From positions 992,001 through 1,056,000 of the forward strand of contig NZ_CP121679.1 in NCBI RefSeq assembly GCF_029760895.1: a stretch of 64,000 bases of DNA, read 5' to 3'. This document shows, piece after piece, positions 1 to 64,000 of this stretch. Both the position numbers and the translations under genes were made by a program. Position 1 is the stretch's first letter, and every line of letters begins with the position of its first letter. Under the pieces are notes generated by a model. That model did not search any database and was not told the DNA's origin. It saw only the letters and a program-made list of their open reading frames with translations. Origin of the DNA: Ancylobacter sp. WKF20 (lineage in GTDB: Bacteria > Pseudomonadota > Alphaproteobacteria > Rhizobiales > Xanthobacteraceae).

Positions 1-48
1 AGCAAGGGCGCCGTCGCCGCGCCAGACGGGCAGGGGGATTCCGCGTGA
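1..48 (+). CDS. C-terminal tail of an upstream gene (partial)
   Basis: The frame that ends in TGA at 46-48 is open from the window edge and reads SKGAVAAPDGQGDSA. Its stop overlaps the GTG start of the next gene in a GTGA arrangement, the usual sign of translational coupling. The fragment is too short to name. Acyl-CoA transferases of the CaiB type often precede HMG-CoA-lyase-family genes, but that is only a guess from context. Confidence 0.45.
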   Translation, partial: SKGAVAAPDGQGDSA

Positions 49-1004
49 GTCTGGAGACCCTTCCCGCCCGCGTCCACATTCAGGAAGTGGTGACGCGCGA
101 CGGCCTGCAAATCGAGCCGCGCTTCCTGCCGACGCCCGACAAGATCGCGCTGATCGATGCGCTGTCGCAGACTGGCGTGTCGAAGATCGAGGTGACGTCC
201 TTCGTCTCGCCCAAGGCGGTGCCGAATCTTGCCGATGCGCGGGAGGTGGCGCGCGCCATCACGCGCCGCCCTGGCGTCACCTATGTCGCGCTGGTGCCGA
301 ACCTGCGCGGGGCGCAGGAGGCGCTGGACGCCGGCATGGACGAGCTGAACCTCGTCCTCTCGGTGAGCGCGACGCACAATCTCGCCAATATGCGCATGAG
401 CCCGGAACAGTCGCTCGACGGCTTCCGCGCCATCGTGGCGGAGGCCAAGGGGCGCACGACGGGGCGGGCCAAGCTCAACGGCTCCATCGCCACCGCCTTT
501 GGCTGTCCCTTCGAGGGCGCGCAGGCGCCGGAAAAGGTGCTGGCGCTGGTCGGTCGCTATCTCGAGATCGGGCTGGATTCCGTCACGCTGGCCGACACCA
601 CCGGCATGGCCAATCCCCGGCAGGTGGCCGGGCTGGTGCGGGCGGTGCGCCGCAGTTTCGGCGCGGTGCCGCTGACGCTGCATTTCCACAACACGCGCGG
701 CATGGGCCTCGCCAATGTGGTGGCGGCGCTGGAGGAGGGGGCGGACCGTTTCGACGCCTCGCTCGGCGGCCTGGGCGGCTGCCCCTTCGCGCCGGGCGCG
801 ACCGGCAATATCTCGACCGAGGATCTCGTCCATATGCTCGATGAGATGGGCGTGGCGACCGGCGTCGACCTGCCGGCGCTGCTCACCCTCGCGCGCGGCC
901 TGCCGGCGCTCATCGGCCACGACATTCCCGGACAGGTGGCCAAGGCCGGGCGGAGCGGGGATCTGCATCCCGTCCCCGTCGCGCTGCGCCCGGCCGCGTC
1001 CTGA
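45..1004 (+). CDS. Hydroxymethylglutaryl-CoA lyase family protein
   Basis: This is a 319-residue HMGL-like TIM-barrel lyase, close to the usual 300 residues of bacterial HMG-CoA lyases. The N-terminal motif EVVTRDGLQ holds the substrate- and metal-binding R-D-Q triad. LHFHNTRGMG supplies the two metal-binding histidines. The signature GGLGGCPFAPGATGN carries the catalytic cysteine (about residue 246). Family members cleave HMG-CoA to acetoacetate and acetyl-CoA in leucine breakdown, or cleave related 3-hydroxyacyl-CoAs. The start is GTG at 45, overlapping the previous stop. It is followed after 20 bases by an ABC importer in the same direction, so the acyl-CoA cleaved may derive from an imported organic acid. 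The exact substrate is not shown by the sequence. Confidence 0.9.
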   Translation: MSLETLPARVHIQEVVTRDGLQIEPRFLPTPDKIALIDALSQTGVSKIEVTSFVSPKAVPNLADAREVARAITRRPGVTYVALVPNLRGAQEALDAGMDELNLVLSVSATHNLANMRMSPEQSLDGFRAIVAEAKGRTTGRAKLNGSIATAFGCPFEGAQAPEKVLALVGRYLEIGLDSVTLADTTGMANPRQVAGLVRAVRRSFGAVPLTLHFHNTRGMGLANVVAALEEGADRFDASLGGLGGCPFAPGATGNISTEDLVHMLDEMGVATGVDLPALLTLARGLPALIGHDIPGQVAKAGRSGDLHPVPVALRPAAS

Positions 1005-1024
1005 CCCTCGCAACAGGAGAACAG

Positions 1025-1876
1025 ATGATGGATTCCGCGTTGCGGACAGCTACTGACGGCGCGCCGCTGGCGGTGGCGCTGGACGATGTGAGCATCAGCT
1101 TCACCATGAAGGGCAAGCCGACCTTCAAGGCGGTGGCGCCGACCTCGCTGCATGTGCGCGAGGGGGAGTTCGTCGCCATTGTCGGCCCCACCGGCTGCGG
1201 CAAGTCCACCTTGCTCAACGCCACGGCGGGCCTGTTGAAGCCGGCGGGTGGTTCGGTCCGCATTTTCGGGGAACCGCTGGCGGGGCTGAACGCCAAGGCC
1301 GGCTATCTCTTCCAGCAGGACGCGCTGATGCCGTGGAAGACGGCGCTGGACAATGTCGCCATCGCGCTGGAAATCGGCGGCACGCCGCGCGCGCGGGCGC
1401 TGGAGCAGGCGCAGGAATGGCTGACCAAGGTCGGCCTCGGCCGCTTCGGCGAACGCTACCCGCATCAGCTGTCCGGCGGCCAGCGCAAGCGCGTGGCGCT
1501 CGCCCAGGTGCTGGTGCGCGATCCCAAGATTCTCCTGATGGACGAGCCCTTCGGCCCGCTCGACGCGCAGACCCGGCAGATCATGGGCACGCTCCTGCTG
1601 CGGCTCTGGGCGCAGGACCGCAAGGCGGTGATGTTCGTCACCCATGACCTTGAAGAGGCCATCGCGCTCTCCGACCGCGTGGTCATCATGTCGGCCGGGC
1701 CCGAGGCGCGGATCATCGGCGACTTCCCGATCGACCTCGCCCGCCCGCGCGACACCGCCGACATCCGGCTCGACCATCGCTTCCACGAGATCCACCGGCA
1801 GATCTGGAACCAGCTGAAGTCGGAAGTGGCCAAGACCTATGGCGACATCACCGGGGCTGAGGAGATCGCGTCGTGA
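1025..1876 (+). CDS. ABC transporter ATP-binding protein, nitrate/sulfonate/taurine type
   Basis: A 283-residue cytoplasmic ATPase that powers the importer formed with the next two genes. Walker A is GPTGCGKST (about residues 54-62), the Q-loop is in YLFQQDALMPW, the ABC signature is LSGGQRKRVALAQ, Walker B is ILLMDEPFGPLD and the switch histidine is in FVTHDLEEA. The LFQQDALMPW stretch and overall length match the SsuB/TauB/NrtD subfamily. The start is the first of two adjacent ATGs, preceded by AGGAGA. The end overlaps the permease start by four bases (GTGA), so the two are translated together. Confidence 0.93.
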   Translation: MMDSALRTATDGAPLAVALDDVSISFTMKGKPTFKAVAPTSLHVREGEFVAIVGPTGCGKSTLLNATAGLLKPAGGSVRIFGEPLAGLNAKAGYLFQQDALMPWKTALDNVAIALEIGGTPRARALEQAQEWLTKVGLGRFGERYPHQLSGGQRKRVALAQVLVRDPKILLMDEPFGPLDAQTRQIMGTLLLRLWAQDRKAVMFVTHDLEEAIALSDRVVIMSAGPEARIIGDFPIDLARPRDTADIRLDHRFHEIHRQIWNQLKSEVAKTYGDITGAEEIAS

Positions 1877-2667
1877 GGATCCATCCCGTCAAGCTGCTCG
1901 CCCTTCAGGTGCTGGTCGCGGTTGCTGTGCTCGGCTTCTGGCACATCGGCTCCACCGTGCCGATCGGCGGCAAATACCTGCTGCCGGAGTTCTTCTTCTC
2001 CACCCCGCTCGACGTGATGCAGCGCGTGGTCGAGCTGTTCGTCTCCGGCACCATCTGGAAGCACCTCTACATCACGCTGACCGAGACGGTGCTCGCCTTC
2101 GTCATCGGCTCGGCGGGCGGCGTCATCATCGGCTTCTGGTTCGCCCGCAAGCCCATCCTGGCGGCGGTGTTCGATCCCTATGTGAAGATGGTCAACGCCC
2201 TGCCGCGCGTGGTGCTGGCGCCGATCTTCATGCTCTGGCTCGGCCTTGGCATCTGGTCGAAGGTGGCGCTGGGCGTGACGCTGGTGTTCTTCATCGTGTT
2301 CTTCAACGTCTATCAGGGCGTGAAGGAGGTGAGCCCCGTCGTGCTCGCCAATGCCCGCATGATGGGGATGAACGAGCGCCAGCTGTTCCGCAACGTGTAC
2401 TGGCCCTCGGCGCTGTCCTGGATGTTCTCCTCGCTGCACACCTCGGTCGGCTTCGCGCTGGTCGGCGCCGTGGTCGGCGAGTACCTCGGCTCGTCGGCGG
2501 GGCTCGGCTATCTCATTCATCAGGCGGAAGGCGTGTTCGATGTCACCGGCGTGTTCGCCGGCATGTTCATCCTCGCCGCCTTCGTGCTGGTCATCGACTG
2601 GGTGGTGACGCGGGTGGAAAACCGCCTTCTGGTCTGGCGGCCGCAGGCGGCCAGCGAGCAGGGCTGA
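1873..2667 (+). CDS. ABC transporter permease, SsuC/TauC type
   Basis: A 264-residue inner-membrane permease with about six hydrophobic segments (roughly residues 9-27, 70-92, 104-125, 130-150, 195-215 and 228-248). The cytoplasmic EAA-type loop that contacts the ATPase is visible around NARMMGMNERQLFRNVYWPS. It belongs to the BPD_transp_1 family next to SsuC and ThiX. The GTG start lies inside the preceding stop (GTGA). It forms the membrane channel for the binding protein encoded downstream. Confidence 0.92.
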   Translation: MRIHPVKLLALQVLVAVAVLGFWHIGSTVPIGGKYLLPEFFFSTPLDVMQRVVELFVSGTIWKHLYITLTETVLAFVIGSAGGVIIGFWFARKPILAAVFDPYVKMVNALPRVVLAPIFMLWLGLGIWSKVALGVTLVFFIVFFNVYQGVKEVSPVVLANARMMGMNERQLFRNVYWPSALSWMFSSLHTSVGFALVGAVVGEYLGSSAGLGYLIHQAEGVFDVTGVFAGMFILAAFVLVIDWVVTRVENRLLVWRPQAASEQG

Positions 2668-2703
2668 TCCGCAGATAATCGTTCAAGAAACGGGAGGAAC
2701 CTT

Positions 2704-3723
2704 ATGAAATTACGTACGATCCTGCTGGCGGCCTCGCTGCTGCTGCCGGCCCTCGGCGCCGCCCAGGCGGCGGATGTGGAGAAGCCGAACCTGACCATCG
2801 GCGTCGGCGGCAAGCCGCTGCTCTATTATCTCCCGCTGACGCTGGCCGAGCGGCTCGGCTACTTCAAGGATGCCGGCCTCACCGTCGAGATCAACGATTT
2901 CGGCGGCGGCGCCAAGTCGCTGCAGGCGTTGGTCGGCGGCTCGGTGGATGCGGTCACGGGTGCCTATGAGCACACGATCCGCATGCAGCAGAAGAAGCAG
3001 GACATCCGCGCCGTCATCGACCTCGGCCGCTATCCCGGCATCGTGCTCGCCGTGCGCAAGTCCGAGGCCGACAAGATCAAGACGGTGGCGGATCTCAAGG
3101 GCCGGAACATCGGCGTCACCGCGCCGGGCTCCTCGACCCATATCCTCGTGCAGTACGCCTTCGCCAAGGCCGGGCTGAAGCAGGACGACGCGGCGTTCAT
3201 CGGCGTCGGCGGCGGCGCCTCGGCGGTGGCGGCGATGCAGAAGGGCGAGATCGACGCGATCTCCCATCTCGACCCGGTCATCTCCAAGCTTCAGGAACTC
3301 GACCTGATCAATGTGCTGATCGACACCCGTACCACGCAGGGGACCGAGCAGCTGTTCGGCGGCATGAACCCGGCGGCGGTGCTGTACCTCAAGGAGGACT
3401 TCATCAAGGAGAACCCCAAGACGGTGCAGGCCCTCACCAATGTGTTCTACCGCACGCTGAAATGGCTGGAGAAGGCGACGCCCGAGCAGGTCGCCGCCGC
3501 CGTGCCGGAGGAGTATTGGCTGGGTGACAAGGCGCTTTACATCAAGGCGTTCAACGCCTCGCGCGAATCCTACTCGACCGATGGCAACATCGACGAGGCC
3601 AGCATGAAGAGCGCGCTGAACCTGCTCACCACCACCGACCCGAAGCTCGACGGCGCGGCGATCGACCTGTCGAAGACCTTCGACGGCACCTTCCTCGCCA
3701 AGGCGAAGGCGCAGGTCCAGTAA
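2704..3723 (+). CDS. ABC transporter substrate-binding protein, NMT1/THI5-like
   Basis: A 339-residue periplasmic binding protein. Residues 1-23 form a signal peptide (KLRTILLAASLLLPALGAAQA, then AADVEKP). The mature part has the NMT1/THI5/SsuA fold, with YYLPLTLAERLGYFKDAGL near the N terminus and a GGGAKSLQALVGG ligand loop. Relatives bind nitrate, alkylsulfonates, taurine, pyrimidines or aromatic acids, so the ligand cannot be named. Pairing with an acyl-CoA lyase argues for an organic acid over sulfonate. A Shine-Dalgarno GGGAGGAAC precedes the ATG, and the operon ends at the hairpin at 3776. Confidence 0.92.
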   Translation: MKLRTILLAASLLLPALGAAQAADVEKPNLTIGVGGKPLLYYLPLTLAERLGYFKDAGLTVEINDFGGGAKSLQALVGGSVDAVTGAYEHTIRMQQKKQDIRAVIDLGRYPGIVLAVRKSEADKIKTVADLKGRNIGVTAPGSSTHILVQYAFAKAGLKQDDAAFIGVGGGASAVAAMQKGEIDAISHLDPVISKLQELDLINVLIDTRTTQGTEQLFGGMNPAAVLYLKEDFIKENPKTVQALTNVFYRTLKWLEKATPEQVAAAVPEEYWLGDKALYIKAFNASRESYSTDGNIDEASMKSALNLLTTTDPKLDGAAIDLSKTFDGTFLAKAKAQVQ

Positions 3724-3775
3724 GCCGCAAAAGCGGCCCGGCAGCGCCCGCGCCGCCATCCTTCCCCACGCTTCG

Positions 3776-3805
3776 CGCCGCCCGGTTCCCGCCGGGCGGC
3801 GTTTT
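3776..3805 (+). terminator. Rho-independent terminator
   Basis: A perfect 10-bp stem, CGCCGCCCGG at 3776-3785 and CCGGGCGGCG at 3792-3801, closes a 6-base loop and is followed by TTTTC. It lies 52 bases after the binding-protein stop and touches the stop codon of the convergent GGDEF-EAL gene, so it ends the HMGL-ABC operon. Confidence 0.85.
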
Positions 3806-5874
3806 CACAGGGCGAGGCTCAGGCCCGCGCTCGACAGGTTGAACGTCTGCGCCAGCGGCACCGGCCGCCCCAGCAGATAGCCCTGAACCTCGTGGCAGCC
3901 CTCCGCTTCCAGCAAGGCGAGCTGTTCGACCGTCTCCACCCCCTCGGCCAGCACCTGGATCTTCAGGCTATGGCCGAGCGCCAGCACCGCGCGCAGGATG
4001 GCCAGCGCCTCGGCGCTGCCCGTCACATCGCGCATGAAGGAGCGATCGAGCTTGATGCGCTGGAACGGGAAAACCCGGAGCACGTCGAGCGAGGAATAGC
4101 CGGTGCCGAAATCGTCGATGGCGATCATCACGCCGAGCTTGCGGATCTCGTTGAGCACGGCGAGGCAGTGCGCACGCTCCTCCATCAGCGAGGTTTCCGT
4201 CACCTCCAGCTCCAGCCGCGCCGGGTCCAGCCCGCTATCCTTCAGCGCGCTGGCCACCAGCCGGGGCAGGTCGCCATACATGATCTGCACGGCGGAGATA
4301 TTGACGGCCACGCGATGCGGCGCCGGCCATTGGGCCGCGTCGCGGCAGGCGGTGCGCAGCACCCATTCGCCGACCGGCAGGATCAGCCCGCTTTCCTCGG
4401 CCAGTGGGATGAAGTCGCCGGGCGAGATGAAGCCGCGCACCGGGTGGTGCCAGCGCAGCAGCGCCTCATAGCCGATCACCTCGGTCGGCCCAACCTCATG
4501 GTCGAGCCGCGGCTGGCCCTCCGCTCCCTCGGGCGCGAGGCGGGCCTGCAGCTGGTAATGCAGCTCGAAAGCGCCTTGCTCCAGCGCGTTGCGGATTTCC
4601 AGCACCAGCTCGCGCCGCCCGCGCGCGACCTCATCCATGGCCGCTTCGTAATAGGAGACGCCGCGCGCCGGGTCCGCCTTGGCGCGGTACATGGCGAGAT
4701 CGGCATTGCCGACGATCTGCGCCGCCGTCGCCCCGTCCTGCGGGTAGAGCGAGACGCCGAAGCTGGCATGGGCCAGCACGTCGAATTCCTTGATGCGTAC
4801 CGGCGCCTGCAGCGCGCGCTCCAGCCGGCGCAGGAAATCCTCGGGCTTGCGTCCGCCGCTGAGCGGGCAGATGGCGGCAAATTCGTCACCGCCCATGCGG
4901 GCGAGGAACTCGCCGTCGCGCAGTTCGGCGCTCATGCGCGCGGCGACCGCGCGCAGCAGCGCATCGCCCCCCTCATGGCCATGCACGTCATTGACCGCCT
5001 TGAACTTGTCGAAGTCGATGATGACCACGGCGAAGCTGCGCCCTTCCGAACGGGCGCGGGCGAGCTTGAGTTCCAGATAGCTGGTGAAGCTGTTGCGGTT
5101 GGGCAGGCCGGTCAGCCCGTCCACCAGCGCCATCTGGCGCAGCGCGTCCACCGTCTGGTCGTTCACGTCGGTGTCGATCATATGCGCGACCCCGCCCGTC
5201 GCCGCGACCAGCAGCGCGGCGCAGGTCACCGCCACGGCAAGCCCGTCAAAGCTCGACGGATCCACCGCCGGCGCGCCGAACGGCACCAGCGTCAGCGCCG
5301 CCATGCCGGTGAAGTGCAGGGTGAGGATGCACAGCGTGAACAGGCCGAGGCCGAGCACCCGCCGCCCGCGCAGCTCGAACCCCAGCGCGCCGAGCGCGCA
5401 GACCACCGCGAGCGCGACGGAGGCGGCGACATAGGTCGCGTCCCAGAGCATCAGCCCCTGCGCGCGATAGGCGAGCATGCCGACATAGTGCATGCCGGAG
5501 ACCGAGAGGCCGAGCAGCAGGCCGGCCATTAGCCACGCCATCCGCCGCCCCGGCTGGCGCGTGGCCGGCGCCAGATGGAAGGCCAGCGCAATGCCGGTGA
5601 TGACCACGAACAGGGAAACCAGCGTCAGCACCGGATCGTAGCTGGCGACCACGTCGGTCCGGTAGGCCAGCATGGCGACGAAATGGGTGCACCAGACCGA
5701 GCAGCCCGCCGCCACGGAGGAGAGGAACAGCCATCCCGCCCGCTGGCGCCCGTCACGCTGGCGGGCACGTCGGTAGAGCTCCAACGCCACCCAGCTGCCC
5801 CCGCCACACACCAGCACAGCGAGTGCCAGAAGCCACAGGTCATGTTCGGTCGTGAGGCACGAGAGAATGCGCAT
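3805..5874 (-). CDS. MHYT-GGDEF-EAL cyclic-di-GMP signalling protein
   Basis: A 689-residue inner-membrane protein. Residues about 8-235 hold seven hydrophobic segments with MHYT-type repeats (THFVAMLAY, MHYVGMLAY, LHFTGMAAL), a sensor thought to bind copper or a diatomic gas. The diguanylate cyclase domain (about 255-410) has an intact GGDEF signature near residue 327. The EAL phosphodiesterase domain (about 440-675) keeps YEALLRW (about 467) and the DDFGTGYSSL loop. Both catalytic sites look intact, so it may make or break c-di-GMP depending on the sensed signal. It is transcribed alone, divergently from the DUF3833 gene across a strikingly symmetrical 200-base spacer. Confidence 0.93.
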   Translation of the reverse strand: MRILSCLTTEHDLWLLALAVLVCGGGSWVALELYRRARQRDGRQRAGWLFLSSVAAGCSVWCTHFVAMLAYRTDVVASYDPVLTLVSLFVVITGIALAFHLAPATRQPGRRMAWLMAGLLLGLSVSGMHYVGMLAYRAQGLMLWDATYVAASVALAVVCALGALGFELRGRRVLGLGLFTLCILTLHFTGMAALTLVPFGAPAVDPSSFDGLAVAVTCAALLVAATGGVAHMIDTDVNDQTVDALRQMALVDGLTGLPNRNSFTSYLELKLARARSEGRSFAVVIIDFDKFKAVNDVHGHEGGDALLRAVAARMSAELRDGEFLARMGGDEFAAICPLSGGRKPEDFLRRLERALQAPVRIKEFDVLAHASFGVSLYPQDGATAAQIVGNADLAMYRAKADPARGVSYYEAAMDEVARGRRELVLEIRNALEQGAFELHYQLQARLAPEGAEGQPRLDHEVGPTEVIGYEALLRWHHPVRGFISPGDFIPLAEESGLILPVGEWVLRTACRDAAQWPAPHRVAVNISAVQIMYGDLPRLVASALKDSGLDPARLELEVTETSLMEERAHCLAVLNEIRKLGVMIAIDDFGTGYSSLDVLRVFPFQRIKLDRSFMRDVTGSAEALAILRAVLALGHSLKIQVLAEGVETVEQLALLEAEGCHEVQGYLLGRPVPLAQTFNLSSAGLSLAL

Positions 5875-5960
5875 GGAAGACGTACCGACGTTACCTGTGG
5901 CGGCGCCCCGCGCTTGCCACTCCCTGAGAGGCCGCCATTCCCGGCTCGGGCCATTTGCCG

Positions 5961-6049
5961 TTTACGTAGCGGATCGGCCTGACGATCACCATCGCGCGAG
6001 GAAAAACGCGCGGCAGGCCGATCATCCACGGGCGCCACCGGTACGTAAA
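5961..6049. promoter_or_regulatory. Nested inverted repeats between divergent genes
   Basis: Three inverted repeats are nested around one centre near 6003. The outer arms TTTACGTA (5961-5968) and TACGTAAA (6042-6049) each contain a TACGTA palindrome. The middle arms are GATCGGCCTG (5972-5981) and CAGGCCGATC (6014-6023). The inner arms are CGCGCG (5993-5998) and CGCGCG (6007-6012) around AGGAAAAA. The element fills the spacer between the MHYT-GGDEF-EAL gene and the DUF3833 gene. It could be a shared operator pair or a cruciform/hairpin in the DUF3833 leader. Confidence 0.55.
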
Positions 6050-6074
6050 TCCGAAACAATTCACGGAGTGTGCC

Positions 6075-6605
6075 ATGCGCCACAGTCTCAAACGCATTCT
6101 GCCCATGAGCTTCCTCGCGGCGGCGTCGCTGGTTGCCGGCGCACCGGCCCAGTCCAGCCCGGCAGGGATGGCGCCCTTCACCCTGGAGGGCTATTTCACC
6201 GGCAAGACCGAGGCGACGGGCTCGTTCAGCGCCATCAACGGCACGTCGCGGCAGTTCGCCGTCGCGCTGGACGGCAAATGGAATGGACACCTGCTGACGC
6301 TGGTGGAGAAGTTCACCTTCACCGATGGCGAGCGCCAGACCAAGACCTGGCGGTTCGAGAAGCAGCCGGACGGCACCTATCTCGGCACGCGCGAGGATGT
6401 GCGCGGCGATACCCGCGTCACCATCAACGGCAATACCGCGACCTTCAATTACCTCGTCGATCTCGACGAGGGGCCGGGCGAAAATCTGGTGCGCTTCTAC
6501 GACACCATGACCCTGCGCGCCGACGGCACCGTGCTGAACACGGCCTGGGTCACGAAGTTCGGGCTGCCGGTCGCCCGCACGCGGGTCGAGTTCCGGCGGC
6601 CCTGA
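6075..6605 (+). CDS. DUF3833 family exported protein
   Basis: A 176-residue protein with an N-terminal signal sequence (about residues 1-27, LPMSFLAAASLVAGAPAQS) and a beta-rich body. The features FTLEGYFTGKTEATGSF, FTDGERQTKTWRFEK and FYDTMTLRADGTVLN are characteristic of DUF3833. In other proteobacteria this family sits in operons with cyclopropane-fatty-acid synthase and DUF1365 genes, so a role in envelope lipid modification is plausible; no such neighbours are present here. Its TGA shares one base with the ATG of the next gene (TGATG), which points to coupled expression with an MFS carrier. The biochemical function is unknown. Confidence 0.82.
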   Translation: MRHSLKRILPMSFLAAASLVAGAPAQSSPAGMAPFTLEGYFTGKTEATGSFSAINGTSRQFAVALDGKWNGHLLTLVEKFTFTDGERQTKTWRFEKQPDGTYLGTREDVRGDTRVTINGNTATFNYLVDLDEGPGENLVRFYDTMTLRADGTVLNTAWVTKFGLPVARTRVEFRRP

Positions 6606-7951
6606 TGGCCGCAGCATCCGCGCCGGGGATCGGCCGCTGGCGGTTGCTGGCCTATGCGCTGCCGGCCTTGCCGCTCGCGGCCCTCGCCCTGCCGCTCTAT
6701 CTGCTGGTGCCGACCTTCTACACCGAGACGCTCGGCCTCTCGCTCGGTGCTGTGGGCGGCGTGCTGCTGGCGGTCCGCCTCATCGACGCCGCTGGCGACG
6801 TGGCGCTGGGTCTGCTGTCCGACCGCATCAAGACCCGCCTCGGGCGCCGGCGCACCCTGTTCCTCGCCGCGCTGCCGGTGGCGGCGGTCAGCGCCTACAT
6901 GCTCTTTGCCCCGCCGGCCGGGGCAGGCCTCGCCTATCTCGCCTTCTGGGCGACGGGCGTCTCGCTCGGCTACACGGCGGCGACCCTTGCCTATGGCGCT
7001 TGGGGGGCGGAGCTGTCGGGCGATTACCGCGAGCGCGCCGCCATCACCGCCGCGCGCGAGGGGGCGACGCTGATCGGCACGCTGGTCGCCATCAGCCTGC
7101 CCTTCCTGACCGGCTTTGACCGGTCGGACGGACGGCACGGCGATTCCCTGCACGGACTTGCACTGATTGGCCTGACTGTCCTCCTCACTGCACCGACTTT
7201 TGGACTCACTGCACTGCGCTTCGTGCCCGAGCCGGTGGACCATTCGCGCACCCGGCTGGACCTGCGCGAGGGGCTGAAACACCTCGCGGCTAACCGCCCG
7301 TTCCTGCGCCTGCTCGCCGCCTTCGTGCTGAACGGGCTCGCCAACGCCATTCCAGCGACGCTTTTCCTCTATTTCGTCGCCGACCGGCTGGGGGCGCCGG
7401 AATTGCGCGGCCCACTGCTTTTCGCCTATTTTCTCAGTGCGATAGCCGGTGTGCCGCTGGCGCTGAAGGTCGCCGCAAGGGTAGGAAAACACCGCGCCTG
7501 GTGCGGCTCCATGCTGATCGCCTGTGCCATCTTCGCGGCGGCGGGATTTCTCGGCCCCGGCGACAGCGCCGCCTTCGCGGCGATCTGCGTGGCGACCGGC
7601 CTCCTGCTCGCCTTCGACCTGGTGATCCCCCCGGCCATCCAGGCCGACGTCATCGACGCCGACACCGCCGCCTCCGGCGAGCAACGCTCCGGCCTCTATT
7701 TCGCGGCCTGGACGCTGGCCACGAAAATCTCGCTAGCCCTTAGTGTGGGCTTGGTTTTTCCGCTTCTGGACGTCGCCGGTTTCACCCCGGGCGCGCCCGG
7801 TGGCGCAGGCACGGGCGCGCTCGCCGCGCTCTATGCCTGGCTGCCGCTGGCGCCAAAGCTGGCCGCCATCGCGCTGATGTGGCGCTTCCCGCTGGACGAG
7901 GCGGCGCAGCGTGCCTTGCGCGCCCGCATCGAGAGCGCGGCGGCGCCCTAA
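6605..7951 (+). CDS. MFS transporter, GPH (MelB-like) family
   Basis: A 448-residue inner-membrane carrier with about twelve hydrophobic segments. The loop DRIKTRLGRRRTLFL after helix 2-3 and the VPTFYTETLGLSLGAVGG opening match the MFS_2/GPH cation symporter group. I chose the ATG at 6605, overlapping the DUF3833 stop by one base. The same frame is open further upstream, but that part lies over the DUF3833 gene and is not membrane-like. GPH members usually move sugars, but MFS_2 homologues paired with DUF3833 probably move a lipid or lysolipid-like compound. The substrate is not evident. Confidence 0.85.
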   Translation: MAAASAPGIGRWRLLAYALPALPLAALALPLYLLVPTFYTETLGLSLGAVGGVLLAVRLIDAAGDVALGLLSDRIKTRLGRRRTLFLAALPVAAVSAYMLFAPPAGAGLAYLAFWATGVSLGYTAATLAYGAWGAELSGDYRERAAITAAREGATLIGTLVAISLPFLTGFDRSDGRHGDSLHGLALIGLTVLLTAPTFGLTALRFVPEPVDHSRTRLDLREGLKHLAANRPFLRLLAAFVLNGLANAIPATLFLYFVADRLGAPELRGPLLFAYFLSAIAGVPLALKVAARVGKHRAWCGSMLIACAIFAAAGFLGPGDSAAFAAICVATGLLLAFDLVIPPAIQADVIDADTAASGEQRSGLYFAAWTLATKISLALSVGLVFPLLDVAGFTPGAPGGAGTGALAALYAWLPLAPKLAAIALMWRFPLDEAAQRALRARIESAAAP

Positions 7952-8095
7952 CGGGGGGAGGGGTGGCGGTATTAAAACACCGAATCTGTTGCCGCCTGGC
8001 GTCAGTGAGCGACCCGCGCCGTGCCGGAACGTCAACCGCCTCTGGCTGGGGAGGGGCCAATCGGCTATGCCCACCGCCCACAGGTGAGGTGCGTG

Positions 8096-9607
8096 ATGCA
8101 GGCGTCAGAGATTTCTCAACGGGCTACCCTGCGTGACTGGGTGGCTCTCGGGGTGATCGCGTTGCCCTGCCTCGTCTACGCGATGGACCTCACCGTGCTC
8201 AATCTCGCGGTGCCGCACCTCGCCCTCGATCTCGCCCCGTCGGCCGCGCAACTGCTTTGGATCATTGATATTTACGGCTTCATGGTCGCCGGCACGCTGA
8301 TGCTGATGGGCACGCTGGGCGACCGTATCGGCCGGCGCCGTCTGCTGCTGATCGGCGCCGCGGCCTTCGCCGCCGCCTCGTTCCTCGCCGCCTTCGCACG
8401 CACCGCCGAGGAGCTGATCGCCGCCCGCGCCATCCTCGGCATTGCCGGGGCGACCCTGGCGCCGTCCACCCTGTCGCTGCTGCGCAACATCTTCCTCGAC
8501 CAGCGCGAGCGCACCTTCGCCATCGGCGTGTGGATCGCCTGTTTCTCCTCCGGCGCCGCGCTGGGGCCGCTCGTCGGCGGTATCATATTGACGTATTTCT
8601 GGTGGGGGGCGGTGTTTCTCGCGGCCGTTCCGGTGATGATCGGTCTGCTCATCGCCGGCCCGCTGCTGCTGCCGGAGTTTCGCGACGAGAAGGCCGGCCG
8701 GCTCGATGTGTTGAGCGCCGCACAGTCGATTATAGCGTCGCTATCAATTATTTACGGCATGAAGCACATGGCCGAGTCCGGCGTCGGGCTGGCAGCCGTG
8801 GCGGCGATTGCGTTCGGTCTGGCGGTCGGCACGCTCTTCATCCGCCGGCAGAAGCGGCTCACGGACCCGATGATCGACCTCGCCTTGTTCCGTCACCCCG
8901 GCCTTGGCGCCGCGCTCGGTATCAATGTAACGGCGATGCTCGGCGCGATGGGCATCTTCGTCTTCATCTCGCAATATCTGCAGCTCGTGCTCGACATGAG
9001 CCCGCTGGAGGCGGGATTGTGGACGGCGCCTTCGGGCCTGTGCTTCGCTGTCGGCTCGATGGCAACGCCCTGGCTGGTCCGCCGCTGGCGTCCAGTCGAC
9101 GTGCTCTCGGTCGGCGCCCTCATCGCCGCGCTCGGTTTCGGCGTGCTGACGCAGCTGCGCCCGGACTCGTCGCTCGCGGTGCTGATGACGGCAATTGTGC
9201 TGATATGTCTTGGACTTGCGCCCGTCGGCACGCTGACGACCGATCTTGTCATGCGCCTCGCGCCGGCCGAGCGGGCAGGGGCGGCCTCGGCTATTTCGGA
9301 GACCAGTTTCGAGTTTGGCGGCGCGTTGGGTATTGCCGTGCTCGGCAGTCTGGCAGCGGCGAGCTACCGGTTAAGCATGGAGGCGGCGAGCCTGCCCGGC
9401 CTGCCCGAGAGCGTGCTGGCCCCGGCGCGGGCGACGCTGGACGGCGCCGTCATCGCCGCCCGCGCACTGCCCGCGTCAGAGGCCGCGCCGCTGCTGGCGG
9501 CGGCGCATACGGCCTTCATGGGCGCGCTGGACAAGGCGGCGCTCGCCTGCCTGCTGGCAACGCTAGCCGCCTTCGTCATCGCCCGGCTGCGGCTCGCCCG
9601 GATTTGA
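8096..9607 (+). CDS. MFS drug:H+ antiporter, DHA2 (14-TM) family
   Basis: A 503-residue inner-membrane exporter of the QacA/SmvA type. The helix 1 motif YAMDLTVLNLAVPHL, the loop GDRIGRRRLLLIG and the helix 5 antiporter motif around GAALGPLVGGIIL are all present, with about fourteen hydrophobic segments. The ATG at 8096 is preferred over an in-frame ATG at 8021, because the 25 residues in between are not hydrophobic and GTGAGG lies just upstream of 8096. It probably exports quaternary ammonium compounds, dyes or other toxic organics. No regulator sits next to it. Confidence 0.87.
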   Translation: MQASEISQRATLRDWVALGVIALPCLVYAMDLTVLNLAVPHLALDLAPSAAQLLWIIDIYGFMVAGTLMLMGTLGDRIGRRRLLLIGAAAFAAASFLAAFARTAEELIAARAILGIAGATLAPSTLSLLRNIFLDQRERTFAIGVWIACFSSGAALGPLVGGIILTYFWWGAVFLAAVPVMIGLLIAGPLLLPEFRDEKAGRLDVLSAAQSIIASLSIIYGMKHMAESGVGLAAVAAIAFGLAVGTLFIRRQKRLTDPMIDLALFRHPGLGAALGINVTAMLGAMGIFVFISQYLQLVLDMSPLEAGLWTAPSGLCFAVGSMATPWLVRRWRPVDVLSVGALIAALGFGVLTQLRPDSSLAVLMTAIVLICLGLAPVGTLTTDLVMRLAPAERAGAASAISETSFEFGGALGIAVLGSLAAASYRLSMEAASLPGLPESVLAPARATLDGAVIAARALPASEAAPLLAAAHTAFMGALDKAALACLLATLAAFVIARLRLARI

Positions 9608-9621
9608 TACCGGGCGACGCC

Positions 9622-10971
9622 TCAGGCCTCGATATCGACGTCGCGCGTCTCCGCGCCCATCAGCAGCGCAACGAGCGTCAATCCGGCCATGGCGGAGAGG
9701 TAGACACCTACCCAGAACGGACTACCGCCGCCCCAGTTCCACAGCGCCACGGCGATGAACGGCGCCACCGCCGCGCCGAGGATGGACGACACGTTGTAGG
9801 AAATGCCCGAGCCGGTATAGCGCACATTGGCCGGAAACAGCTCCGGCAGCAGCGCGCCCATGGGCCCGAAGGTCAGCCCCATCAGGCTGAAACCAAGGAT
9901 CAGCCACGCCATGACGCCGAAGGTTCCGGCGGCCAGCAGCGGCACCCAGAGCAGGCCGAAAGCTATGATCGCCAGCGTCACCAGGATCAGCGTGCGCCGG
10001 CGGCCGAAGCGGTCCGCCCACGGGCCGGAGACCATGGTGAAGATGCCGAAGAACACCACGCCGATGATCATCATCAGCACGAAGGTGGTGTAATCATACC
10101 CAAGCCCCGGCAGTACGGCGTTGACGCCCGCTCGGCCATAGCTCAGCGAGAAGGTCGTCATCAGGTAGAACAGCACATAGGTCGCGAGCATGTAGAAGGT
10201 GCCGAGCACCAGTTCGCGCGTATGGGTGCGGAACACCGACACCAGCGGCAGGCTACGCACCTTGCCAGCCTTCACCGTCTTCTCGAAAGCAGCACTCTCA
10301 ACAAGATTGAGGCGAACCCACAGGCCGACGATCACCATCACGATCGAGAATAGGAAGGGGATGCGCCAGCCCCATTCGAGGAAGGCCTGCGACGGGCGCG
10401 AGGGATCCTCGGAGGGGAGAACCGCGGCGATGATGAGGAACAGCCCGTTGGCCAGAATGAAGCCCAGCGGCGCGCCGAGCTGCGGAAAGGTGCCATAGAC
10501 CGCGCGCTTGCCGGCTGGCGCGTTCTCCGTGGCGACCAGCGCCGCCCCGCTCCATTCGCCGCCCAGCGCAAAGCCTTGGGCGAGGCGCATCAGCATCAGC
10601 AGGGCCGGGGCGAGCCAGCCGACCTGGTGATAGGTGGGCAGGGCGCCGATGAGGAAGGTCGCGATGCCCATGGTCAGCAGCGCGCCGACCAGTGTCACCT
10701 TGCGGCCGCGCTTGTCGCCGAGATGGCCAAAGAAGATCGCGCCCAGCGGGCGGGCGACCATCGCCGCGCCGAACACGGCGAAGGAGGCGAGGAGGGCGGT
10801 CGTGTCATTGCCGGCGGGAAAGAAAAGGTGCGGAAATACCAGCACCGCCGCCGTCGCATAGACATAGAAGTCGTAGAATTCGATGGTTGTGCCGATCAGG
10901 CTGGCGAGGATGACGCGCGAGCGAGGATTGGCAACGGCGCCGCCTGCAACGGCGGCTGACGTGGAGGACAT
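9622..10971 (-). CDS. MFS transporter, metabolite:H+ symporter (MHS) family
   Basis: A 449-residue carrier of the ProP/ShiA/KgtP group with about twelve membrane segments. Diagnostic stretches are ASLIGTTIEFYDFYVY at the N terminus, FGHLGDKRGRKVTLVG between helices 2 and 3, and RLAQGFALGGEWSGAAL in helix 4. Family members import carboxylates, betaine or shikimate with protons. It converges tail to tail with the DHA2 gene, 14 bases apart. The substrate is not identifiable from sequence alone. Confidence 0.9.
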   Translation of the reverse strand: MSSTSAAVAGGAVANPRSRVILASLIGTTIEFYDFYVYATAAVLVFPHLFFPAGNDTTALLASFAVFGAAMVARPLGAIFFGHLGDKRGRKVTLVGALLTMGIATFLIGALPTYHQVGWLAPALLMLMRLAQGFALGGEWSGAALVATENAPAGKRAVYGTFPQLGAPLGFILANGLFLIIAAVLPSEDPSRPSQAFLEWGWRIPFLFSIVMVIVGLWVRLNLVESAAFEKTVKAGKVRSLPLVSVFRTHTRELVLGTFYMLATYVLFYLMTTFSLSYGRAGVNAVLPGLGYDYTTFVLMMIIGVVFFGIFTMVSGPWADRFGRRRTLILVTLAIIAFGLLWVPLLAAGTFGVMAWLILGFSLMGLTFGPMGALLPELFPANVRYTGSGISYNVSSILGAAVAPFIAVALWNWGGGSPFWVGVYLSAMAGLTLVALLMGAETRDVDIEA

Positions 10972-11013
10972 GGGCGGTAGGGCTCCGGGAGCGGGCGGCC
11001 GGGCAGTAAAGAC

Positions 11014-11044
11014 GCGACCGGATAGGGATCAGGTCGCCCTTTTA
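11014..11044. terminator. Possible bidirectional terminator hairpin
   Basis: GCGACC (11014-11019) and GGTCGC (11032-11037) form a 6-bp stem with a 12-base loop, followed on the plus strand by CCTTTT and flanked on the other side by AAAG. It lies between the 47-residue peptide gene and the MHS carrier, both read leftward, so it may separate them. The stem is short and support is weak. Confidence 0.3.
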
Positions 11045-11109
11045 GACCAGCCGCCCTGGCGATACAGCCCATGCCCGTGCGACTTTCGTCGCGTGGCGAG
11101 CCCCTAGCC

Positions 11110-11253
11110 TCAGCCCGGCGGATCGACCTTCACGCCATTCGGGCCTACCTCGATCTGCAGCGAGTTCTGCTCGCGTTCATAGGCCTGGTAGGCAAAGACG
11201 GCGGCGACGACGGCCAGTACGACGACCACGGCCCCGAGCACAGTGCGGCTCAT
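11110..11253 (-). CDS. Small single-span membrane protein (47 aa)
   Basis: The protein is 47 residues. About 20 hydrophobic residues follow MSRT, then comes a charged tail with AYEREQNSLQIEVGPNGVKV. The ATG at 11253 is preceded by AAGGGGAT at good spacing. The frame stays open upstream to 11364, but that extension lacks a ribosome binding site and looks unlike protein. It probably sits in the inner membrane with a short periplasmic tail. I do not recognise a family. Confidence 0.6.
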   Translation of the reverse strand: MSRTVLGAVVVVLAVVAAVFAYQAYEREQNSLQIEVGPNGVKVDPPG

Positions 11254-11873
11254 AGAAATCCCCTTATCGCTTTGACGACCGGACCACAGCACCGGTCGCG
11301 GTACTGGAACGCAGTCGACCGCCTTGGGGTTCCCTGTCGATTCCGCAGCCCTGGCCCGTTCCACCGCGCTGACATCGCCGGCCTTCCCAAACGGATGACG
11401 CAGAGGCTGTAGAGGATCCGGCAGAGGTCCGACCTGCCTGCGCTAGGGCAGTTGGCCGGCATGACGCAACGCATCCGCACGCATCACCAGCGTCATGGCG
11501 GGTAATAGTCCGCAAGATGTCATTTGCCGAACAGTCGTAAGAGATTTCAACGTCATTATAATTTTTCAACACGTATCATAATTCTCAAATTAAATGGCCG
11601 CTATATATGAGCGAACATACAATGACGCTAAGTAAACAACCATTGGTATGAAAGATATTGAATCCATTTAGGAAAGTGCTAATTGTTGAACTTGTCTGAA
11701 ATCGCATGATTGAAGTTTTGAATACTTTACCATCCGTCAGCATATGACGTTGGGAAAGTCCCGGTGCGAAAGCCGCCGGGCATGGCAGGCGGACATATTG
11801 AGGATGCGGGGAGCATCCGCGCTCGAAGCGGTCACCAAGAGCCGTGCGGCAGCAACAGGTCGAGGAAACCTCT
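11254..11873. other. 620-base intergenic region with AT-rich block and structured leader
   Basis: No convincing gene is present. Bases 11254-11510 have ordinary GC-rich composition. From about 11520 to 11745 the sequence turns sharply AT-rich, unlike anything else in the window, and would suit a promoter or a foreign insert. Bases 11751-11870 form a GC-rich leader for the next gene: GGGAAAG is followed by CCCGG (11760-11764) paired with CCGGG (11776-11780), then GGATGC (11802-11807) paired with GCATCC (11813-11818) around GGGGA. The GGTGCGAAAGCC segment recalls the start of cobalamin riboswitches, but the rest of that consensus was not found. Confidence 0.5.
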
Positions 11874-13193
11874 ATGGAAGCGAACACGACGAATCCGGTC
11901 GGCACCGCGCGGAGCTGGGAACCCTGGTTCCAGCTGGCCTGCGGCATCCTCTGCATGGCGATGATCGCCAATCTTCAGTACGGGTGGACGCTCTTCGTTG
12001 ACCCGATCAATCAAGCCCATGGCTGGAGCCGTGCGGCAATCCAGACCGCCTTCACCATCTTTGTGCTGACCGAAACCTGGCTCGTGCCGATCGAGGCGTG
12101 GTTCGTCGATCGCTACGGCCCGCGGGTCGTGGTGACTTTTGGCGGCGTGATGATCGGCCTTGCCTGGGTCATCAATTCCTACGCCGACTCGCTCACCCTG
12201 CTCTATGCCGGTGCGGTGTTCGCCGGCATCGGCGCTGGCGCGGTGTACGGCACCTGCGTGGGTAACGCCCTCAAGTGGTTCCCCTACCGTCGCGGCCTCG
12301 CCGCCGGCGCGACCGCTGCCGGCTTCGGCGCCGGTGCCGCGCTCACCGTGGTGCCGATCGCCAACACCATCGCCTCGCATGGCTATCAGACCGCGTTCTT
12401 CTGGTTCGGCATTGGCCAGGGCCTGGTCGTGTTTCTGCTCGCGCAGTTCCTGCGCCCGCCGGTTTACAAGATCGCCGCGCCCAAGAAGGCGCTGTCGCTG
12501 CCGCAGAGCAAAATAGACTACCAGCCCTCGCAGACCATCACCAAGCCGGTGTTCTGGGTGCTGTACCTCATGTTCGTCATGGTCGCCTCGGGCGGCCTGA
12601 TGGCGGCGGCCCAGATCGGCCCGATCGCCCATGATCTCGGCGTCGCCGACATCCCGGTGAACCTGCTGGGCCTGCAGGCGGCGGCGCTGACGCTCGCCAT
12701 CTCGCTCGACCGCATCTTCGACGGCTTCGGCCGGCCGATCTTCGGCTATGTCTCGGACCGGATCGGGCGCGAGAACACCATGTTCATCGCCTTCGGCACG
12801 GCCGCCGCGATGCTGCTGCTGCTGGTCTATCACGGCTCGAACCCGCTGGTGTTCGTGCTGGCGACGGCCTGCTTCTTCGGCGTGTTCGGTGAGATCTACT
12901 CGCTGTTCCCCGCCACCTGCGGCGACACGTTCGGCTCGAAGTTCGCGGCGACGAATGCGGGCATGCTCTACACCGCCAAGGGCACGGCGGCGCTGCTCGT
13001 GCCGTTCGCCAGCATCATTGCCGCCAGCTATGGCTGGTATGCGGTGTTCGCCATCGCGGTCGGCCTCAACGCCACGGCCGCCTTCCTCGCCATGTTCGTG
13101 CTGAAGCCGCTGCGTTCGCGCTTCATCGCCCGCACGGTGGTCGAGGCTGACGGCCTGGCGCCCATCGCCGGCCGTCAGTCGCCCGCGCACTGA
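11874..13193 (+). CDS. MFS transporter, oxalate/formate antiporter (OFA) family
   Basis: A 439-residue inner-membrane carrier with about twelve hydrophobic segments. The opening FQLACGILCMAMIANLQYGW, the helix 2-3 region VDRYGPRVVVTFGG and the long middle loop followed by TITKPVFWVLYL are typical of OxlT-type OFA proteins. Family members exchange or take up small carboxylates such as oxalate, formate or lactate. The start is the ATG at 11874, nine bases after GAGGAAAC; an in-frame ATG at 11844 has no such site. It is expressed alone from an unusual AT-rich leader region and stopped by a strong terminator. Confidence 0.86.
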   Translation: MEANTTNPVGTARSWEPWFQLACGILCMAMIANLQYGWTLFVDPINQAHGWSRAAIQTAFTIFVLTETWLVPIEAWFVDRYGPRVVVTFGGVMIGLAWVINSYADSLTLLYAGAVFAGIGAGAVYGTCVGNALKWFPYRRGLAAGATAAGFGAGAALTVVPIANTIASHGYQTAFFWFGIGQGLVVFLLAQFLRPPVYKIAAPKKALSLPQSKIDYQPSQTITKPVFWVLYLMFVMVASGGLMAAAQIGPIAHDLGVADIPVNLLGLQAAALTLAISLDRIFDGFGRPIFGYVSDRIGRENTMFIAFGTAAAMLLLLVYHGSNPLVFVLATACFFGVFGEIYSLFPATCGDTFGSKFAATNAGMLYTAKGTAALLVPFASIIAASYGWYAVFAIAVGLNATAAFLAMFVLKPLRSRFIARTVVEADGLAPIAGRQSPAH

Positions 13194-13212
13194 CGCGAGA
13201 GGCCACAATAAC

Positions 13213-13249
13213 AAGGGCGCGTCGGTCACCCGGCGCGCCCTTTTCGTTT
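13213..13249 (+). terminator. Rho-independent terminator
   Basis: AAGGGCGCG (13213-13221) and CGCGCCCTT (13234-13242) make a 9-bp stem with a 12-base loop, followed by TTTTCGTTT. It ends the OFA carrier gene 20 bases after its stop and also lies before the convergent hydrolase gene. Confidence 0.85.
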
Positions 13250-13263
13250 GATGGATCGTCCGC

Positions 13264-14070
13264 TCAGCGGCCGGCTAGCTGAGATGTGTAAAGCCCGGGC
13301 CGGCGGTCACGCATATGGGTGTTCAACGCCCGCCCGCGCGCCAGTGCTTCCGGCGTCAGATCGGCGAAGATCAGCTCCTCGCCATCGCCCGCCAGCACCA
13401 GATTGCCGCCCGAGGGGTCACCGACGCAGCTCAGGCCCATATACTCCAGCTCCCCTTCCACGCCGCAGCGATTGGCATAGGCGACGAAGAGTTCGTTCTC
13501 GAAGGCCCGCGCGGGCACGACATAGAGCGAGACGGGATCATAGGGCTTCATGTTCGCCGTCGGCACCAGAACGAGATCGGCGCCGTTGAGCGCCAGCGCC
13601 CGCACCGCTTCCGGGAATTCGACGTCGTAGCAGATGAGCAGCCCCGCCTTCAGGCCGGCGACTTCCACCACCTCGGCTGTGCCGGGACCGGGCGCGAACA
13701 TCGCCCGGTCAAGGTCGCCGAACAGGTGAGTCTTGCGGAAGTTCAGCAGTTGCCGACCGTCGGCGTCGATCAGCAGGGCGGCATTGTAGATCGCCCCATC
13801 GGGCCCACGCTCGGGGTAGCCGAAGCAGAGCGCGATGTTATGGGTGCGGGCGATCTCCGCCGCATGCCTGGCGCTTGGGCCATCAACGGGCTCCGCCACC
13901 ACGTCCGCAGCGGCGCGCCCGATGTTGTAGCCGGTGAGGAACATCTCCGGCGCGAGCAGCAAGTCGGCGCCGCCGGCCGCCGCGCGCCCGGCGGCATCGG
14001 CGAGCCGGTCGAGATTAGCGGCGACACGATTCTCTGGGTCGCCGGCCGTCTGCAGCATGGCGAGGCGCAT
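13264..14070 (-). CDS. Carbon-nitrogen hydrolase (nitrilase superfamily)
   Basis: A 268-residue cytoplasmic amidase-type hydrolase. The catalytic triad is complete: Glu42 in LLLAPEMFLTGYN, Lys113 in FRKTHLFGD and Cys147 in GLLICYDVEFPE. The length fits the aliphatic amidase/N-carbamoylputrescine amidase branch of the superfamily and not true nitrilases. The ATG at 14070 shares one base with the stop of the ureohydrolase gene (TGATG). The reading frame can be extended one codon to a TTG, which is less likely. Coupling to a ureohydrolase suggests it acts on an amide or carbamoyl intermediate of guanidino-compound breakdown. Confidence 0.9.
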   Translation of the reverse strand: MRLAMLQTAGDPENRVAANLDRLADAAGRAAAGGADLLLAPEMFLTGYNIGRAAADVVAEPVDGPSARHAAEIARTHNIALCFGYPERGPDGAIYNAALLIDADGRQLLNFRKTHLFGDLDRAMFAPGPGTAEVVEVAGLKAGLLICYDVEFPEAVRALALNGADLVLVPTANMKPYDPVSLYVVPARAFENELFVAYANRCGVEGELEYMGLSCVGDPSGGNLVLAGDGEELIFADLTPEALARGRALNTHMRDRRPGLYTSQLAGR

Positions 14071-15125
14071 CAATCCCCCCGCCGCGCCTTGAGCGCCGTC
14101 ACCGACATGCAGAAGATCTCGAACAGCACCTGCGCCGCGGCATGGGCGGTGTTGGAGGTGTTATCATACTGCGGCGCGACTTCGACGACATCGCCGCCGA
14201 TCACGTCGAGCCCGTTGAGGCCGCGCAGGATCTCCAGTACCTCGCGCGAGGTGAGCCCGCCGATCTCCGGCGTGCCCGTGCCGGGCGCGAAGGCGGGGTC
14301 GAGGCTGTCCACATCGAAGGACACATAGACCGGCCCGGTCCCAAGCACCTGCTTGGCCTTCTCGATGATCGCCGGAACGCCCATGCCGGTGACCTCCTCG
14401 GCATGGATCACGGTCATGCCGCTCTCATAGGAGAACTCCCAGAGGAACTCCGCGCCGCCGCGAATGCCGATCTGGATGGTGCGGCTCGGATCGAGCACCC
14501 CATCCAGCACCGCGTTGCGGAAGGGGCCGCCATGATGGAACTTGGCGCCCTCATAGGTGCCCGAGGTGTCGCAATGGGCATCGATATGCAGCATGCCGAC
14601 GGGGCGCGTCTCTCCCACCGCCTTGAGGATCGAGCCGGTGATCGAGTGGTCGCCGCCCACCGAAAGCGGGATGACGCCCGCCGCGACAATCTTCTTGTAG
14701 AAAGCTTCGATGTCCTCATGGCAGGAATCGAGACTAAAGCGCGAGCGGAACGGGACGTCGCCGATATCCGCTGTCTTGGCCTCGGCGGCCGGTACCATGT
14801 TCAGAACGTGCTCATAGGGCCCGATGCGCTCAATGGCACGCACTGCGCGTGGGCCAAGGCGCGCGCCGGCGCGGTTCGTCACGCCGAGGTCCATCGGAAC
14901 GCCAATGAGTGCCACGTCCAGGCCGCCGAAATCGGCGAGTTCCTGCGCGTCGGGGCGATAGGGGGCATCGAGCAGGGTGGCGGCGCCCGCCCACGGCCAG
15001 ACGCGCTTTTCGCCATCCTTGAACTGCATGTCGGCGACGCGCTTGAAGGTCTCGTCATAGACCACGCCGCCACCGACGCCTGCATATTTCGCCCGCAGCG
15101 CGGCGAGCTTTTCCTGATCGGACAT
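14070..15125 (-). CDS. Ureohydrolase (agmatinase/arginase family)
   Basis: A 351-residue binuclear-metal hydrolase of the arginase fold that releases urea from a guanidino compound. Metal ligands are visible in SVGGDHSI, HIDAHCDT and SFDVDSLDP, and the substrate-side motif GTGTPEIGG is intact. It is longer than agmatinase of E. coli (about 306), with some 45 extra N-terminal residues, as in guanidinobutyrase- and guanidine-hydrolase-like members. The substrate could be agmatine, 4-guanidinobutyrate or guanidine. It is first in a two-gene unit with the nitrilase-superfamily enzyme. Confidence 0.9.
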   Translation of the reverse strand: MSDQEKLAALRAKYAGVGGGVVYDETFKRVADMQFKDGEKRVWPWAGAATLLDAPYRPDAQELADFGGLDVALIGVPMDLGVTNRAGARLGPRAVRAIERIGPYEHVLNMVPAAEAKTADIGDVPFRSRFSLDSCHEDIEAFYKKIVAAGVIPLSVGGDHSITGSILKAVGETRPVGMLHIDAHCDTSGTYEGAKFHHGGPFRNAVLDGVLDPSRTIQIGIRGGAEFLWEFSYESGMTVIHAEEVTGMGVPAIIEKAKQVLGTGPVYVSFDVDSLDPAFAPGTGTPEIGGLTSREVLEILRGLNGLDVIGGDVVEVAPQYDNTSNTAHAAAQVLFEIFCMSVTALKARRGD

Positions 15126-15249
15126 TCGTGCCTCTTGGTGAGCCCTAGGGCTTCTGGAAGTCCGGTCAGGCTAGCGGGTGTCGGTGCCAGCGGGAAAGGG
15201 GGCACGCGCCTTGATCATGCCGGATGCCGCGACGTGTGGCGCTGCGGGC

Positions 15250-15993
15250 TCAGCAGATGTTCAATAGGATCTCCGCCACCGCGTCGGGCGCCGAGAGGAA
15301 GGGCGAGTGGCCGGTATCGAGCTGGTGGACATGCGCGCCCGGCACCGCCGCCTGCATCTCGCGCTGCACGGCGAGGGGCAAACCGCGGTCCTGAAGGCAC
15401 TCGATATAGTGCCGGGGAAGGCGTCCGAAGCGGTGCAGTGTGGTGGACGATGTGTACACGAAAGGCGCGTGTGGCGTGACCCGCACCAGGCTCGGCAGGG
15501 CGCGGGCGATGTCATGCGCCGAGCAGTCCGAATAGAGCGAGCGGGCGATCAGGTCGGTCTTCGTCAGGTCGAGGCCGAGCCCCTCCTTGCCGAGGCGGAG
15601 CATGCCCTGCGTCTCGACGATGGCGGGATCCTTGAGATAGGTCGGCGTCATCACGAAGTCCCGGGCGGTCTTGCCGGCCGGTGCCATGAAACCGGTAAGG
15701 TAGACCAGCGCCGCGATGCGCTCGGGCATTTCCTCGCCGAGCCAGGTGCAGGTCGCCCCGCCCACCGAATGGCCGACCAGGATCGCCTTACCCTCGATCG
15801 CCTCCAGCGCGGCGCGCACCGGGGCGGCATAGATGGTGATGTCGGTGACCGCGGCGGTCGGGGTTGGGTCGAAGCCGTGGCTGGCGAGATCGGGCGCGAT
15901 CACCGCGTGGCCGGCGGCGCCGAGGATGTTGGCGACCTTCTGGAAGCAGCCGCCCCAGTGCCAGGAGCCGTGGATGAGGATGAAGGTGGCCAT
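15250..15993 (-). CDS. Alpha/beta hydrolase, EstC/methylesterase-like
   Basis: A 247-residue alpha/beta-fold hydrolase. The oxyanion-hole region is ILIHGSWHWG, the nucleophile is Ser76 in GHSVGG and the catalytic histidine is His229 in LDTGHSPFLS. The short cap and the HGSWHWGGCF opening resemble the plant salicylate methylesterase/hydroxynitrile lyase branch and bacterial EstC. It has no signal peptide and should be cytoplasmic. It is divergent from eutB, with a 170-base spacer. The natural ester substrate is unknown. Confidence 0.87.
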   Translation of the reverse strand: MATFILIHGSWHWGGCFQKVANILGAAGHAVIAPDLASHGFDPTPTAAVTDITIYAAPVRAALEAIEGKAILVGHSVGGATCTWLGEEMPERIAALVYLTGFMAPAGKTARDFVMTPTYLKDPAIVETQGMLRLGKEGLGLDLTKTDLIARSLYSDCSAHDIARALPSLVRVTPHAPFVYTSSTTLHRFGRLPRHYIECLQDRGLPLAVQREMQAAVPGAHVHQLDTGHSPFLSAPDAVAEILLNIC

Positions 15994-16163
15994 GGCGCGT
16001 CTCCCCGTTCGCTTTCCCGCCTCCTAGCCCGTGGGCGCGCGCCCGTCCAGCGTGGCATGTCGTCGACCAACGCAAGTCGTGCTTCCCGTCACCGCGCCGG
16101 CAGGGTAAGTTTTTGCCATGGCGCGCATTTGGGCAGGGCTCGCGCGCCGGTGAAGGAGCAGCC

Positions 16164-17552
16164 ATGGCCTATCGTCACATCGTCGGATCGCAGAGCTATG
16201 TCTTCGCTGATCTCCGGGAGCTGATGGCGAAGGCGACCCCGATCCGCTCCGGTGACATGCTCGCCGGCGTGGCAGCGGGCTCGGCGGAGGAGAATGTCGC
16301 GGCGCGCATGTGCCTCGCGGAGGTGCCGCTCGCGACCTTCCTGACCCATGCGCTGGTGCCCTATGAGAGCGACGAGGTCACCCGCCTCATCATCGACACG
16401 CATGACACGGTCGCCTTCCGGCCGATTTCGCACATGACGGTCGGCGATTTCCGCGATTTCCTGCTGTCGCCGGTGGCGACCTCCGAGGTGCTGGCGGCGC
16501 TCGCGCCGGGCGTGACGCCGGAGATGGCGGCGGCGGTCTCCAAGCTGATGCGCAATCAGGATCTCATCATCGTCGCCAAGAAGTGCCGGGTGGTGACGCG
16601 GTTCCGAAATACCATCGGCCTGCCCGGCACCATGGCGGTGCGGCTCCAGCCGAACCACCCCACCGACGATCCCGCCGGCATCACCGCCTCGATCCTCGAC
16701 GGGCTGCTCTATGGCTGCGGCGACGCCACCATCGGCATCAACCCGGCCTCCGACAGCCTGCCCGTGCTCAGCGATCTGCTGAAGCTGACGGATGAGATCA
16801 TCCAGCGCTTCGAGATTCCCACCCAGTCCTGCGTGCTCACCCATGTGACCACCTCGACCGAGGTCATCAATCGCGGCGTGCCGGTGGATCTGGTCTTCCA
16901 GTCCGTCGCCGGCACGGAAGCGGCCAACGCCTCCTTCGGCATCAGCCTCGCCACGCTCAAGGAAGGCCACGAGGCGGCGCTGTCGCTGAAGCGCGGCACG
17001 CTCGGCGACAATGTGATGTATTTCGAGACTGGGCAGGGCTCCGCGCTCTCCGCCAACGCCCATCATGGCGTCGACCAGCAGACGCTGGAAGCCCGCGCCT
17101 ATGCGGTGTGCCGGCCGTTCCGCCCGCTTCTGGTCAACACCGTCGTCGGCTTCATCGGGCCGGAATATCTCTATGACGGCAAGCAGATCATCCGCGCCGG
17201 GCTGGAGGACCATTTCTGCGGCAAGCTGATGGGTGTGCCGCTCGGTTGCGACGTCTGCTACACCAACCATGCCGAGGCGGACCAGGACGACATGGACACG
17301 CTGATGACGCTGCTCGGCGCGGCGGGCGTGACCTACATCATGGGCATTCCCGGTTCCGACGACATCATGCTGAACTACCAGTCCACCTCGTTCCACGATC
17401 AGCTCTATCTGCGTGAGGTTCTGGGCCTCAAGCGCGCGCCGGAGTTCGAGGCGTGGCTCCAGCGCATGGGCATCACAGGGCCGGACGGCCGGCTGAAGCC
17501 GCAGCGCGATAACCATCCGCTGCTCGCCGTCGCGCCGGAGCTGGCGGCATGA
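16164..17552 (+). CDS. eutB: Ethanolamine ammonia-lyase heavy chain
   Basis: A 462-residue catalytic subunit of the adenosylcobalamin-dependent ethanolamine ammonia-lyase, which converts ethanolamine to acetaldehyde and ammonia. Length and motifs match EutB along the whole protein, including SAEENVAARMCLAEVPL, RFRNTIGLPGT, GLLYGCGDATIGINPASD and MGIPGSDDIMLNYQSTSFHD near the C terminus. The ATG at 16164 follows GAAGGAG; an earlier in-frame ATG at 16113 adds 17 residues not seen in the family. It overlaps eutC by four bases. No eut microcompartment, EutH permease or EutA reactivase gene is near, so this is the stand-alone cytosolic form. Confidence 0.96.
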   Translation: MAYRHIVGSQSYVFADLRELMAKATPIRSGDMLAGVAAGSAEENVAARMCLAEVPLATFLTHALVPYESDEVTRLIIDTHDTVAFRPISHMTVGDFRDFLLSPVATSEVLAALAPGVTPEMAAAVSKLMRNQDLIIVAKKCRVVTRFRNTIGLPGTMAVRLQPNHPTDDPAGITASILDGLLYGCGDATIGINPASDSLPVLSDLLKLTDEIIQRFEIPTQSCVLTHVTTSTEVINRGVPVDLVFQSVAGTEAANASFGISLATLKEGHEAALSLKRGTLGDNVMYFETGQGSALSANAHHGVDQQTLEARAYAVCRPFRPLLVNTVVGFIGPEYLYDGKQIIRAGLEDHFCGKLMGVPLGCDVCYTNHAEADQDDMDTLMTLLGAAGVTYIMGIPGSDDIMLNYQSTSFHDQLYLREVLGLKRAPEFEAWLQRMGITGPDGRLKPQRDNHPLLAVAPELAA

Positions 17553-18424
17553 CGACCCCGCTCCCGCAGGATTCCGCCGAACCCGACATCATCGCCCCGG
17601 ACGCTGTGAGCCCGGAGCCGGCCGTCCCCGACGCCTCGACCGGCTATGTGGTCGAAGATGTCTGGCGCAAGCTCGCCGGCACCACGCCGGCGCGCATCGC
17701 GCTCGGGCGGGCCGGCACGGGGCTGCCGACGCGCGAGGTGCTGCGCTTCGCCCTTGCCCATGCGCAGGCCCGCGATGCCGTGCATACCCCCTTCGATTCC
17801 GCCGCGACGGCGCAGGCTATTAGCGCTCTCGGCTTCGAGACGATCGAGATCGCCTCGGCCGCCCCGGCGCGCGATGCGTATCTGCGCCGCCCCGATCTCG
17901 GCCGGCGGCTCTCCGACGCCAGCCGCGCGGCGTTGCGTGAGCGGGCGGGTGAGCCGGTGGATCTGGCGGTCGTCGTGGCGGATGGCCTGTCCTCCACCGC
18001 CATCCACGCGCAGGCGGTGCCCTTCCTCACCGCCTTCAAGACGCGGGTGGCGGAAGCCGGCTGGCGCCTTGCTCCCATCGCCGTCGCCTCGCAGGCCCGC
18101 GTGGCGCTGGGCGACGAGGTGGGCGAGCTGATGAAGGCCCGCGCCGTGGTGGTGCTGATCGGCGAACGCCCGGGGCTTTCCTCGCCGGACAGTCTCGGCC
18201 TCTACCTCACCTTCGCGCCACGTGTCGGCCGCTCCGATGCCGAGCGCAACTGCATCTCGAATGTGCGCGGCGAGGGGCTTGCCTATGACCACGCCGCCTT
18301 CAAGCTCGCCTGGCTCATCGACCAAGCCATGGCGCGCCAGCTCACCGGCGTGAACCTCAAGGACGAGAGCGACCTGCTGCTGGTCGGCGGCAAGCCACCG
18401 CAGCCACGCCTTTCGGCCGGCTGA
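17549..18424 (+). CDS. eutC: Ethanolamine ammonia-lyase light chain
   Basis: A 291-residue small subunit that helps bind adenosylcobalamin at the subunit interface. RIALGRAGTGLPT, FALAHAQARDAVHTPFD, DLAVVVADGLSSTAIHAQA and VVLIGERPGLSSPDSLGLYLTF are standard EutC segments, and the family ending around AMARQLTGVNLKDES is intact. The first 40 or so residues are a proline- and acid-rich extension with low complexity, as seen in other EutC proteins. The ATG overlaps the eutB stop (ATGA). The gene ends three bases from the convergent LysR gene. Confidence 0.96.
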   Translation: MTTPLPQDSAEPDIIAPDAVSPEPAVPDASTGYVVEDVWRKLAGTTPARIALGRAGTGLPTREVLRFALAHAQARDAVHTPFDSAATAQAISALGFETIEIASAAPARDAYLRRPDLGRRLSDASRAALRERAGEPVDLAVVVADGLSSTAIHAQAVPFLTAFKTRVAEAGWRLAPIAVASQARVALGDEVGELMKARAVVVLIGERPGLSSPDSLGLYLTFAPRVGRSDAERNCISNVRGEGLAYDHAAFKLAWLIDQAMARQLTGVNLKDESDLLLVGGKPPQPRLSAG

Positions 18425-18427
18425 GGT

Positions 18428-19354
18428 TCATCGGGGCGCGACACGCTCGCTGCCCCCGAGTTTCTCGCCCACCCCAAACTCCTCACTTACCCACTGCCGC
18501 AAGACGGCGGTCGCCGGCCGCTCCGCGCGGCTGGCGGGGGCAAGGAAGCGGTAGCGCAGCCCTTCCATCACCGGCCCGAAGGGCTGGACGAGCAAGGCCG
18601 CCGCCAGCTCATTGGCGACCAGCGTCAGGCTCACCAGCGCGATACCCTGGCCGGCAATAGCGGCCTGGATCGCGCTTGATTCATCGTTGAGCGAGATCCC
18701 GCTCGCCGCCGCGAGGGGGCCGAGGCCGGCCACTTCGGCAAAGTGCCGCCAGCTCGGCACGCTGGCCTGCGGGGCGAAGGGCAGCACCTCCGTATGGATC
18801 AGCGTCGCATGGGTGAGGTCATCGCGCGTGCGAATGCCCAGATGCGGCGCGCAAACCGGGGCGAAGCGTTCCGCCATCAGCTCCACCGCCGCGAGGCCGG
18901 GGTAAGGCCCGGCGCCATAGCGAATGGCGGCATCGGCCTCGCCGGCCATGAGGTTCACCGGCTCATCCGCCGCATGAAGGCGCAGATCCCAGCCGGGGAA
19001 GCGAGCACGGAAGCGCGCCGCGCGCGGCACCAGCAGCCGGGCAGTGAAGGCGACGGTGGCCGACAGCGTCGCCACCTGCCGCTGCGGGCGGTGACAGACG
19101 CGCTCGATGGCCTGCGCCATCGCCTCAAACCCCTGCTGGATCGGCCCGTGCAGGGCGCGGCCTTCCTCCGTCAGCACGACGCGGCGGGTCTGCCGGTGAA
19201 ACAGGGCAAGGCCGAGCTCGGCTTCCAGCTGACGGATCTGGTGGCTGATGGCGGTGGGCGTCACGCCCAGCTCGGCGGCCGCGCCCTTGAAGCTTTCCAG
19301 CCGGCCGGCGGCTTCAAAGGCGCGCAGCGCGGCGAGGGGAGGCAGGCGTCGCAT
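18428..19354 (-). CDS. LysR-family transcriptional regulator, GcvA-like
   Basis: A 308-residue DNA-binding regulator. The N-terminal winged helix (about residues 6-65) contains LPPLAALRAFEAAGRLESF and TPTAISHQIRQLEAELGLALF, typical of the GcvA subgroup. The remaining part is the periplasmic-binding-like effector domain. It is read divergently from the SMR exporter gene and has a perfect T-N11-A palindrome just before its start, so it probably represses itself and controls the exporter. Control of the adjacent convergent eutBC is also possible. Confidence 0.92.
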   Translation of the reverse strand: MRRLPPLAALRAFEAAGRLESFKGAAAELGVTPTAISHQIRQLEAELGLALFHRQTRRVVLTEEGRALHGPIQQGFEAMAQAIERVCHRPQRQVATLSATVAFTARLLVPRAARFRARFPGWDLRLHAADEPVNLMAGEADAAIRYGAGPYPGLAAVELMAERFAPVCAPHLGIRTRDDLTHATLIHTEVLPFAPQASVPSWRHFAEVAGLGPLAAASGISLNDESSAIQAAIAGQGIALVSLTLVANELAAALLVQPFGPVMEGLRYRFLAPASRAERPATAVLRQWVSEEFGVGEKLGGSERVAPR

Positions 19355-19369
19355 GAGCGTTCCGATGGA

Positions 19370-19382
19370 TGAGTTTGACTCA
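19370..19382. promoter_or_regulatory. LysR-type operator (T-N11-A palindrome)
   Basis: TGAGTTTGACTCA is a perfect 5+3+5 inverted repeat that also satisfies the T-N11-A rule for LysR-type regulators. It lies 16 bases upstream of the GcvA-like regulator start and about 120 bases upstream of the SMR gene, the expected place for an autoregulatory site. Confidence 0.5.
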
Positions 19383-19438
19383 GGCGTAAGATGAGAAAGG
19401 CGCGTTTGTCCGCTGCTTTCCGGCGTGAGTATAAGGAC

Positions 19439-19488
19439 TTCGTGCGGTGCCTGTCACCGATGCACGAATCCGCCTCATGTCGCGGCGG
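19439..19488 (+). promoter_or_regulatory. Tandem hairpins in the leader of the SMR gene
   Basis: TTCGTGC (19439-19445) pairs with GCACGAA (19462-19468), and inside it GGTG (19446-19449) pairs with CACC (19455-19458) around CCTGT. A second stem, CCGCC (19470-19474) with GGCGG (19484-19488), follows at once and ends five bases before the Shine-Dalgarno region. Two leader hairpins before an SMR gene recall guanidine-II riboswitches, but the loops lack the ACGR motif, so the element stays unassigned. Confidence 0.35.
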
Positions 19489-19505
19489 AAGCAGGAGAGG
19501 GCGAA

Positions 19506-19823
19506 ATGGCCTGGGTTTATCTCGTCGTCGCGTCGTTGTTCGAGATGCTGTTCGCGGTGACGATGAAATATGCGGACGGCTTCTCCCGCGTCGGCTGGAG
19601 CGTGTTCACCGTCGCGGCCGGCATTGCCAGCCTGCTGTTCCTCACCGCCGCGATGAAGACGCTGCCGGTGAGCGTGGCCTATCCCGCCTGGACGGCGGTC
19701 GGCTCGGTGGGCACGGTGTTCCTGGGCGCGCTGCTGTTCGGCGAGGCGCTGACGCCGATGAAGCTGCTCTGCGTCGCCGCGATTCTCGCCGGCATCATCG
19801 GCCTGCGGCTTCAGGCCGGCTGA
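19506..19823 (+). CDS. SMR-family exporter, SugE/Gdx-like
   Basis: A 105-residue four-helix small multidrug resistance protein that works as an antiparallel dimer. The essential glutamate is Glu13 in SLFEMLFAV, followed by MKYADGFSR as in SugE/Gdx, and AMKTLPVSVAYPAWTAVGSVG matches helix 3. Positioning of the glutamate and the KY-GF spacing fit the guanidinium-exporter (Gdx) branch. However, the tryptophan expected three residues after the glutamate in Gdx is Phe16, and Gly10 is Ser, so substrate choice is uncertain. The ATG at 19506 follows CAGGAGAGGG. Confidence 0.85.
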   Translation: MAWVYLVVASLFEMLFAVTMKYADGFSRVGWSVFTVAAGIASLLFLTAAMKTLPVSVAYPAWTAVGSVGTVFLGALLFGEALTPMKLLCVAAILAGIIGLRLQAG

Positions 19824-19826
19824 GCC

Positions 19827-20213
19827 TCACCGCTTGCGGCCATATTCCTTGTCCAGCCACTGGTCGGCGGCCTGCAGGCGCTGGAACACATAGGCGACGG
19901 CGCGGGGCGTGGTGACTTCCGGGCCCTGCTCCCACACCTCGCCATCCTCGAAGCCGAGGAAAATGGTGAAGCGCGGCTTGAGCGAGCCGAAGATGGTCTT
20001 CTTGCGCACCGACTTCACCACGACGAACTCCATATGGAGCTGGCGGGAGGCGAGGTAGACATAGCCGGCCTCGGGCTCGAATTTCGGCGACAGCTTGGGC
20101 CCGACAATGGGTGTCGCGGTGCGGATGGTCGCCAGTTCGCGCGCGTCGAACGGCAGGCGCGGCAGATGGCTCGCGGTGGCGATCATCTCGTGCATCGTCA
20201 GCTTCTCGGCCAT
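19827..20213 (-). CDS. Conserved hypothetical protein (128 aa)
   Basis: A 128-residue soluble protein without signal peptide or membrane segment. It has a mixed alpha/beta composition, with a basic stretch KSVRKKTIFGSLKPRF and an aromatic segment around GYVYLASRQLHMEFVVV. I do not recognise a domain. It ends four bases from the SMR stop and is divergent from the VOC gene. A GGGGACACC site precedes the ATG at 20213. Length, codon use and start context support a real gene. Confidence 0.6.
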   Translation of the reverse strand: MAEKLTMHEMIATASHLPRLPFDARELATIRTATPIVGPKLSPKFEPEAGYVYLASRQLHMEFVVVKSVRKKTIFGSLKPRFTIFLGFEDGEVWEQGPEVTTPRAVAYVFQRLQAADQWLDKEYGRKR

Positions 20214-20320
20214 GGTGTCCCCGTCACCTGCTACGAAAGGCTTATCTGCCGGGAGAGGCCGGCTTGTGCAAGGTGCAGGCGCCGGCTGCGTCAGAGGGGC
20301 GCGGGGATTGGGCAGAGCGG

Positions 20321-20749
20321 ATGAAGGGCATTCACCACATCGCGATCATCGGCGCCGACTATGCGCGCTCGCGCCGCTTCTATGCTGAGATCCTCGGTTT
20401 CCCGGTGCTGCACGAGGTCTACCGGGCCGAGCGGCGCTCGTGGAAATGCGATCTCGACGCGGGCAATGCGCGGATCGAGCTGTTCTCCTTCCCCGACGCC
20501 CCGCCGCGCCCGAGCCGCCCGGAAGCGCAGGGGTTGCGGCATCTGGCGTTCGCCGTCGATGATCTCGACGCCGAGATCGCCCGGCTGGCGGGGCTCAATG
20601 TGGCGTCCGAGCCGGTGCGGGTCGATCCCTATACCGGGCGGCGCTTCACCTTCTTCGCCGACCCGGACGGCCTGCCGCTTGAGCTTTATGAGGCGGGTGA
20701 GCCTCAGGCCGCGCTGGAGGAGGCCCGCGCGCCGGGCGGCGGGGTGTAG
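20321..20749 (+). CDS. VOC (glyoxalase/bleomycin-resistance) family protein, YaeR-like
   Basis: A 142-residue protein of the vicinal-oxygen-chelate fold with two beta-alpha-beta-beta-beta modules. IHHIAIIGADYARSRRFYAEILGFPV opens the first, giving the metal-binding histidine. LRHLAFAVDDLDAEIARL opens the second, and FFADPDGLPLELYE supplies the final glutamate. This pattern is that of the SMU1112c/YaeR (GloA2) group, whose substrate is not established. The ATG at 20321 is chosen because the family starts with this strand, although the frame is open further upstream. Its last 46 bases overlap the 3' end of the convergent LysR gene. Confidence 0.86.
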   Translation: MKGIHHIAIIGADYARSRRFYAEILGFPVLHEVYRAERRSWKCDLDAGNARIELFSFPDAPPRPSRPEAQGLRHLAFAVDDLDAEIARLAGLNVASEPVRVDPYTGRRFTFFADPDGLPLELYEAGEPQAALEEARAPGGGV

Positions 20750-21729
20750 CCGCGGTCATTCGCCGGCCGCGTTCCATCGAGCACGCTGGCCGGGCGCGGC
20801 AGCAGGCGGGCGCTGCCGAGTTCCATATGGACGTCCACCAGGCAGTCGACGAAGTGCCGCGCCAGCTTGAAGTCACTCGCGGCGGGGCCCATCAGCGCGG
20901 TCACCGGATTGACGACGCGCACGAGGTCCGGCCGCAGCGCGCGCAGCATGCCGCTGGCGATCATCGGCTCGGCCATGTGGTCGAGCACATAGCCGATGTT
21001 CCGCCCGGACAGGATGAGCGCGAGCTGCGACTGGATGCCGTGCCCGATATCGCCCGCGCCATCGCTGCGCCGCGTGCGCTCGGGGTGATAGCGCTCCAGA
21101 TGGCCCCGGCTGCAATAGGCGGCGGCGTCGATGTCGGCGAGGGTGAGCGCTTCGTCGGGGATCGCGAAGAGCGGGTGCTGGGCGCTGCAGCACATGAAGC
21201 CCTGCTCGTCGAACAGGTGCTCGTAGCTCAGCTGCGGGTAATGCTCGTTCATCAGCCCGATGCCGACATGCACCATGCCGTCGGCCACCCGCCCGGCGAG
21301 CTGGAAGCCGAGCATCACCTCCACGCGGAAGCGGACATTGGGGTAATATTCCGAGAAGCGGCGGATGGCGTCATGCACGCGCGCGTGCGGGTTCTCGACG
21401 ATGCCGTCCTGAATGCCGATGGACAGCTCATAGGCCGTGGTCTGGTTGATGTTCGACGCTTTCTGCTTGAAGGCCTCGATCGAGGCGAACAGCTCCTTGG
21501 CGGCCTTGTAGACGACTTCGCCCTCGCGAAAGAGCTTGAAGCCCTTGGGCCCGCGCCGGCACAGCCGCGCGCCGAGGCGAATCTCCAGCGATTTCAGGTT
21601 TTCGCTCAGCGTCGATTGCGACAGGTTCAGCGCCGCCTGCGCCGCGGTGAAGCTCTGCTCCTCCACAATGGTGCAGAAGCACCGCAGCAGCTTCAGGTCG
21701 ATGTCGTAGATCTGGCTGATATGCGACAT
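20704..21729 (-). CDS. LysR-family transcriptional regulator
   Basis: A 341-residue regulator. The winged helix near the N terminus contains DLKLLRCFCTIVEEQSFTAAQAALNLS and LSENLKSLEIRLGARLCRRG, followed by the linker helix and the inducer domain. I chose the ATG at 21729 (MSHISQIYD); the frame runs back to 21822 without a better start. About 30 C-terminal residues (from VLDGTRPAND) extend past the usual fold, and this tail overlaps the VOC gene. It is divergent from the monooxygenase gene at 22039 and is its likely regulator. Confidence 0.9.
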   Translation of the reverse strand: MSHISQIYDIDLKLLRCFCTIVEEQSFTAAQAALNLSQSTLSENLKSLEIRLGARLCRRGPKGFKLFREGEVVYKAAKELFASIEAFKQKASNINQTTAYELSIGIQDGIVENPHARVHDAIRRFSEYYPNVRFRVEVMLGFQLAGRVADGMVHVGIGLMNEHYPQLSYEHLFDEQGFMCCSAQHPLFAIPDEALTLADIDAAAYCSRGHLERYHPERTRRSDGAGDIGHGIQSQLALILSGRNIGYVLDHMAEPMIASGMLRALRPDLVRVVNPVTALMGPAASDFKLARHFVDCLVDVHMELGSARLLPRPASVLDGTRPANDRGYTPPPGARASSSAA

Positions 21730-22038
21730 GGCTAGGCCTCTCCGCGTCGACGTCCCCAGGGTGGACAGCAAATAGCAAGATGCGCGCCGTGACGGCCCGG
21801 CGCCCATGTCGCTGATAATCAAGCAAAATCGATGCTGCTCATCCTGTCATCGGAAAGAGCGATTGCACAGCGATTGCCCCGTCCGCACGCCTGCTGCCCA
21901 AAGATGCGACGCCGGCTGCGAAACATCGCTTGGGCTTTTCGCGATGGTCGCGGCCGCGCGGGCGGCACTAGCGTTGCACGTCATCCGGCGGATCGATCAC
22001 CCGGCGGTATCCCGCGCGTTACACAGGCGAGGCAGCAC
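21730..22038. other. 309-base divergent promoter region
   Basis: No gene is seen. The region separates the LysR gene from the monooxygenase gene and should hold both promoters. It contains the palindrome GATGCTGCTCATC (21831-21843) and a direct repeat of GCGATTGC at 21859-21866 and 21870-21877, spaced 11 bases, which is one helical turn. Both are candidate regulator contacts. The block 21805-21870 is noticeably less GC-rich than the surroundings. Confidence 0.4.
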
Positions 22039-23352
22039 ATGAGTCCCAAGCCCCTCCATCTCGGCTGGTTCACCAATTTCGCGGTCGATGAGTGGACCAA
22101 GCCCTTCACCGGTGGAGGCGGCGACCCGTGGGACGGGCAGTTCTACATCGACATGGCGAAGGCGATGGAGCGCGCCTGCTTCGACTACATCATGCTCGAG
22201 GACACGCTGATGATCTCGGAGGCCTATGGCGGCACCAACGAGATCTACCTGAAGCACAACATCATGGGGCCGAAGGCCGATCCCTCGCCGATGGCGGCGC
22301 TGATCGGCGCCAATACGCGTCACATGGGCGTGGTCGCGACCTTCTCCACCATGGCCTACCCGCCCTTCATGCTCGCCCGGCTGTGCGCGACGCTGGACAG
22401 CATCTGCAAGGGCCGCTTCGGCTGGAACATCGTCACCACCGGCGAGGATCTCGCGGCCGAGAATTTCGGCATGGACAAGCTGCCGCCCCGCCAGGAGCGC
22501 TATGACATGGCCGACGAATATGTCGAGCTGTGCAAGCAGCTCTGGGGAAGCTGGGATGCCGACGCGGTGGTGCGCGACCCCGTCACCCGGACCTATGCCG
22601 ATGCCTCCAAGGTCCGGCCGATCCATTTCGAGGGCAAGTATTTCAAGAGCCGGGGGCCGCTGAACTGCGTGCCCTCGCCGCAGGGGCGTCCCGCCTTCGT
22701 GCAGGCCGGCGGCTCGCCGCGCGGCCGGCAATTCGCGGCGATGACGGCGGACAGCATCATCGCCCCCTCCATGGGCGTCGCCGGCCTCAAGGCCTATCGC
22801 GACGACGTGCGCGCCCGCGCCGCCGCCGGCGGGCGCGACCCGGACGAGATCAAGGTGCTGTTCGTCGTCGCGCCGATCCTCGGCGAGACCGAGGACGAGG
22901 CGAAGGCCAAGGCCGCGCGGATCGTCGAGGCGCCGGATTATTGCGAGAAGGCGCTGGCGCTCATCGCCGCCATCACCGACATCGATTTCTCGAAATTCGA
23001 TCTCGACCAGCCGCTGCCGCACCTCACCACCAATGGCGAGCAGGGCTCGCTCGATGCCTTCCAGCAATGGGGCTCGGGCAAGACGCTGCGCCAGCTCTGC
23101 GCCGACCAGCTCTCGCGCGGGCTCGACGGGCTCGTCGGCACGCCGGATCAGGTGGCGGAACGCATGGGCGAGGTGATGGCGGAGGTCGGCGGCGATGGCT
23201 TCCTCATCACCCGGCCCTTCACCGCAAACATCTCGCGCCAGTACATCAATGAAATCTGCGAGGGACTGGTGCCGGCCTTGCAGCGCCGGGGCCTTGCCCG
23301 CACCAGCTACACGGAAGGCGCGACGCTGCGCCAGACGCTGCGGGAGTTCTGA
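22039..23352 (+). CDS. LLM-class flavin-dependent monooxygenase, NtaA/SnaA/DszA type
   Basis: A 437-residue FMNH2-dependent monooxygenase of the bacterial luciferase fold. HLGWFTNFAVDEW, the GRFGWNIVTTGEDLAAENFG segment, YDMADEYVELCKQLWGSWD and GRPAFVQAGGSPRGRQFAA are family hallmarks seen in NtaA, SnaA and DszA. It needs reduced FMN from a partner, and the flavin reductase encoded 31 bases downstream fits. The ATG at 22039 was chosen because MSPKPLHLGWF is where the family begins. Substrates of relatives include aminopolycarboxylates, sulfones and S-modified cysteines; the neighbouring amino acid importer favours the last. Confidence 0.91.
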   Translation: MSPKPLHLGWFTNFAVDEWTKPFTGGGGDPWDGQFYIDMAKAMERACFDYIMLEDTLMISEAYGGTNEIYLKHNIMGPKADPSPMAALIGANTRHMGVVATFSTMAYPPFMLARLCATLDSICKGRFGWNIVTTGEDLAAENFGMDKLPPRQERYDMADEYVELCKQLWGSWDADAVVRDPVTRTYADASKVRPIHFEGKYFKSRGPLNCVPSPQGRPAFVQAGGSPRGRQFAAMTADSIIAPSMGVAGLKAYRDDVRARAAAGGRDPDEIKVLFVVAPILGETEDEAKAKAARIVEAPDYCEKALALIAAITDIDFSKFDLDQPLPHLTTNGEQGSLDAFQQWGSGKTLRQLCADQLSRGLDGLVGTPDQVAERMGEVMAEVGGDGFLITRPFTANISRQYINEICEGLVPALQRRGLARTSYTEGATLRQTLREF

Positions 23353-23383
23353 TCCTGTTGCGACCCCGCCGACGGAGGACATC

Positions 23384-23941
23384 ATGAGCGCGACCGACCC
23401 CCGCAGCATTGCCGCCGACCGGCTCGCCAGCCTCGCGGGTGAGGCGCTTCCAGCGGCAGTCAGCCGGGAGCTCTATCGCGAGGGCATGAGCCGGTTGCCG
23501 GCGGCGGTGAACATCGTCACCAGCCTCGATGAGGATGGTCCCTGCGGCTTCACGGCCTCGGCGGTGTGTTCGGTGACGGACAGCCCGCCGACGCTGCTGG
23601 TCTGCATCAACCGCTCCAACCAGTCGCACCGGGCGATCGCCAACAGCCGCAGCCTGTGCGTCAACACGCTGGCGGGTCCGCATCACGAAGCACTGGGCAT
23701 GGCCTTCGCCGGCGGCGTCAAGACAATGAGCGAGCGCTTCGCCGGCGGGGAGTGGGGCACGCTCGTGACCGGAGCGCCGGTGCTGATGGAGGCGAGCGTG
23801 GCCTTCGACTGCCGGGTGACCGAGCTTGCCACGGTGGGCACGCATGATGTCGCGTTCTGCGAGGTGCTCGGCCTGCATCAGGCCGGCGCGGCCGGCGGTC
23901 TGGTCTATTTCGGCCGCCGCTTTCACCACCTGACCGTGTGA
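23384..23941 (+). CDS. Flavin reductase (HpaC/SnaC-like)
   Basis: A 185-residue flavin:NAD(P)H oxidoreductase of the FMN-binding split-barrel family. The core runs from about residue 24 and includes GMSRLPAAVNIVTSLDEDGPCGFTASAVCSVTDSPPTLLVCINRSN in pattern (GFTASAV, SPPTLLVC, N-R-S-N) and GLVYFGRRFHHL at the end. About 20 additional residues precede the core. It would supply reduced FMN to the monooxygenase encoded just upstream. ACGGAGGA lies six bases before the ATG at 23384. It converges on the ABC ATPase gene over a short tandem repeat. Confidence 0.9.
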   Translation: MSATDPRSIAADRLASLAGEALPAAVSRELYREGMSRLPAAVNIVTSLDEDGPCGFTASAVCSVTDSPPTLLVCINRSNQSHRAIANSRSLCVNTLAGPHHEALGMAFAGGVKTMSERFAGGEWGTLVTGAPVLMEASVAFDCRVTELATVGTHDVAFCEVLGLHQAGAAGGLVYFGRRFHHLTV

Positions 23942-23962
23942 CGGTTCGCTTCACGCGTCCCC

Positions 23963-24017
23963 GTCAGCGCAGAATTTGCCCGTCAGCGCAGAATTTGCCG
24001 GTCAGCGCAGGATCTGC
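23963..24017. repeat. Three tandem copies of a 19-bp unit derived from a gene end
   Basis: GTCAGCGCAGAATTTGCC occurs at 23963-23980 and 23982-23999, and a third, diverged copy starts at 24001 with GTCAGCGCAGGATCTGC. The third copy is the last codons and stop of the ABC ATPase gene on the minus strand. The other two look like duplications of that gene end, each carrying its own TGA. No known regulatory motif is evident. Confidence 0.85.
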
Positions 24018-24772
24018 GCGAGGAAGTGCCGCAGACGCTCGCTGTTCGGCGTCTCGAAGAAATCACGCGCCGTCGCCTCCTCGAGGATGCGCCCTCCATC
24101 CATGAAGACGCAGCGGTCGGCGACCTGGCGCGCGAAGCCCATCTCATGGGTGACGCAGATCATGGTGACGCCGCTCGCCGCCAGCTCCTCCAGCACGCCC
24201 AGCACCTCCTTCACCATTTCCGGGTCAAGCGCGGAGGTCGGCTCGTCGAACAGCAGGATGCGCGGCTCCATGCAGAGCGCGCGGGCGATGGCGACGCGCT
24301 GCTGCTGCCCGCCGGAGAGGCGGCCGGGGTACCGGCCGGCGAGATCGGCCAAGCCCACACGCTCCAGATGGCGCATCGCCAGCCGCGCCGCCTGATCCTT
24401 CGCCAGGCCCCGATTGAGGCGGGGCGCCAGCATGCAGTTTTCCAGCGCTGTGAGGTGCGGGAACAGGTTGAAGTGCTGGAACACCATGCCGACTTCCTGC
24501 CGGATGTCCTGCACGGTGCCGTCATCCGCCGTCAGTTCGATGCCGTTGACGACGATGCGCCCGCCATCGTGCCGCTCCAGCGCGTTGATGCAGCGGATGA
24601 GGGTGGATTTGCCCGAGCCGGACGGGCCGCAGATGACCACCTTCTCGCCGCGCCGCACTTCGAGATCGACGCCATCCAGCGCGCGATGCGTGCCATAGCG
24701 CTTCACCAGTCCGGTGATGGCGATGGCGGGCGAGCCGGGCGCCACTGAGAGCTCCTGGGCGGGCGGGTTCAT
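24002..24772 (-). CDS. Polar amino acid ABC transporter ATP-binding protein
   Basis: A 256-residue ATPase of the GlnQ/HisP family. Walker A is GPSGSGKST (about residues 52-60), the Q-loop lies in VGMVFQHFNLFPHLT, the signature is LSGGQQQRVAIARAL, Walker B is ILLFDEPTSALDPE and the switch region is CVTHEMGFARQVADR. It energises the two permeases encoded upstream. Its start overlaps the preceding permease stop by four bases. The C terminus ends RHFLAQILR, and that end is duplicated twice downstream. Confidence 0.95.
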   Translation of the reverse strand: MNPPAQELSVAPGSPAIAITGLVKRYGTHRALDGVDLEVRRGEKVVICGPSGSGKSTLIRCINALERHDGGRIVVNGIELTADDGTVQDIRQEVGMVFQHFNLFPHLTALENCMLAPRLNRGLAKDQAARLAMRHLERVGLADLAGRYPGRLSGGQQQRVAIARALCMEPRILLFDEPTSALDPEMVKEVLGVLEELAASGVTMICVTHEMGFARQVADRCVFMDGGRILEEATARDFFETPNSERLRHFLAQILR

Positions 24773-25539
24773 GACGCCTCCTTGCTGAGCGCCACCGGAC
24801 CGGGGATGGCGCGGTCCGGCAGGGCGGTGGTGGCGGCCGCGTCGACATCCTTGTGACGGTCGAGCCAGCGCCCCCAGCCGGCGAAGGCGAGGCGGATGAG
24901 GTTCACATAGGCCCAGTACAGCGCCGCCGCGCAGAGGATGGGGGTGAAGGGGTCATAGGTCTGTTCGAAGATGCCATTGGCCACAGCGGTGAGATCGGTG
25001 AGCGTGACCACCGAGACGATGGCCGTGCCCTTGATGAAGCTCACCACCTCGTTCTGGTAGGCTTTCAGCCCGTAGCGGATGGCGAGCGGCATCTTCACCC
25101 AGATGAAGACGTTGCGCCGGGTGATGCCGAGCGCCTCGCTGGCCTCGATGAGCCCATGCGGCACGGCGAGCAGGCTGCCGCGCAGGATCTCCGCCATATA
25201 GGCGGCGTGGTTCAGCCCGAAGGCGACGAGGGCGCAGCCGAGTGGCGAGCCGAACAGCAGCCAGAGCGGCCCGTTGCGTAGCGCCTCGATCTGGCCCAGC
25301 CCGTAATAGACCAGGTAGAGCAGGATCAGCACCGGCGCCCCGCGGAAGAACACCACGAAGATTTCCGCCGGCAGGGAGAGCCAGCGGCGCTCCGACATGC
25401 GCGCGAAGCAGACGGGGAAAGCCAGGGCGAGACCTAGGGCCATCGGCAGCAGCGTCACCAGCACCGTGACCTTCAGCCCCTGCAGCAGGGCCGGCAGGCT
25501 TTCCCAGGCGAGGGCGAGATCGACGGGCAAGCCGCTCAT
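24769..25539 (-). CDS. Polar amino acid ABC transporter permease
   Basis: A 256-residue inner-membrane permease of the HisM/GlnP family with about five hydrophobic segments. LQGLKVTVLVTLLPMALGLALAFPVC begins the membrane core and the EAA loop is in GLIEASEALGITRRNVFIWVKMPLA. The sequence FFRGAPVLILLYLVYYG is diagnostic for polar amino acid uptake permeases. It overlaps both neighbours by four bases, so the importer genes are translationally coupled. It pairs with the permease at 25536. Confidence 0.94.
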   Translation of the reverse strand: MSGLPVDLALAWESLPALLQGLKVTVLVTLLPMALGLALAFPVCFARMSERRWLSLPAEIFVVFFRGAPVLILLYLVYYGLGQIEALRNGPLWLLFGSPLGCALVAFGLNHAAYMAEILRGSLLAVPHGLIEASEALGITRRNVFIWVKMPLAIRYGLKAYQNEVVSFIKGTAIVSVVTLTDLTAVANGIFEQTYDPFTPILCAAALYWAYVNLIRLAFAGWGRWLDRHKDVDAAATTALPDRAIPGPVALSKEAS

Positions 25540-26264
25540 GCCTCCATCCCGGCCTGCAGGCGGGGTGTGTCGCGGCGCTGGCCGCGATCAAGCCTGAGTT
25601 CAAGGTGCGTGGCGAGCTTCAATGTGGCGGCGCTGAAGGCGATGAAGACCAGCGCCGTGGCGATGAAGAAGAGGAAGGGCTCCTTGGTCGCGCCCGCCGC
25701 AATCTTGGCGCTGGCCACCAGATCCTGCAGCCCGGCGAGCGAGACCAGCGGCGTCTCCTTGAGCATGAAGCTCCACACATTGACGAGGCCGGGCAAGGCG
25801 AGGCGCATGGCCTGGGGCAGGATCACCCGGCCCCACAGGATCACCGGCGGGATGGCGAGCGCGCGGGCCGCCTCGAACTGGCCCTTTGGCAGGTTGGCGA
25901 TGGCGCCGCGCACCAGTTCGGCGATGTAGGCGGCATAGACGATGGCGAGCGCGGCGACGCCGGCGCCGAAGGGCGAGATGTCGATGCTCGCCCCGAACTC
26001 GCCGAACAGGGCCGCCAGCATGGCGCTGCCGCCGTAATAGACGAGGAAGATCACCAGCAGCGAGGGCACGCCGGTGAAGATGGAGGCGTAGAACCGCCAG
26101 ACGGCGGTGACGACACGGCTCTTCGACAGCGTGGCGACGCCGATGAGCACGCCGAGGGTGAAGGCGAGGGCGAAGCTCGCGAGGAACAGCTCCAGCGTGA
26201 TCAGCGCCCCCTCGCCGAGCTGGCGCAGATAGCCTGCGATATCGGCGAGGGAGAGGTTGGTCAT
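25536..26264 (-). CDS. Polar amino acid ABC transporter permease
   Basis: A 242-residue partner permease of the HisQ/GlnP type. It has LGEGALITLELFLASFALAFTLG at the start in pattern, YYGGSAMLAALFGEFG, and the EAA loop KGQFEAARALAIPPVILWGRVILP. The heteromeric channel probably consists of this protein and the product of 24769. It follows the binding-protein gene by 23 bases and overlaps the next permease by four. Confidence 0.93.
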   Translation of the reverse strand: MTNLSLADIAGYLRQLGEGALITLELFLASFALAFTLGVLIGVATLSKSRVVTAVWRFYASIFTGVPSLLVIFLVYYGGSAMLAALFGEFGASIDISPFGAGVAALAIVYAAYIAELVRGAIANLPKGQFEAARALAIPPVILWGRVILPQAMRLALPGLVNVWSFMLKETPLVSLAGLQDLVASAKIAAGATKEPFLFFIATALVFIAFSAATLKLATHLELRLDRGQRRDTPRLQAGMEA

Positions 26265-26287
26265 GAGCTGATCCCCGCGCGCCGCCG

Positions 26288-27133
26288 TCAGTTGGTGGTG
26301 GTGCAGGCGGCTTCCGCCGCCAGCGTGGCGACCGGGACGTATTTCTTGCGGATGGTGGTGTAGGTGCAGTCCTTGATCATCGCGGCGAGCGCGGCATTGA
26401 CCCGCTTCACCAGATCGCCGCTCTTCTTCGGGAAGATCCAGCTATAGCCGCGCTCGGCCTCGGGGATGGCGGGGTCGCCCAGCCAGTGGTCGCCGCCGGC
26501 GAGCATGTAGTCCTTGCCCTCGGGCTTGGCGATCAGCTCCAGCGTCCAGTTGATCTTGGAATCGAAGATGAGGTCGAGGCGGCCGGCCAGCAGGTCGAGC
26601 TTCATCTGGTCGGGATTGTCGTAATAGACCTCGACGAAGGTGTCCTTGCCGAAGTGCTTGTGGATGTAGGGCACCATCGAGGCACCGCGCTGGAGGGCGA
26701 TGCGCAGCCCCTTGCCGGTCACGCCCTCCTTGGTGAGCGTGTAGTTGCTGTCCTTGCGCACCACGAAGGTCGCCGGGTTGTAGACGATGGGCATGGCGAA
26801 CAGCGCCTTGTCCATGCGCTCGGGGGTGGGCGAGATCTGGGTGACGATGCCGTCGAACTTTCCCTGCAGCATGGACGGGATCAGCGCCTTGAAGTCCATG
26901 ACGACGATCTCGCAATCGGCGCCGATGCGCTTGCACATCTCGCGCGCCAGCTCCGGCTCCATGCCGGTCAGGTTGCCGGACGCGTCCACCATGGAGAAGG
27001 GCGGGTAGACGCCCTCATTGCCGAGCTTGAGCTTCTCGGCGGAGGCCGCGGACAGGCCGGCGCCGAGCAGGAGAGCCGTGAGGGCAAGCGATCCGGCCCG
27101 GCGGAGACGATGGTGCGGGAGGCGTGAGATCAT
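26288..27133 (-). CDS. Amino acid ABC transporter substrate-binding protein (family 3)
   Basis: A 281-residue periplasmic binding protein. A signal peptide covers about residues 1-32 (LALTALLLGAGLSAASA). The mature part starts KLKLGNEGVYPPFSMVDASG, with the family 3 motif GMEPELAREMCKRIG and the ligand-contact segment FDGIVTQISPTPER. The closest resemblance is to lysine/arginine/ornithine- and cystine-type receptors. The ATG at 27133 gives a clean signal peptide; the frame stays open upstream only through the next gene. It is the first gene of the importer, 38 bases after a monooxygenase gene in the same direction. Confidence 0.93.
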   Translation of the reverse strand: MISRLPHHRLRRAGSLALTALLLGAGLSAASAEKLKLGNEGVYPPFSMVDASGNLTGMEPELAREMCKRIGADCEIVVMDFKALIPSMLQGKFDGIVTQISPTPERMDKALFAMPIVYNPATFVVRKDSNYTLTKEGVTGKGLRIALQRGASMVPYIHKHFGKDTFVEVYYDNPDQMKLDLLAGRLDLIFDSKINWTLELIAKPEGKDYMLAGGDHWLGDPAIPEAERGYSWIFPKKSGDLVKRVNAALAAMIKDCTYTTIRKKYVPVATLAAEAACTTTN

Positions 27134-27171
27134 CGACGTCGTTCCATGGTTGGGGGAGGGGGCGGCGTGGA

Positions 27172-28491
27172 TCAGAACTCGAGCAAATTGTCGCGCAGGA
27201 ACTGGTGGGAGTAGGCGCGGCGGGTGAGGCCCCGGCGCTGGAGCACCGGCACCAGCCCGTCGGTGATGGTCGACACCGAGCGGCGCGAGACGTCGGAGAG
27301 CGCGATCAGGAAGCCGTCGCCGCCGATCTCCTGCATGATCTCGTCCATCTGGCTGGCGACGCTGTCGGGCGTGCCGACCACGTCCACGCAATAGCCGCAG
27401 CTCACATGGTCGATCATCGCCTGGCGCAGCGGCTTGTCGCCGGCGCGGGTGAGGAACTGCGAGAGGCTGGACTGGTGGCCATTGGTGGTGAGCGTGAGCT
27501 GGCTCACCGGCGTATCGAGGTCGAGGCTGGAGAGGTCCAGATTGGTGCTCCAGCCGAAGCGGGCCATGCGGGCGTCGAGATTCTCCGCCGCCGAGACGCG
27601 CCGCTGCTCGGCCGCCCATTTCGCCTGATCCTCGGTCTCCGCCACGATCGGCGAGAGCAGGAACAGGATCTTGCAGTCGTCCGGGTTGCGGCCGAGCTCG
27701 GCCATCTGCGCGCGCACATCGTCGCGGTACTGCTTCATGGCGGCGACGCCGTTGGGCGCGGCGACGATGGTGTTGGCATGGGTGGCGGCGATCTTGCGCC
27801 CGCTCTTGGAGCCGCCGGCCTGCGCGATCACCGGCTGGCCCTGCGGGCAGGGGCCGGAATTCAGCGGCCCGCGCGAGGCATAGTGCTGGCCCACATAGTC
27901 GATGGTGTGGACCTTGGCCGGGTCGATGAGCACGCCATTCTCATGGTCGTCGATGATCGCGCCCGGCTCCCACGAGCCCCACAGGCGCTTCACGATCTCG
28001 ATGTACTCCTCCGCCATCACATAGCGCTGGTCGTGCTCGGGCAGCTTCTCCATGCCGAAATTCTGGGCGGAGAGGTCCGACGAGCCGGTCACCATGTTCC
28101 AGCCGGCGCGCCCGCCGGATATCTGGTCGAGCGAGGAGACGATGCGGGCGGTGAGGTAGGGGTGGTAAGCGAAGGTGGAGAGGGTCGGCACGATGCCGAG
28201 CTTGCGGGTGGAGGCCGCCAGCAGCGTCGCCACCACGCTGGGTTCCTGACGGGGAATGCAGATGCCGCCCTTCAGGAAGATGTCGCGCGAGTTCTGCCAG
28301 TTCTGCCCGACATAGATGGAATCCTCGATCAGCAGGTAATCGAAGCAGGCCCGCTCCATCGACCGCACGAGATCGACGAAGATGTCGGCGCTCATCCAGT
28401 CCTGACCGATATTGCCGGTCCATGGCTCGCCCCAGGCCTGGATGCTGGAGCCTTGAAGAAACCAGGCGAGATGGAAGGGATTGGCGGGCAT
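27172..28491 (-). CDS. LLM-class flavin-dependent monooxygenase, NtaA/SnaA/DszA type
   Basis: A 439-residue second member of the same monooxygenase family as the gene at 22039, but clearly diverged from it. FHLAWFLQGSSIQAWGEPW, GGRAGWNMVTGSSDLSAQNFG, YVMAEEYIEIVKRLWGSWE and GQPVIAQAGGSKSGRKIAA mark the family. The ATG at 28491 (MPANPFHLAWF) matches the family start; the frame continues to 28539. It shares the operon with the amino acid importer, so the imported compound is the likely substrate. FMNH2 would come from the reductase at 23384. Confidence 0.91.
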   Translation of the reverse strand: MPANPFHLAWFLQGSSIQAWGEPWTGNIGQDWMSADIFVDLVRSMERACFDYLLIEDSIYVGQNWQNSRDIFLKGGICIPRQEPSVVATLLAASTRKLGIVPTLSTFAYHPYLTARIVSSLDQISGGRAGWNMVTGSSDLSAQNFGMEKLPEHDQRYVMAEEYIEIVKRLWGSWEPGAIIDDHENGVLIDPAKVHTIDYVGQHYASRGPLNSGPCPQGQPVIAQAGGSKSGRKIAATHANTIVAAPNGVAAMKQYRDDVRAQMAELGRNPDDCKILFLLSPIVAETEDQAKWAAEQRRVSAAENLDARMARFGWSTNLDLSSLDLDTPVSQLTLTTNGHQSSLSQFLTRAGDKPLRQAMIDHVSCGYCVDVVGTPDSVASQMDEIMQEIGGDGFLIALSDVSRRSVSTITDGLVPVLQRRGLTRRAYSHQFLRDNLLEF

Positions 28492-28631
28492 GAAAGGCGA
28501 CCTCGTGCTGACGGCTGGAACCCGATCCAGCGACCTCACTCGAGGTTAAGTCTCGCCTTCCCTGTGGAAGTATCGCGAAGAGGCGAAGCTTGGTTGGCGC
28601 CCACCTTTCCGGCAGTGCCTAATTGGGATGC

Positions 28632-28655
28632 ACGGCCAGGGCGTTCCCTGGCCGT
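28632..28655 (-). terminator. Terminator-like hairpin after the aldehyde dehydrogenase gene
   Basis: ACGGCCAGGG (28632-28641) and CCCTGGCCGT (28646-28655) form a perfect 10-bp stem around CGTT. It lies 23 bases past the aldehyde dehydrogenase stop on the minus strand and separates it from the monooxygenase-importer operon. There is no T-run after it, so termination might need Rho or the hairpin may only protect the transcript. Confidence 0.65.
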
Positions 28656-28678
28656 TGCTGGTCGCTGTGCCGGCCCGT

Positions 28679-30109
28679 TCAGGCGCCGTAGCCGACGATG
28701 CCCTTGATCTCGAGGAAATCGCGCAGCCCGAAATCGGCATATTCGCGCCCGTTGCCGGACTGCTTGTAGCCGCCGAACGGCGCGAACAGATCCCAGTCCG
28801 GGTAGTTCAGATAGACCGAGCCCGCCCGGAGCTGCCGCGCCACGCGGCGTGCCTCAACGATATCCGTTCCCTGCACATAGGCCGCAAGGCCATAGGGCGT
28901 GTCATTGGCGATGGCGACCGCTTGATCGACGCTGTCATAGGGAATGATCGACAGCACCGGGCCGAAAATTTCCTCGCGCTCGATCCGCATGCCCGGCTTC
29001 ACATGGCCGAACACGGTCGGCTTCACATAATAACCGGTCTCCAGACCCTCGGGCTTGCCCGTGCCGCCGACCACGAGAGTCGCGCCCTCGTCGATGCCGG
29101 CCTGGATGAGACCTTGCACCTTGGCGAACTGCACGTCGCTGACCAGCGGGCCGATCTGCGTCTCGGTGTCGGTGGGCGAGCCGACGCGCACCGACGCCGC
29201 CGTCCGCCGGGCGATCTCCAGCGCCTCGTCATGCCGGGCGGCGGGAACGAGCATGCGGGTCGGTGCGTCGCAGGACTGCCCGGTATTGCCGAAGCAGGCG
29301 CGCACGCCTTCGGCCACGGCGGTCTCAAGATCGGCATCCGGCAGGATGATGTTGGCGGACTTGCCGCCAAGTTCCTGCGCCACGCGCTTCACCGTCGCCG
29401 CGGCATTGCGCGCGACATCGGTGCCGGCGCGCGTCGAGCCGGTGAAGGACACCATGTCGATGTCGGGATGCGAGGACAGGGCGGCGCCGACTTCCGGGCC
29501 GGTGCCGTTCACCAGATTGAACACGCCCTTGGGGAAGCCGGCCTCGTGCATGATCTCGGCGAAGACGATGCCGGAGATCGGCGCGATCTCGGAGGGCTTC
29601 AGCACCATGGTGCAGCCGGCGGCAATGGCCGGCGCGACCTTGCACATGATCTGGTTGAGCGGCCAGTTCCACGGCGTGATCAGGCCGACGACGCCGACCG
29701 GCTCATGGGTGACGCGAGTGGTGCCGCGGGTCTCGTCGAACTCGAAATTACGGAACGCCTCGATGGTCGCCTTCAGATGGCCGAGGCCGGCATAGGCCTG
29801 CGAGTCGCGGGCGCGGGCGATGGGCGAGCCCATCTCATGGCTGATCGCCTGTGCGACATCCTCATAGCGCCGCTCATAGACCGCGAGCAGGCGCTCCAGC
29901 AAAGCGAGGCGCTCTTCCTTGGTGCTGAACTGGAAGCTCGCAAAGGCGGCGCGCGCCGCCGCGACGGCGCGGTCGACATCCGCCTGCGTGCCGAGCGAAA
30001 TGGTGGCAAAGACCTGCTCGGTGGCCGGATCGACCACACCGAGCGGGCGGTTTTCCAGCGGCTCGACGAAGGCGCCGTCGATGTAGAATTTCTGCGTATT
30101 GGGGGACAT
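28679..30109 (-). CDS. NAD(P)-dependent aldehyde dehydrogenase
   Basis: A 476-residue cytosolic aldehyde dehydrogenase. The NAD-binding motif region is VVGLITPWNWPLNQIMCKVAPA, the general base is Glu246 in QELGGKSAN and the nucleophile is Cys280 in NTGQSCDAPTRM. PFGGYKQSGNGREYADFG near the end is also typical. It oxidises an aldehyde to an acid, but the exact substrate class is not resolved. It is read in the same direction as the sugar importer upstream, 102 bases after it, so it may act on a sugar-derived or polyol-derived aldehyde. Confidence 0.93.
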   Translation of the reverse strand: MSPNTQKFYIDGAFVEPLENRPLGVVDPATEQVFATISLGTQADVDRAVAAARAAFASFQFSTKEERLALLERLLAVYERRYEDVAQAISHEMGSPIARARDSQAYAGLGHLKATIEAFRNFEFDETRGTTRVTHEPVGVVGLITPWNWPLNQIMCKVAPAIAAGCTMVLKPSEIAPISGIVFAEIMHEAGFPKGVFNLVNGTGPEVGAALSSHPDIDMVSFTGSTRAGTDVARNAAATVKRVAQELGGKSANIILPDADLETAVAEGVRACFGNTGQSCDAPTRMLVPAARHDEALEIARRTAASVRVGSPTDTETQIGPLVSDVQFAKVQGLIQAGIDEGATLVVGGTGKPEGLETGYYVKPTVFGHVKPGMRIEREEIFGPVLSIIPYDSVDQAVAIANDTPYGLAAYVQGTDIVEARRVARQLRAGSVYLNYPDWDLFAPFGGYKQSGNGREYADFGLRDFLEIKGIVGYGA

Positions 30110-30211
30110 GCGGGTTCATCTCTCGTCAGGAACGCAACGGGCGACAGCCCGGCGCAGGGGCGCGGCTCGCGTCGCCCTCGCGCACGATACTGGCAAACTC
30201 CGTGCCGCGCG

Positions 30212-31204
30212 TCACACCCGCGCCACGCCCGGTGCCCGGCGCGCGGGCCGGCGGGCGAGGTGAAGCGTCAATTGCTGGAAGGCGATGAAGATGAACAGGA
30301 GAAGCCCCGTGGCGATCTTCGCCCACCAGCTCGAGAGCATGCCGTCGAAGCTGATATAGGTCTGGATCAGCCCCTGGATCAGCACGCCGAGGAAGGAGCC
30401 GATGACGAAGCCATAGCCGCCTGAGAGCAGCGTGCCGCCGATCACCACGGCGGCAATGGCGTCGAGCTCCACGCCCACGGCGGAGAGCGAATAGCCCGAG
30501 GAGGTGTAGAGCGAGAAGACGATGCCGGAGAGCCCCGCCAGCACGCTCGACAGGGTGTAGATCAGCACGGTGGTGCGCGGCACGTTGATGCCCATCAGCG
30601 CCGTCGCGCTGCGCGAGCCACCGAGCGCATAGACATTCGCCCCGAAGCGGGTGAGGTGCAGCAGCACCATGCCGCCCGCCACCACCGCCAGCATGATGAT
30701 CGCCGGCACCGTCAGCCGCGCCCCGCCGGCGAGCCGGATCGCGTGGTCGGACAGCGTGGCATAAAGCTCGGCATTGATCGGGATCGACTCGGTGGAGAGC
30801 AGGAAGCTGACCCCGCGCGCGAGGAACATGCCGGCCAGCGTGACGATGAAGGGCGGTAGCTCGAAATACTGGATCATCGCCCCCATCGCCGCCCCGAAGG
30901 CGGCGCAGAGCACGAGGATCAGCACAAAGGCGGCGAGCGGCGGCACGCCCCAGCGCTCGATGGCCAGCGCCAGGAACACGGTGGTGAAGCCGATGACCGA
31001 GCCGACCGACAAATCAATGCCGCCGGAGATGATGACAAAGGTCATGCCGACCGCGACGATGCCGAGAAAGGCGTTGTCGGTCAGCAGATTCATCACCACC
31101 CGCAGCGAGGCAAAGTTCGGGTAGATCGTCGCGCAGATGAGGAAGCCGGCGAGGAAGACGGCCGTGGTGGCGAGTACCGGCGTCAGGCGGGAGATCGCGC
31201 CCAT
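30212..31204 (-). CDS. yjfF: Sugar ABC transporter permease, YjfF-type
   Basis: A 330-residue RbsC-family inner-membrane permease with about nine hydrophobic segments. MTFVIISGGIDLSVGSVIGFT and VGVELDAIAAVVIGGTLLSGGYG are the conserved signatures. Gene order and similarity of the binding protein to E. coli YtfQ identify the set as the galactofuranose-type importer YtfQ-YtfR-YtfT-YjfF. The ATG at 31204 shares one base with the stop of the preceding permease. The frame runs on upstream over that gene, which is a shadow. Confidence 0.85.
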   Translation of the reverse strand: MGAISRLTPVLATTAVFLAGFLICATIYPNFASLRVVMNLLTDNAFLGIVAVGMTFVIISGGIDLSVGSVIGFTTVFLALAIERWGVPPLAAFVLILVLCAAFGAAMGAMIQYFELPPFIVTLAGMFLARGVSFLLSTESIPINAELYATLSDHAIRLAGGARLTVPAIIMLAVVAGGMVLLHLTRFGANVYALGGSRSATALMGINVPRTTVLIYTLSSVLAGLSGIVFSLYTSSGYSLSAVGVELDAIAAVVIGGTLLSGGYGFVIGSFLGVLIQGLIQTYISFDGMLSSWWAKIATGLLLFIFIAFQQLTLHLARRPARRAPGVARV

Positions 31205-32211
31205 CAGGATTTTCCTTCCCGCTTGCCCCGGCCGAACAGCACACGCAGCCCCGCCAGATGCCCGCCGAGCCGGGGCGACTGGGCGAGCAGCACCGCCAGC
31301 ACCACCACCGCCTTCACCACGAGATTTGTCTCCGGCGGAAAGCCCGAGAGCAGGATGCCGGTATTCATCGCCTGGATGATGAGCGCGCCGATGACCGCCA
31401 GCACGATGGAGAAGCGCCCGCCGAACAGCGAGGTGCCGCCGATCACCACGGCGAGAATGGCGTCGAGCTCCAGCCACAGCCCGGCATTGTTGGCGTCGGC
31501 GCCGAGAATGTCGGCGGCCGCGACGATGCCGGCGAGTGCCGCGCAGAGCCCGCTCCAGACATAGACCGCGAGGGTGATGGCCCGCGTGCCGATGCCGGCC
31601 AGCGCGCTGGCGCGCGGATTGCCGCCGGTCGCCTCGATCATTAACCCGAGCGCGGTGCCGCGTACGACGATGAGGGTGAGCACAGTCATGCCCAGCGTCA
31701 GCGCCACCGGCGTCGGCAGGCCGAACACCGAGCCGCCGCCGAGAAAGGCCAGCTCCGGCGAGGTGAAGGTGACGATGCGTCCCTCGGTGATGAGCTGGGC
31801 GATGCCGCGCCCGGCCACCATGAGGATGAGCGTCGCCACAATAGGCTGGATGCCGAGCACCGCCACCAGCAGGCCGTTCCACAGCCCGCACAGCAGCCCC
31901 GCGCCCAGCGCGGCGGCGAGCACGACCGGCAGGGGATGGCTGTCGGCGAGGCTCGCGGCGATGGCGCCGCAGATCGCCATCACCGCGCCGACCGAGAGGT
32001 CGATGCCGCGCATGGCGATCACCAGCACCATGCCGAGCGCCAGCAGCGCCACCGGCGCGCCGCGGTTCAGCACGTCGATGACGCTGCCGAACAGCCGGCC
32101 GTCCTGCAGGCGGATGTCGAAGAATTGCGGCGAGACATACCAGTTGGCCGCGAGGATGAGGGCGAGGGCGACGATCTGCGAGGTGCCGATGCGCGGCAGC
32201 TTCATGAGCAT
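31204..32211 (-). CDS. ytfT: Sugar ABC transporter permease, YtfT-type
   Basis: A 335-residue RbsC-family permease, partner of YjfF. MVLVIAMRGIDLSVGAVMAICG and LWLELDAILAVVIGGTSLFGGR are the family signatures, and about nine hydrophobic segments are visible. The ATG at 32211 is placed five bases after GGGAGG, better than a second ATG two codons downstream. It follows the ATPase gene by 10 bases and overlaps yjfF by one. Confidence 0.86.
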   Translation of the reverse strand: MLMKLPRIGTSQIVALALILAANWYVSPQFFDIRLQDGRLFGSVIDVLNRGAPVALLALGMVLVIAMRGIDLSVGAVMAICGAIAASLADSHPLPVVLAAALGAGLLCGLWNGLLVAVLGIQPIVATLILMVAGRGIAQLITEGRIVTFTSPELAFLGGGSVFGLPTPVALTLGMTVLTLIVVRGTALGLMIEATGGNPRASALAGIGTRAITLAVYVWSGLCAALAGIVAAADILGADANNAGLWLELDAILAVVIGGTSLFGGRFSIVLAVIGALIIQAMNTGILLSGFPPETNLVVKAVVVLAVLLAQSPRLGGHLAGLRVLFGRGKREGKS

Positions 32212-32221
32212 CCGGCCCTCC

Positions 32222-33787
32222 CTACGCCGCCGCCGGCGCGGGGGCGTCGGCAATGGTCGCCAGAATGGCCGGCACGTCGATAGCGTCGCCCGACAGGCGC
32301 GCCACATGGGTGCGGTCGCGCAGCACGATCACCTCGTCGGCATAGGTGACGATCTCGTCCAGTTCAGAGGAGACCACCAGCAGCGCCAGCCCGTCGGCGC
32401 AGAGCTGGCGGATCAGCCGGATGATCTCGGCATGGGCGCCGACATCAATGCCGCGCGTGGGCTCATCGAGGATCAGCAGGCGCGGCGAGGTGGCGAGCCA
32501 GCGCGCGAGCAGCGCCTTCTGCTGGTTGCCGCCCGAGAGCAGGCCGATCGGCCGCTCGGGATCGGGCGGGCGGATGTCGAGCAGGCGGATGAACCGGGCG
32601 GCGATCTCGTCCTGCTCGCGGCGCGAAAGCGGACGCAGGATGCCGCGCTGGGCCTGCAAGGCGAGGACGATGTTCTCGCGCACGGAGAGTTCGGCGACGA
32701 TGCCCTCGGTCTTGCGCTCCTCCGGGCAATAGCCGAAGCCGAGGCGCATGGCCTCGCGGGGCGTGCCGATAGCCACCGCGCGGCCATCGACCTGCGCCGC
32801 CCCGCAATCGGCCTTCACCGCGCCGAAGACCAGCCGGGCCGTCTCGGTCCGCCCCGAGCCGAGCAGTCCGGCAAGGCCGACCACTTGACCGGCGCGCAGC
32901 GTGAGGTCGAAGGGCGCGACATAGCCGCCCCGGCCATAGGCGGCGAACTCCGCAACCGCCGCGCCCTCCTCGCCGGCGATACGCGCCGGGCGGGCGGCGG
33001 TCGCCTCGCTCAGTTCGCGGCCGAGCATCAGGCGGATCAGGTCGAGGCGCGGCAACTGGCCGATGGGCGCGCTGCCGGCGAGGCGACCATTGCGCAGCAC
33101 GGTGATGCGGTCGCAGATCGCGTAGACCTGATCGAGAAAGTGGGTGACGAAGACAATGCCGATGCCGCGCTCTTTCAGCTGGCGCATCACCGCGAACAGC
33201 ACCTCCACCTCCTGCGCGTCGAGGCTCGCGGTCGGCTCGTCGAGGATGAGCACGCGGGCGGACTGGTCGACCGCGCGGGCAATGGCGACGATGTGCTGGA
33301 TGGCGACCGAGTAGCTTTCCAGCGGCGCCGCCACATCAATGGCGAGGCCGAACTCCGCGAGCAGCACCTCGGCACGCCGGCGCATCTCGCCCTCGCGCAC
33401 CAGCCCGAAGCGGGTCGGCTGCCGGCCGAGGAACAAGTTCTGCGCCACCGACAGGTTCGGGGCGAGGTTCACTTCCTGATAGACGGTGGCGATGCCGGCC
33501 TTGACGGCTTCCTGCGCCGAGCGGGGAGCGATCTCCTCACCCCCGAGCCGCATCGTTCCGGCGTCGCGGGTCACGACGCCGGTCATCGCCTTGATGAGCG
33601 TCGATTTGCCGGCCCCATTCTCGCCCAGCAGTGCATGGATCTCGCCATGGTGCAGGGTGAAGTCCACGCGATCGAGCGCGACGAAGCCGGCGAAGGATTT
33701 GGAGAAGCCGTGCAGCGCGAGAAGCGGGTGCGCTGCTTCACGGCCGGACATGCCGGTGCCTTGGCCGGCGGGGTCGAAATCAGTCAT
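32222..33787 (-). CDS. ytfR: Sugar ABC transporter ATP-binding protein, YtfR-type (two ATPase domains)
   Basis: A 521-residue ATPase with two fused nucleotide-binding domains, as in RbsA, AraG and YtfR. Domain 1 has Walker A GENGAGKST and Walker B VLILDEPTASLD; its signature loop is degenerate (SYSVAIQHIVAIARAV), as is normal in this family. Domain 2 has GLLGSGRTE in place of a canonical Walker A, the signature LLSGGNQQKALLARWL and Walker B LLILDEPTRGIDVG. The ATG at 33787 was chosen over upstream in-frame codons inside a GC-rich hairpin region. Confidence 0.9.
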   Translation of the reverse strand: MTDFDPAGQGTGMSGREAAHPLLALHGFSKSFAGFVALDRVDFTLHHGEIHALLGENGAGKSTLIKAMTGVVTRDAGTMRLGGEEIAPRSAQEAVKAGIATVYQEVNLAPNLSVAQNLFLGRQPTRFGLVREGEMRRRAEVLLAEFGLAIDVAAPLESYSVAIQHIVAIARAVDQSARVLILDEPTASLDAQEVEVLFAVMRQLKERGIGIVFVTHFLDQVYAICDRITVLRNGRLAGSAPIGQLPRLDLIRLMLGRELSEATAARPARIAGEEGAAVAEFAAYGRGGYVAPFDLTLRAGQVVGLAGLLGSGRTETARLVFGAVKADCGAAQVDGRAVAIGTPREAMRLGFGYCPEERKTEGIVAELSVRENIVLALQAQRGILRPLSRREQDEIAARFIRLLDIRPPDPERPIGLLSGGNQQKALLARWLATSPRLLILDEPTRGIDVGAHAEIIRLIRQLCADGLALLVVSSELDEIVTYADEVIVLRDRTHVARLSGDAIDVPAILATIADAPAPAAA

Positions 33788-33815
33788 GGCGACCTCGGAA
33801 CACGGCGGGAGAACG

Positions 33816-33881
33816 GCGCGGGCCGACCGGAGGAGGGCCGGCCCGCGCGGAGCTGGCACCGGGGGCGCGCGAGGAGCGCCC
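33816..33881 (-). promoter_or_regulatory. Two hairpins between the binding-protein and ATPase genes
   Basis: GCGCGGGCCG (33816-33825) pairs with CGGCCCGCGC (33839-33848) around 13 bases. GGGCGC (33863-33868) pairs with GCGCCC (33876-33881) around GCGAGGA. They sit in the 108-base gap after ytfQ, where sugar-importer operons commonly carry hairpins that keep binding-protein transcript levels above those of the membrane genes. Confidence 0.5.
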
Positions 33882-33895
33882 GCGGCGGAGCCGGC

Positions 33896-34861
33896 TCAGT
33901 AACCGAGGTCTTTCTTCGACTCGTAGATCGCCTTCGGGTTGTCCGCCTGCGTGTAGAGCTTGGATTCCGTCTGGATCCACTTGGGCGGCACGGTGCCCTT
34001 GGTCTTGTAGGCGATGATGGCGTCGAAGGCCGGGCCGGCCATGTTCGGCGTCAGCTCGACGGTCGCGTTCGCCTCGCCGGCGGCCATGGCCTTGAAGATG
34101 TCCGGCACGGCGTCGATGGAGACGGTCAGAACTTCCGTGCCGGGCTTCAGGCCGGCTTCCTTCATGGCCTGGATCGCGCCGACCATCATGTCGTCATTGT
34201 GGGCGTAGACCGCGCAGATGTTCTTGCCGCCGCCTTCCGCCTTGATGAAGCTCTCCATCACCTCCTTGCCCTTGGCACGGGTGAAGTCGCCGGTCTGGCT
34301 GCGCACGATCTTGACGTTCGACGCACCGGCAATGCCGTCCTCGAAGCCCTTCTTGCGGTTGGTGGCGACGGAGGCGCCGACCGTTCCCTGAAGCTCGACC
34401 ACATTGCAGGGCTTGCCTGCCACGGTCTTCACCAGCCACTCGCCGGCGACCTTGCCTTCATGCACGGAGTCGGAGGTCACGGCCGTGAGGTAGAGGTTCT
34501 TGCCGGCCGGATCGATGTCGCGGTCGAGCAGGACCACCGGGATCTTGGCTTCCTGCGCTTCCTTCAGCACCGAGTCCCAACCGGTGGAGACGACGGGCGC
34601 GAGGAAGATCGCGTCCACGCCCTGCGCGATGAAGGAGCGGATCGCCTTGATCTGGTTCTCCTGCTTCTGCTGGGCGTCGGCGATCTTGAAATTGATGTTC
34701 CGCTTCTTGGCCTCGGCCTTGGAAACGGTGGTCTCGGCCGCGCGCCAGCCCGATTCCGAGCCGATCTGCGAGAAACCGATGGTGAGGTCCGCGGCCTGTG
34801 CGTCGGCGGACAGAAGCGCGCCGCCCATGGCGGTCGCGAGCAGCAAAGCCCTGAAATTCAT
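33896..34861 (-). CDS. ytfQ: Sugar ABC transporter substrate-binding protein, YtfQ-type
   Basis: A 321-residue periplasmic receptor with a signal peptide of about 23 residues (ending ADAQAA). The mature part is recognisably like E. coli YtfQ, which binds galactofuranose: GFSQIGSESGWRAAET, DAQQKQENQIKAIRSF, VVELQGTVGASVATNRKKGF, SQTGDFTRAKGKEVMESF and VYAHNDDMMVGAIQAMKEAG all correspond. It is the first gene of the importer operon and has a GGGAGGACG site. Arabinofuranose or galactopyranose are possible alternative ligands. Confidence 0.9.
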   Translation of the reverse strand: MNFRALLLATAMGGALLSADAQAADLTIGFSQIGSESGWRAAETTVSKAEAKKRNINFKIADAQQKQENQIKAIRSFIAQGVDAIFLAPVVSTGWDSVLKEAQEAKIPVVLLDRDIDPAGKNLYLTAVTSDSVHEGKVAGEWLVKTVAGKPCNVVELQGTVGASVATNRKKGFEDGIAGASNVKIVRSQTGDFTRAKGKEVMESFIKAEGGGKNICAVYAHNDDMMVGAIQAMKEAGLKPGTEVLTVSIDAVPDIFKAMAAGEANATVELTPNMAGPAFDAIIAYKTKGTVPPKWIQTESKLYTQADNPKAIYESKKDLGY

Positions 34862-35110
34862 TGGCGTCCTCCCGTTGGTGGTGCCGCTGCGCCACTGTCG
34901 GGTCGCTTGCCGGCAGGGAATCTATGCCACAGTCTTGGGAGGCTGAATAGTCATACTGTTTTACTTTTCAGCGTTGGTCGTTTCGTCGAGAAACCGCAGG
35001 CCGATGGGCCGGCGAAACGCCGCGCGGCCTCCCGTTGCCCCCGCCGGCAGGCGAGGGCAGGGGAACGTCTTCAACGTCGCGAGGCGGGTTCGGGTGGGCG
35101 GCGATGGCCG

Positions 35111-35821
35111 CTATTCGCGCGAGCCGGAAAGGGCCTGCTTCAGGCGCGAGGCGGCGGCCCGGCCGAGGCGGATGGGTTCGGCCATTCCCTGCAAGGCAAG
35201 CCGCACCTCGTCCCGGGAGCGCGTGTCGACGCTGCGGATGCGGTCGCAATTGACGATGATCGAACGTCCGAGCCGCAGGAAAGGCGGGGAGGGAAGGCTG
35301 GCGGCGAACTGGCCGACATTGCGCAGGATCATCAGCGGTGGCTGGTCGGCGATATGCACGCGGCTGAAATCGCCCTCCGCCTCAATAGCGAGAATGTCGG
35401 TAGGGACGCAGCGCACCACGCGGCCGGGCACGCGCAGCTCGATCACGTCGCTGGCGGGCGGATGAGCGGCGAGGAGCCGGCGGACGCGGTCGAGCGCCGT
35501 GTCGAGCCGTTCCGGCGCCACGGGCTTGAGCAGATAGTCCACCGCCTCCACGGCGAAGGCCTCCACGGCATATTCGGCATAGGCGGTGACGAAGATCACG
35601 CGCGGCGGCGTCGGCGTGGCGGCGAGCAGGTCGAAGCCATCGGGGCCGTTGAACTCGATGTCGAGCAGGACGAGATCGGGCTGGAGCCGGCCGAGCAGGT
35701 CGGCCGCCTCGCCCACGCTCTCGGCCTCGCCGACGATCTCGACATCGGCATGAGCCGCGAGCAGCCGGCGCAGGGCGCGCCGCGCCAGAGGCTCGTCATC
35801 GGCAATCAGGACGCGGAGCAC
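35111..35821 (-). CDS. LytTR-family response regulator
   Basis: A 236-residue response regulator. The receiver (about residues 1-118) has the acidic pair in IADDEPLARRA, the phosphoacceptor Asp54 in LVLLDIEFNGPDG, Thr79 in FVTAYAEYAVEAF and Lys99 in YLLKPVAPE. The C-terminal LytTR DNA-binding domain (about 130-230) includes DILAIEAEGDFSRVHI and FLRLGRSIIVNCDRI. It overlaps the sensor kinase gene by 16 bases and is its partner. LytTR regulators usually bind paired direct repeats upstream of targets; the divergent type I secretion genes are a likely target. Confidence 0.93.
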   Translation of the reverse strand: MLRVLIADDEPLARRALRRLLAAHADVEIVGEAESVGEAADLLGRLQPDLVLLDIEFNGPDGFDLLAATPTPPRVIFVTAYAEYAVEAFAVEAVDYLLKPVAPERLDTALDRVRRLLAAHPPASDVIELRVPGRVVRCVPTDILAIEAEGDFSRVHIADQPPLMILRNVGQFAASLPSPPFLRLGRSIIVNCDRIRSVDTRSRDEVRLALQGMAEPIRLGRAAASRLKQALSGSRE

Positions 35822-37005
35822 GCTTCGCCCTCCAGAACCAGCGTCGCAACGACCTGCCCACCCCCGGTCTCATCGAGGGTGAAGGCATGGCGGCCGGGAT
35901 AGTGCACATCAAGCCGCCGGCGCAAATTGGCGAGGCCGAGCCCATGACCGGCGCGCAGCCGGTGTGCGGGGTCCAGCCGGCCGGTATTGCTGATGTCGAT
36001 CCGCAGCGCCGGGCCTTCCATCCGTACGCTGACGGCGAGTTCCAGCACCTGCGAACGGTCGCCATGCTCGACGGCGTTCTCGGCCAGCGGCTGGAGCAGG
36101 CTGTTGGCGATCTGCCGGCCGGCGGCGGTGGGGTCCATCTCCACCCGCACCCGCAGTCGGGCGCCGAAACGGGCCTGCTGGATGCGCAGATAGGCGGCGA
36201 GGGCGGCCACCTCTTCCTCCACCGGCACCACGGGAACGCGGATGCCGGCGAGCACATGGCGCAGATAGTCGGTGAGGTCGCGCAGCATGGCCAGTGCGGC
36301 CGTGGGATGCTCCGGCACTTCCTCGGCGATGCCGTTTAGCGCGTTGAACAGGAAATGCGGGTTGATCTGCAGGCGGAGCTGCTGGATTTCCGCGGTGAGC
36401 GCTTCCGCCTTGGCCGCGAGCATCTGCGTCTCGGCGCTGAGTGCCGCCGCATGCGCCGCCTGGCGCTGGCGATCGGCCCGGATCCAGAAGAACAGCAAGC
36501 TCCAGCCGGTCAGCGCCACCGCGTAATGGGTGAAGGGCAGCGCGATCTCCTCCATCGCGCCCCAGTCCGGGATGCTCCAGCCAAAGCCCTGGCGAACCAG
36601 AACCGTCGCCAGCACGATGAGAGTGGAAGCGACCGCCGCCAGCGCGGCCATGGCTACGACCACCCGCGCGCCGAGGACCGTTCCCGAGAAAATGCGGTCG
36701 TAGACAAGGCCAAGACCGGCCGACAGTCCGACCAGAAGCAGGTAGGTCACCGCGCTCATTGCCAGCGCGACCGTGAGATCCTGATAGGTGAGCTGCCGGT
36801 TCACCAGATCGACCAGCGTGAACAGGCCCCAGCCGACGATCTGCGCCCGCGCGAACGGGGTCAGGCGATGCCACGCGCCGCTGAATGGGCCGGACGGTCG
36901 GGTGAGCGAAGCGGGCACCGACGGTTCTCCTGAGGGCCTGCGCCCGCGCCGCGGCCCGCTGGGTCGGGCCGGTGTCGGGCTCGTCGATTTCTGCGCCCCG
37001 TTCAT
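35806..37005 (-). CDS. Sensor histidine kinase, LytS/YehU-like
   Basis: A 399-residue membrane kinase. About 45 proline- and serine-rich residues precede four hydrophobic segments (roughly 52-170). The His_kinase domain carries the phosphoacceptor His217 in QINPHFLFNALNGI, and the ATPase N-box and G-boxes follow (LLQPLAENAVEHG, GHGLGLANLRRRL). There is no extracytoplasmic sensor domain, so the membrane part itself may sense the cue. The start at 37005 lies inside a 34-base sequence that is repeated at 40183 downstream of the secretion genes. Confidence 0.91.
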   Translation of the reverse strand: MNGAQKSTSPTPARPSGPRRGRRPSGEPSVPASLTRPSGPFSGAWHRLTPFARAQIVGWGLFTLVDLVNRQLTYQDLTVALAMSAVTYLLLVGLSAGLGLVYDRIFSGTVLGARVVVAMAALAAVASTLIVLATVLVRQGFGWSIPDWGAMEEIALPFTHYAVALTGWSLLFFWIRADRQRQAAHAAALSAETQMLAAKAEALTAEIQQLRLQINPHFLFNALNGIAEEVPEHPTAALAMLRDLTDYLRHVLAGIRVPVVPVEEEVAALAAYLRIQQARFGARLRVRVEMDPTAAGRQIANSLLQPLAENAVEHGDRSQVLELAVSVRMEGPALRIDISNTGRLDPAHRLRAGHGLGLANLRRRLDVHYPGRHAFTLDETGGGQVVATLVLEGEACSAS

Positions 37006-37010
37006 CGAGT
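36977..37010. repeat. 34-bp direct repeat, copy 1
   Basis: This stretch matches 40183-40216 at 31 of 34 positions in the same orientation; the three differences are adjacent (36998-37000). Copy 1 includes the start codon and first codons of the LytS-like kinase, giving AQKSTSP in frame on the minus strand. The two copies lie 3.2 kb apart and flank exactly the two type I secretion genes. Confidence 0.85.
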
Positions 37011-37136
37011 CGCGACCGCCGCGCCGGTGCCGGGATGCCTAGCCCATGGCATCTTTCCGCGACGGTGCCTAGCGCCCGAAAGCCGCGCCGATCCGCAATT
37101 CGCGGGCGCGCGGGGCCCGCTTCCCTGAGGTTCCTG

Positions 37137-38855
37137 ATGGCTGCTGCCTCGCCCGTCTCCCGTGCTCTTGCTTCCTGCCGGCCGGCCTTTGTCGCCGTGG
37201 CGGGGTTTTCCGCCGTCATCAACCTGCTGATGCTCGCCGGCTCGCTCTACATGCTGCAGGTCTATGACCGTGTGCTGAGCTCGCGCAGCGTGCCGACCCT
37301 GATCGGCCTGTCGCTGCTGCTGCTGGTCGCCTACGCCCTGCAGGGTTTTCTCGACTCGGTGCGGGTGAAGATGCTGGCGCGCATCGGGGCGCGCTTCGAC
37401 GAGCAGGTCTCGCCGCTGGCCTTCAGCGCCGCGCGGCGCCTCTCGCTGGCGGGCCGGCGCGCCGAGGAGGCGCTCCAGCCCGTGCGCGACCTCGACCAGA
37501 TCCGCGCCTTCCTGGCCTCGCTCGGGCCGACGGCGCTGTTCGACATGCCGTGGATGCCGCTGTTCTTCGCCGGCTGCTTCCTGCTGCACCCCTGGCTCGG
37601 CCTGCTGGCGCTCGGCGGCGGCATCATCATCGTCGCGCTGACCTGGGCGACCGAGCAGGCCAGCCGCGCCGCCATGAAGGCGCAGATGACCAGCCGCGGC
37701 ACGCGCGAGGCGATTGTCGAGGCGAACCGCCGTAACGCCGAGGCGCTGACCGCCATGGGCATGGGCGGCGCCTTCGCCAACCGATGGGAGGAGGCGAACC
37801 GCCGGCATGTCAGCGACTGGCTGGCCGCCGCCGATGTGACCGGCTCCAGCGGCGCCTTTGCCAAGGTGTTCCGCATGGTGCTGCAATCGGCCGTGTTGGG
37901 GCTCGGCGCCTATCTCGCCATTCACGACCAGATTTCCGGTGGCGCGATGATCGCCGCCTCCATCATGACCTCGCGCGCGCTGGCCCCCATCGAGATCGCC
38001 GTCGGCAACTGGAAGGGCTTCGTGGCCGCGCGCCTCGGGCTGCGCCGTCTGGAGCAGGTGCTGGCCTCGCCCGCTCTGGCCGAGCGGCATCACACCCCGC
38101 TCCCCCCGCCTGCGGCGCTGCTCACGGTCGACAATCTCGTCGTTGCGGCGCCGGGACGCTCGGCGCCGATCCTGTCGGGCGTGTCGCTGCAGGTGGAGGC
38201 GGGGCAGGGGCTCGGCATCATCGGGCCGAGTGCGTCCGGCAAGTCGACGCTGGTGCGGGCGCTGGTCGGCGTGTGGCGCCCGGTCAAGGGCGAGGTCCGG
38301 CTCGATGGTGCCAGCCTCGATCAATGGGCGCCCGACGCGCTGGGCCGGCATGTCGGCTACCTGCCGCAGGATGTCGAGCTGTTCGAGGGCACGGTGGCGG
38401 AGAACATCGCCCGCTTCGCGCCGAACGCGCCGGGCGAGGCCATCGTCGCGGCGGCGCGGGCGGCGGGTGCGCATGAGCTGATCCTGCGGCTGGAAGAGGG
38501 GTACGACACCCGCATTGGCGAGGGCGGCATGGCGCTGTCCGGCGGCCAGCGCCAGCGCATCGGGCTGGCCCGCGCGCTTTACGGCGCGCCGTTTCTGGTC
38601 GTGCTCGACGAGCCGAACTCCAATCTCGACCCGGATGGCGACGCCGCGCTCACGCAGGCGGTGCAGGGCGTGCGGGCGCGCGGCGGAATCGTGATCGTCG
38701 TCACCCATCGCCAGAGCGCGATTTCCTCGCTCGACCGGCTCGCGCTGATGGGCGATGGGCGGATTCAGGCCTTTGGCCCGAAGGAGGAGGTTCTGGGCAA
38801 GCTCGCCCGGCAGAACGGTGTGCCCGGCATCAAGCGCACGGCAGTGGCCTCATGA
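37137..38855 (+). CDS. Type I secretion system permease/ATPase, PrtD-like
   Basis: A 572-residue inner-membrane ABC exporter with an N-terminal six-helix domain (about residues 10-290) and a C-terminal ATPase. INLLMLAGSLYMLQVYDRVLSSRS is the PrtD/HasD-type opening in pattern. Walker A is GPSASGKST (about 364-372), the signature is LSGGQRQRIGLARAL and Walker B is FLVVLDEPNSNLD. There is no C39 peptidase domain, so substrates keep their C-terminal secretion signal. I chose the ATG at 37137, since the family begins there; the frame continues upstream in the spacer. It overlaps the adaptor gene by four bases. Confidence 0.93.
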   Translation: MAAASPVSRALASCRPAFVAVAGFSAVINLLMLAGSLYMLQVYDRVLSSRSVPTLIGLSLLLLVAYALQGFLDSVRVKMLARIGARFDEQVSPLAFSAARRLSLAGRRAEEALQPVRDLDQIRAFLASLGPTALFDMPWMPLFFAGCFLLHPWLGLLALGGGIIIVALTWATEQASRAAMKAQMTSRGTREAIVEANRRNAEALTAMGMGGAFANRWEEANRRHVSDWLAAADVTGSSGAFAKVFRMVLQSAVLGLGAYLAIHDQISGGAMIAASIMTSRALAPIEIAVGNWKGFVAARLGLRRLEQVLASPALAERHHTPLPPPAALLTVDNLVVAAPGRSAPILSGVSLQVEAGQGLGIIGPSASGKSTLVRALVGVWRPVKGEVRLDGASLDQWAPDALGRHVGYLPQDVELFEGTVAENIARFAPNAPGEAIVAAARAAGAHELILRLEEGYDTRIGEGGMALSGGQRQRIGLARALYGAPFLVVLDEPNSNLDPDGDAALTQAVQGVRARGGIVIVVTHRQSAISSLDRLALMGDGRIQAFGPKEEVLGKLARQNGVPGIKRTAVAS

Positions 38856-40165
38856 CGATCCTGGCACCAACATCGGAATACGGCCCCGCCCTGCGGCGGC
38901 TGACCCTGATCGGCGGAGCGGCGGTGCTGCTGTTCGCCGGCACTGTGGGCGTCTGGGCGCTGGCCTCGACCCTCAACGGCGCGGTCGTCGCCACCGGCCA
39001 GTTCGTCGTCGATGGCAATGTGAAGAAGGTGCAGCACGCCACCGGCGGTGTCGTCGGCGAACTTAAGGTTCGCGAGGGCGACCAGGTCGAGGCGGGCGCG
39101 GTGCTGATCCGGCTCGACGACACCATCACCCGCGCTAATCTTCAGGTGGTGACCCAGCAACTCGACGACTTCGCCGCGCGTCAGGGGCGGCTGATCGCCG
39201 AGCGCGACCGCCTTGAGGTTATCGAGGTGGCGCCGGAGCTGGTGCCGCGAGCGGGCGAGCCGGCAATCGCCAAGCTGATCGCCACTGAGCAGAACCAGTT
39301 CGAGGCCCGCCGGGCGGCGCGTGAAGGGCGCAAGGCGCAGCTTGCCCGGCGGATTGGCCAGCTTGAGGACGAGGTGACGGGTCTTCGCGCCCAGCAGGCG
39401 GCGCGCGACCGGCAGGCGGCGCTGATCGCCGAGGAGTTGAAGGGCGTGCGCGACCTTTACGCCAAGAACCTCGTGGCGCTCTCCCGCAAGGCGGCGCTGG
39501 AGCGCGAAGCGGCGGAGCTCGACGGCGAGAAGGGTCGCCTCATTGCGGCGGTCGCGCAGACCGAGGGCAAGATCGCCGAAACCCGGCTGCAGATCATCGA
39601 GATCGACGATGTGCTGCGCGAGGAGGTGATGAAGGAGCTGAGCGAGATTCAGGCCAAGGCGGCCGAACTCGCCGAGCGGCGCATCGCCGCCGAGGACCAG
39701 CTGAAGCGCGTCGATATCAGGGCGCCGAGCGCCGGCTTCGTGCATCAGCTCACCGTCCATACGGTGGGCGGCGTCATCACCCCGGCGGAGCCCGCCATGC
39801 TGATCGTACCGGCGCGCGAAGCGCTTCAGGTGGAAGCGCGCGTCAACCCGCCGGACATCGACCAGATCGTGCCCGGCCAGCGGGCGGATGTGCGCATCCA
39901 CGCCTTCAACCAGCGCACAACGCCGCTGCTGGCCGGCAGGGTGGCGCGTGTCTCGCCCGACACCAGCCGCGACCCGCAGACCGGCGCGGTTTTCTACACG
40001 ATCCGGGTGGCGATCCCACCCGAGGAGCTGGCGCGGCTGGCGCCGCAGACGGTCAGCGCCGGTATGCAGGCCGAAGTGTTCGTGCGCACGCAGGACCGCA
40101 CGCCGCTGCAATACATCGCCAAGCCGTTGCAGGATCAGATCGCCCGCGCCTTTCGCGAGCGGTGA
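38852..40165 (+). CDS. Type I secretion membrane fusion protein, HlyD/PrtE family
   Basis: A 437-residue adaptor with one N-terminal membrane span (about residues 17-38). The biotinyl-lipoyl-like hairpin follows (VVDGNVKKVQHATGGVVGEL), then a long periplasmic coiled coil rich in E, A, R and L (about 95-290) and the barrel with VDIRAPSAGFVHQLTVHTVG. It joins the ATPase to an outer-membrane TolC protein, which is not encoded in this window. The start overlaps the ATPase stop (ATGA). The giant multidomain protein encoded next is its obvious cargo. Confidence 0.93.
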   Translation: MTILAPTSEYGPALRRLTLIGGAAVLLFAGTVGVWALASTLNGAVVATGQFVVDGNVKKVQHATGGVVGELKVREGDQVEAGAVLIRLDDTITRANLQVVTQQLDDFAARQGRLIAERDRLEVIEVAPELVPRAGEPAIAKLIATEQNQFEARRAAREGRKAQLARRIGQLEDEVTGLRAQQAARDRQAALIAEELKGVRDLYAKNLVALSRKAALEREAAELDGEKGRLIAAVAQTEGKIAETRLQIIEIDDVLREEVMKELSEIQAKAAELAERRIAAEDQLKRVDIRAPSAGFVHQLTVHTVGGVITPAEPAMLIVPAREALQVEARVNPPDIDQIVPGQRADVRIHAFNQRTTPLLAGRVARVSPDTSRDPQTGAVFYTIRVAIPPEELARLAPQTVSAGMQAEVFVRTQDRTPLQYIAKPLQDQIARAFRER

Positions 40166-40182
40166 TCCGGCGCGGCGCTGGC

Positions 40183-40216
40183 GGGCTCGTCGATTTCTGC
40201 GCCGTCTTCATCGAGT
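40183..40216. repeat. 34-bp direct repeat, copy 2
   Basis: Second copy of the sequence at 36977-37010, placed between the HlyD-family gene and the giant glycosidase gene. On the minus strand it can be read as MKTAQKSTSP, close to the kinase N terminus MNGAQKSTSP, so it looks like a duplicated gene start without the rest of the kinase. No functional gene continues from it. Confidence 0.8.
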
Positions 40217-40305
40217 GCCCGCCGGCACCCCCGTGATGATGACAGCGGCTCATGCATTGATTTTACCGCTCCGGTGAGAGCGGGACATGACCCAGGAGGC
40301 ATGAC

Positions 40306-43300
40306 ATGGCCGGCACCATCTATTCCGCGGAACTGCCTGCGTCCGGTCAGCGGCGCATCGAGGGCTTCAACCCGGCGAGCGACAAGCTCGATCTCGGCTC
40401 CAACTCGGTGCATGGCTACATTGTCGTCGATACCGGCGAGGGCGTCGCTTTCATGGACCCGTGGAGCGGCAGGCAGACGCTGATCGTCGGCATCTCGCTC
40501 GGCCAGCTCACCGTGAACAGCTTCGTGCCGGTGGAGAATGATCATCTGCGGCAGGATCTCAGCGGCGCGCTGGCCTGGGAACATGGCATCACGCAGAAGC
40601 CCAACACTGTCTATGCGCGCTCGCACGAGGTCGGCCAGATCGACCGCGTGGCGTTCAACGCCGACACGGATGTGGTCGACTTCCGCTATTACGGCACGCG
40701 CGAGCAGCTCTATATGGTGGACGGCGCCGAGGGCGTGGTCATCGGCAATTACACGACCGGCCAGACGTTGATCCTGCTCGGCACGACGGTGGCCGACCTC
40801 TCGGCCGATAACTTCCTGTTCCATTCGGCGCAGGTGCGCGAAGACCGCATCTTTCTGCAGCTCGGCTTGGCTTCCGTTCCTGATTCGCAGGTGATCAGCC
40901 GTGCCGACATCCCGACTGTCGGCACCAATGTGTGGCCGACGACCGCCGGCCCCGGTGCCCCGCCGAGCGGCGTCACCGGCACGACCTATCTGATCGACTG
41001 GGATTACGGCTCCAAGACCGTGCTCGACTTCGACCCGGCGACGGACAAGCTGGACTTCAAGTATTTCCGCCCGGCCGAATTCACCGTGGCGGAGGTGAAC
41101 GGCTCCACGGTCATTACCATTGTCGGGCAGAACCAGACCTACACGCTGACCGGCGTCTCGCTGGCGGAACTGGACTACAACAACATCGTCGCGGTGGAAG
41201 ACGCCACCTACCAGAAATGGCGCGGCCTCATCGAGGCGGCGGATGCCGGCGGCACGCTGCCGACGCTCCGCGTCGCCGATGCCCAGCTCTCCGAAGGCCA
41301 GAGCGGCACGAGCTTGATGAGCTTCACCGTCACCCTGTCAAAGGCGGCGGCGGGTGTGGTCAGCGTCGACTACTCGACGCTGAACGGCACGGCGCTGGCT
41401 GGTTCCGACTATCAGGCCGCTATCGGCCGGCTCACCTTCCAGCCGGGCGAGACAAGCAAGACGGTGCAGGTCACCATTAACGGCGATGCCATTTTCGAGC
41501 TCAACGAGGCGTTCGATCTCGTCCTGTCCTCGCCGTCCGGCGCGACGCTGGCGGATGAGCGGGCGACCGGCACCATTGTCAATGACGACGCGCAGGCGCC
41601 CAACGTGCTGCCGGCCGTCTCCATCGCCGATCTGTCGGTGACGGAAGGCGACGGCGCCCATGTGCATTTCATGTTCCTGGTCACGCTCGACAAGGCGTCC
41701 ACCAGCCCGGTGACGGTGCAGTACCGCACGGCGAACGGCACCGCGCTCGCCGGGTCGGACTATGAGGCGACCAGCGGCACGGTGACCTTCGCGGCGGGCG
41801 AGACCGCCAAGCAGATCCATGTCGACGTGATCGGCGACAAGGTCGCGGAGGCTGATGAGCGGTTCACGGTCGAGCTGTCCGCCCCCACGGGCGCGACCAT
41901 CGCCGACGGCTCGGCCACCGGCACGCTGCTGAACGATGACGGGCTGACGCCGACCCCCGTTCCGGCCCTGTCCGTCGCCGATCTGTCGGTGTCCGAAGGC
42001 AATGGCGACCACGTCCACTTTATGTTCATGGTCACGCTCGACAAGCCCTCGACCACGCCCGTGACGGTACAGTATCGGACGGTCAACGGTACGGCGGTCG
42101 CCGGCACTGATTATGAGGCAACCAACGGCACCCTCACTTTCGCGCCGGGCGAAACCAGCAAGCAGGTCCATGTCGACATTATCGGGGACAAGATAGTCGA
42201 GGCGGATGAGCGGTTCACCGTCGAGCTCTCGGGCCCCACGGATGCGACCATCGCCGACGGCACGGCCACCGGCACTCTGCTGAACGACGATGCCGCGGCC
42301 CCGCCCGCCGGCGGCAACAGCCTCGCCTTCGCGGTGACGGACAATTGGGGGGCGGGCTTTACCGGCGCGATGACGCTGAAGCCCGTCGCCGCGCTGAATG
42401 GCTGGACCGTGGAGTTCGACGCTTCGTTCGACATCAGCAACATCTGGAACGCCGAGATCGTCAGCCATGTCGGCGACCACTACGTCATCCGCAACGCCGC
42501 CTGGAACGGCAAGGTGGCGGCCAATGGCGAGGTGAGCTTCGGCTTCCAGGCGTCGCCCGGCGGCACGGCGATCGTCGCCGATGATTTCGTCATCAATGGA
42601 ACCCCGGCGGGGGGAGGGACGGACCCGGTGCCGGTTCTGCCGACGCTCGCCATCAGCGACGCCAGCGTCGCCGAGGGTAATGACGGCACCTCTTACCTCT
42701 CCTTCACCGTCACCCTTTCCAAGGCGGCAGCGAGTGCGGTGAGCGTCGCCTATGCCAGCGCCAACGGCACGGCGACCGCCGGGCAGGACTATCAGGCGGT
42801 ATCGGGCACGCTGACCTTCGCGGCGGGCGAGACCTCGAAGGTCATTCGCGTGCCGGTGATCGGCGACAAGGTGGTGGAGGCCAATGAGGCGCTGAGCATC
42901 GCGCTCTCCAAGCCCTCCGGCGCGACGCTGGCCGATGCCAGCGGCACCGGCACCATCACCAATGACGACGTTGCGCCCACCCTGCCGACGCTCGCCATTG
43001 GCGACGCCAGCGTCGCCGAGGGTAATGACGGTACGGCCTATCTCTCCTTCACCGTCACCCTGTCCAAGGCGGCGGCGGGTGCGGTGAGTGTCGCCTATGC
43101 CAGTGCCAACGGCACGGCGACCGCCGGGCAGGATTATCAGGCGGTATCGGGCACGCTGACCTTCGCGGCGGGCGAGACCTCGAAGGTCATCCGCGTGCCG
43201 GTGATCGGCGACAAGGTGGTGGAAGCGAACGAGGCGTTGAGCATCACGCTCTCCAAGCCCTCCGGCGCGACGCTGGCCGACGCCAGCGGCACCGGCACCA

Positions 43301-46116
43301 TCACCAATGACGACGTTGCGCCAACCCTGCCGACGCTCGCCATCAGCGATGCGAGCGTGGCGGAGGGGAATGACGGCACGGCCTATCTCTCTTTCACCGT
43401 CACCCTCTCCAAGGCGGCAGCGAGCGCGGTGAGCGTCGCCTATGCCAGCGCCAACGGCACGGCGACCGCCGGGCAGGATTATCAGGCGGTATCGGGCACG
43501 CTGACCTTCGCGGCGGGCGAGACCTCCAAGGTCATCCGCGTGCCGGTGATCGGCGACAAGGTGGTGGAAGCGAACGAGGCGCTGACCATCACGCTCTCCA
43601 AGCCCTCCGGCGCGACGCTGGCCGACGCCAGCGGCACCGGCACCATCACCAATGACGACGTGACGCCGCCGCCCACCGTCTCGGTGGCCGGCACGACCGT
43701 GGTCGAGGGCGATGCGGGCGCGGGCGGCGGCGCGGCGGATGGCTGGTTCTCGACCTTCGGCAACCAGATCGTCGATTCCGACGGCAACCCGGTGAAGCTC
43801 GCCGGCGTGAACTGGTTCGGCTTCGAATCCTCCAACGCTTCCCCGCATGGCGTCTGGACGCGGTCCTACACGGACATGATGGACCAGATGAAGGAACTGG
43901 ACTTCAACACCATCCGGCTGCCCTTCGCCAGCGCCACGCTGCACGCCACCAGCGCCAGCGGCATCGACTACAGCCAGAACCCGGACCTGCGCGGCCTGAC
44001 GCCGCTGCAGATCATGGACAAGATCGTCGCCTATGCCGAGGAGATCGGGCTGAAGGTCATTCTCGATCATCACCGCTCTTCCTTCGGCGCCGGGACCTCG
44101 GAGAATGGGCTCTGGTACGACAGCACCTACACGGAAGCCGCCTGGATCGACGACTGGCAGATGCTGGCGGAGCGCTATGCCGACAACACCGCCGTCATCG
44201 GCGCCGATCTGCATAACGAGCCCTATAACGGGACATGGGGCGGCGGCGGTGCCCGTGACTGGGCGGCGGCGGCCGAGCGGGCCGGTAACGCCATTGGCGA
44301 AGTCAACCCGAACTGGCTGATCATCGTCGAGGGCGTCGGCTCCTATGAGGGCGCCAATTACTGGTGGGGCGGTAACCTCAAGGGCGTGGCCGACCGGCCA
44401 ATCGAGCTCGATGTGCCGAACAAGCTGGTCTATTCGGCGCATGACTATGGCAACTCGGTCTATGAGCAGCCCTGGTTCAAGGATCCCAACTTCGCCGCGC
44501 AGCTCCCTGCGAAGTTCGACGAGATGTGGGGCTATATCTACCGCGAGAACATCGCGCCGGTGCTGATCGGCGAGTTCGGCACCAAGCTGACCGACCCGAA
44601 GGACGCCCCCTGGCTGGAGGCGCTGACCTCCTACATGGCCGGCGACTTCGACAATGACGGCACGATCGACATTCCCGCCGGCCAGGAGGGCATCAGCTGG
44701 ACCTATTGGTCGTGGAACCCCAATTCCGGCGATACGGGCGGCATCCTCGCCGATGACTGGCGCACGGTGAACACCAACAAGATGGCCTATCTCGAGCCGA
44801 TCCAGTTCGATCTGGAGGAGGGGGGCAGTAGCGGCGCCGGCACCTATGCCGTGTTCACCATCACCCTCTCGGCTGCCGCCACGCAGGCCGTGACGGTGAA
44901 CTATCAGACGGTCGCCGGCACAGCCGGGGCTGACGACTTCACGGCGGCCAGCGGCACGTTGAACTTTGCCGCCGGCGAGACCACCAAGACCGTGCGCATC
45001 GCCATCACCGGCGACAATCTCGCCGAAGCCACGGAGAGCTTCACCCTGCTGCTCAGCAATGCACAGGGCGCGGTGATCGGCGTCGCGCAGGCAAGCGCGG
45101 TGATCCAGGATGATGACGCGGCCGCCCCGACCCTCCCCACGCTCAGCGTCAGCGACGCCACGGCGCTGGAGGGCAGCGCCAGCGCGGCGGGCATGCTCAC
45201 CTTCACTGTCACCCTGTCGGAAGCCGCGACCGGGCCGGTGAGCGTGAAATACGCGACCGCGAACGGCTCGGCGGTGGCCGGACAGGATTATCAGGCGGCG
45301 TCCGGCACGCTGACCTTCGCGGCGGGTGAAACCAGCAAGACCATCAAGGTCGCCGCGATCGGCGATGGCGTGCTGGAGGGCAACGAGACCTTCAACCTCG
45401 TTCTCTCCAGTCCCACCGGGGCCACGCTCGCGGATGGCACGGGACGGGGCACCATCGAGAATGACGATGCCGCCCCGCCCGCTGGCGGTGACGCCGTGTC
45501 CTTCACGGTCGCCAGCAATTGGGGCACCGGCTTTACCGCCGCGATGACGCTGAAGCCCGAGGCCACGCTGAACGGCTGGACCGTGGAGTTCGACGCCCCC
45601 TTCGACATCTCCAACATCTGGAACGCCCAGATCGTCAGCCATGTCGGCGACCATTATGTGGTGCGCAACGCCTCCTGGAACGGGAAGGTGGCGGCCGGCG
45701 GGGAGGTGAGCTTCGGCTTCCAGGCCTCGGGCGGCAGCGCCACGGCGGATGATTTCATCGTCAACGGCCGCGCGGTTGGCGGGGAGGAGGCGAGTGCCCT
45801 GCGCACGGCGTCCGTGTCGCTCAGCAATGACGTGATCGACGCGTCCATCGCGTTGGTCGAGAGCCGGGCCGCTGACTTCACCGCCGAGGTGACATTGCAC
45901 AATGAGGGCGCCGCGCTGAGTGGCTGGACGCTGGAGATCGACACGCCCTACGAGATCGCCCAGCTCCAGGGGGCGGAGATCGTCTCCCGTGACGAGGACG
46001 GCTATGTCGTCCGCAACCTCGCCGCCACCGCCGCCCTCGACCACGGCGCGGATGTGCGTTTCCAGCTGGTGGGACACGGCACCTTCGATAGCTCGCAGTT
46101 CGACTTCCTGATCTAG
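40306..46116 (+). CDS. Giant secreted Calx-beta/GH5 endoglucanase/CBM2-like protein (type I secretion cargo)
   Basis: A 1936-residue protein without signal peptide, preceded by AGGAGG and by its presumed type I exporter. Order: three related N-terminal beta modules with DKLDF/DKLDL-type motifs (about 1-315); Calx-beta repeats (about 320-425, 435-545, 552-662); a CBM2-like module (about 671-765, NGWTVEFD); three nearly identical Calx-beta repeats (about 778-1122); a GH5 domain resembling Acidothermus E1 endoglucanase (about 1144-1503), with acid/base Glu1305 in DLHNEPYN and nucleophile Glu1423 in LIGEFGT; two more Calx-beta repeats (to about 1723); and two CBM2-like modules (about 1729-1825, 1830-1936). 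No RTX nonapeptides are seen. The end DFLI resembles the acidic-plus-hydrophobic C-termini of PrtD-type substrates. It should hydrolyse cellulose or another beta-glucan outside the cell. Confidence 0.92.
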   Translation: MAGTIYSAELPASGQRRIEGFNPASDKLDLGSNSVHGYIVVDTGEGVAFMDPWSGRQTLIVGISLGQLTVNSFVPVENDHLRQDLSGALAWEHGITQKPNTVYARSHEVGQIDRVAFNADTDVVDFRYYGTREQLYMVDGAEGVVIGNYTTGQTLILLGTTVADLSADNFLFHSAQVREDRIFLQLGLASVPDSQVISRADIPTVGTNVWPTTAGPGAPPSGVTGTTYLIDWDYGSKTVLDFDPATDKLDFKYFRPAEFTVAEVNGSTVITIVGQNQTYTLTGVSLAELDYNNIVAVEDATYQKWRGLIEAADAGGTLPTLRVADAQLSEGQSGTSLMSFTVTLSKAAAGVVSVDYSTLNGTALAGSDYQAAIGRLTFQPGETSKTVQVTINGDAIFELNEAFDLVLSSPSGATLADERATGTIVNDDAQAPNVLPAVSIADLSVTEGDGAHVHFMFLVTLDKASTSPVTVQYRTANGTALAGSDYEATSGTVTFAAGETAKQIHVDVIGDKVAEADERFTVELSAPTGATIADGSATGTLLNDDGLTPTPVPALSVADLSVSEGNGDHVHFMFMVTLDKPSTTPVTVQYRTVNGTAVAGTDYEATNGTLTFAPGETSKQVHVDIIGDKIVEADERFTVELSGPTDATIADGTATGTLLNDDAAAPPAGGNSLAFAVTDNWGAGFTGAMTLKPVAALNGWTVEFDASFDISNIWNAEIVSHVGDHYVIRNAAWNGKVAANGEVSFGFQASPGGTAIVADDFVINGTPAGGGTDPVPVLPTLAISDASVAEGNDGTSYLSFTVTLSKAAASAVSVAYASANGTATAGQDYQAVSGTLTFAAGETSKVIRVPVIGDKVVEANEALSIALSKPSGATLADASGTGTITNDDVAPTLPTLAIGDASVAEGNDGTAYLSFTVTLSKAAAGAVSVAYASANGTATAGQDYQAVSGTLTFAAGETSKVIRVPVIGDKVVEANEALSITLSKPSGATLADASGTGTITNDDVAPTLPTLAISDASVAEGNDGTAYLSFTVTLSKAAASAVSVAYASANGTATAGQDYQAVSGTLTFAAGETSKVIRVPVIGDKVVEANEALTITLSKPSGATLADASGTGTITNDDVTPPPTVSVAGTTVVEGDAGAGGGAADGWFSTFGNQIVDSDGNPVKLAGVNWFGFESSNASPHGVWTRSYTDMMDQMKELDFNTIRLPFASATLHATSASGIDYSQNPDLRGLTPLQIMDKIVAYAEEIGLKVILDHHRSSFGAGTSENGLWYDSTYTEAAWIDDWQMLAERYADNTAVIGADLHNEPYNGTWGGGGARDWAAAAERAGNAIGEVNPNWLIIVEGVGSYEGANYWWGGNLKGVADRPIELDVPNKLVYSAHDYGNSVYEQPWFKDPNFAAQLPAKFDEMWGYIYRENIAPVLIGEFGTKLTDPKDAPWLEALTSYMAGDFDNDGTIDIPAGQEGISWTYWSWNPNSGDTGGILADDWRTVNTNKMAYLEPIQFDLEEGGSSGAGTYAVFTITLSAAATQAVTVNYQTVAGTAGADDFTAASGTLNFAAGETTKTVRIAITGDNLAEATESFTLLLSNAQGAVIGVAQASAVIQDDDAAAPTLPTLSVSDATALEGSASAAGMLTFTVTLSEAATGPVSVKYATANGSAVAGQDYQAASGTLTFAAGETSKTIKVAAIGDGVLEGNETFNLVLSSPTGATLADGTGRGTIENDDAAPPAGGDAVSFTVASNWGTGFTAAMTLKPEATLNGWTVEFDAPFDISNIWNAQIVSHVGDHYVVRNASWNGKVAAGGEVSFGFQASGGSATADDFIVNGRAVGGEEASALRTASVSLSNDVIDASIALVESRAADFTAEVTLHNEGAALSGWTLEIDTPYEIAQLQGAEIVSRDEDGYVVRNLAATAALDHGADVRFQLVGHGTFDSSQFDFLI
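42641..43675 (+). repeat. Three near-identical 345-bp tandem repeats (115-residue Calx-beta units)
   Basis: Units start at 42641, 42986 and 43331, with an exact 345-base period. The translated units differ at only a few positions (for example ISDASVAEGNDGTSY, IGDASVAEGNDGTAY and ISDASVAEGNDGTAY). Other Calx-beta units of the same protein are much more diverged, so these three arose by recent duplication or are kept alike by gene conversion. Copy number may vary between isolates and could be collapsed in short-read assemblies. Confidence 0.92.
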
Positions 46117-46135
46117 GATCGAAGGTCCGAACGCT

Positions 46136-46197
46136 AAGGGTGTCGTGCGGCGCCATCCACGCTCCGAAGGGAGTTGTGGATGGCGCCGCACACCCTT
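46136..46197 (+). terminator. Long hairpin, probable terminator of the giant gene
   Basis: GTGCGGCGCCATCCAC (46145-46160) is perfectly complementary to GTGGATGGCGCCGCAC (46176-46191). Outside this, AAGGGTGT (46136-46143) pairs with ACACCCTT (46190-46197) after a small bulge, and inside CTCC pairs with GGAG. The structure begins 20 bases after the stop codon. It lacks a T-run, so it may act with Rho or protect the 3' end of the 5.8-kb message. Confidence 0.65.
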
Positions 46198-46430
46198 GTG
46201 ACGTGGCCGCCCATCGACGTTATGTCCCCGTCAGTCGAGCGGTCGGAAGGCGAGCCGTGCGCGATCGGCACCCTTTGCCGGGGAAGGTGGCCCGCAACGA
46301 CAGGCGGCCCCAAGCTCCATGCTCGGAGGCTGAAACCGCTGAGGCAATTGACGCGCGTCCGACAAAGCCGCCGCATCGCTATGTTTCTGATTGTTGCCAG
46401 TCGGCTGCCCCCTGGGCTAGGTTCGGTTGC

Positions 46431-46448
46431 TATTGTGGGGGGACAATA
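46431..46448 (+). promoter_or_regulatory. Inverted repeat TATTGT-G6-ACAATA enclosing the ribosome binding site
   Basis: TATTGT (46431-46436) and ACAATA (46443-46448) are perfect inverted repeats around six G. The start codon follows at 46452. The G-run is the only purine-rich Shine-Dalgarno-like sequence here, so the ribosome binding site lies in the loop of a weak AU hairpin, or the element is an operator overlapping the translation start. Confidence 0.5.
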
Positions 46449-46451
46449 ACA

Positions 46452-47678
46452 ATGGCGCGTTTTTCAGGATTTTTTCTTGCGCTTGCTTTAGCGGTTCTTC
46501 CACTGGCGGGTGGAAGCGCTTGCGCAACGGATCTGCGATTTACCGCCGGGGAGTATTCCGGCTTTACGCGCCCCTTTCTTGAGCGCGTCGCGCGCGATTA
46601 TGAGGCGCAGCATCCCGGCACCCGGATCCAGATCGAGGTGATTCCGTGGGATAGCTACCTGCAGAAGCTGACGACCGAAATCAGCAGCGGCGATCAGCCG
46701 GACATCGCCATCGTGCCGACCATGTGGGTGTCGGACCTCGCCGCCGATGGACTGCTCCAGCCGCTCGATGCGCTTGCGACGCCGGACTTCAAGGCGAAGT
46801 TCATTCCGGCCTTCTTCGTGCCGGCGACCGTGAAGGGGGCCCTGCTCGGCCTGCCGGCGGCGGCCTCCGCGCGTGCCATGGTGGTCAATACCGATCTGCT
46901 GCAAAAGGCCGGCGTGCAGCCGCCGAAGACATGGGACGAACTACGCACCGCGGCGAAGGCCGTGTCGGCGCTGCCCAACAGCTACGGGTTCGGGCTGCCG
47001 GGCAAGGAAGTCGAGGTCGACACCTATTTTTATTATGCGCTCTGGGGCTTTGGCGGTGAAATCCTCACCAAGGATGGCAAGAGCGGGCTCGGATCGCCCG
47101 AGGCTATTCGCGCCGCGAGCTTCTACCAGTCGCTGATCAACGACAAGGCGACCGAGCCCTCGCCGACGGCGCAAAGCCGCGAGGATGTGTTCAAGCTGTT
47201 CAAGGAAGGGCGCATCGGCATCGTCTTCACCTACCCGATGCTGATTCCGCAGCTGAAGGCGGAAGCGCCCAATCTGCGCTACGCCGTGCTGCCGCTGCCG
47301 GTCCAGGCGGCGCCCGTCACGCTCGGCGTCACCGATGTTCTCACCCTGTCCAGCTCGTCGAAGAACCAGACGGTGGCCTGGGACTTCATGCAGTTCCTCT
47401 ACGGCCCGAAATACCGCGCCGAGTTCGATCGCGCGGAAGGGCTGCTTCCGGTGACGGTCGAGGGGGCGAGCGACAGCTATTACAAGGACAACCCGGATAT
47501 CTCCGCTTTCGCCGCCGGGCTGCCTTACGCCCGCTTCGCGCCGACGATAAAAGGCTGGGCGGAAGTTGAGGAAATTACCGTCCGCTCGCTGCAAAGCATG
47601 TATCTCGGCCAGAAGACGCCGACAGAGGCCATGACCGATGCCGCGCTGCAGATCGACGACGTCCTGGCACGCCGGTGA
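46452..47678 (+). CDS. Sugar ABC transporter substrate-binding protein (family 1)
   Basis: A 408-residue periplasmic receptor of the MalE/UgpB type. A signal peptide covers about residues 1-25 (LALALAVLPLAGGSACA). The mature part has FLERVARDYEAQHPGTRIQIEVIPWDSYLQKLTTEISSGDQPDIAIVPT in pattern, with the sugar-stacking aromatic region and the TVAWDFMQFLYGP hinge. The ATG at 46452 was chosen because it starts a clean signal peptide; the frame is open back to 46140. The ligand is probably an oligosaccharide. It heads an operon with two permeases and lies right after the secreted glucanase gene. Confidence 0.9.
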   Translation: MARFSGFFLALALAVLPLAGGSACATDLRFTAGEYSGFTRPFLERVARDYEAQHPGTRIQIEVIPWDSYLQKLTTEISSGDQPDIAIVPTMWVSDLAADGLLQPLDALATPDFKAKFIPAFFVPATVKGALLGLPAAASARAMVVNTDLLQKAGVQPPKTWDELRTAAKAVSALPNSYGFGLPGKEVEVDTYFYYALWGFGGEILTKDGKSGLGSPEAIRAASFYQSLINDKATEPSPTAQSREDVFKLFKEGRIGIVFTYPMLIPQLKAEAPNLRYAVLPLPVQAAPVTLGVTDVLTLSSSSKNQTVAWDFMQFLYGPKYRAEFDRAEGLLPVTVEGASDSYYKDNPDISAFAAGLPYARFAPTIKGWAEVEEITVRSLQSMYLGQKTPTEAMTDAALQIDDVLARR

Positions 47679-48558
47679 CGGGGGAGAACGGCACCACCGA
47701 CTGACGCTGCTTCTGCTTATCGCCCCGGGCGTCGCGACGACCTTGCTGATCACCCTGGTGCCGGTCTTTCTGCTGCTCAGGATGGCACTTCATGACGTGT
47801 CCCGCTTCGGTCGGATCGGGGCCTTTGCCGGGCTGGACAACTTCGCCCGCCTCGCGGCGGACCCGCTCCTGCCGGACATTGCGGCGCGGACCGTGATCTG
47901 GACGACAGCCGTGGTGGCGGGCACCGTACTCCTCGCCTTGCCGGCCGCACTGATCCTCAACCGGCGCTTTGCCGGGCGAGGATTGGCCCAGTTCCTCGTG
48001 CTCGCGCCCTGGGCCATATCCGTCACCTCGATGGCCGTGGTCTGGCGGCGGGTGCTCAGCGATGAGGACGGCCTGTTGAACCGGCTCGCCCTGGCAACGG
48101 GGCTGATCGAACAGCCAGTCGTCTGGCTCGGCTCCATCCCCGCCAGCTTCGCCTTCGAGATCCTGATCGCCGTGCTGGTGTCGGTGCCTTTCAGTACGGT
48201 CATTCTTCTGGCAGGCCTGTCGTCGATCCCCGACGAACTCAACGACGCGGCGCGGCTCGATGGCGCCGGGGCGTGGCAGAGGTTTGCCCATCTGACGCTC
48301 CCGCTACTGCGTCCCTTCCTTGGCGTGGTGCTGATCTTCAACATCGCCTATGTGACAAATTCATTCCCCATCATCTGGATCCTCACGCAGGGCGGCCCGG
48401 CCAACAGCACGGATATCGTCGTGACCTATCTCTACAAGCTGGCCTTCTCCATGGGCCGGCTGGACGAGGCGGCGGCGCTGTCGCTGGTGATGCTGGCCAT
48501 CCTCGGAACCTTGACCGTGCTGATGCTGCGCCTGCTGGAGCGCCCCGCCCATGCTTAA
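47638..48558 (+). CDS. Sugar ABC transporter permease, MalF/UgpA-type
   Basis: A 306-residue inner-membrane permease with about six hydrophobic segments. The EAA loop is in ELNDAARLDGAGAWQRFAHLTLPLL, as usual for carbohydrate-uptake permeases, and TQGGPANSTDIVVTYLYKLAF is a common late motif of the MalF/UgpA group. The ATG at 47638 overlaps the binding-protein gene by 41 bases and has GACAGAGG upstream; no later start codon in frame precedes the first helix. The following permease overlaps its end by eight bases. Confidence 0.88.
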   Translation: MPRCRSTTSWHAGDGGERHHRLTLLLLIAPGVATTLLITLVPVFLLLRMALHDVSRFGRIGAFAGLDNFARLAADPLLPDIAARTVIWTTAVVAGTVLLALPAALILNRRFAGRGLAQFLVLAPWAISVTSMAVVWRRVLSDEDGLLNRLALATGLIEQPVVWLGSIPASFAFEILIAVLVSVPFSTVILLAGLSSIPDELNDAARLDGAGAWQRFAHLTLPLLRPFLGVVLIFNIAYVTNSFPIIWILTQGGPANSTDIVVTYLYKLAFSMGRLDEAAALSLVMLAILGTLTVLMLRLLERPAHA

Positions 48559-49342
48559 GCGCAGCGTGCTCTCCTGGTGTGCCCTGCTGCCGCTGATCGC
48601 GGTGAACCTGTTTCCCTTCGCCGTCGCCCTCGACACGCTCCACCGCGCCGAGGGCGAGGGAAGCCTCGGTGCCTTCTGGGCGGGGCTGTGGGCGCGCACG
48701 GAACTGCGAACCGCGCTGGTGAACAGCCTTGTTATCGCTGTATCGACAGCTGTGATCTCGACGCTGATCGCCCTGCCGGCCGCCTATGCGATCTCCCGCT
48801 GGCGCTTCCGGGGGCGGCGCGCGGCCTCGCAGATCCTGCTGGCGTCGCAGATGCTGGTGCCGGTCATGCTGGTGCTGGGGCTGTCACAACTCGTGGCGGG
48901 CGCGGGGCTCACCGACACAAGGCTGGCGCTGATCGGGCTGTATTCGGCTTTCCAGGTGCCGTTCGCGGTCTGGATGCTGCGGGGCTACATTGATGCGATC
49001 CCTGTGGAACTGGAGGACGCTGCCCGCATCGACGGCGCGTCGCGGTTCCAGATCCTGCGGCTCATCGTGCTGCCGCTGTCGATGCCGGCAGTGGCGGTGA
49101 CCGCGACTTTCGCCTTCATCACCGCCTTCAACGAATTCGTGCTGGCCCTGACGATCCTGCGCAGTTCGTCGAACTTCACGCTGCCCATCCGCGTCAATGC
49201 TCTGACGGCGGGGCGCTACGCGGTGGACTGGCCGGATGTGATGGGCGCCGTGCTGGTGGCGAGCCTGCCGGTGATGCTGACCTTCCTGTGGCTCCAGCGC
49301 TCCATGCTGCGGGGGCTGCGGCTGAGCCTCGGGGCGAGCTGA
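48551..49342 (+). CDS. Sugar ABC transporter permease, MalG/UgpE-type
   Basis: A 263-residue partner permease with six hydrophobic segments. YIDAIPVELEDAARIDGASRFQILRLIVLPLS is the EAA loop in pattern and FNEFVLALTIL is typical of MalG homologues. No MalK/UgpC-type ATPase gene follows, so the importer must borrow an ATPase from another locus, as is known for several alphaproteobacterial and Gram-positive sugar importers. It ends 88 bases before a large regulator gene. Confidence 0.9.
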   Translation: MLKRSVLSWCALLPLIAVNLFPFAVALDTLHRAEGEGSLGAFWAGLWARTELRTALVNSLVIAVSTAVISTLIALPAAYAISRWRFRGRRAASQILLASQMLVPVMLVLGLSQLVAGAGLTDTRLALIGLYSAFQVPFAVWMLRGYIDAIPVELEDAARIDGASRFQILRLIVLPLSMPAVAVTATFAFITAFNEFVLALTILRSSSNFTLPIRVNALTAGRYAVDWPDVMGAVLVASLPVMLTFLWLQRSMLRGLRLSLGAS

Positions 49343-49430
49343 CGCGTCGTGTTCACAGTCTGCCGTCTCCCCCTCGAACAATCGCGTTCTGGGACTGTTC
49401 CCGGAGCCACGACCCGGCTAATGGAACACC

Positions 49431-52319
49431 GTGATTGAGCAGAACACAGCTTTAGCCGGGCCGGTACGATTCGGGCCCTTCACCTTCTACCCGGGCCAGC
49501 AATTGCTGGCGCAGGACGGGGTGGCGGTGACGCTGGGCAGCCGCGCGCGGGCCCTTCTGGCGACGCTTCTCGACCATCACGGTGCCGTTGTCAGTAAGGC
49601 GCAGCTCATCCAGAGCGCCTGGCCGGAGACCTTCGTCGAGGAAGCCAATCTGCGCGTGCACATCGCAGCCCTGCGCCGCGCGCTTGGCGATGGGCAGGAG
49701 GGGCGGCGCTACATCGTCAATATCTCCGGGCGCGGGTATTCCTTCGTGTTTCCGATCACGCGCGAGGACATCCCGCCGACGCGCGAGAGGCTGATCGAGC
49801 CCAGCGGTGTTAGCGCGAACCTGCCTCCGGTGCCCGCGCGCATCGTCGGCCGCACCGCGACTGTGCAGTTCATCACCTCGCTTCTGCGCGAGCAGCGCTT
49901 CGTCTCGCTCGTCGGTCCCGGTGGCATCGGCAAGTCGACCGTGGCGCTCGCGGTCGCTCATGACCTCGCCGCCGGTTTCGGCGACGGAGTCTGCTTCGTC
50001 GACCTGTCGGCCCTGAATGACCCGCAGCTCGTCCCGACGGCCGTGGCGGCAGCTATGGGGATCGGCGTGCGCACGGACCAGTTGCTGCCCAGCCTGATCG
50101 CCGCGACCCGCTCCAAGCGCCGGCTCCTGCTGCTGGACAGCTGCGAGCATGTCATCGACACCGTCTCCGACCTCGCGGAAGCGCTGTTCCTCGGGGGCGG
50201 CGAGGGCCTTCACATCCTCACCACCACGCGCGAGCCGCTGCGGGTGCGTGGCGAGCACATCCATCGTCTGTCCGCGCTCGATTCCCCGCCGCCGCGCCCC
50301 GGCCTCACCAGCGCCGAGGCTCTGCAATACCCGGCCGTGCAGCTCTTCGTGGAACGCGCCGCGGCGAGCCTCAACGGCTTCCGCCTGATCGATGCGGAAG
50401 CGTCCGTCGTCGCCGATCTCTGCCGGCGGCTGGACGGGATTGCGCTGGCCATCGAGATCGCGGCGGGCCGGGTCGAAAGCCTCGGCGTGGTCGGCCTCGC
50501 CAATCTGCTCGACGATCGATTCCGGCTGAACCTGCAGGGCCGCCGGACGGCACGGCAGCGCCATCAGACCCTGAGCACGCTGCTCGACTGGAGCTACGCG
50601 CTGCTTCCGCCGTTCGAGCAACTCGTCCTCCGGCAATTGGCGATACTGGCCGGCACCTTCACCGTCGATGACGCCATCGCCATCGTCGCCGATGACGAGG
50701 CCACGGACCAGAAAGTCATCAGCGCCCTCGCCAATCTCGTCGAGAAGTCACTGGTCGTCGCCGATGTGCATGGCTCGCAGGCGCGCTATCGCTTGCTCGA
50801 CACAACGCGCGCCTATGCCAGCCTGAAGCTCGCTGAGAGCGGCAAGCTCGACCTGCTCCGGCGCCGGCATGCGGAGATTTTCCGTGATGCGCTCGACAGC
50901 GCCAATCGTGATTGGCCGCGACGCCCTGCGCCGGAATGGACCCGGAACCATCACCACCTGATCGACAATGCCCGCGCCGCCCTCGACTGGGCGCTGTCGC
51001 CCGACGGCGACACCGAGATCGCCGTGGCCCTGACGCTCGGGGCCGTGCCGCTGTGGTTCCAGCTTCAACTCATCGCCGAAGCCTATGTCCATGTCAGCGC
51101 CGTGCTGGCGCGGGTCGATGGCACCTGCCCGGCGCAGGTTCAGATGCGCCTCCAGGCGGTGCTGGCCTGGTCGCTCATGCAGATCAAGGGGCAGGTGGAC
51201 GAGACGCGGGCCGCCTGGCAGCGGACCTTCGATCTGGCGGAAAGCCTCGACGACACCGACTATCAGCTGCGCGGCCTGTGGGGGCTGTGGTCCGGCCTGC
51301 TCAACCGGAGCCGCTTTCAGGAAGCGCTGGCCCTGGCGCAACGCTTCGCCGACGTCGCCGCCCGCCGCAGCGACCTGAACGACAGCTATGTCGGCCACCG
51401 CATGATCGGCTACATCCTGCATCTGCTCGGCCGGCAGACGGAGGCGCGCCGGCACCTCGAGCACATGGTCAAGGGCTATGTCGTGCCGACCACCGGCGAC
51501 CAGATCATCCGCTTCGTGTTCGAGCAGAAGCTCACCGGCCGCTGTTTCCTCGCGCGAATTTTCTGGCTGCAGGGCGCGTTCGACGCCGCGCTGGCCGAGG
51601 TCGACGACATCGTGGCGGTCGCCGAAGCGAGCGACGACCGGCTGACGCTGTGCCAGGTGCTGGTGCAGGCGGCATGCCCGGTCGCGCTGTTCGCCGACGA
51701 CCTGCCGCGCGCCCGGCGCTACATCACCCGGCTGGTCGACGTCTCCGCGCAGGACGGGATCGAGTTCTGGCAGGTGTGGGGCCAGTGCTTTGCGGGGGTG
51801 CTCGCCGTCCGCGAGGGCGACCTGTCGATCGGCGTCAAGAACCTCGGCGACGCGCTGATCAAGCTCCGGGGCATTGCCTATGGCGTGTACTACATCGTCT
51901 TCCTGGCGGAATACGCCCAGGCCCTTGCGCGGGCTGGCGAACTCGGCCGGGCGCGGGCCTGTCTGGCCGAGGCGCTGGCCCGCTCGCAGGAGAATGAGGA
52001 GGGCTGGTTCGCCGCGGAGCTCTGGCGGCTCACCGGCGAGTTCACCCGCCTCGGCAATGAGCCCCGCACTGACGAAGAGGCTGAAGCGGCGCTGATGACG
52101 GCCCTGCGGATCGCCCGTGAGCAGGAGGCGACCTTCTGGGAGATCAAGGCCGCCCTGAGCCTTGCCCGGCTTTGGCAGGCGCAAGGCCGTGCGGGCGAGG
52201 CTGAAGCCATGCTTTCCCCGCTGGTCCGGCACCGCGACGGCGCGCATGCCTTGCTGACCGAGGCGCGCGCCCTGCTGAGCGAATTGCGCGCGCCGGGAAG
52301 CCTCGACGGAACGCCCTGA
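49431..52319 (+). CDS. Large winged-helix/P-loop ATPase/TPR transcriptional regulator (AfsR/MalT-like architecture)
   Basis: A 962-residue cytoplasmic regulator. Residues about 12-105 form an OmpR-type winged helix (GSRARALLATLLDHHGAVVSKAQLI and LRVHIAALRRALGDG). The ATPase region has P-loop GPGGIGKST (about 162-170), Walker B-like RLLLLDSCEH (about 229-238) and a sensor RLDGIALAIEIAAGR. The C-terminal half is helical with TPR-like repeats. Such STAND proteins switch by ATP and ligand binding. The GTG at 49431 is the only suitable start, and its ribosome site is weak. Position after the sugar importer suggests control of the carbohydrate region. Confidence 0.86.
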   Translation: MIEQNTALAGPVRFGPFTFYPGQQLLAQDGVAVTLGSRARALLATLLDHHGAVVSKAQLIQSAWPETFVEEANLRVHIAALRRALGDGQEGRRYIVNISGRGYSFVFPITREDIPPTRERLIEPSGVSANLPPVPARIVGRTATVQFITSLLREQRFVSLVGPGGIGKSTVALAVAHDLAAGFGDGVCFVDLSALNDPQLVPTAVAAAMGIGVRTDQLLPSLIAATRSKRRLLLLDSCEHVIDTVSDLAEALFLGGGEGLHILTTTREPLRVRGEHIHRLSALDSPPPRPGLTSAEALQYPAVQLFVERAAASLNGFRLIDAEASVVADLCRRLDGIALAIEIAAGRVESLGVVGLANLLDDRFRLNLQGRRTARQRHQTLSTLLDWSYALLPPFEQLVLRQLAILAGTFTVDDAIAIVADDEATDQKVISALANLVEKSLVVADVHGSQARYRLLDTTRAYASLKLAESGKLDLLRRRHAEIFRDALDSANRDWPRRPAPEWTRNHHHLIDNARAALDWALSPDGDTEIAVALTLGAVPLWFQLQLIAEAYVHVSAVLARVDGTCPAQVQMRLQAVLAWSLMQIKGQVDETRAAWQRTFDLAESLDDTDYQLRGLWGLWSGLLNRSRFQEALALAQRFADVAARRSDLNDSYVGHRMIGYILHLLGRQTEARRHLEHMVKGYVVPTTGDQIIRFVFEQKLTGRCFLARIFWLQGAFDAALAEVDDIVAVAEASDDRLTLCQVLVQAACPVALFADDLPRARRYITRLVDVSAQDGIEFWQVWGQCFAGVLAVREGDLSIGVKNLGDALIKLRGIAYGVYYIVFLAEYAQALARAGELGRARACLAEALARSQENEEGWFAAELWRLTGEFTRLGNEPRTDEEAEAALMTALRIAREQEATFWEIKAALSLARLWQAQGRAGEAEAMLSPLVRHRDGAHALLTEARALLSELRAPGSLDGTP

Positions 52320-52445
52320 GCCGATCCCATCCCGGGGCGGCCTGGGACCGCGCCCGCCGTGACAATTTGCAAAGTTTTACACGCGCCTTCTCACGTGGCC
52401 GCTACAGTTCCATCAGTCGGTTCAGTGTTCGAGGAGACCACTGGC

Positions 52446-52775
52446 GTGAAGCTTTCTCATTGGCTCGACATGACAAAGATGGAACCGCTGAGCCTGTTCG
52501 TCATGACGGACGTGATCGTGCCGAGCTGTCGCGGTGAGGCGGGGTTGCGCGCGGTCGAGGCCGATATCTCCCGTGCGATGGCGGGCCTTTCACTGCCTGA
52601 GATTGCCAACGCGCTGACCGCGATAATGCTGCAGGCTGAAGCAACCCGCCGCCACGCCCTGCTGCGCGGGGCCAGTGATGCCGACGTCACGCCGTCCTGC
52701 GACCGCATCGTCGCGAACGCCAAGCGGGTCTGGCAACTCATCGCCGACGCGGCCGGCCCCGAGGGTGCGTGCTAG
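52446..52775 (+). CDS. Hypothetical protein (109 aa)
   Basis: An unrecognised, mainly helical protein. It contains the stretch EPLSLFVMTDVIVPSC near the start and VEADISRAMAGLSLPEIANALTAIML in pattern. The GTG at 52446 follows GAGGAGACC at good spacing, which favours it over a GTG at 52359; an ATG at 52470 is also possible. It has no signal peptide or membrane span. It lies between the large regulator and the convergent RND pump, so it has its own promoter or is the last gene of the regulator unit. Confidence 0.5.
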   Translation: MKLSHWLDMTKMEPLSLFVMTDVIVPSCRGEAGLRAVEADISRAMAGLSLPEIANALTAIMLQAEATRRHALLRGASDADVTPSCDRIVANAKRVWQLIADAAGPEGAC

Positions 52776-52799
52776 CCGCCGCATTCTAACCCCGACGAA

Positions 52800-55700
52800 T
52801 CACGAATTGTTGGCGAGGGCAGGCGTGACCGGCGGTGTGGTGGTCGACCCGCCCAGCCGGCGTTGCAGGGCGGCTAGGTAGAGATAGACGACCGGCGTCG
52901 TGTACAGGGTGAGCACCTGGCTGAGCGCCAGACCGCCGACCATGGCATAGCCGAGCGGCTGGCGCAGCTCCGTGCCGGTGCCCGTGCCCAGCATCAGCGG
53001 CACGCCGGCCAGCAGCGCCGCCATCGTCGTCATCAGAATGGGCCGGAAGCGCAGACGGCAGGCCTCGGTGATGGCTTCTTCCGCGCTCATGCCGCGCTCG
53101 CGCTCCCCGGCAATGGCGAAGTCCACCAGCATGATGCCGTTCTTCTTCACGATGCCGATGAGCAGGATGATGCCGATGATCCCGATCACCGACAGGTCGA
53201 AGCCGCCCGCCCACAGCGCCAGCAGCGCGCCTACGCCCGCCGATGGCAGCGTCGACAGAATGGTCAGCGGGTGGATGAAGCTCTCATAGAGCACGCCGAG
53301 AATGACATAGACCGCGAACAGCGCCGCGGCGATCAGGGCCGGCTCGCTGGCCAGCGCGCTCTGGAAGACCTGCGCGCTGCCCTGGAAGCTGCCGCTGAGG
53401 GTGGAGGGCGCGCCGAGCTCGGCCGAGGCCCGGTTGATCGCCGCCACCGCCCCGCCGAGCGACACGCCGGGCTTTAGGTTGAAGGAGATCGTCACCGCCG
53501 GGAATTGGGCCTGGTGCGACACGGAGAGCGGCCCGACCGCCTGCGGGTCGATGGTCACCAGCGTCGAGAGCGGAATGGCCTGCCCGGTGCTCGGCGACTT
53601 CACATAAATCTGGTCGAGCGTGCCGATGTGCCGCTGCAATTCCGGGGTCGCCTCCAGGATCACCGCATAGGAATCGAGCTGGGTGAAATACTGCGCCGCC
53701 TGCCGCTGGCCGAAGGCATCGTTCAGCGTCGCGTCGATCAGCGAGGGCTGGATGCCGAAGCGGGAGGCCCGGTCGCGGTCGATGGTCACCTTGAGCTGGG
53801 GCGCGTTGCCTTGCTGGTCGCTGGAGACATCGGTGAACTCAGGGAGCTGGCGGATCCGTGCCAGAAGCTTGGGCGCCCAGTCTTCAAGTTCGTGCAGGTC
53901 CACATCGGTCAACGTGTACTGATAGAGCGCCCGCGACACCCGGCCGCCCACCGATATGTCCTGCGCCGGCTGCAGGAAGACCGCGGCGCCGGTCACCTGC
54001 GCCAGCTTGGGGCGCAGGCGGTTGATGACCTCCGAGGCGCTGACGTCCCGCTCCTCACGCGGCTTCAGCGCGACGAAGAAGCGGCCGGTATTGGTGGTGT
54101 TCGCCCCGCCGGAACCGAGCATCGAGCCGAAGGCCGCGACAGCGGGGTCCTTGGCGAGCACCGCGCCGATCTGCACCTGCAGGCGTTTCATCTCGTCGGG
54201 CGAGACGTCCTGCGCCGCCTCGGACAGGCCGCTGAGGATGCCGATATCCTGCGTCGGGAAGAAACCCTTGGGCACCGCCACGAACAGCCAGCCGGTGAGG
54301 GCGAGGGTGCCGAAGAACACCATGAGCGTGAGGAAGCGGTAACGCATCGCGACCGCCAGCGTGCGCACGTAGAAGGCGAGGAGCGCCTCGAAGCCGGCCT
54401 CGATCATCCGGTAAAGCCGGCCATGGGTGTGGGATGGCGGCTTGAGGAAGCGCGCGCAGAGCATCGGAGTCAGTGTCAGCGATACCAGTGCCGACACGGC
54501 GATGGAGGCGGTGACGGTGAGCGCGAATTCGCGGAACAGCCGTCCGACGATCCCGCCCATCAGCAAGAGCGGGATGAACACCGCCACCAGCGAAATGCTG
54601 ATTGAGAGAACGGTGAAGCCGATCTCGCGCGCGCCCTTCATCGCCGCCGCATAGGCGGGCTCGCCCTCTTCCATGTGGCGCACGATGTTCTCGACCACAA
54701 CGATGGCATCGTCGACGACGAAGCCGACCGCGATGGTCAGCGCCATCAGCGACAGATTGTCGAGGCTGAAGCCCAGCGCGTACATCACCGCCGCCGAGCC
54801 GGCGAGCGAGAGCGGCACGGCCACGGCCGGGATCAGCGTCGCGCGCAGATTGCGCAGGAAGAGCAGGATCACCATCACCACCAGCGCGATGGTGAGCAGC
54901 AGGGTGAACTCCACATCCGCGACCGAGGCACGGATGGTGGTGGTACGGTCGACGATGGTATCGATGCTGATGCCAGCGGGAATGATGCCATCGAGCCGTG
55001 GCAGGGTGGCCTTGATGGCGTCCACCGTCTCGATGACATTCGCGCCTGGCTGCTTGAACACTAACAACACCACGGCGGGCCGCCCGGTACTCCACGCCGC
55101 GACATGGGTGTTCTCCGCTCCCTCCACCGCATGGCCGACATCGCGCACGCGCAGCGGGGCGCCGTTGCGATAGGCGAGGATCACGTCGTCATAGTCGGCC
55201 GGGGTGACGATCTGGTCGTTGGCGGCAATGGTGAAGCTGCGCACGGCGCCGTTGATCGACCCCTTCGCGGCCTCTGCCGTGGAATCGGCAAGCGTGGTTC
55301 GGACATCCTCGAAGGTGAGCCCGCTGGCCGCCAGCCGGGCCGGGTCGATCTGCACCCGGATCGCCGGCTTCTGCTCGCCGCCGATCACCACCTGCGCGAC
55401 GCCCTTCACCTGGGAGAGGCGCTGGGCCAGCACATTGTCGGCGAAATCATCGACCTGGGTGATCGGCATGGTGTCCGAGCGCGCGGCGAGGATCAGGATC
55501 GGGCTGTCGGCCGGGTTGACCTTGCGATAGCTTGGTGGCGTGGTCAGGTCGTCAGGCAACTGGCGCTGCGCGGCGGTGATCGCCGCCTGCACGTCCTGCG
55601 CCGCGCCGTCGATATCCCGGTCGAGCGCGAACTGAAGCGTGATCGAGGTCGACCCCAGGGTGGAGGTCGAGGTCATCTGGTCGAGCCCGGCGATCTGGCC

Positions 55701-55913
55701 GAAGCGCCGTTCCAGAGGCGCGGCGACCGCGGCGGCCATGGTGTCGGGGCTGGCGCCGGGCAGGGAGGCCGAGACCTGAATGGTCGGGAAATCCACCTGC
55801 GGCAGAGGCGCGACCGGCAGCAGCGGATAGGCGACGACGCCAAGCAGCGCGAGCGCCGCCATCAGCAGCGTTGTGGCGATCGGACGTTCGATGAAGGGAG
55901 CCGAGAGGTTCAC
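52800..55913 (-). CDS. RND multidrug efflux permease, MdtB/MuxB-like
   Basis: A 1037-residue inner-membrane proton-driven pump of the HAE-1 group, usual family length. NLSAPFIERPIATTLLMAALALLGVVAYPLLPVAPLPQVDFP in pattern is the MdtB/MdtC-type N terminus. The proton-relay aspartates lie in GFVVDDAIVVVENI, and large periplasmic loops occur after helices 1 and 7. The start is taken as GTG at 55913, ten bases after the adaptor stop, since the upstream continuation of the frame overlaps the adaptor gene. MdtBC systems use two different permeases; only one is present here, so it may act as a homotrimer. Confidence 0.92.
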   Translation of the reverse strand: MNLSAPFIERPIATTLLMAALALLGVVAYPLLPVAPLPQVDFPTIQVSASLPGASPDTMAAAVAAPLERRFGQIAGLDQMTSTSTLGSTSITLQFALDRDIDGAAQDVQAAITAAQRQLPDDLTTPPSYRKVNPADSPILILAARSDTMPITQVDDFADNVLAQRLSQVKGVAQVVIGGEQKPAIRVQIDPARLAASGLTFEDVRTTLADSTAEAAKGSINGAVRSFTIAANDQIVTPADYDDVILAYRNGAPLRVRDVGHAVEGAENTHVAAWSTGRPAVVLLVFKQPGANVIETVDAIKATLPRLDGIIPAGISIDTIVDRTTTIRASVADVEFTLLLTIALVVMVILLFLRNLRATLIPAVAVPLSLAGSAAVMYALGFSLDNLSLMALTIAVGFVVDDAIVVVENIVRHMEEGEPAYAAAMKGAREIGFTVLSISISLVAVFIPLLLMGGIVGRLFREFALTVTASIAVSALVSLTLTPMLCARFLKPPSHTHGRLYRMIEAGFEALLAFYVRTLAVAMRYRFLTLMVFFGTLALTGWLFVAVPKGFFPTQDIGILSGLSEAAQDVSPDEMKRLQVQIGAVLAKDPAVAAFGSMLGSGGANTTNTGRFFVALKPREERDVSASEVINRLRPKLAQVTGAAVFLQPAQDISVGGRVSRALYQYTLTDVDLHELEDWAPKLLARIRQLPEFTDVSSDQQGNAPQLKVTIDRDRASRFGIQPSLIDATLNDAFGQRQAAQYFTQLDSYAVILEATPELQRHIGTLDQIYVKSPSTGQAIPLSTLVTIDPQAVGPLSVSHQAQFPAVTISFNLKPGVSLGGAVAAINRASAELGAPSTLSGSFQGSAQVFQSALASEPALIAAALFAVYVILGVLYESFIHPLTILSTLPSAGVGALLALWAGGFDLSVIGIIGIILLIGIVKKNGIMLVDFAIAGERERGMSAEEAITEACRLRFRPILMTTMAALLAGVPLMLGTGTGTELRQPLGYAMVGGLALSQVLTLYTTPVVYLYLAALQRRLGGSTTTPPVTPALANNS

Positions 55914-55923
55914 CGCGCGCGCC

Positions 55924-57114
55924 TCATTTGCCCGCCGCCGGGGTATCCTGGGCCAGGCTTTCCCGGTCGCCCCCGGCGACCGCGACCTTCGTGTTGGCAC
56001 GCAGCCGGTATTGCCCGTTGACCACCACCCGGTCGCCGTCTGTCAGCCCCTCCTTCACAACCGCGAATCCGTCCGCGACATGGCCCGTGACGATCGGCCG
56101 GGCCACGGCGGTGTTCTCCGCCGTCACCACCCAGGCGAAGACGCCGTCCGGCCCGCGCTGGATCGCGGCGACCGGCACGGTCACTGCGTCCTTCATCGTG
56201 CCGACGGTCAGCGCGACATGGACGAAGGCGCCGGGCCACAGCCGCTCATCGTCATTGGGGAAGCTCGCCTTCAGCTTCAGCGTCGCCGTGGTCGCGTCGA
56301 TCTGGTTGTCGATGACGGTCAGCGTGCCCGTGCCGAGCACCGTGCCATCATCACGCGTCGCGACCGCCAGCACCGGCCCGCGCGCTTGCGCCTCCTGCAC
56401 GGCGGCGATGTCCTTTTCCGGGAGCGAGAACACCACGTCGATCGGCGTGAGCGTGGCGAGCACGGCGATGGGCGTCGAATCGCTGGTATGAACGAGATTG
56501 CCGGCATCCACCTGGCGAATGCCCATCCGGCCATCCACCGGCGCGGTGACCGTCGTGTAGTCGAGATTGGTCTGCGCGGTCTCCACCGCTGCGGCATCGG
56601 CGGCGACGGCGGCCTTGAGCTCGTCGACGGTGGCCTGCTGCTGGTCGAAGGTCTGACGGCTGGCATAGTCCTTCTGCACCAGCGCGGCATAGCGGGCGAG
56701 ATCCGCCTCCGCCCCGCGCAGTTGCGCCTCGTCCTTGACCTTGCCGGCGCGGACCTGATCGAGATTGGCCTGCGCCAGCTTCGGGTCGAGTTGCGCCAGC
56801 ACGTCGCCGGCCTTCACATTCTGACCCTCGCGGAAATTCACCGACTGGAGCGTGCCGTCGATGCGGGCATGAATGTTCACGGTCCGTGAGGCCTGCACCA
56901 TGCCGATGCCGTTGAGAACAACCGCGAGCGAGCGGCGCTCCACGGTCGCCACGTTCACCGGCACCGCCGCGCGCGGGGCGGGCTCCTCGGCCGCGCGGGG
57001 CGTGCTCGCCCGGCCTGACCAGACATAGAGACCGCCGCCCACCGCCAGCAGGAGGCCCGCCATGAAGATGGCGCGCCCCCGCCACGCCGAGGTCCGCTCC
57101 GCCGTCTCGCTCAT
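55924..57114 (-). CDS. RND efflux periplasmic adaptor subunit, MdtA/MuxA-like
   Basis: A 396-residue membrane fusion protein with an N-terminal anchor (about residues 13-30). The lipoyl-like hairpin follows (VNIHARIDGTLQSVNFREGQ), then a short alpha-hairpin (about 105-180) and the beta-barrel with TVTAPVDGRMGIRQVDAGN. The sequence agrees with MdtA across its length. It bridges the permease encoded downstream and an outer-membrane channel not found here. A palindrome in its upstream region could bind a repressor, but no regulator gene adjoins. Confidence 0.92.
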   Translation of the reverse strand: MSETAERTSAWRGRAIFMAGLLLAVGGGLYVWSGRASTPRAAEEPAPRAAVPVNVATVERRSLAVVLNGIGMVQASRTVNIHARIDGTLQSVNFREGQNVKAGDVLAQLDPKLAQANLDQVRAGKVKDEAQLRGAEADLARYAALVQKDYASRQTFDQQQATVDELKAAVAADAAAVETAQTNLDYTTVTAPVDGRMGIRQVDAGNLVHTSDSTPIAVLATLTPIDVVFSLPEKDIAAVQEAQARGPVLAVATRDDGTVLGTGTLTVIDNQIDATTATLKLKASFPNDDERLWPGAFVHVALTVGTMKDAVTVPVAAIQRGPDGVFAWVVTAENTAVARPIVTGHVADGFAVVKEGLTDGDRVVVNGQYRLRANTKVAVAGGDRESLAQDTPAAGK

Positions 57115-57730
57115 CCCGGACTCCCATCGCCCATGGGGGCGCGAAGGGAGTGTGCCGTGGATGGTGACAAGATGTGAGTTAAATATTGTTTAGAAACAGT
57201 ACCTTAGGGAAGGTGCGTGGCCCCAAGGTGTGAAGTCATGATTGGTTGATGGTCGAGCGGGATCGTCCGCCACGGTGATGACCCAGCGTCCCCGAGACGC
57301 AATCCACCGCCCAAGGTTGCACGTGTGCTCTCGGATCGCCGGCCGTGAAACACAAGAGCGGCGGGTCAGGCGCGCTCTGGGATGTGGTTACGATGCCAAA
57401 CGGGCGCGTGCGGCTAAACAGGCGTCACCCATGCCCGGTGTTCACGCTTCTGAAAAGAACTGGCGCGCCGACCAAGGTGAAATTGCGAACACGTATGTCG
57501 TTGAGTTTACATTGGTTTAGGCGACGACAATTAGGTGACGAACATTCGCAGTCAATTGCCCGGACTCGGCATCTGCTGCAGCCTACTGAGACGGGGGCGC
57601 CTGACGCCGGCGTTAAAGTGAGAAGACGCCCGATAGGCCTTTGCTAGCGATGCCGCCGCCGAAACGTGGCCATGACGGTCGCGCGTGCGCGCAGAAGCAG
57701 ACTGGAACACGATCGTGGATCGTGCCGCGA
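57115..57730. other. 616-base intergenic region, no gene recognised
   Basis: Both flanking genes read leftward. The first 100 bases hold the mdtA-like promoter region with an AT-rich segment around 57178-57200. From 57240 to 57650 several short frames are open on the plus strand, the longest about 100 residues (57345-57647), but none has a ribosome site, family resemblance or the GC-rich third codon positions of the neighbours. This part could be a decayed gene. A 6-bp hairpin, CACGAT (57708-57713) and ATCGTG (57719-57724), lies just after the molybdenum hydroxylase stop. Confidence 0.5.
57187..57198. promoter_or_regulatory. Candidate operator palindrome upstream of the RND adaptor gene
   Basis: TGTTTAGAAACA is a near-perfect palindrome with 5-base arms in the only AT-rich stretch upstream of the RND operon, about 75 bases before its start. 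Efflux operons of this kind are often controlled through such sites by TetR-type or response regulators. No regulator is encoded nearby. Confidence 0.3.
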
Positions 57731-60088
57731 TCATGTCCCTGCGCTGTGCGGCAGCACAAGATTGTCCGCCCACTCTGGGAGGATATGGGGGAAGGCGAGT
57801 TCTGGTTGGCGGCCGAGCAGAAGGGCGAGGACGCGCGGCGGCGTCAAGGGTAGCTCCTGCACCCGCAGACCCGTGGCGTTTGCCACCGCGCAGGCCACTG
57901 TCGCCCCCACATTGAGAATCGGAACCTCGCCCGCGCCCTTGACGCCCAGCGGTCCGAGGGACGGCGCGCCTTCGAACAGATCGATCTCGACCGGCACCAC
58001 GTCGCCAGCGAGCGGCACGCGGTAGGTCTCGAACCCCGCCTGGCGGACACGGCCGCAGGCGTCGATCGACACCTCCTCGTGCAGCGCATAGCCGAGGCCC
58101 TGCACGACGCCGCCCTGAATCTGGCCGCCAATGGCGCTGCGGTTGAGAGCCCGTCCAACATCCTGCACCACGCGATAGCTCAACACCTCGACATGGCCGG
58201 TATCGGGATCAACCGCGACCTCGCAGTCATGGACGGCGAAGACCGGAATATCGAGCGCGTCGATGAAGTGGCCGGCGACGCAGCCCGGCAGGGCGGGCAC
58301 GCCCTTGCGGGTGGAACTGCCGGTGCCGCCGACCGGGCCCGACAGGGCCTGCGCCCGTGCGGTCACCTCGGCAATGCTGAAGCCGGCGCCATTGGGACCG
58401 GCGATCTCGATCCTTCCCTTGCGCATCACAAGGTCGTCCGGGGTGGCATCCAGCATCTGTGCCGCGACGGCCAAGAGCTTATCCCGGACCTCTTCCGCTG
58501 CCGCGAGGCTGGCGGCGCCGAGCGAGACGGTCTGCCGTCCGCCGCCGACGCCGACATCGTAGCCCGAGGCATCGGTGTCGGCCTGTCGGACCACTACATC
58601 CTGCGGGCGGATGCCGAGCGCTCCGGCGACGATCTGCGGCAGACTTTGCATCATCGAGCCGGAGCCGATCTCGACGCCGGAAGTGACGAGCGTGGCGCTG
58701 CCGTCGGCATTCATGTTCACCGTTGCGGCCGACGGGCCCGTGAACACGAACCAAGTGCCGACGGTCGTCGCCCGCCCGTAGAGGCGCCCATCCTCAGCGC
58801 GGGTCGGCTCGCGGCGCGCGCGCAGGGCACCCATGCGCGCCAGCATCGGGCGCAGCACCTCGCCTTCGAAGACCTGGCCCGTAGCGCCGAGATCGCCGTC
58901 GCCGAGCACGTTGCGCCGGCGGAACTCGAGCGGGTCCATGCCGAGGGCCGCGGCGATCTCGTCGGTGTGCCGTTCCAGCGCGAAGGTGTTGTAGACCCCA
59001 TTACAGGCCCGGAAGGCGCCGTTGGGAGGAGTGTTGGTGTAGACGGCACGGGAGGCGAGGCGGACCGCGCCGAGCCGGTAATTGCCGCCCAGCGTGTGGG
59101 CGGTCATGGTGGTCAGGAAGATCTGCTCGCCGCCATGCGCGCCGCAATCCATCAGCACCACCGCCTCGCGACCGGCAATCTCGCCCTGCCGCGTCACCGC
59201 CGAGCGGATGCGGATTTCGGCATTCTCGCGGAACAGGCAGGTGAGCATTTCCTCTTCGCGCGTGTTCGCCAGCCGTACCGACCGGCCGCTCATCTTGGCC
59301 AGCAGCGCGGCGAAGGGTTCGATGGCAATGTCAAATTTGAGGCCGAAGGCTCCGCCCACGGGCGGTACGGTTACCCGCACCTGCGAAGCGGGCACACCGA
59401 GAAATCGCGCGGTCGCATTGCGCACCGTCCACGGCACCTGTGTGGAGGTCTCGATATGGAAGCGGCCGTCTTCATAGCGCGCGACCGCGGCTCGCGGCTC
59501 GAAGGCCATGTGGTTCTGCCGGCCGACGCGGAATGCGCTCTCGATGATCGTCACATCCGCGCGAGCGAAAGCGGCGTCGACATCCCCGCGCACGACCGTC
59601 GCCTCCCAGGCGACATTCCCCGCGCGGGCGCCGCCTTCGAACAGAACTTCATAGTCCTGCCAATGCGGGTGAACGAGCGGTGCATCCGATTGCAGCGCTT
59701 CCTCCATGGTGAGGACAGCGGGCAGCGGCTCGATCTCGACCTCGATCGCCGCCAGCGCCACCAGCGCCTGCTCCGGCGTGTCCGCGGCCACGGCGGCAAG
59801 CGGTTCGCCGACATACCGCACCAAATCCTCGGCGAAGAGCGAATGATCGGCTATGCCGATACCCACGCGCCCCGGCGCATCGGCGGCGGTGGCCAGAGCG
59901 CGCACGCCCGGCAGCGAGGCGGCCTTCGAGGTGTCGAGCCTCACAAGCCGCCCCGACGCGATCGGTGCGCGCAGCACGGCCGCGTGCAGCATGCCCGGAG
60001 CCGCGCGATCAATGGTGTAGCGCGTGCGCCCGGTCAGCTTGTCGCGGGCATCGCGGCGACGAAACTCCATCACGGCATCGACGGTCAC
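57731..60088 (-). CDS. Xanthine dehydrogenase-family molybdenum-binding subunit (CoxL/XdhB-like)
   Basis: A 785-residue catalytic subunit that binds molybdopterin cytosine dinucleotide in a three-subunit hydroxylase. Segments include RRRDARDKLTGRTRYTID, VGGAFGLKFDIAIEPFAALLA, NTPPNGAFRACN, GVEIGSGSMMQSLPQIVAGALG and the end motif GVKGAGEVPILNVG, whose Glu is the conserved catalytic base. There is no AYRCSFR-type loop of CO dehydrogenase, so it is not a true CoxL. Substrates in the family are N-heterocycles, purines, nicotinate-like compounds or aldehydes. It is the last gene of a transporter-enzyme operon and overlaps the [2Fe-2S] gene by four bases. Confidence 0.9.
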   Translation of the reverse strand: MTVDAVMEFRRRDARDKLTGRTRYTIDRAAPGMLHAAVLRAPIASGRLVRLDTSKAASLPGVRALATAADAPGRVGIGIADHSLFAEDLVRYVGEPLAAVAADTPEQALVALAAIEVEIEPLPAVLTMEEALQSDAPLVHPHWQDYEVLFEGGARAGNVAWEATVVRGDVDAAFARADVTIIESAFRVGRQNHMAFEPRAAVARYEDGRFHIETSTQVPWTVRNATARFLGVPASQVRVTVPPVGGAFGLKFDIAIEPFAALLAKMSGRSVRLANTREEEMLTCLFRENAEIRIRSAVTRQGEIAGREAVVLMDCGAHGGEQIFLTTMTAHTLGGNYRLGAVRLASRAVYTNTPPNGAFRACNGVYNTFALERHTDEIAAALGMDPLEFRRRNVLGDGDLGATGQVFEGEVLRPMLARMGALRARREPTRAEDGRLYGRATTVGTWFVFTGPSAATVNMNADGSATLVTSGVEIGSGSMMQSLPQIVAGALGIRPQDVVVRQADTDASGYDVGVGGGRQTVSLGAASLAAAEEVRDKLLAVAAQMLDATPDDLVMRKGRIEIAGPNGAGFSIAEVTARAQALSGPVGGTGSSTRKGVPALPGCVAGHFIDALDIPVFAVHDCEVAVDPDTGHVEVLSYRVVQDVGRALNRSAIGGQIQGGVVQGLGYALHEEVSIDACGRVRQAGFETYRVPLAGDVVPVEIDLFEGAPSLGPLGVKGAGEVPILNVGATVACAVANATGLRVQELPLTPPRVLALLLGRQPELAFPHILPEWADNLVLPHSAGT

Positions 60089-60558
60089 CGGGGTACCTCC
60101 ATGCGACCTGCGGCAACGGCCAGCGCTGCCTCGACGATGCGCTCATAGCCGGTACAGCGGCAGATGTTTCCGGTGAGCGCGGCGCGAACGTCGTCCCGAC
60201 TTGGCCGGGGGCTGTGATCGAGAAAATGGGACAGGGTTACGACCATGCCGGGAAAACACATGCCGCACTGCACGGCGTCGTGCAGGTCCAGCTGCGCCTG
60301 GACCGGGTTGAGTCGGTCGCCAGCCGACATGCCTTCGATGGTGACGACCTCGCACCCCTCGACCAGAGCGGCCGGGGTCAGACAGGACGTTGTCGGCGCG
60401 CCATTCACCAGCACCGTGCAGGCGCCGCAGAAACCTTCGCGGCACACTGGCTTCGCGCCGGTGAGGTGGAACTCATCCCGCAGCAGGTCGATGAGCGGAG
60501 TCAGCGGATCGCAGACGGTACGCCTCGCCTCGCCATTGACTGTCATGTCGATCGGCAT
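60085..60558 (-). CDS. (2Fe-2S)-binding subunit of molybdenum hydroxylase (CoxS-like)
   Basis: A 157-residue electron-transfer subunit with two iron-sulfur clusters. The N-terminal ferredoxin-type cluster uses CREGFCGACTVLVNG and a later cysteine in TTSCLTPA. The C-terminal four-helix domain binds the second cluster through QCGMCFPGM and GNICRCTGY. Length and motifs are standard for CoxS/NdhS-type subunits. It passes electrons from the molybdenum centre to the FAD subunit encoded 18 bases upstream. The start is the ATG at 60558. Confidence 0.95.
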   Translation of the reverse strand: MPIDMTVNGEARRTVCDPLTPLIDLLRDEFHLTGAKPVCREGFCGACTVLVNGAPTTSCLTPAALVEGCEVVTIEGMSAGDRLNPVQAQLDLHDAVQCGMCFPGMVVTLSHFLDHSPRPSRDDVRAALTGNICRCTGYERIVEAALAVAAGRMEVPR

Positions 60559-60576
60559 CAGGAGCTCCCGTAGTGA

Positions 60577-61458
60577 TCAATAAAGCGCCGCGACGGCCCG
60601 TCGGACGAGAGTGGGCAGTACGCTGACGCGGTACCAGCCGGGCGCATCGATGCCGTCGCGCCCATGGAATTCATCGGCGAGTTCCGCCGCCGCGCGGTGG
60701 GCCAAGGCGGCGTCGAGCGGGCTGCCGATCAGCGCGGCCTCGAGGCGTGGCCAGCGCCGGGCGACGGCCTCGACAGCGCCGACGGCGACACGCACCTGCG
60801 TGACGTGTCCAACCTCGTTGCGCTCCACCGACAGGCTCACAATGGCGGTGGGGTAGTCGCCCGCCTTGCGCAGCGGCAGGCGCACATGCGCACTGCGTGC
60901 GAGCGAGCGTGGGACGCGCACACTCGTCAGCAAGCGGCCGGATTCAAGCGACGGGCGAAGGGCGAGGAACCGCTCAAGCGGCAGGCGCTCCACACCGCCT
61001 GGCGAGGCAATATCGACCTCGGCGTCAAGGCACAGCAGCGCGGGGACGAGGTCGGCGGCCGGGAAGCTGGCCGTGCACAGATTGCCGCCCAGCGTCGCCG
61101 CTCGGCGTACCGCCGGGTTGGCGGAACGGCCGGCCGCCTCCGCGAGCACCCGCAGATCCGGCAGGTCACGCAGGCTCTCCGCGAGGTGGGCATGGGTGAT
61201 GCTTGCGCCGAGGCGGACATGGTCGTTCTCCGTCTCGATCCGGCTCAGTTCCGCGAGGCGGCCGAGGCTGACATAGGCCTGCCCTGGCCGCTCATGGCGC
61301 AGCGGCGCCCGCATGATCCATGTGCCGCCCGCGAAAGGCGAGCCCTCCACACCACGCTCGGCAAGGGCGGCGAGAGCGTCGTCCAGCGAGGAAGCCACAT
61401 AGAGCGAGGGAAAGAGCGCCGCCCTGTTCGGCACCATGTCGTGACCGTTCTCGCGCAT
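60577..61458 (-). CDS. FAD-binding subunit of molybdenum hydroxylase (CoxM-like)
   Basis: A 293-residue flavoprotein subunit. The FAD-binding motifs are SPFAGGTWIMR (about residue 40) and ATLGGNLCTASFPAADLVPAL (about 108-128) in pattern; the C-terminal domain is the CO-dehydrogenase-flavoprotein type. The ATG at 61458 shares one base with the stop of the ABC permease gene (TGATG). The open frame continues upstream over the permease gene only as a shadow. The tight coupling places the enzyme in the same transcript as the importer. Confidence 0.9.
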   Translation of the reverse strand: MRENGHDMVPNRAALFPSLYVASSLDDALAALAERGVEGSPFAGGTWIMRAPLRHERPGQAYVSLGRLAELSRIETENDHVRLGASITHAHLAESLRDLPDLRVLAEAAGRSANPAVRRAATLGGNLCTASFPAADLVPALLCLDAEVDIASPGGVERLPLERFLALRPSLESGRLLTSVRVPRSLARSAHVRLPLRKAGDYPTAIVSLSVERNEVGHVTQVRVAVGAVEAVARRWPRLEAALIGSPLDAALAHRAAAELADEFHGRDGIDAPGWYRVSVLPTLVRRAVAALY

Positions 61459-62471
61459 CAGCGTCGCTCCAGCCGCAACCGGTCGAGAACGACGCCGATG
61501 ATGACGATGGCGCCAAGCACCACCATCTGCACATAGCCGTCGATCCGCGTGAGATTCATGCCGTTGGACAGGATGGTGACGAACAGCGCGCCGACCACCG
61601 CCGTGCCGACGCCGCCACGCCCGCCTGCAAGGCTGGTTCCTCCCACCACGGCGGCGGCGATGGCCTGCAGCGATAGCGAGCCGCCAAGATTGGGTTCGCC
61701 CGAACCGGTGCGTGCGGTCATCATCAGCGCGCCCAGCGCCGCCAGGGTCGAGCACAGCACATAGGTAGCGACCAGCAGTCGCTTGACCGGCAGGCCAGCG
61801 ACCGTTGCCGCGCGTGGATTGGTGCCGATGATGTAGAGCTCGCGGCCATAGACGGTGCGGGTCAGCACGAAATGGAGGGTGGCGCCGACAATGAGTGTGA
61901 TGAGTACAGCAGCTGGCACGCCGAATAGGCTGGCGCCATAAAGCAGATGCGAGAACAGGTCGGGCACGCCCTGCACCGGTCGCCCGGCCGATAGCGTGGT
62001 GGCGATGCCGATGGCGATGTTGTAGCTGCCAAGCGTCGCCACAAAGGGGCTGACACGGAGACAGGCAACGACCAGGCCATTGAACAGGCCGCAGGCGGCG
62101 CCGAGCGCGAAGCCTGCGGCGAGGCCGATGAGCAGCACCGCCGCCGGCTCATGGCCGCCGGCCACCGAGCCAGCCATGGCCAGCGCGGCGCCCACGCTGA
62201 CCATGGAGACGGTCGGCCCGAGCGCGAGGTCGAAGCCGCGGGTGAGGATCACCACCGTCTGCGCCATGGCGAACAAAGCGAGATAGCTCGCCTGCTGGAC
62301 AATGTTCACCAGATTGCCCGGGGTCAGCACCGTAGGTTCCACGGCTGCGAAGCCGAGCAGCAGTAGTACGAGGGCGAAAGGCAGCGCCGCCTGCCACAAC
62401 AGGGCTTGGATGGCGAGGCGCCGGGCTCCGGAGGTGGTCGCCGGTGCGGTGGACAAATCGAGATCAGACAC
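61458..62471 (-). CDS. Sugar-type (RbsC family) ABC transporter permease
   Basis: A 337-residue inner-membrane permease with about nine hydrophobic segments. MAQTVVILTRGFDLALGPTVSMVS and GGSLSLQAIAAAVVGGTSLAGGRGG are RbsC-family signatures. The start is GTG at 62471, giving an eight-base overlap with the previous permease; an ATG at 62516 would add 15 charged residues. Carriers of this family move pentoses, hexoses, nucleosides, autoinducer-2 or purine-like solutes, and a hydroxylase substrate is likely here. Confidence 0.88.
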   Translation of the reverse strand: MSDLDLSTAPATTSGARRLAIQALLWQAALPFALVLLLLGFAAVEPTVLTPGNLVNIVQQASYLALFAMAQTVVILTRGFDLALGPTVSMVSVGAALAMAGSVAGGHEPAAVLLIGLAAGFALGAACGLFNGLVVACLRVSPFVATLGSYNIAIGIATTLSAGRPVQGVPDLFSHLLYGASLFGVPAAVLITLIVGATLHFVLTRTVYGRELYIIGTNPRAATVAGLPVKRLLVATYVLCSTLAALGALMMTARTGSGEPNLGGSLSLQAIAAAVVGGTSLAGGRGGVGTAVVGALFVTILSNGMNLTRIDGYVQMVVLGAIVIIGVVLDRLRLERR

Positions 62472-63501
62472 GGGCTTTCCTCCGCTGGCCGATCTCGTCC
62501 AGCGCCACCGCCGCAACCATGATGACGCCGAGGAACACCGGTTGCAGACGTGAATCGATGTGGAGCAGGTTCAGCGCATTGCCGAGGATGGTGAGGAACA
62601 GCGCGCTGGCCGCGACGATCTCGACCCGTCCCATGCCGCCCCGCAGGCTGACGCCGCCGATGACGGCGGCCGCGATGGATTGCAGCATCATGCGATCGCC
62701 GCCGAAGCTCGCTTGACCCGAGCCGACCTGCGCGGTGAGCAGGAGGCCGGTAAGCGCCGCGAGTACGCCCGACAGGACATAGGCCCCGACGATATGACGC
62801 TTGATGCGGACGCCGGACACCACCGCCGCATCGGCATTGCCACCAATCGCATAGACATAGCGGCCGAACAGCGTGCGGCGCTGCACCAGCACCATGATCA
62901 GCAGCACCGTCAGTGCGATGTAGATCGTTGTCGGCAGGCCAAGGAACTGGGCCCGACCGAACTCCTTCACGAAGCTCGGCGGCATGCCGTAAACCGGGAT
63001 GCCGGAGGTGATCATCAAGGCGACACCGGCGGTGGCTGACATGGTGCCGAGCGTGACGACGAAGCCGGACACTTTCAGCCGCGCGACGCACAGGCCATTG
63101 ATCAGGCCCACCACCGCGCCGCTGCCGAGCCCGGCGATGACGCCGCAGGCGATGATCAGTGCGTCGTTGCCGGGGAAGGCGAGGGCCGCCATGGCCATGG
63201 CCTTGGCGGTAACGACGCTTGCCAGCGCCACCACCGCGCCAACCGACAGGTCAAAGCCGCCGACGATGATCACCATGGCCTGTCCGCAGGCGATGATGGT
63301 GAGCAGCGCAGCATTGCGGAGAATGTTGAGAATGTTGATCGGCCCATAAAACTGCGCGTCGATGGCCGACATGCCGGCGACGACCAGCACGAGCAGTGCC
63401 GGCAGGAAGCCGACACGGCCGAGAACGCGGCGGCCAAAGACGGCGGCGATGCCGAACGGTGCGGCTCCGCCGGGCGAGTGGGAGGAGGCCTGCGCGCTCA
63501 T
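62464..63501 (-). CDS. Sugar-type (RbsC family) ABC transporter permease
   Basis: A 345-residue partner permease. The signatures are CGQAMVIIVGGFDLSVGAVVALAS and GGDRMMLQSIAAAVIGGVSLRGGMG in pattern, with about nine hydrophobic segments after a 30-residue cytoplasmic lead. It overlaps the ATPase gene by four bases and the next permease by eight. Together they form a heteromeric importer channel. The binding protein must lie upstream of the ATPase gene, outside the window. Confidence 0.9.
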   Translation of the reverse strand: MSAQASSHSPGGAAPFGIAAVFGRRVLGRVGFLPALLVLVVAGMSAIDAQFYGPINILNILRNAALLTIIACGQAMVIIVGGFDLSVGAVVALASVVTAKAMAMAALAFPGNDALIIACGVIAGLGSGAVVGLINGLCVARLKVSGFVVTLGTMSATAGVALMITSGIPVYGMPPSFVKEFGRAQFLGLPTTIYIALTVLLIMVLVQRRTLFGRYVYAIGGNADAAVVSGVRIKRHIVGAYVLSGVLAALTGLLLTAQVGSGQASFGGDRMMLQSIAAAVIGGVSLRGGMGRVEIVAASALFLTILGNALNLLHIDSRLQPVFLGVIMVAAVALDEIGQRRKARV

Positions 63502-64000
63502 GCCGCCTCCGTCGCCAGATGGTCCTTGAAGAAGGATGCGAGCACGTTCTGCTCGGTCTTGTCCGCCCCAGCGAGCTCGGCGGCGATGCGGCCCTGATGC
63601 ATGACATAGAGGCGGTTGGAGAGCGCCAGCACCTCTGGTAGCTCCGACGAGACCACGATGACCGCCGCCCCCGCCTCCACCAGCTGCTTCATGAACTCAT
63701 AGACCTCGAGCTTGGCTCCGACATCGATGCCGACGCTCGGTTCGTCGAACAGGAAGACCTGAAGGTCGCGGGTTAGTGCACGACCCAACATCACCTTCTG
63801 GCGGTTGCCGCCGGACAGCGCGCCTGCGGGTCGCTCGATATTGGGCGGGCGCAGCTTCAGCCGCTCCATGGCGGCCGCTATGAGACTGCGCTCCTGACCC
63901 CGACGCATGATGCCGAACCGGGCGAGCCGGGGCAGGTCGAGCGCCGTCATCGAGGTGTTCTCACGGATAGGGCGCGACAAAGCGAGACCTTCCGTGACCC
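63498..64000 (-). CDS. Sugar-type ABC transporter ATP-binding protein, RbsA-like (partial)
   Basis: The frame is open to the window edge, so only the C-terminal 167 or so residues are seen. They correspond to the second ATPase domain of an RbsA-type fused ATPase: VTEGLALSRPIREN at the edge, the signature LSGGNRQKVMLGRAL, Walker B FLFDEPSVGIDVGAKLE and the switch region IVVSSELPEVLALSNRLYVM. The missing part should contain the first domain and the start. It is the earliest visible gene of the operon leading to the molybdenum hydroxylase. Confidence 0.9.
   Translation of the reverse strand, partial: VTEGLALSRPIRENTSMTALDLPRLARFGIMRRGQERSLIAAAMERLKLRPPNIERPAGALSGGNRQKVMLGRALTRDLQVFLFDEPSVGIDVGAKLEVYEFMKQLVEAGAAVIVVSSELPEVLALSNRLYVMHQGRIAAELAGADKTEQNVLASFFKDHLATEAA

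Follow-up and report, generated by a model that had tools for sequence, protein, structure and literature searches.

The window analysed here, the whole 64-kb stretch of DNA, is part of a 4.63-Mb one-contig genome that is Ancylobacter-like (Xanthobacteraceae). ORF and domain searches recovered all the genes named in a preliminary description of this DNA, at about the positions it had assigned to them; it spoke of six functional units, and its own list counts seven. Several mechanical ORF starts were too early and were re-chosen by homology and position. The more likely start of prtD is 37137, a GTG at about 36918 is the likelier start of the kinase, whose mechanical ORF extends to 37005, and starts at 46452 (MalE-like gene), 31204 (yjfF), 32211 (ytfT) and 33787 (ytfR) are again the more likely ones. 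The genes and features are as follows.

28679-30109, minus strand: aldehyde dehydrogenase
30212-34861, minus strand: galactofuranose-type importer (YtfQ and YjfF above NCBIfam cut-offs)
35111-37005, minus strand: mechanical ORFs of the LytTR response regulator and the PF06580 kinase
35111..35821, minus strand: LytTR response regulator, receiver plus LytTR domain (PF00072 and PF04397 over cut-off)
35806..36918, minus strand: membrane histidine kinase of PF06580 type (PF06580 73.6 bits, cut-off 25.2)
36980..37010, plus strand: putative operator 1, direct repeat with a period of 21 bp (30.5 bits; 127 bp before the prtD ATG)
37046..37052, plus strand: ATGGCAT element, possibly part of a promoter (45 bp after the start of the second half-site)
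37137-40165, plus strand: PrtD and PrtE pair
37137..38855, plus strand: PrtD-type ABC exporter (TIGR01842 710.8 bits, cut-off 510.15)
38852..40165, plus strand: PrtE-type membrane fusion protein (TIGR01843 380.9 bits, cut-off 208.65)
40186..40216, plus strand: putative operator 2, nearly identical 31 bp (30.5 bits; 90 bp before the cellulase ATG)
40306..46116, plus strand: GH5 cellulase of 1936 aa, probably secreted, carrying Calx-beta and CBM2 modules
40306..41235, plus strand: conserved N-terminal module of the cellulase, residues 1-310, three related units
42316..42615, plus strand: internal CBM2, residues 671-770
42637..43661, plus strand: three near-identical tandem Calx-beta units (period 345 bp, 94% DNA matches)
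43771..44727, plus strand: GH5 catalytic domain, residues 1156-1474 (PF00150 175.9 bits)
45490..46116, plus strand: C-terminal CBM2 (residues 1729-1826), degenerate CBM2-like end domain and terminal FDFLI tail
46452-49342, plus strand: MalE/MalF/MalG-like importer
49431-52319, plus strand: winged-helix and NTPase regulator (AfsR-like)

YtfR and YtfT of the galactofuranose-type importer fall slightly below their NCBIfam cut-offs. Elsewhere in the window, positions 23960-24010 hold a tandem repeat of 19 bp (2.7 copies, 96% matches).

The regulator's best NCBIfam match is BtsR, below cut-off, and a PDB search with it returned, among the best 60 of 95 matches, the receiver domain only and no LytTR relative. 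The pair had been described as LytS/LytTR, a name that suits the LytS/AlgZ-like catalytic part of the kinase; the sensor domain of LytS, a multi-TM domain that we take to be 5TM-5TMR_LYT, gave no Pfam match in a search of the whole protein (E to 0.001).

The giant cellulase and its relatives

Eight Calx-beta stretches were found in the 1936-aa cellulase. Its N-terminal module has no Pfam match in this copy, and its degenerate end domain was judged by eye from the sequence. The nearest solved structures to the GH5 domain are CelE2 (8fc0_A, E 7.9e-162) and endocellulase E1 (1ece_A, E 1.8e-109), with all 326 query residues aligned end to end with CelE2 and with the E1 catalytic domain. E1305 in HNEPY and E1423 in IGEFG, which we assume to be the two catalytic glutamates of the GH5 fold family, are both aligned in 8fc0. 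Unlike in E1 and CelE2, the domain is here set among Calx-beta and CBM2 modules, in a protein without a Sec-like signal.

Among the best 80 of 154 matches, the nearest relative comes from Ancylobacter radicis (93% within the GH5 domain); this cellulase has 1704 aa, 232 residues fewer, about two Calx-beta units. Mycobacterial homologues (L026-L031, L033-L037, L044) reach 67-72% in GH5 and mostly have Sec-like N-termini; the N-terminal module is present in seven mycobacterial loci at 62-66%. In the GH5 tree the actinobacterial rows form a single clade (97/99) that lies within the half holding nearly all alphaproteobacterial rows, and this nesting suggests that the cellulase moved between phyla. 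Three proteins, P0089, P0100 and P0108 (the last from Reyranella aquatilis), carry the N-terminal module, CBM2 and Calx-beta and no GH5, as if the giant protein had been split at that point. In Xanthobacter sp. NM-59 (L004:8358-9011) the N-terminal module is out of frame with the rest of the cellulase, which would reflect either a broken gene or a sequencing error.

The genome also encodes a cellulose synthase catalytic subunit over cut-off (2906767-2908908), and trimming of the cell's own cellulose in a biofilm therefore rivals attack on plant cellulose as food. We hold this alternative to be possible, at somewhat less than even odds: the enzyme's CBM2 domains, and a GH5 domain close to those of E1 and CelE2, suit plant cellulose equally well, and the synthase, which was sought in the own genome only, lies about 1.9 Mb from the cellulase.

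Linkage of the LytTR pair to the cellulase

A scan of named genomes with the GH5 domain gave 154 loci, the best 80 of which were taken (39 were classed as alphaproteobacterial, with one contig contributing two copies, L052 and L056; 16 were classed as actinobacterial, and planctomycete or other loci made up the remaining 25). The window's genes were compared with these 80 loci by tblastn. Of the 39 alphaproteobacterial loci, 27 have the kinase in divergent orientation to the cellulase, and 26 of these also have the regulator behind the kinase; the sequence of the remaining one, L042, ends first. One of the other twelve loci, L017, begins inside the cellulase, and a 42% kinase is encoded elsewhere in that genome. 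Of the 17 genomes whose cellulase loci have no adjacent kinase, 15 lack a kinase match at E 1e-25; in L019 the kinase match is absent from the genome, yet a borderline operator-like site (16.8 bits) is present. When neighbouring ORFs were clustered for 38 of the 39 alphaproteobacterial loci, again from the best 80 of 154 and with families assigned by position, the widespread families among the best 30 clusters were the cellulase, the kinase, the regulator and their opposite-strand or internal shadows, with no further conserved neighbour.

Samples drawn by taxonomy agree with this linkage. In 119 genomes of the window's family (true cellulase at E below 1e-160, kinase at E to 1e-25), the cellulase is present in 14, and the kinase is adjacent and divergent in all 14; these genomes mostly overlap the loci of the GH5 scan, with the exception of G060, G018, G013 and G082. 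The kinase occurs in 19 of the 119 genomes in total, and in only 5 of the 105 without GH5, one of which (G116) is a 72% complete assembly with the kinase at a contig end. Eleven further family genomes have weaker GH5 matches only, at 41% or less. Across the class (385 genomes; cellulase at E to 1e-90, kinase at E to 1e-40), the cellulase was found in six genomes, the kinase in five and both in three, adjacent and divergent each time; the cellulases without the kinase are the three most distant (51-59%), and both kinases without the cellulase are partial matches. Kinase-regulator distances track GH5 distances over 27 rows (Mantel r 0.718; largest r among 2000 permutations 0.341), a correlation that owes part of its strength to shared host ancestry.

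A putative direct-repeat operator

The junction between kinase and cellulase contains direct repeats of about 10 bp with a period of 21 bp, YTCRYCGAKT-N11-YTCRYCGAKT. The 28 junctions (27 loci and the window) are over-rich in TTCATCGA/TTCACCGA, and a half-site matrix fitted to pairs gave a period of 21 in 23 of them, 20 in four and 23 in one. Two loci, L023 and L025, have an extra half-site 20 bp upstream of the period-21 pair. The regions used for fitting were too short in L003, L006, L016 and L040, where the sites were recovered by a scan of the whole locus; the matrix used throughout is the one fitted with these short regions included.

With this matrix, which was trained on the positive loci, a period-21 site of at least 20 bits precedes the cellulase in 27/27 kinase-bearing loci from the best 80 of 154, and in none of the 10 kinase-less alphaproteobacterial, 12 actinobacterial or 20 planctomycete and other loci of the same set. 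Outside this count stand 11 loci of the 80: nine whose sequence starts within the cellulase (L017, L034, L038, L041, L043, L058, L063, L066, L069), the second copy L056, and L072. Only 1 of 1232 random stretches from the same loci reached 20 bits. In cross-training, a matrix from the Ancylobacter-type regions placed 18 of 19 others above 99% of shuffles, and a matrix from the other loci did so for 6 of 9 Ancylobacter-type regions; all four failures are the too-short regions. In six loci outside the training set (L169-L174), 21 was the best of periods 18-24, on the cellulase-facing strand and in the junction, in 6/6. Their scores are 28.1, 26.7, 27.6, 15.4, 19.8 and 20.8 bits, 4/6 at 20 or more, and the 15.4 bits of L172 are no better than its top reverse-strand match (15.6). 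At 20 of 35 sites, the distance from the start of the second half-site to an ATGnCAT-type element is exactly 45 bp; it is 44 bp in one case and 35-40 bp in three, and the remaining 11 sites have no such element in the stretch that was scanned.

According to the available portion of one account (PMC11347149), a canonical LytTR site consists of two 9-bp direct repeats separated by 10-13 bp, and LytTR regulators mostly act as activators, bound upstream of the -35. The present arrangement, with paired repeats of about 9 bp 12 bp apart, would be of this kind, and direct repeats at the promoter of the presumed target were found in 27/27 kinase-bearing loci. Operator 1 contains CCGTTCATC, which has 8/9 bases as in the AlgR box CCGTTCGTC given in the accessible text of another report (PMC4064291). 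The PF06580 kinase and the receiver-LytTR regulator are likewise as in AlgZ-AlgR, BtsS-BtsR and AgrC-AgrA. Unlike in the known LytTR systems, the putative target is a secreted cellulase together with its exporter, the LytS sensor domain was not found, and the consensus YTCRYCGAKT is the operator's own.

The next best operator-like site in the 64-kb window scores 16.8 bits. A loose version of the pattern was rejected: it hit the own genome 447 + 423 times, whereas the reversed control hit it 45 + 43 times; the hits of the loose pattern are probably mostly coding, 21 bp being seven codons. The strict pattern that replaced it matches the own genome exactly at two places only, operators 1 and 2, and at three with up to one mismatch. 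At the same tolerance in ten genomes, it matched at the locus in four of the seven with the cellulase (G000, G062, G051, G013) and was absent there from G060, G018 and G006; two of the three same-genus genomes without cellulase and kinase have one strict match each elsewhere.

Export route and a proposed regulon

The preliminary description had the cellulase without a signal peptide. We concur, on hydropathy only, and add what it had not mentioned, that the RTX nonapeptide GGxGxD occurs nowhere in the 1936 aa. An acidic-hydrophobic C-terminus was found in 32 of 38 alphaproteobacterial, 1 of 15 actinobacterial and 0 of 20 planctomycete or other homologues (from the best 80 of 154). We take such an extreme C-terminus to mark HasA/PrtB-like type I substrates, and the cellulase is likely one of them. 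PrtD-like matches are present in 35 of 37 alphaproteobacterial genomes with the cellulase, but in none of the 9 mycobacterial or 3 planctomycete genomes, in a search that covered 49 genomes from 50 of the 80 GH5 loci (best 80 of 154). Together with the missing N-terminal signal and the C-terminus, this distribution argues for the type I export that had been proposed. A TolC-type protein is encoded elsewhere in the genome (1456173-1457432; TIGR01844 334.5 bits, cut-off 225.15). The N-terminal module is no secretion mark, because it is also present in mycobacterial homologues with Sec-like signals.

Placement of the exporter beside the cellulase is much narrower. Among the best 80 of 154 loci, high-identity PrtDE lies between kinase and cellulase in L001, L002, L003, L006, L032 and L040, and PrtD follows the cellulase in L004 and L005; apart from one Xanthobacter, every locus with PrtDE next to the cellulase is of Ancylobacter type. 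In L042, a Reyranella MAG, a 47% PrtD lies about 1.6 kb after the cellulase. A. radicis has a second PrtD (44%) on the opposite strand about 2.5 kb after its cellulase (L001:14830-16602). In the family sample PrtD (E to 1e-130) is present in 80 of 119 genomes, in 11/14 with the cellulase and 69/105 without, and is thus not clearly enriched; it is adjacent to the cellulase in 2 of the 14. A search of related genomes had been suggested for conserved co-occurrence of pair, exporter and GH5 protein, and while the kinase accompanies the cellulase in 14/14 family genomes, the exporter is adjacent in those two alone. Outside Ancylobacter, GH5 homologues are routinely found without an exporter beside them, an observation that the preliminary description itself had named as counting against its proposal. 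The proposed link of LytTR pair, exporter and cellulase is supported in Ancylobacter, with its two near-identical operators; a general partnership of exporter and cellulase is not supported.

All seven loci with PrtDE upstream of the cellulase (the window, L001, L002, L003, L006, L032 and L040, the six from the best 80 of 154) have two operators, one before prtD and one before the cellulase, whereas L004 and L005, with the PrtD ORF directly after the cellulase, have one each. L005 and L006 are sisters in the GH5 tree (100/93), and gene order must therefore have changed more than once or reverted. We read the two operators and the two gene orders as signs of selection for joint control. No site above 16.7 bits was found before prtD in eight distant regions (L155-L162), and those exporters therefore do not look like members of the regulon.

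We propose that the LytTR pair controls both the cellulase and PrtDE in a dedicated two-component regulon, and that the cellulase is exported by PrtDE, a reading to which we give a probability of about 0.74. It starts from what the DNA itself displays, that is the gene linkage, the operator pattern and its co-occurrence with the kinase, the two operator copies, the domains and the C-terminal pattern; at that level, a regulon of kinase-regulator, operator and cellulase into which the exporter was drawn appears well supported. The membrane kinase would phosphorylate the LytTR regulator, which would then bind the 31-bp operator through its two direct half-sites (period 21 bp) and activate transcription outward from the kinase. 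Most alphaproteobacteria with the regulon would have the giant GH5 cellulase as its target at the locus. In Ancylobacter, the PrtDE type I exporter presumably came to lie between kinase and cellulase, and the exporter and cellulase units, each with its own operator copy, would allow pump and cargo to be made together. PrtDE may recognise the acidic-hydrophobic C-terminus, as with HasA- or PrtB-like substrates, and the cellulase would leave through PrtD-PrtE and a TolC protein encoded elsewhere. Outside the cell, the CBM2 domains would hold the enzyme on cellulose while the GH5 domain cuts it.

The cellulase might instead exit by another route or another type I system, with the neighbouring PrtDE serving other proteins. 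A second PrtD over cut-off is indeed encoded in the own genome, in a PrtDE pair (L124:8169-13406, near 2263 kb of the genome) beside a 1122-aa ORF without RTX that is perhaps that pair's own cargo, and most alphaproteobacterial relatives have no PrtD adjoining the cellulase. This alternative appears unlikely given the operator shared by prtD and cellulase, the order cellulase then PrtD in L004 and L005, and the cellulase's acidic-hydrophobic C-terminus. It is also conceivable, and in our view very unlikely, that the repeat is an autoregulatory site of the kinase-regulator operon only, with the cellulase a passive neighbour. LytTR genes can regulate themselves, and the divergent junction places the site some 60 bp ahead of where the kinase likely starts; however, seven loci have a second copy about 3.2 kb away, directly before the cellulase, all sites before the cellulase are oriented alike towards it, and the ATGnCAT element of 20/35 sites sits at one fixed place on the cellulase side.

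The genes on either side of this proposed regulon had been joined with it into one region for carbohydrate acquisition. The flanks fetched for seven Ancylobacter-type loci (L001, L002, L003, L005, L006, L032 and L040, from the best 80 of 154) extend about 0.7-2.5 kb beyond the regulator on the furanose-importer side (5.4 kb in L005) and contained no match to the binding protein or permease of either importer; they gave generic ABC ATPase matches only (27-32%) and a 36% aldehyde dehydrogenase in L006. The MalE-like gene begins 335 bp after the cellulase, and a promoter and terminator scan of that interval found one weak terminator-like hairpin, no more than chance. The MalE/F/G-type cluster (46452 to 49342) contains no ATPase gene. 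A joint function of the exported cellulase with the furanose and MalE-type importers, the aldehyde dehydrogenase and the AfsR-like regulator is most improbable: the genes do lie side by side in this genome, both importers are real and L009 and L010 have distant MalF/MalG-like permease matches (28-33%) on the regulator side, but the importers lack an operator and are unmatched in those short flanks, the MalE-like gene follows the cellulase only after a gap, and cellulose gives cellobiose, not galactofuranose. The sugar importers look like unrelated neighbours, and what had been taken for a six-unit region is a real module in surroundings that are largely due to chance.

A broader reading, to which we would give even odds, is that a portable LytTR cassette owns the giant cellulase across several alphaproteobacterial families and that Ancylobacter annexed an exporter by operator duplication. 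The regulon would then have two targets, cargo and pump, under co-control in two gene orders: pump after cargo with one operator, or pump before cargo with an operator of its own. The export tag would depend on the phylum, with a type I tail in alphaproteobacteria and a Sec-like signal in mycobacteria.

The nearest known exporters are PrtDEF and HasDEF of the RTX-less HasA class. As described in the text at hand, HasD has no C39-like domain and HasA no RTX (PMC8277102); PrtD here likewise lacks the C39-like domain, and its candidate substrate has neither Sec signal nor RTX. The system differs in its cargo, a 1936-aa modular cellulase, in the absence of the outer-membrane gene from the locus, and in the LytTR pair that would be in control. 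Alphaproteobacterial type I export of glycanases has a counterpart in rhizobial PrsDE with PlyA and PlyB: in the part of the report available, the plyA glycanase gene adjoins prsDE, the type I substrates are treated mainly as RTX proteins, and a LytTR operator pair, unlike here, is not described (PMC2275737). In the literature searched, which included few subscription papers, no report of a LytTR-controlled cellulase was found.

With the proposed regulon, an orphan LytTR pair would gain a concrete target set and a defined operator, and the Ancylobacter loci may show how operator duplication can draw an exporter into its cargo's regulon. The 1936-aa cellulase, RTX-less and signal-less, can be put forward as a candidate type I cargo whose exporter is encoded next to it, a combination that might help to make Gram-negative hosts secrete cellulases.

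Second kinase-regulator pairs (L116-L123) were also examined for their neighbours. Two of them (L116:9633-12504 and L117:237-2993; 49-50% kinase) are followed by a gene resembling a LuxR-type regulator, before which lie weaker operator-like repeats of 20.9 and 18.9 bits. The LytTR pairs in L118-L122 are more distant; large divergent ORFs lie beside those in L119 and L121 and one large ORF is near that of L120, perhaps encoding outer-membrane receptors. In L122 a 2402-aa ORF is preceded by an operator-like site of 28.1 bits, and L175 and L176 (family f44, partial kinase match) have nearby operator-like sites of 24.4 and 23.4 bits on the opposite strand.
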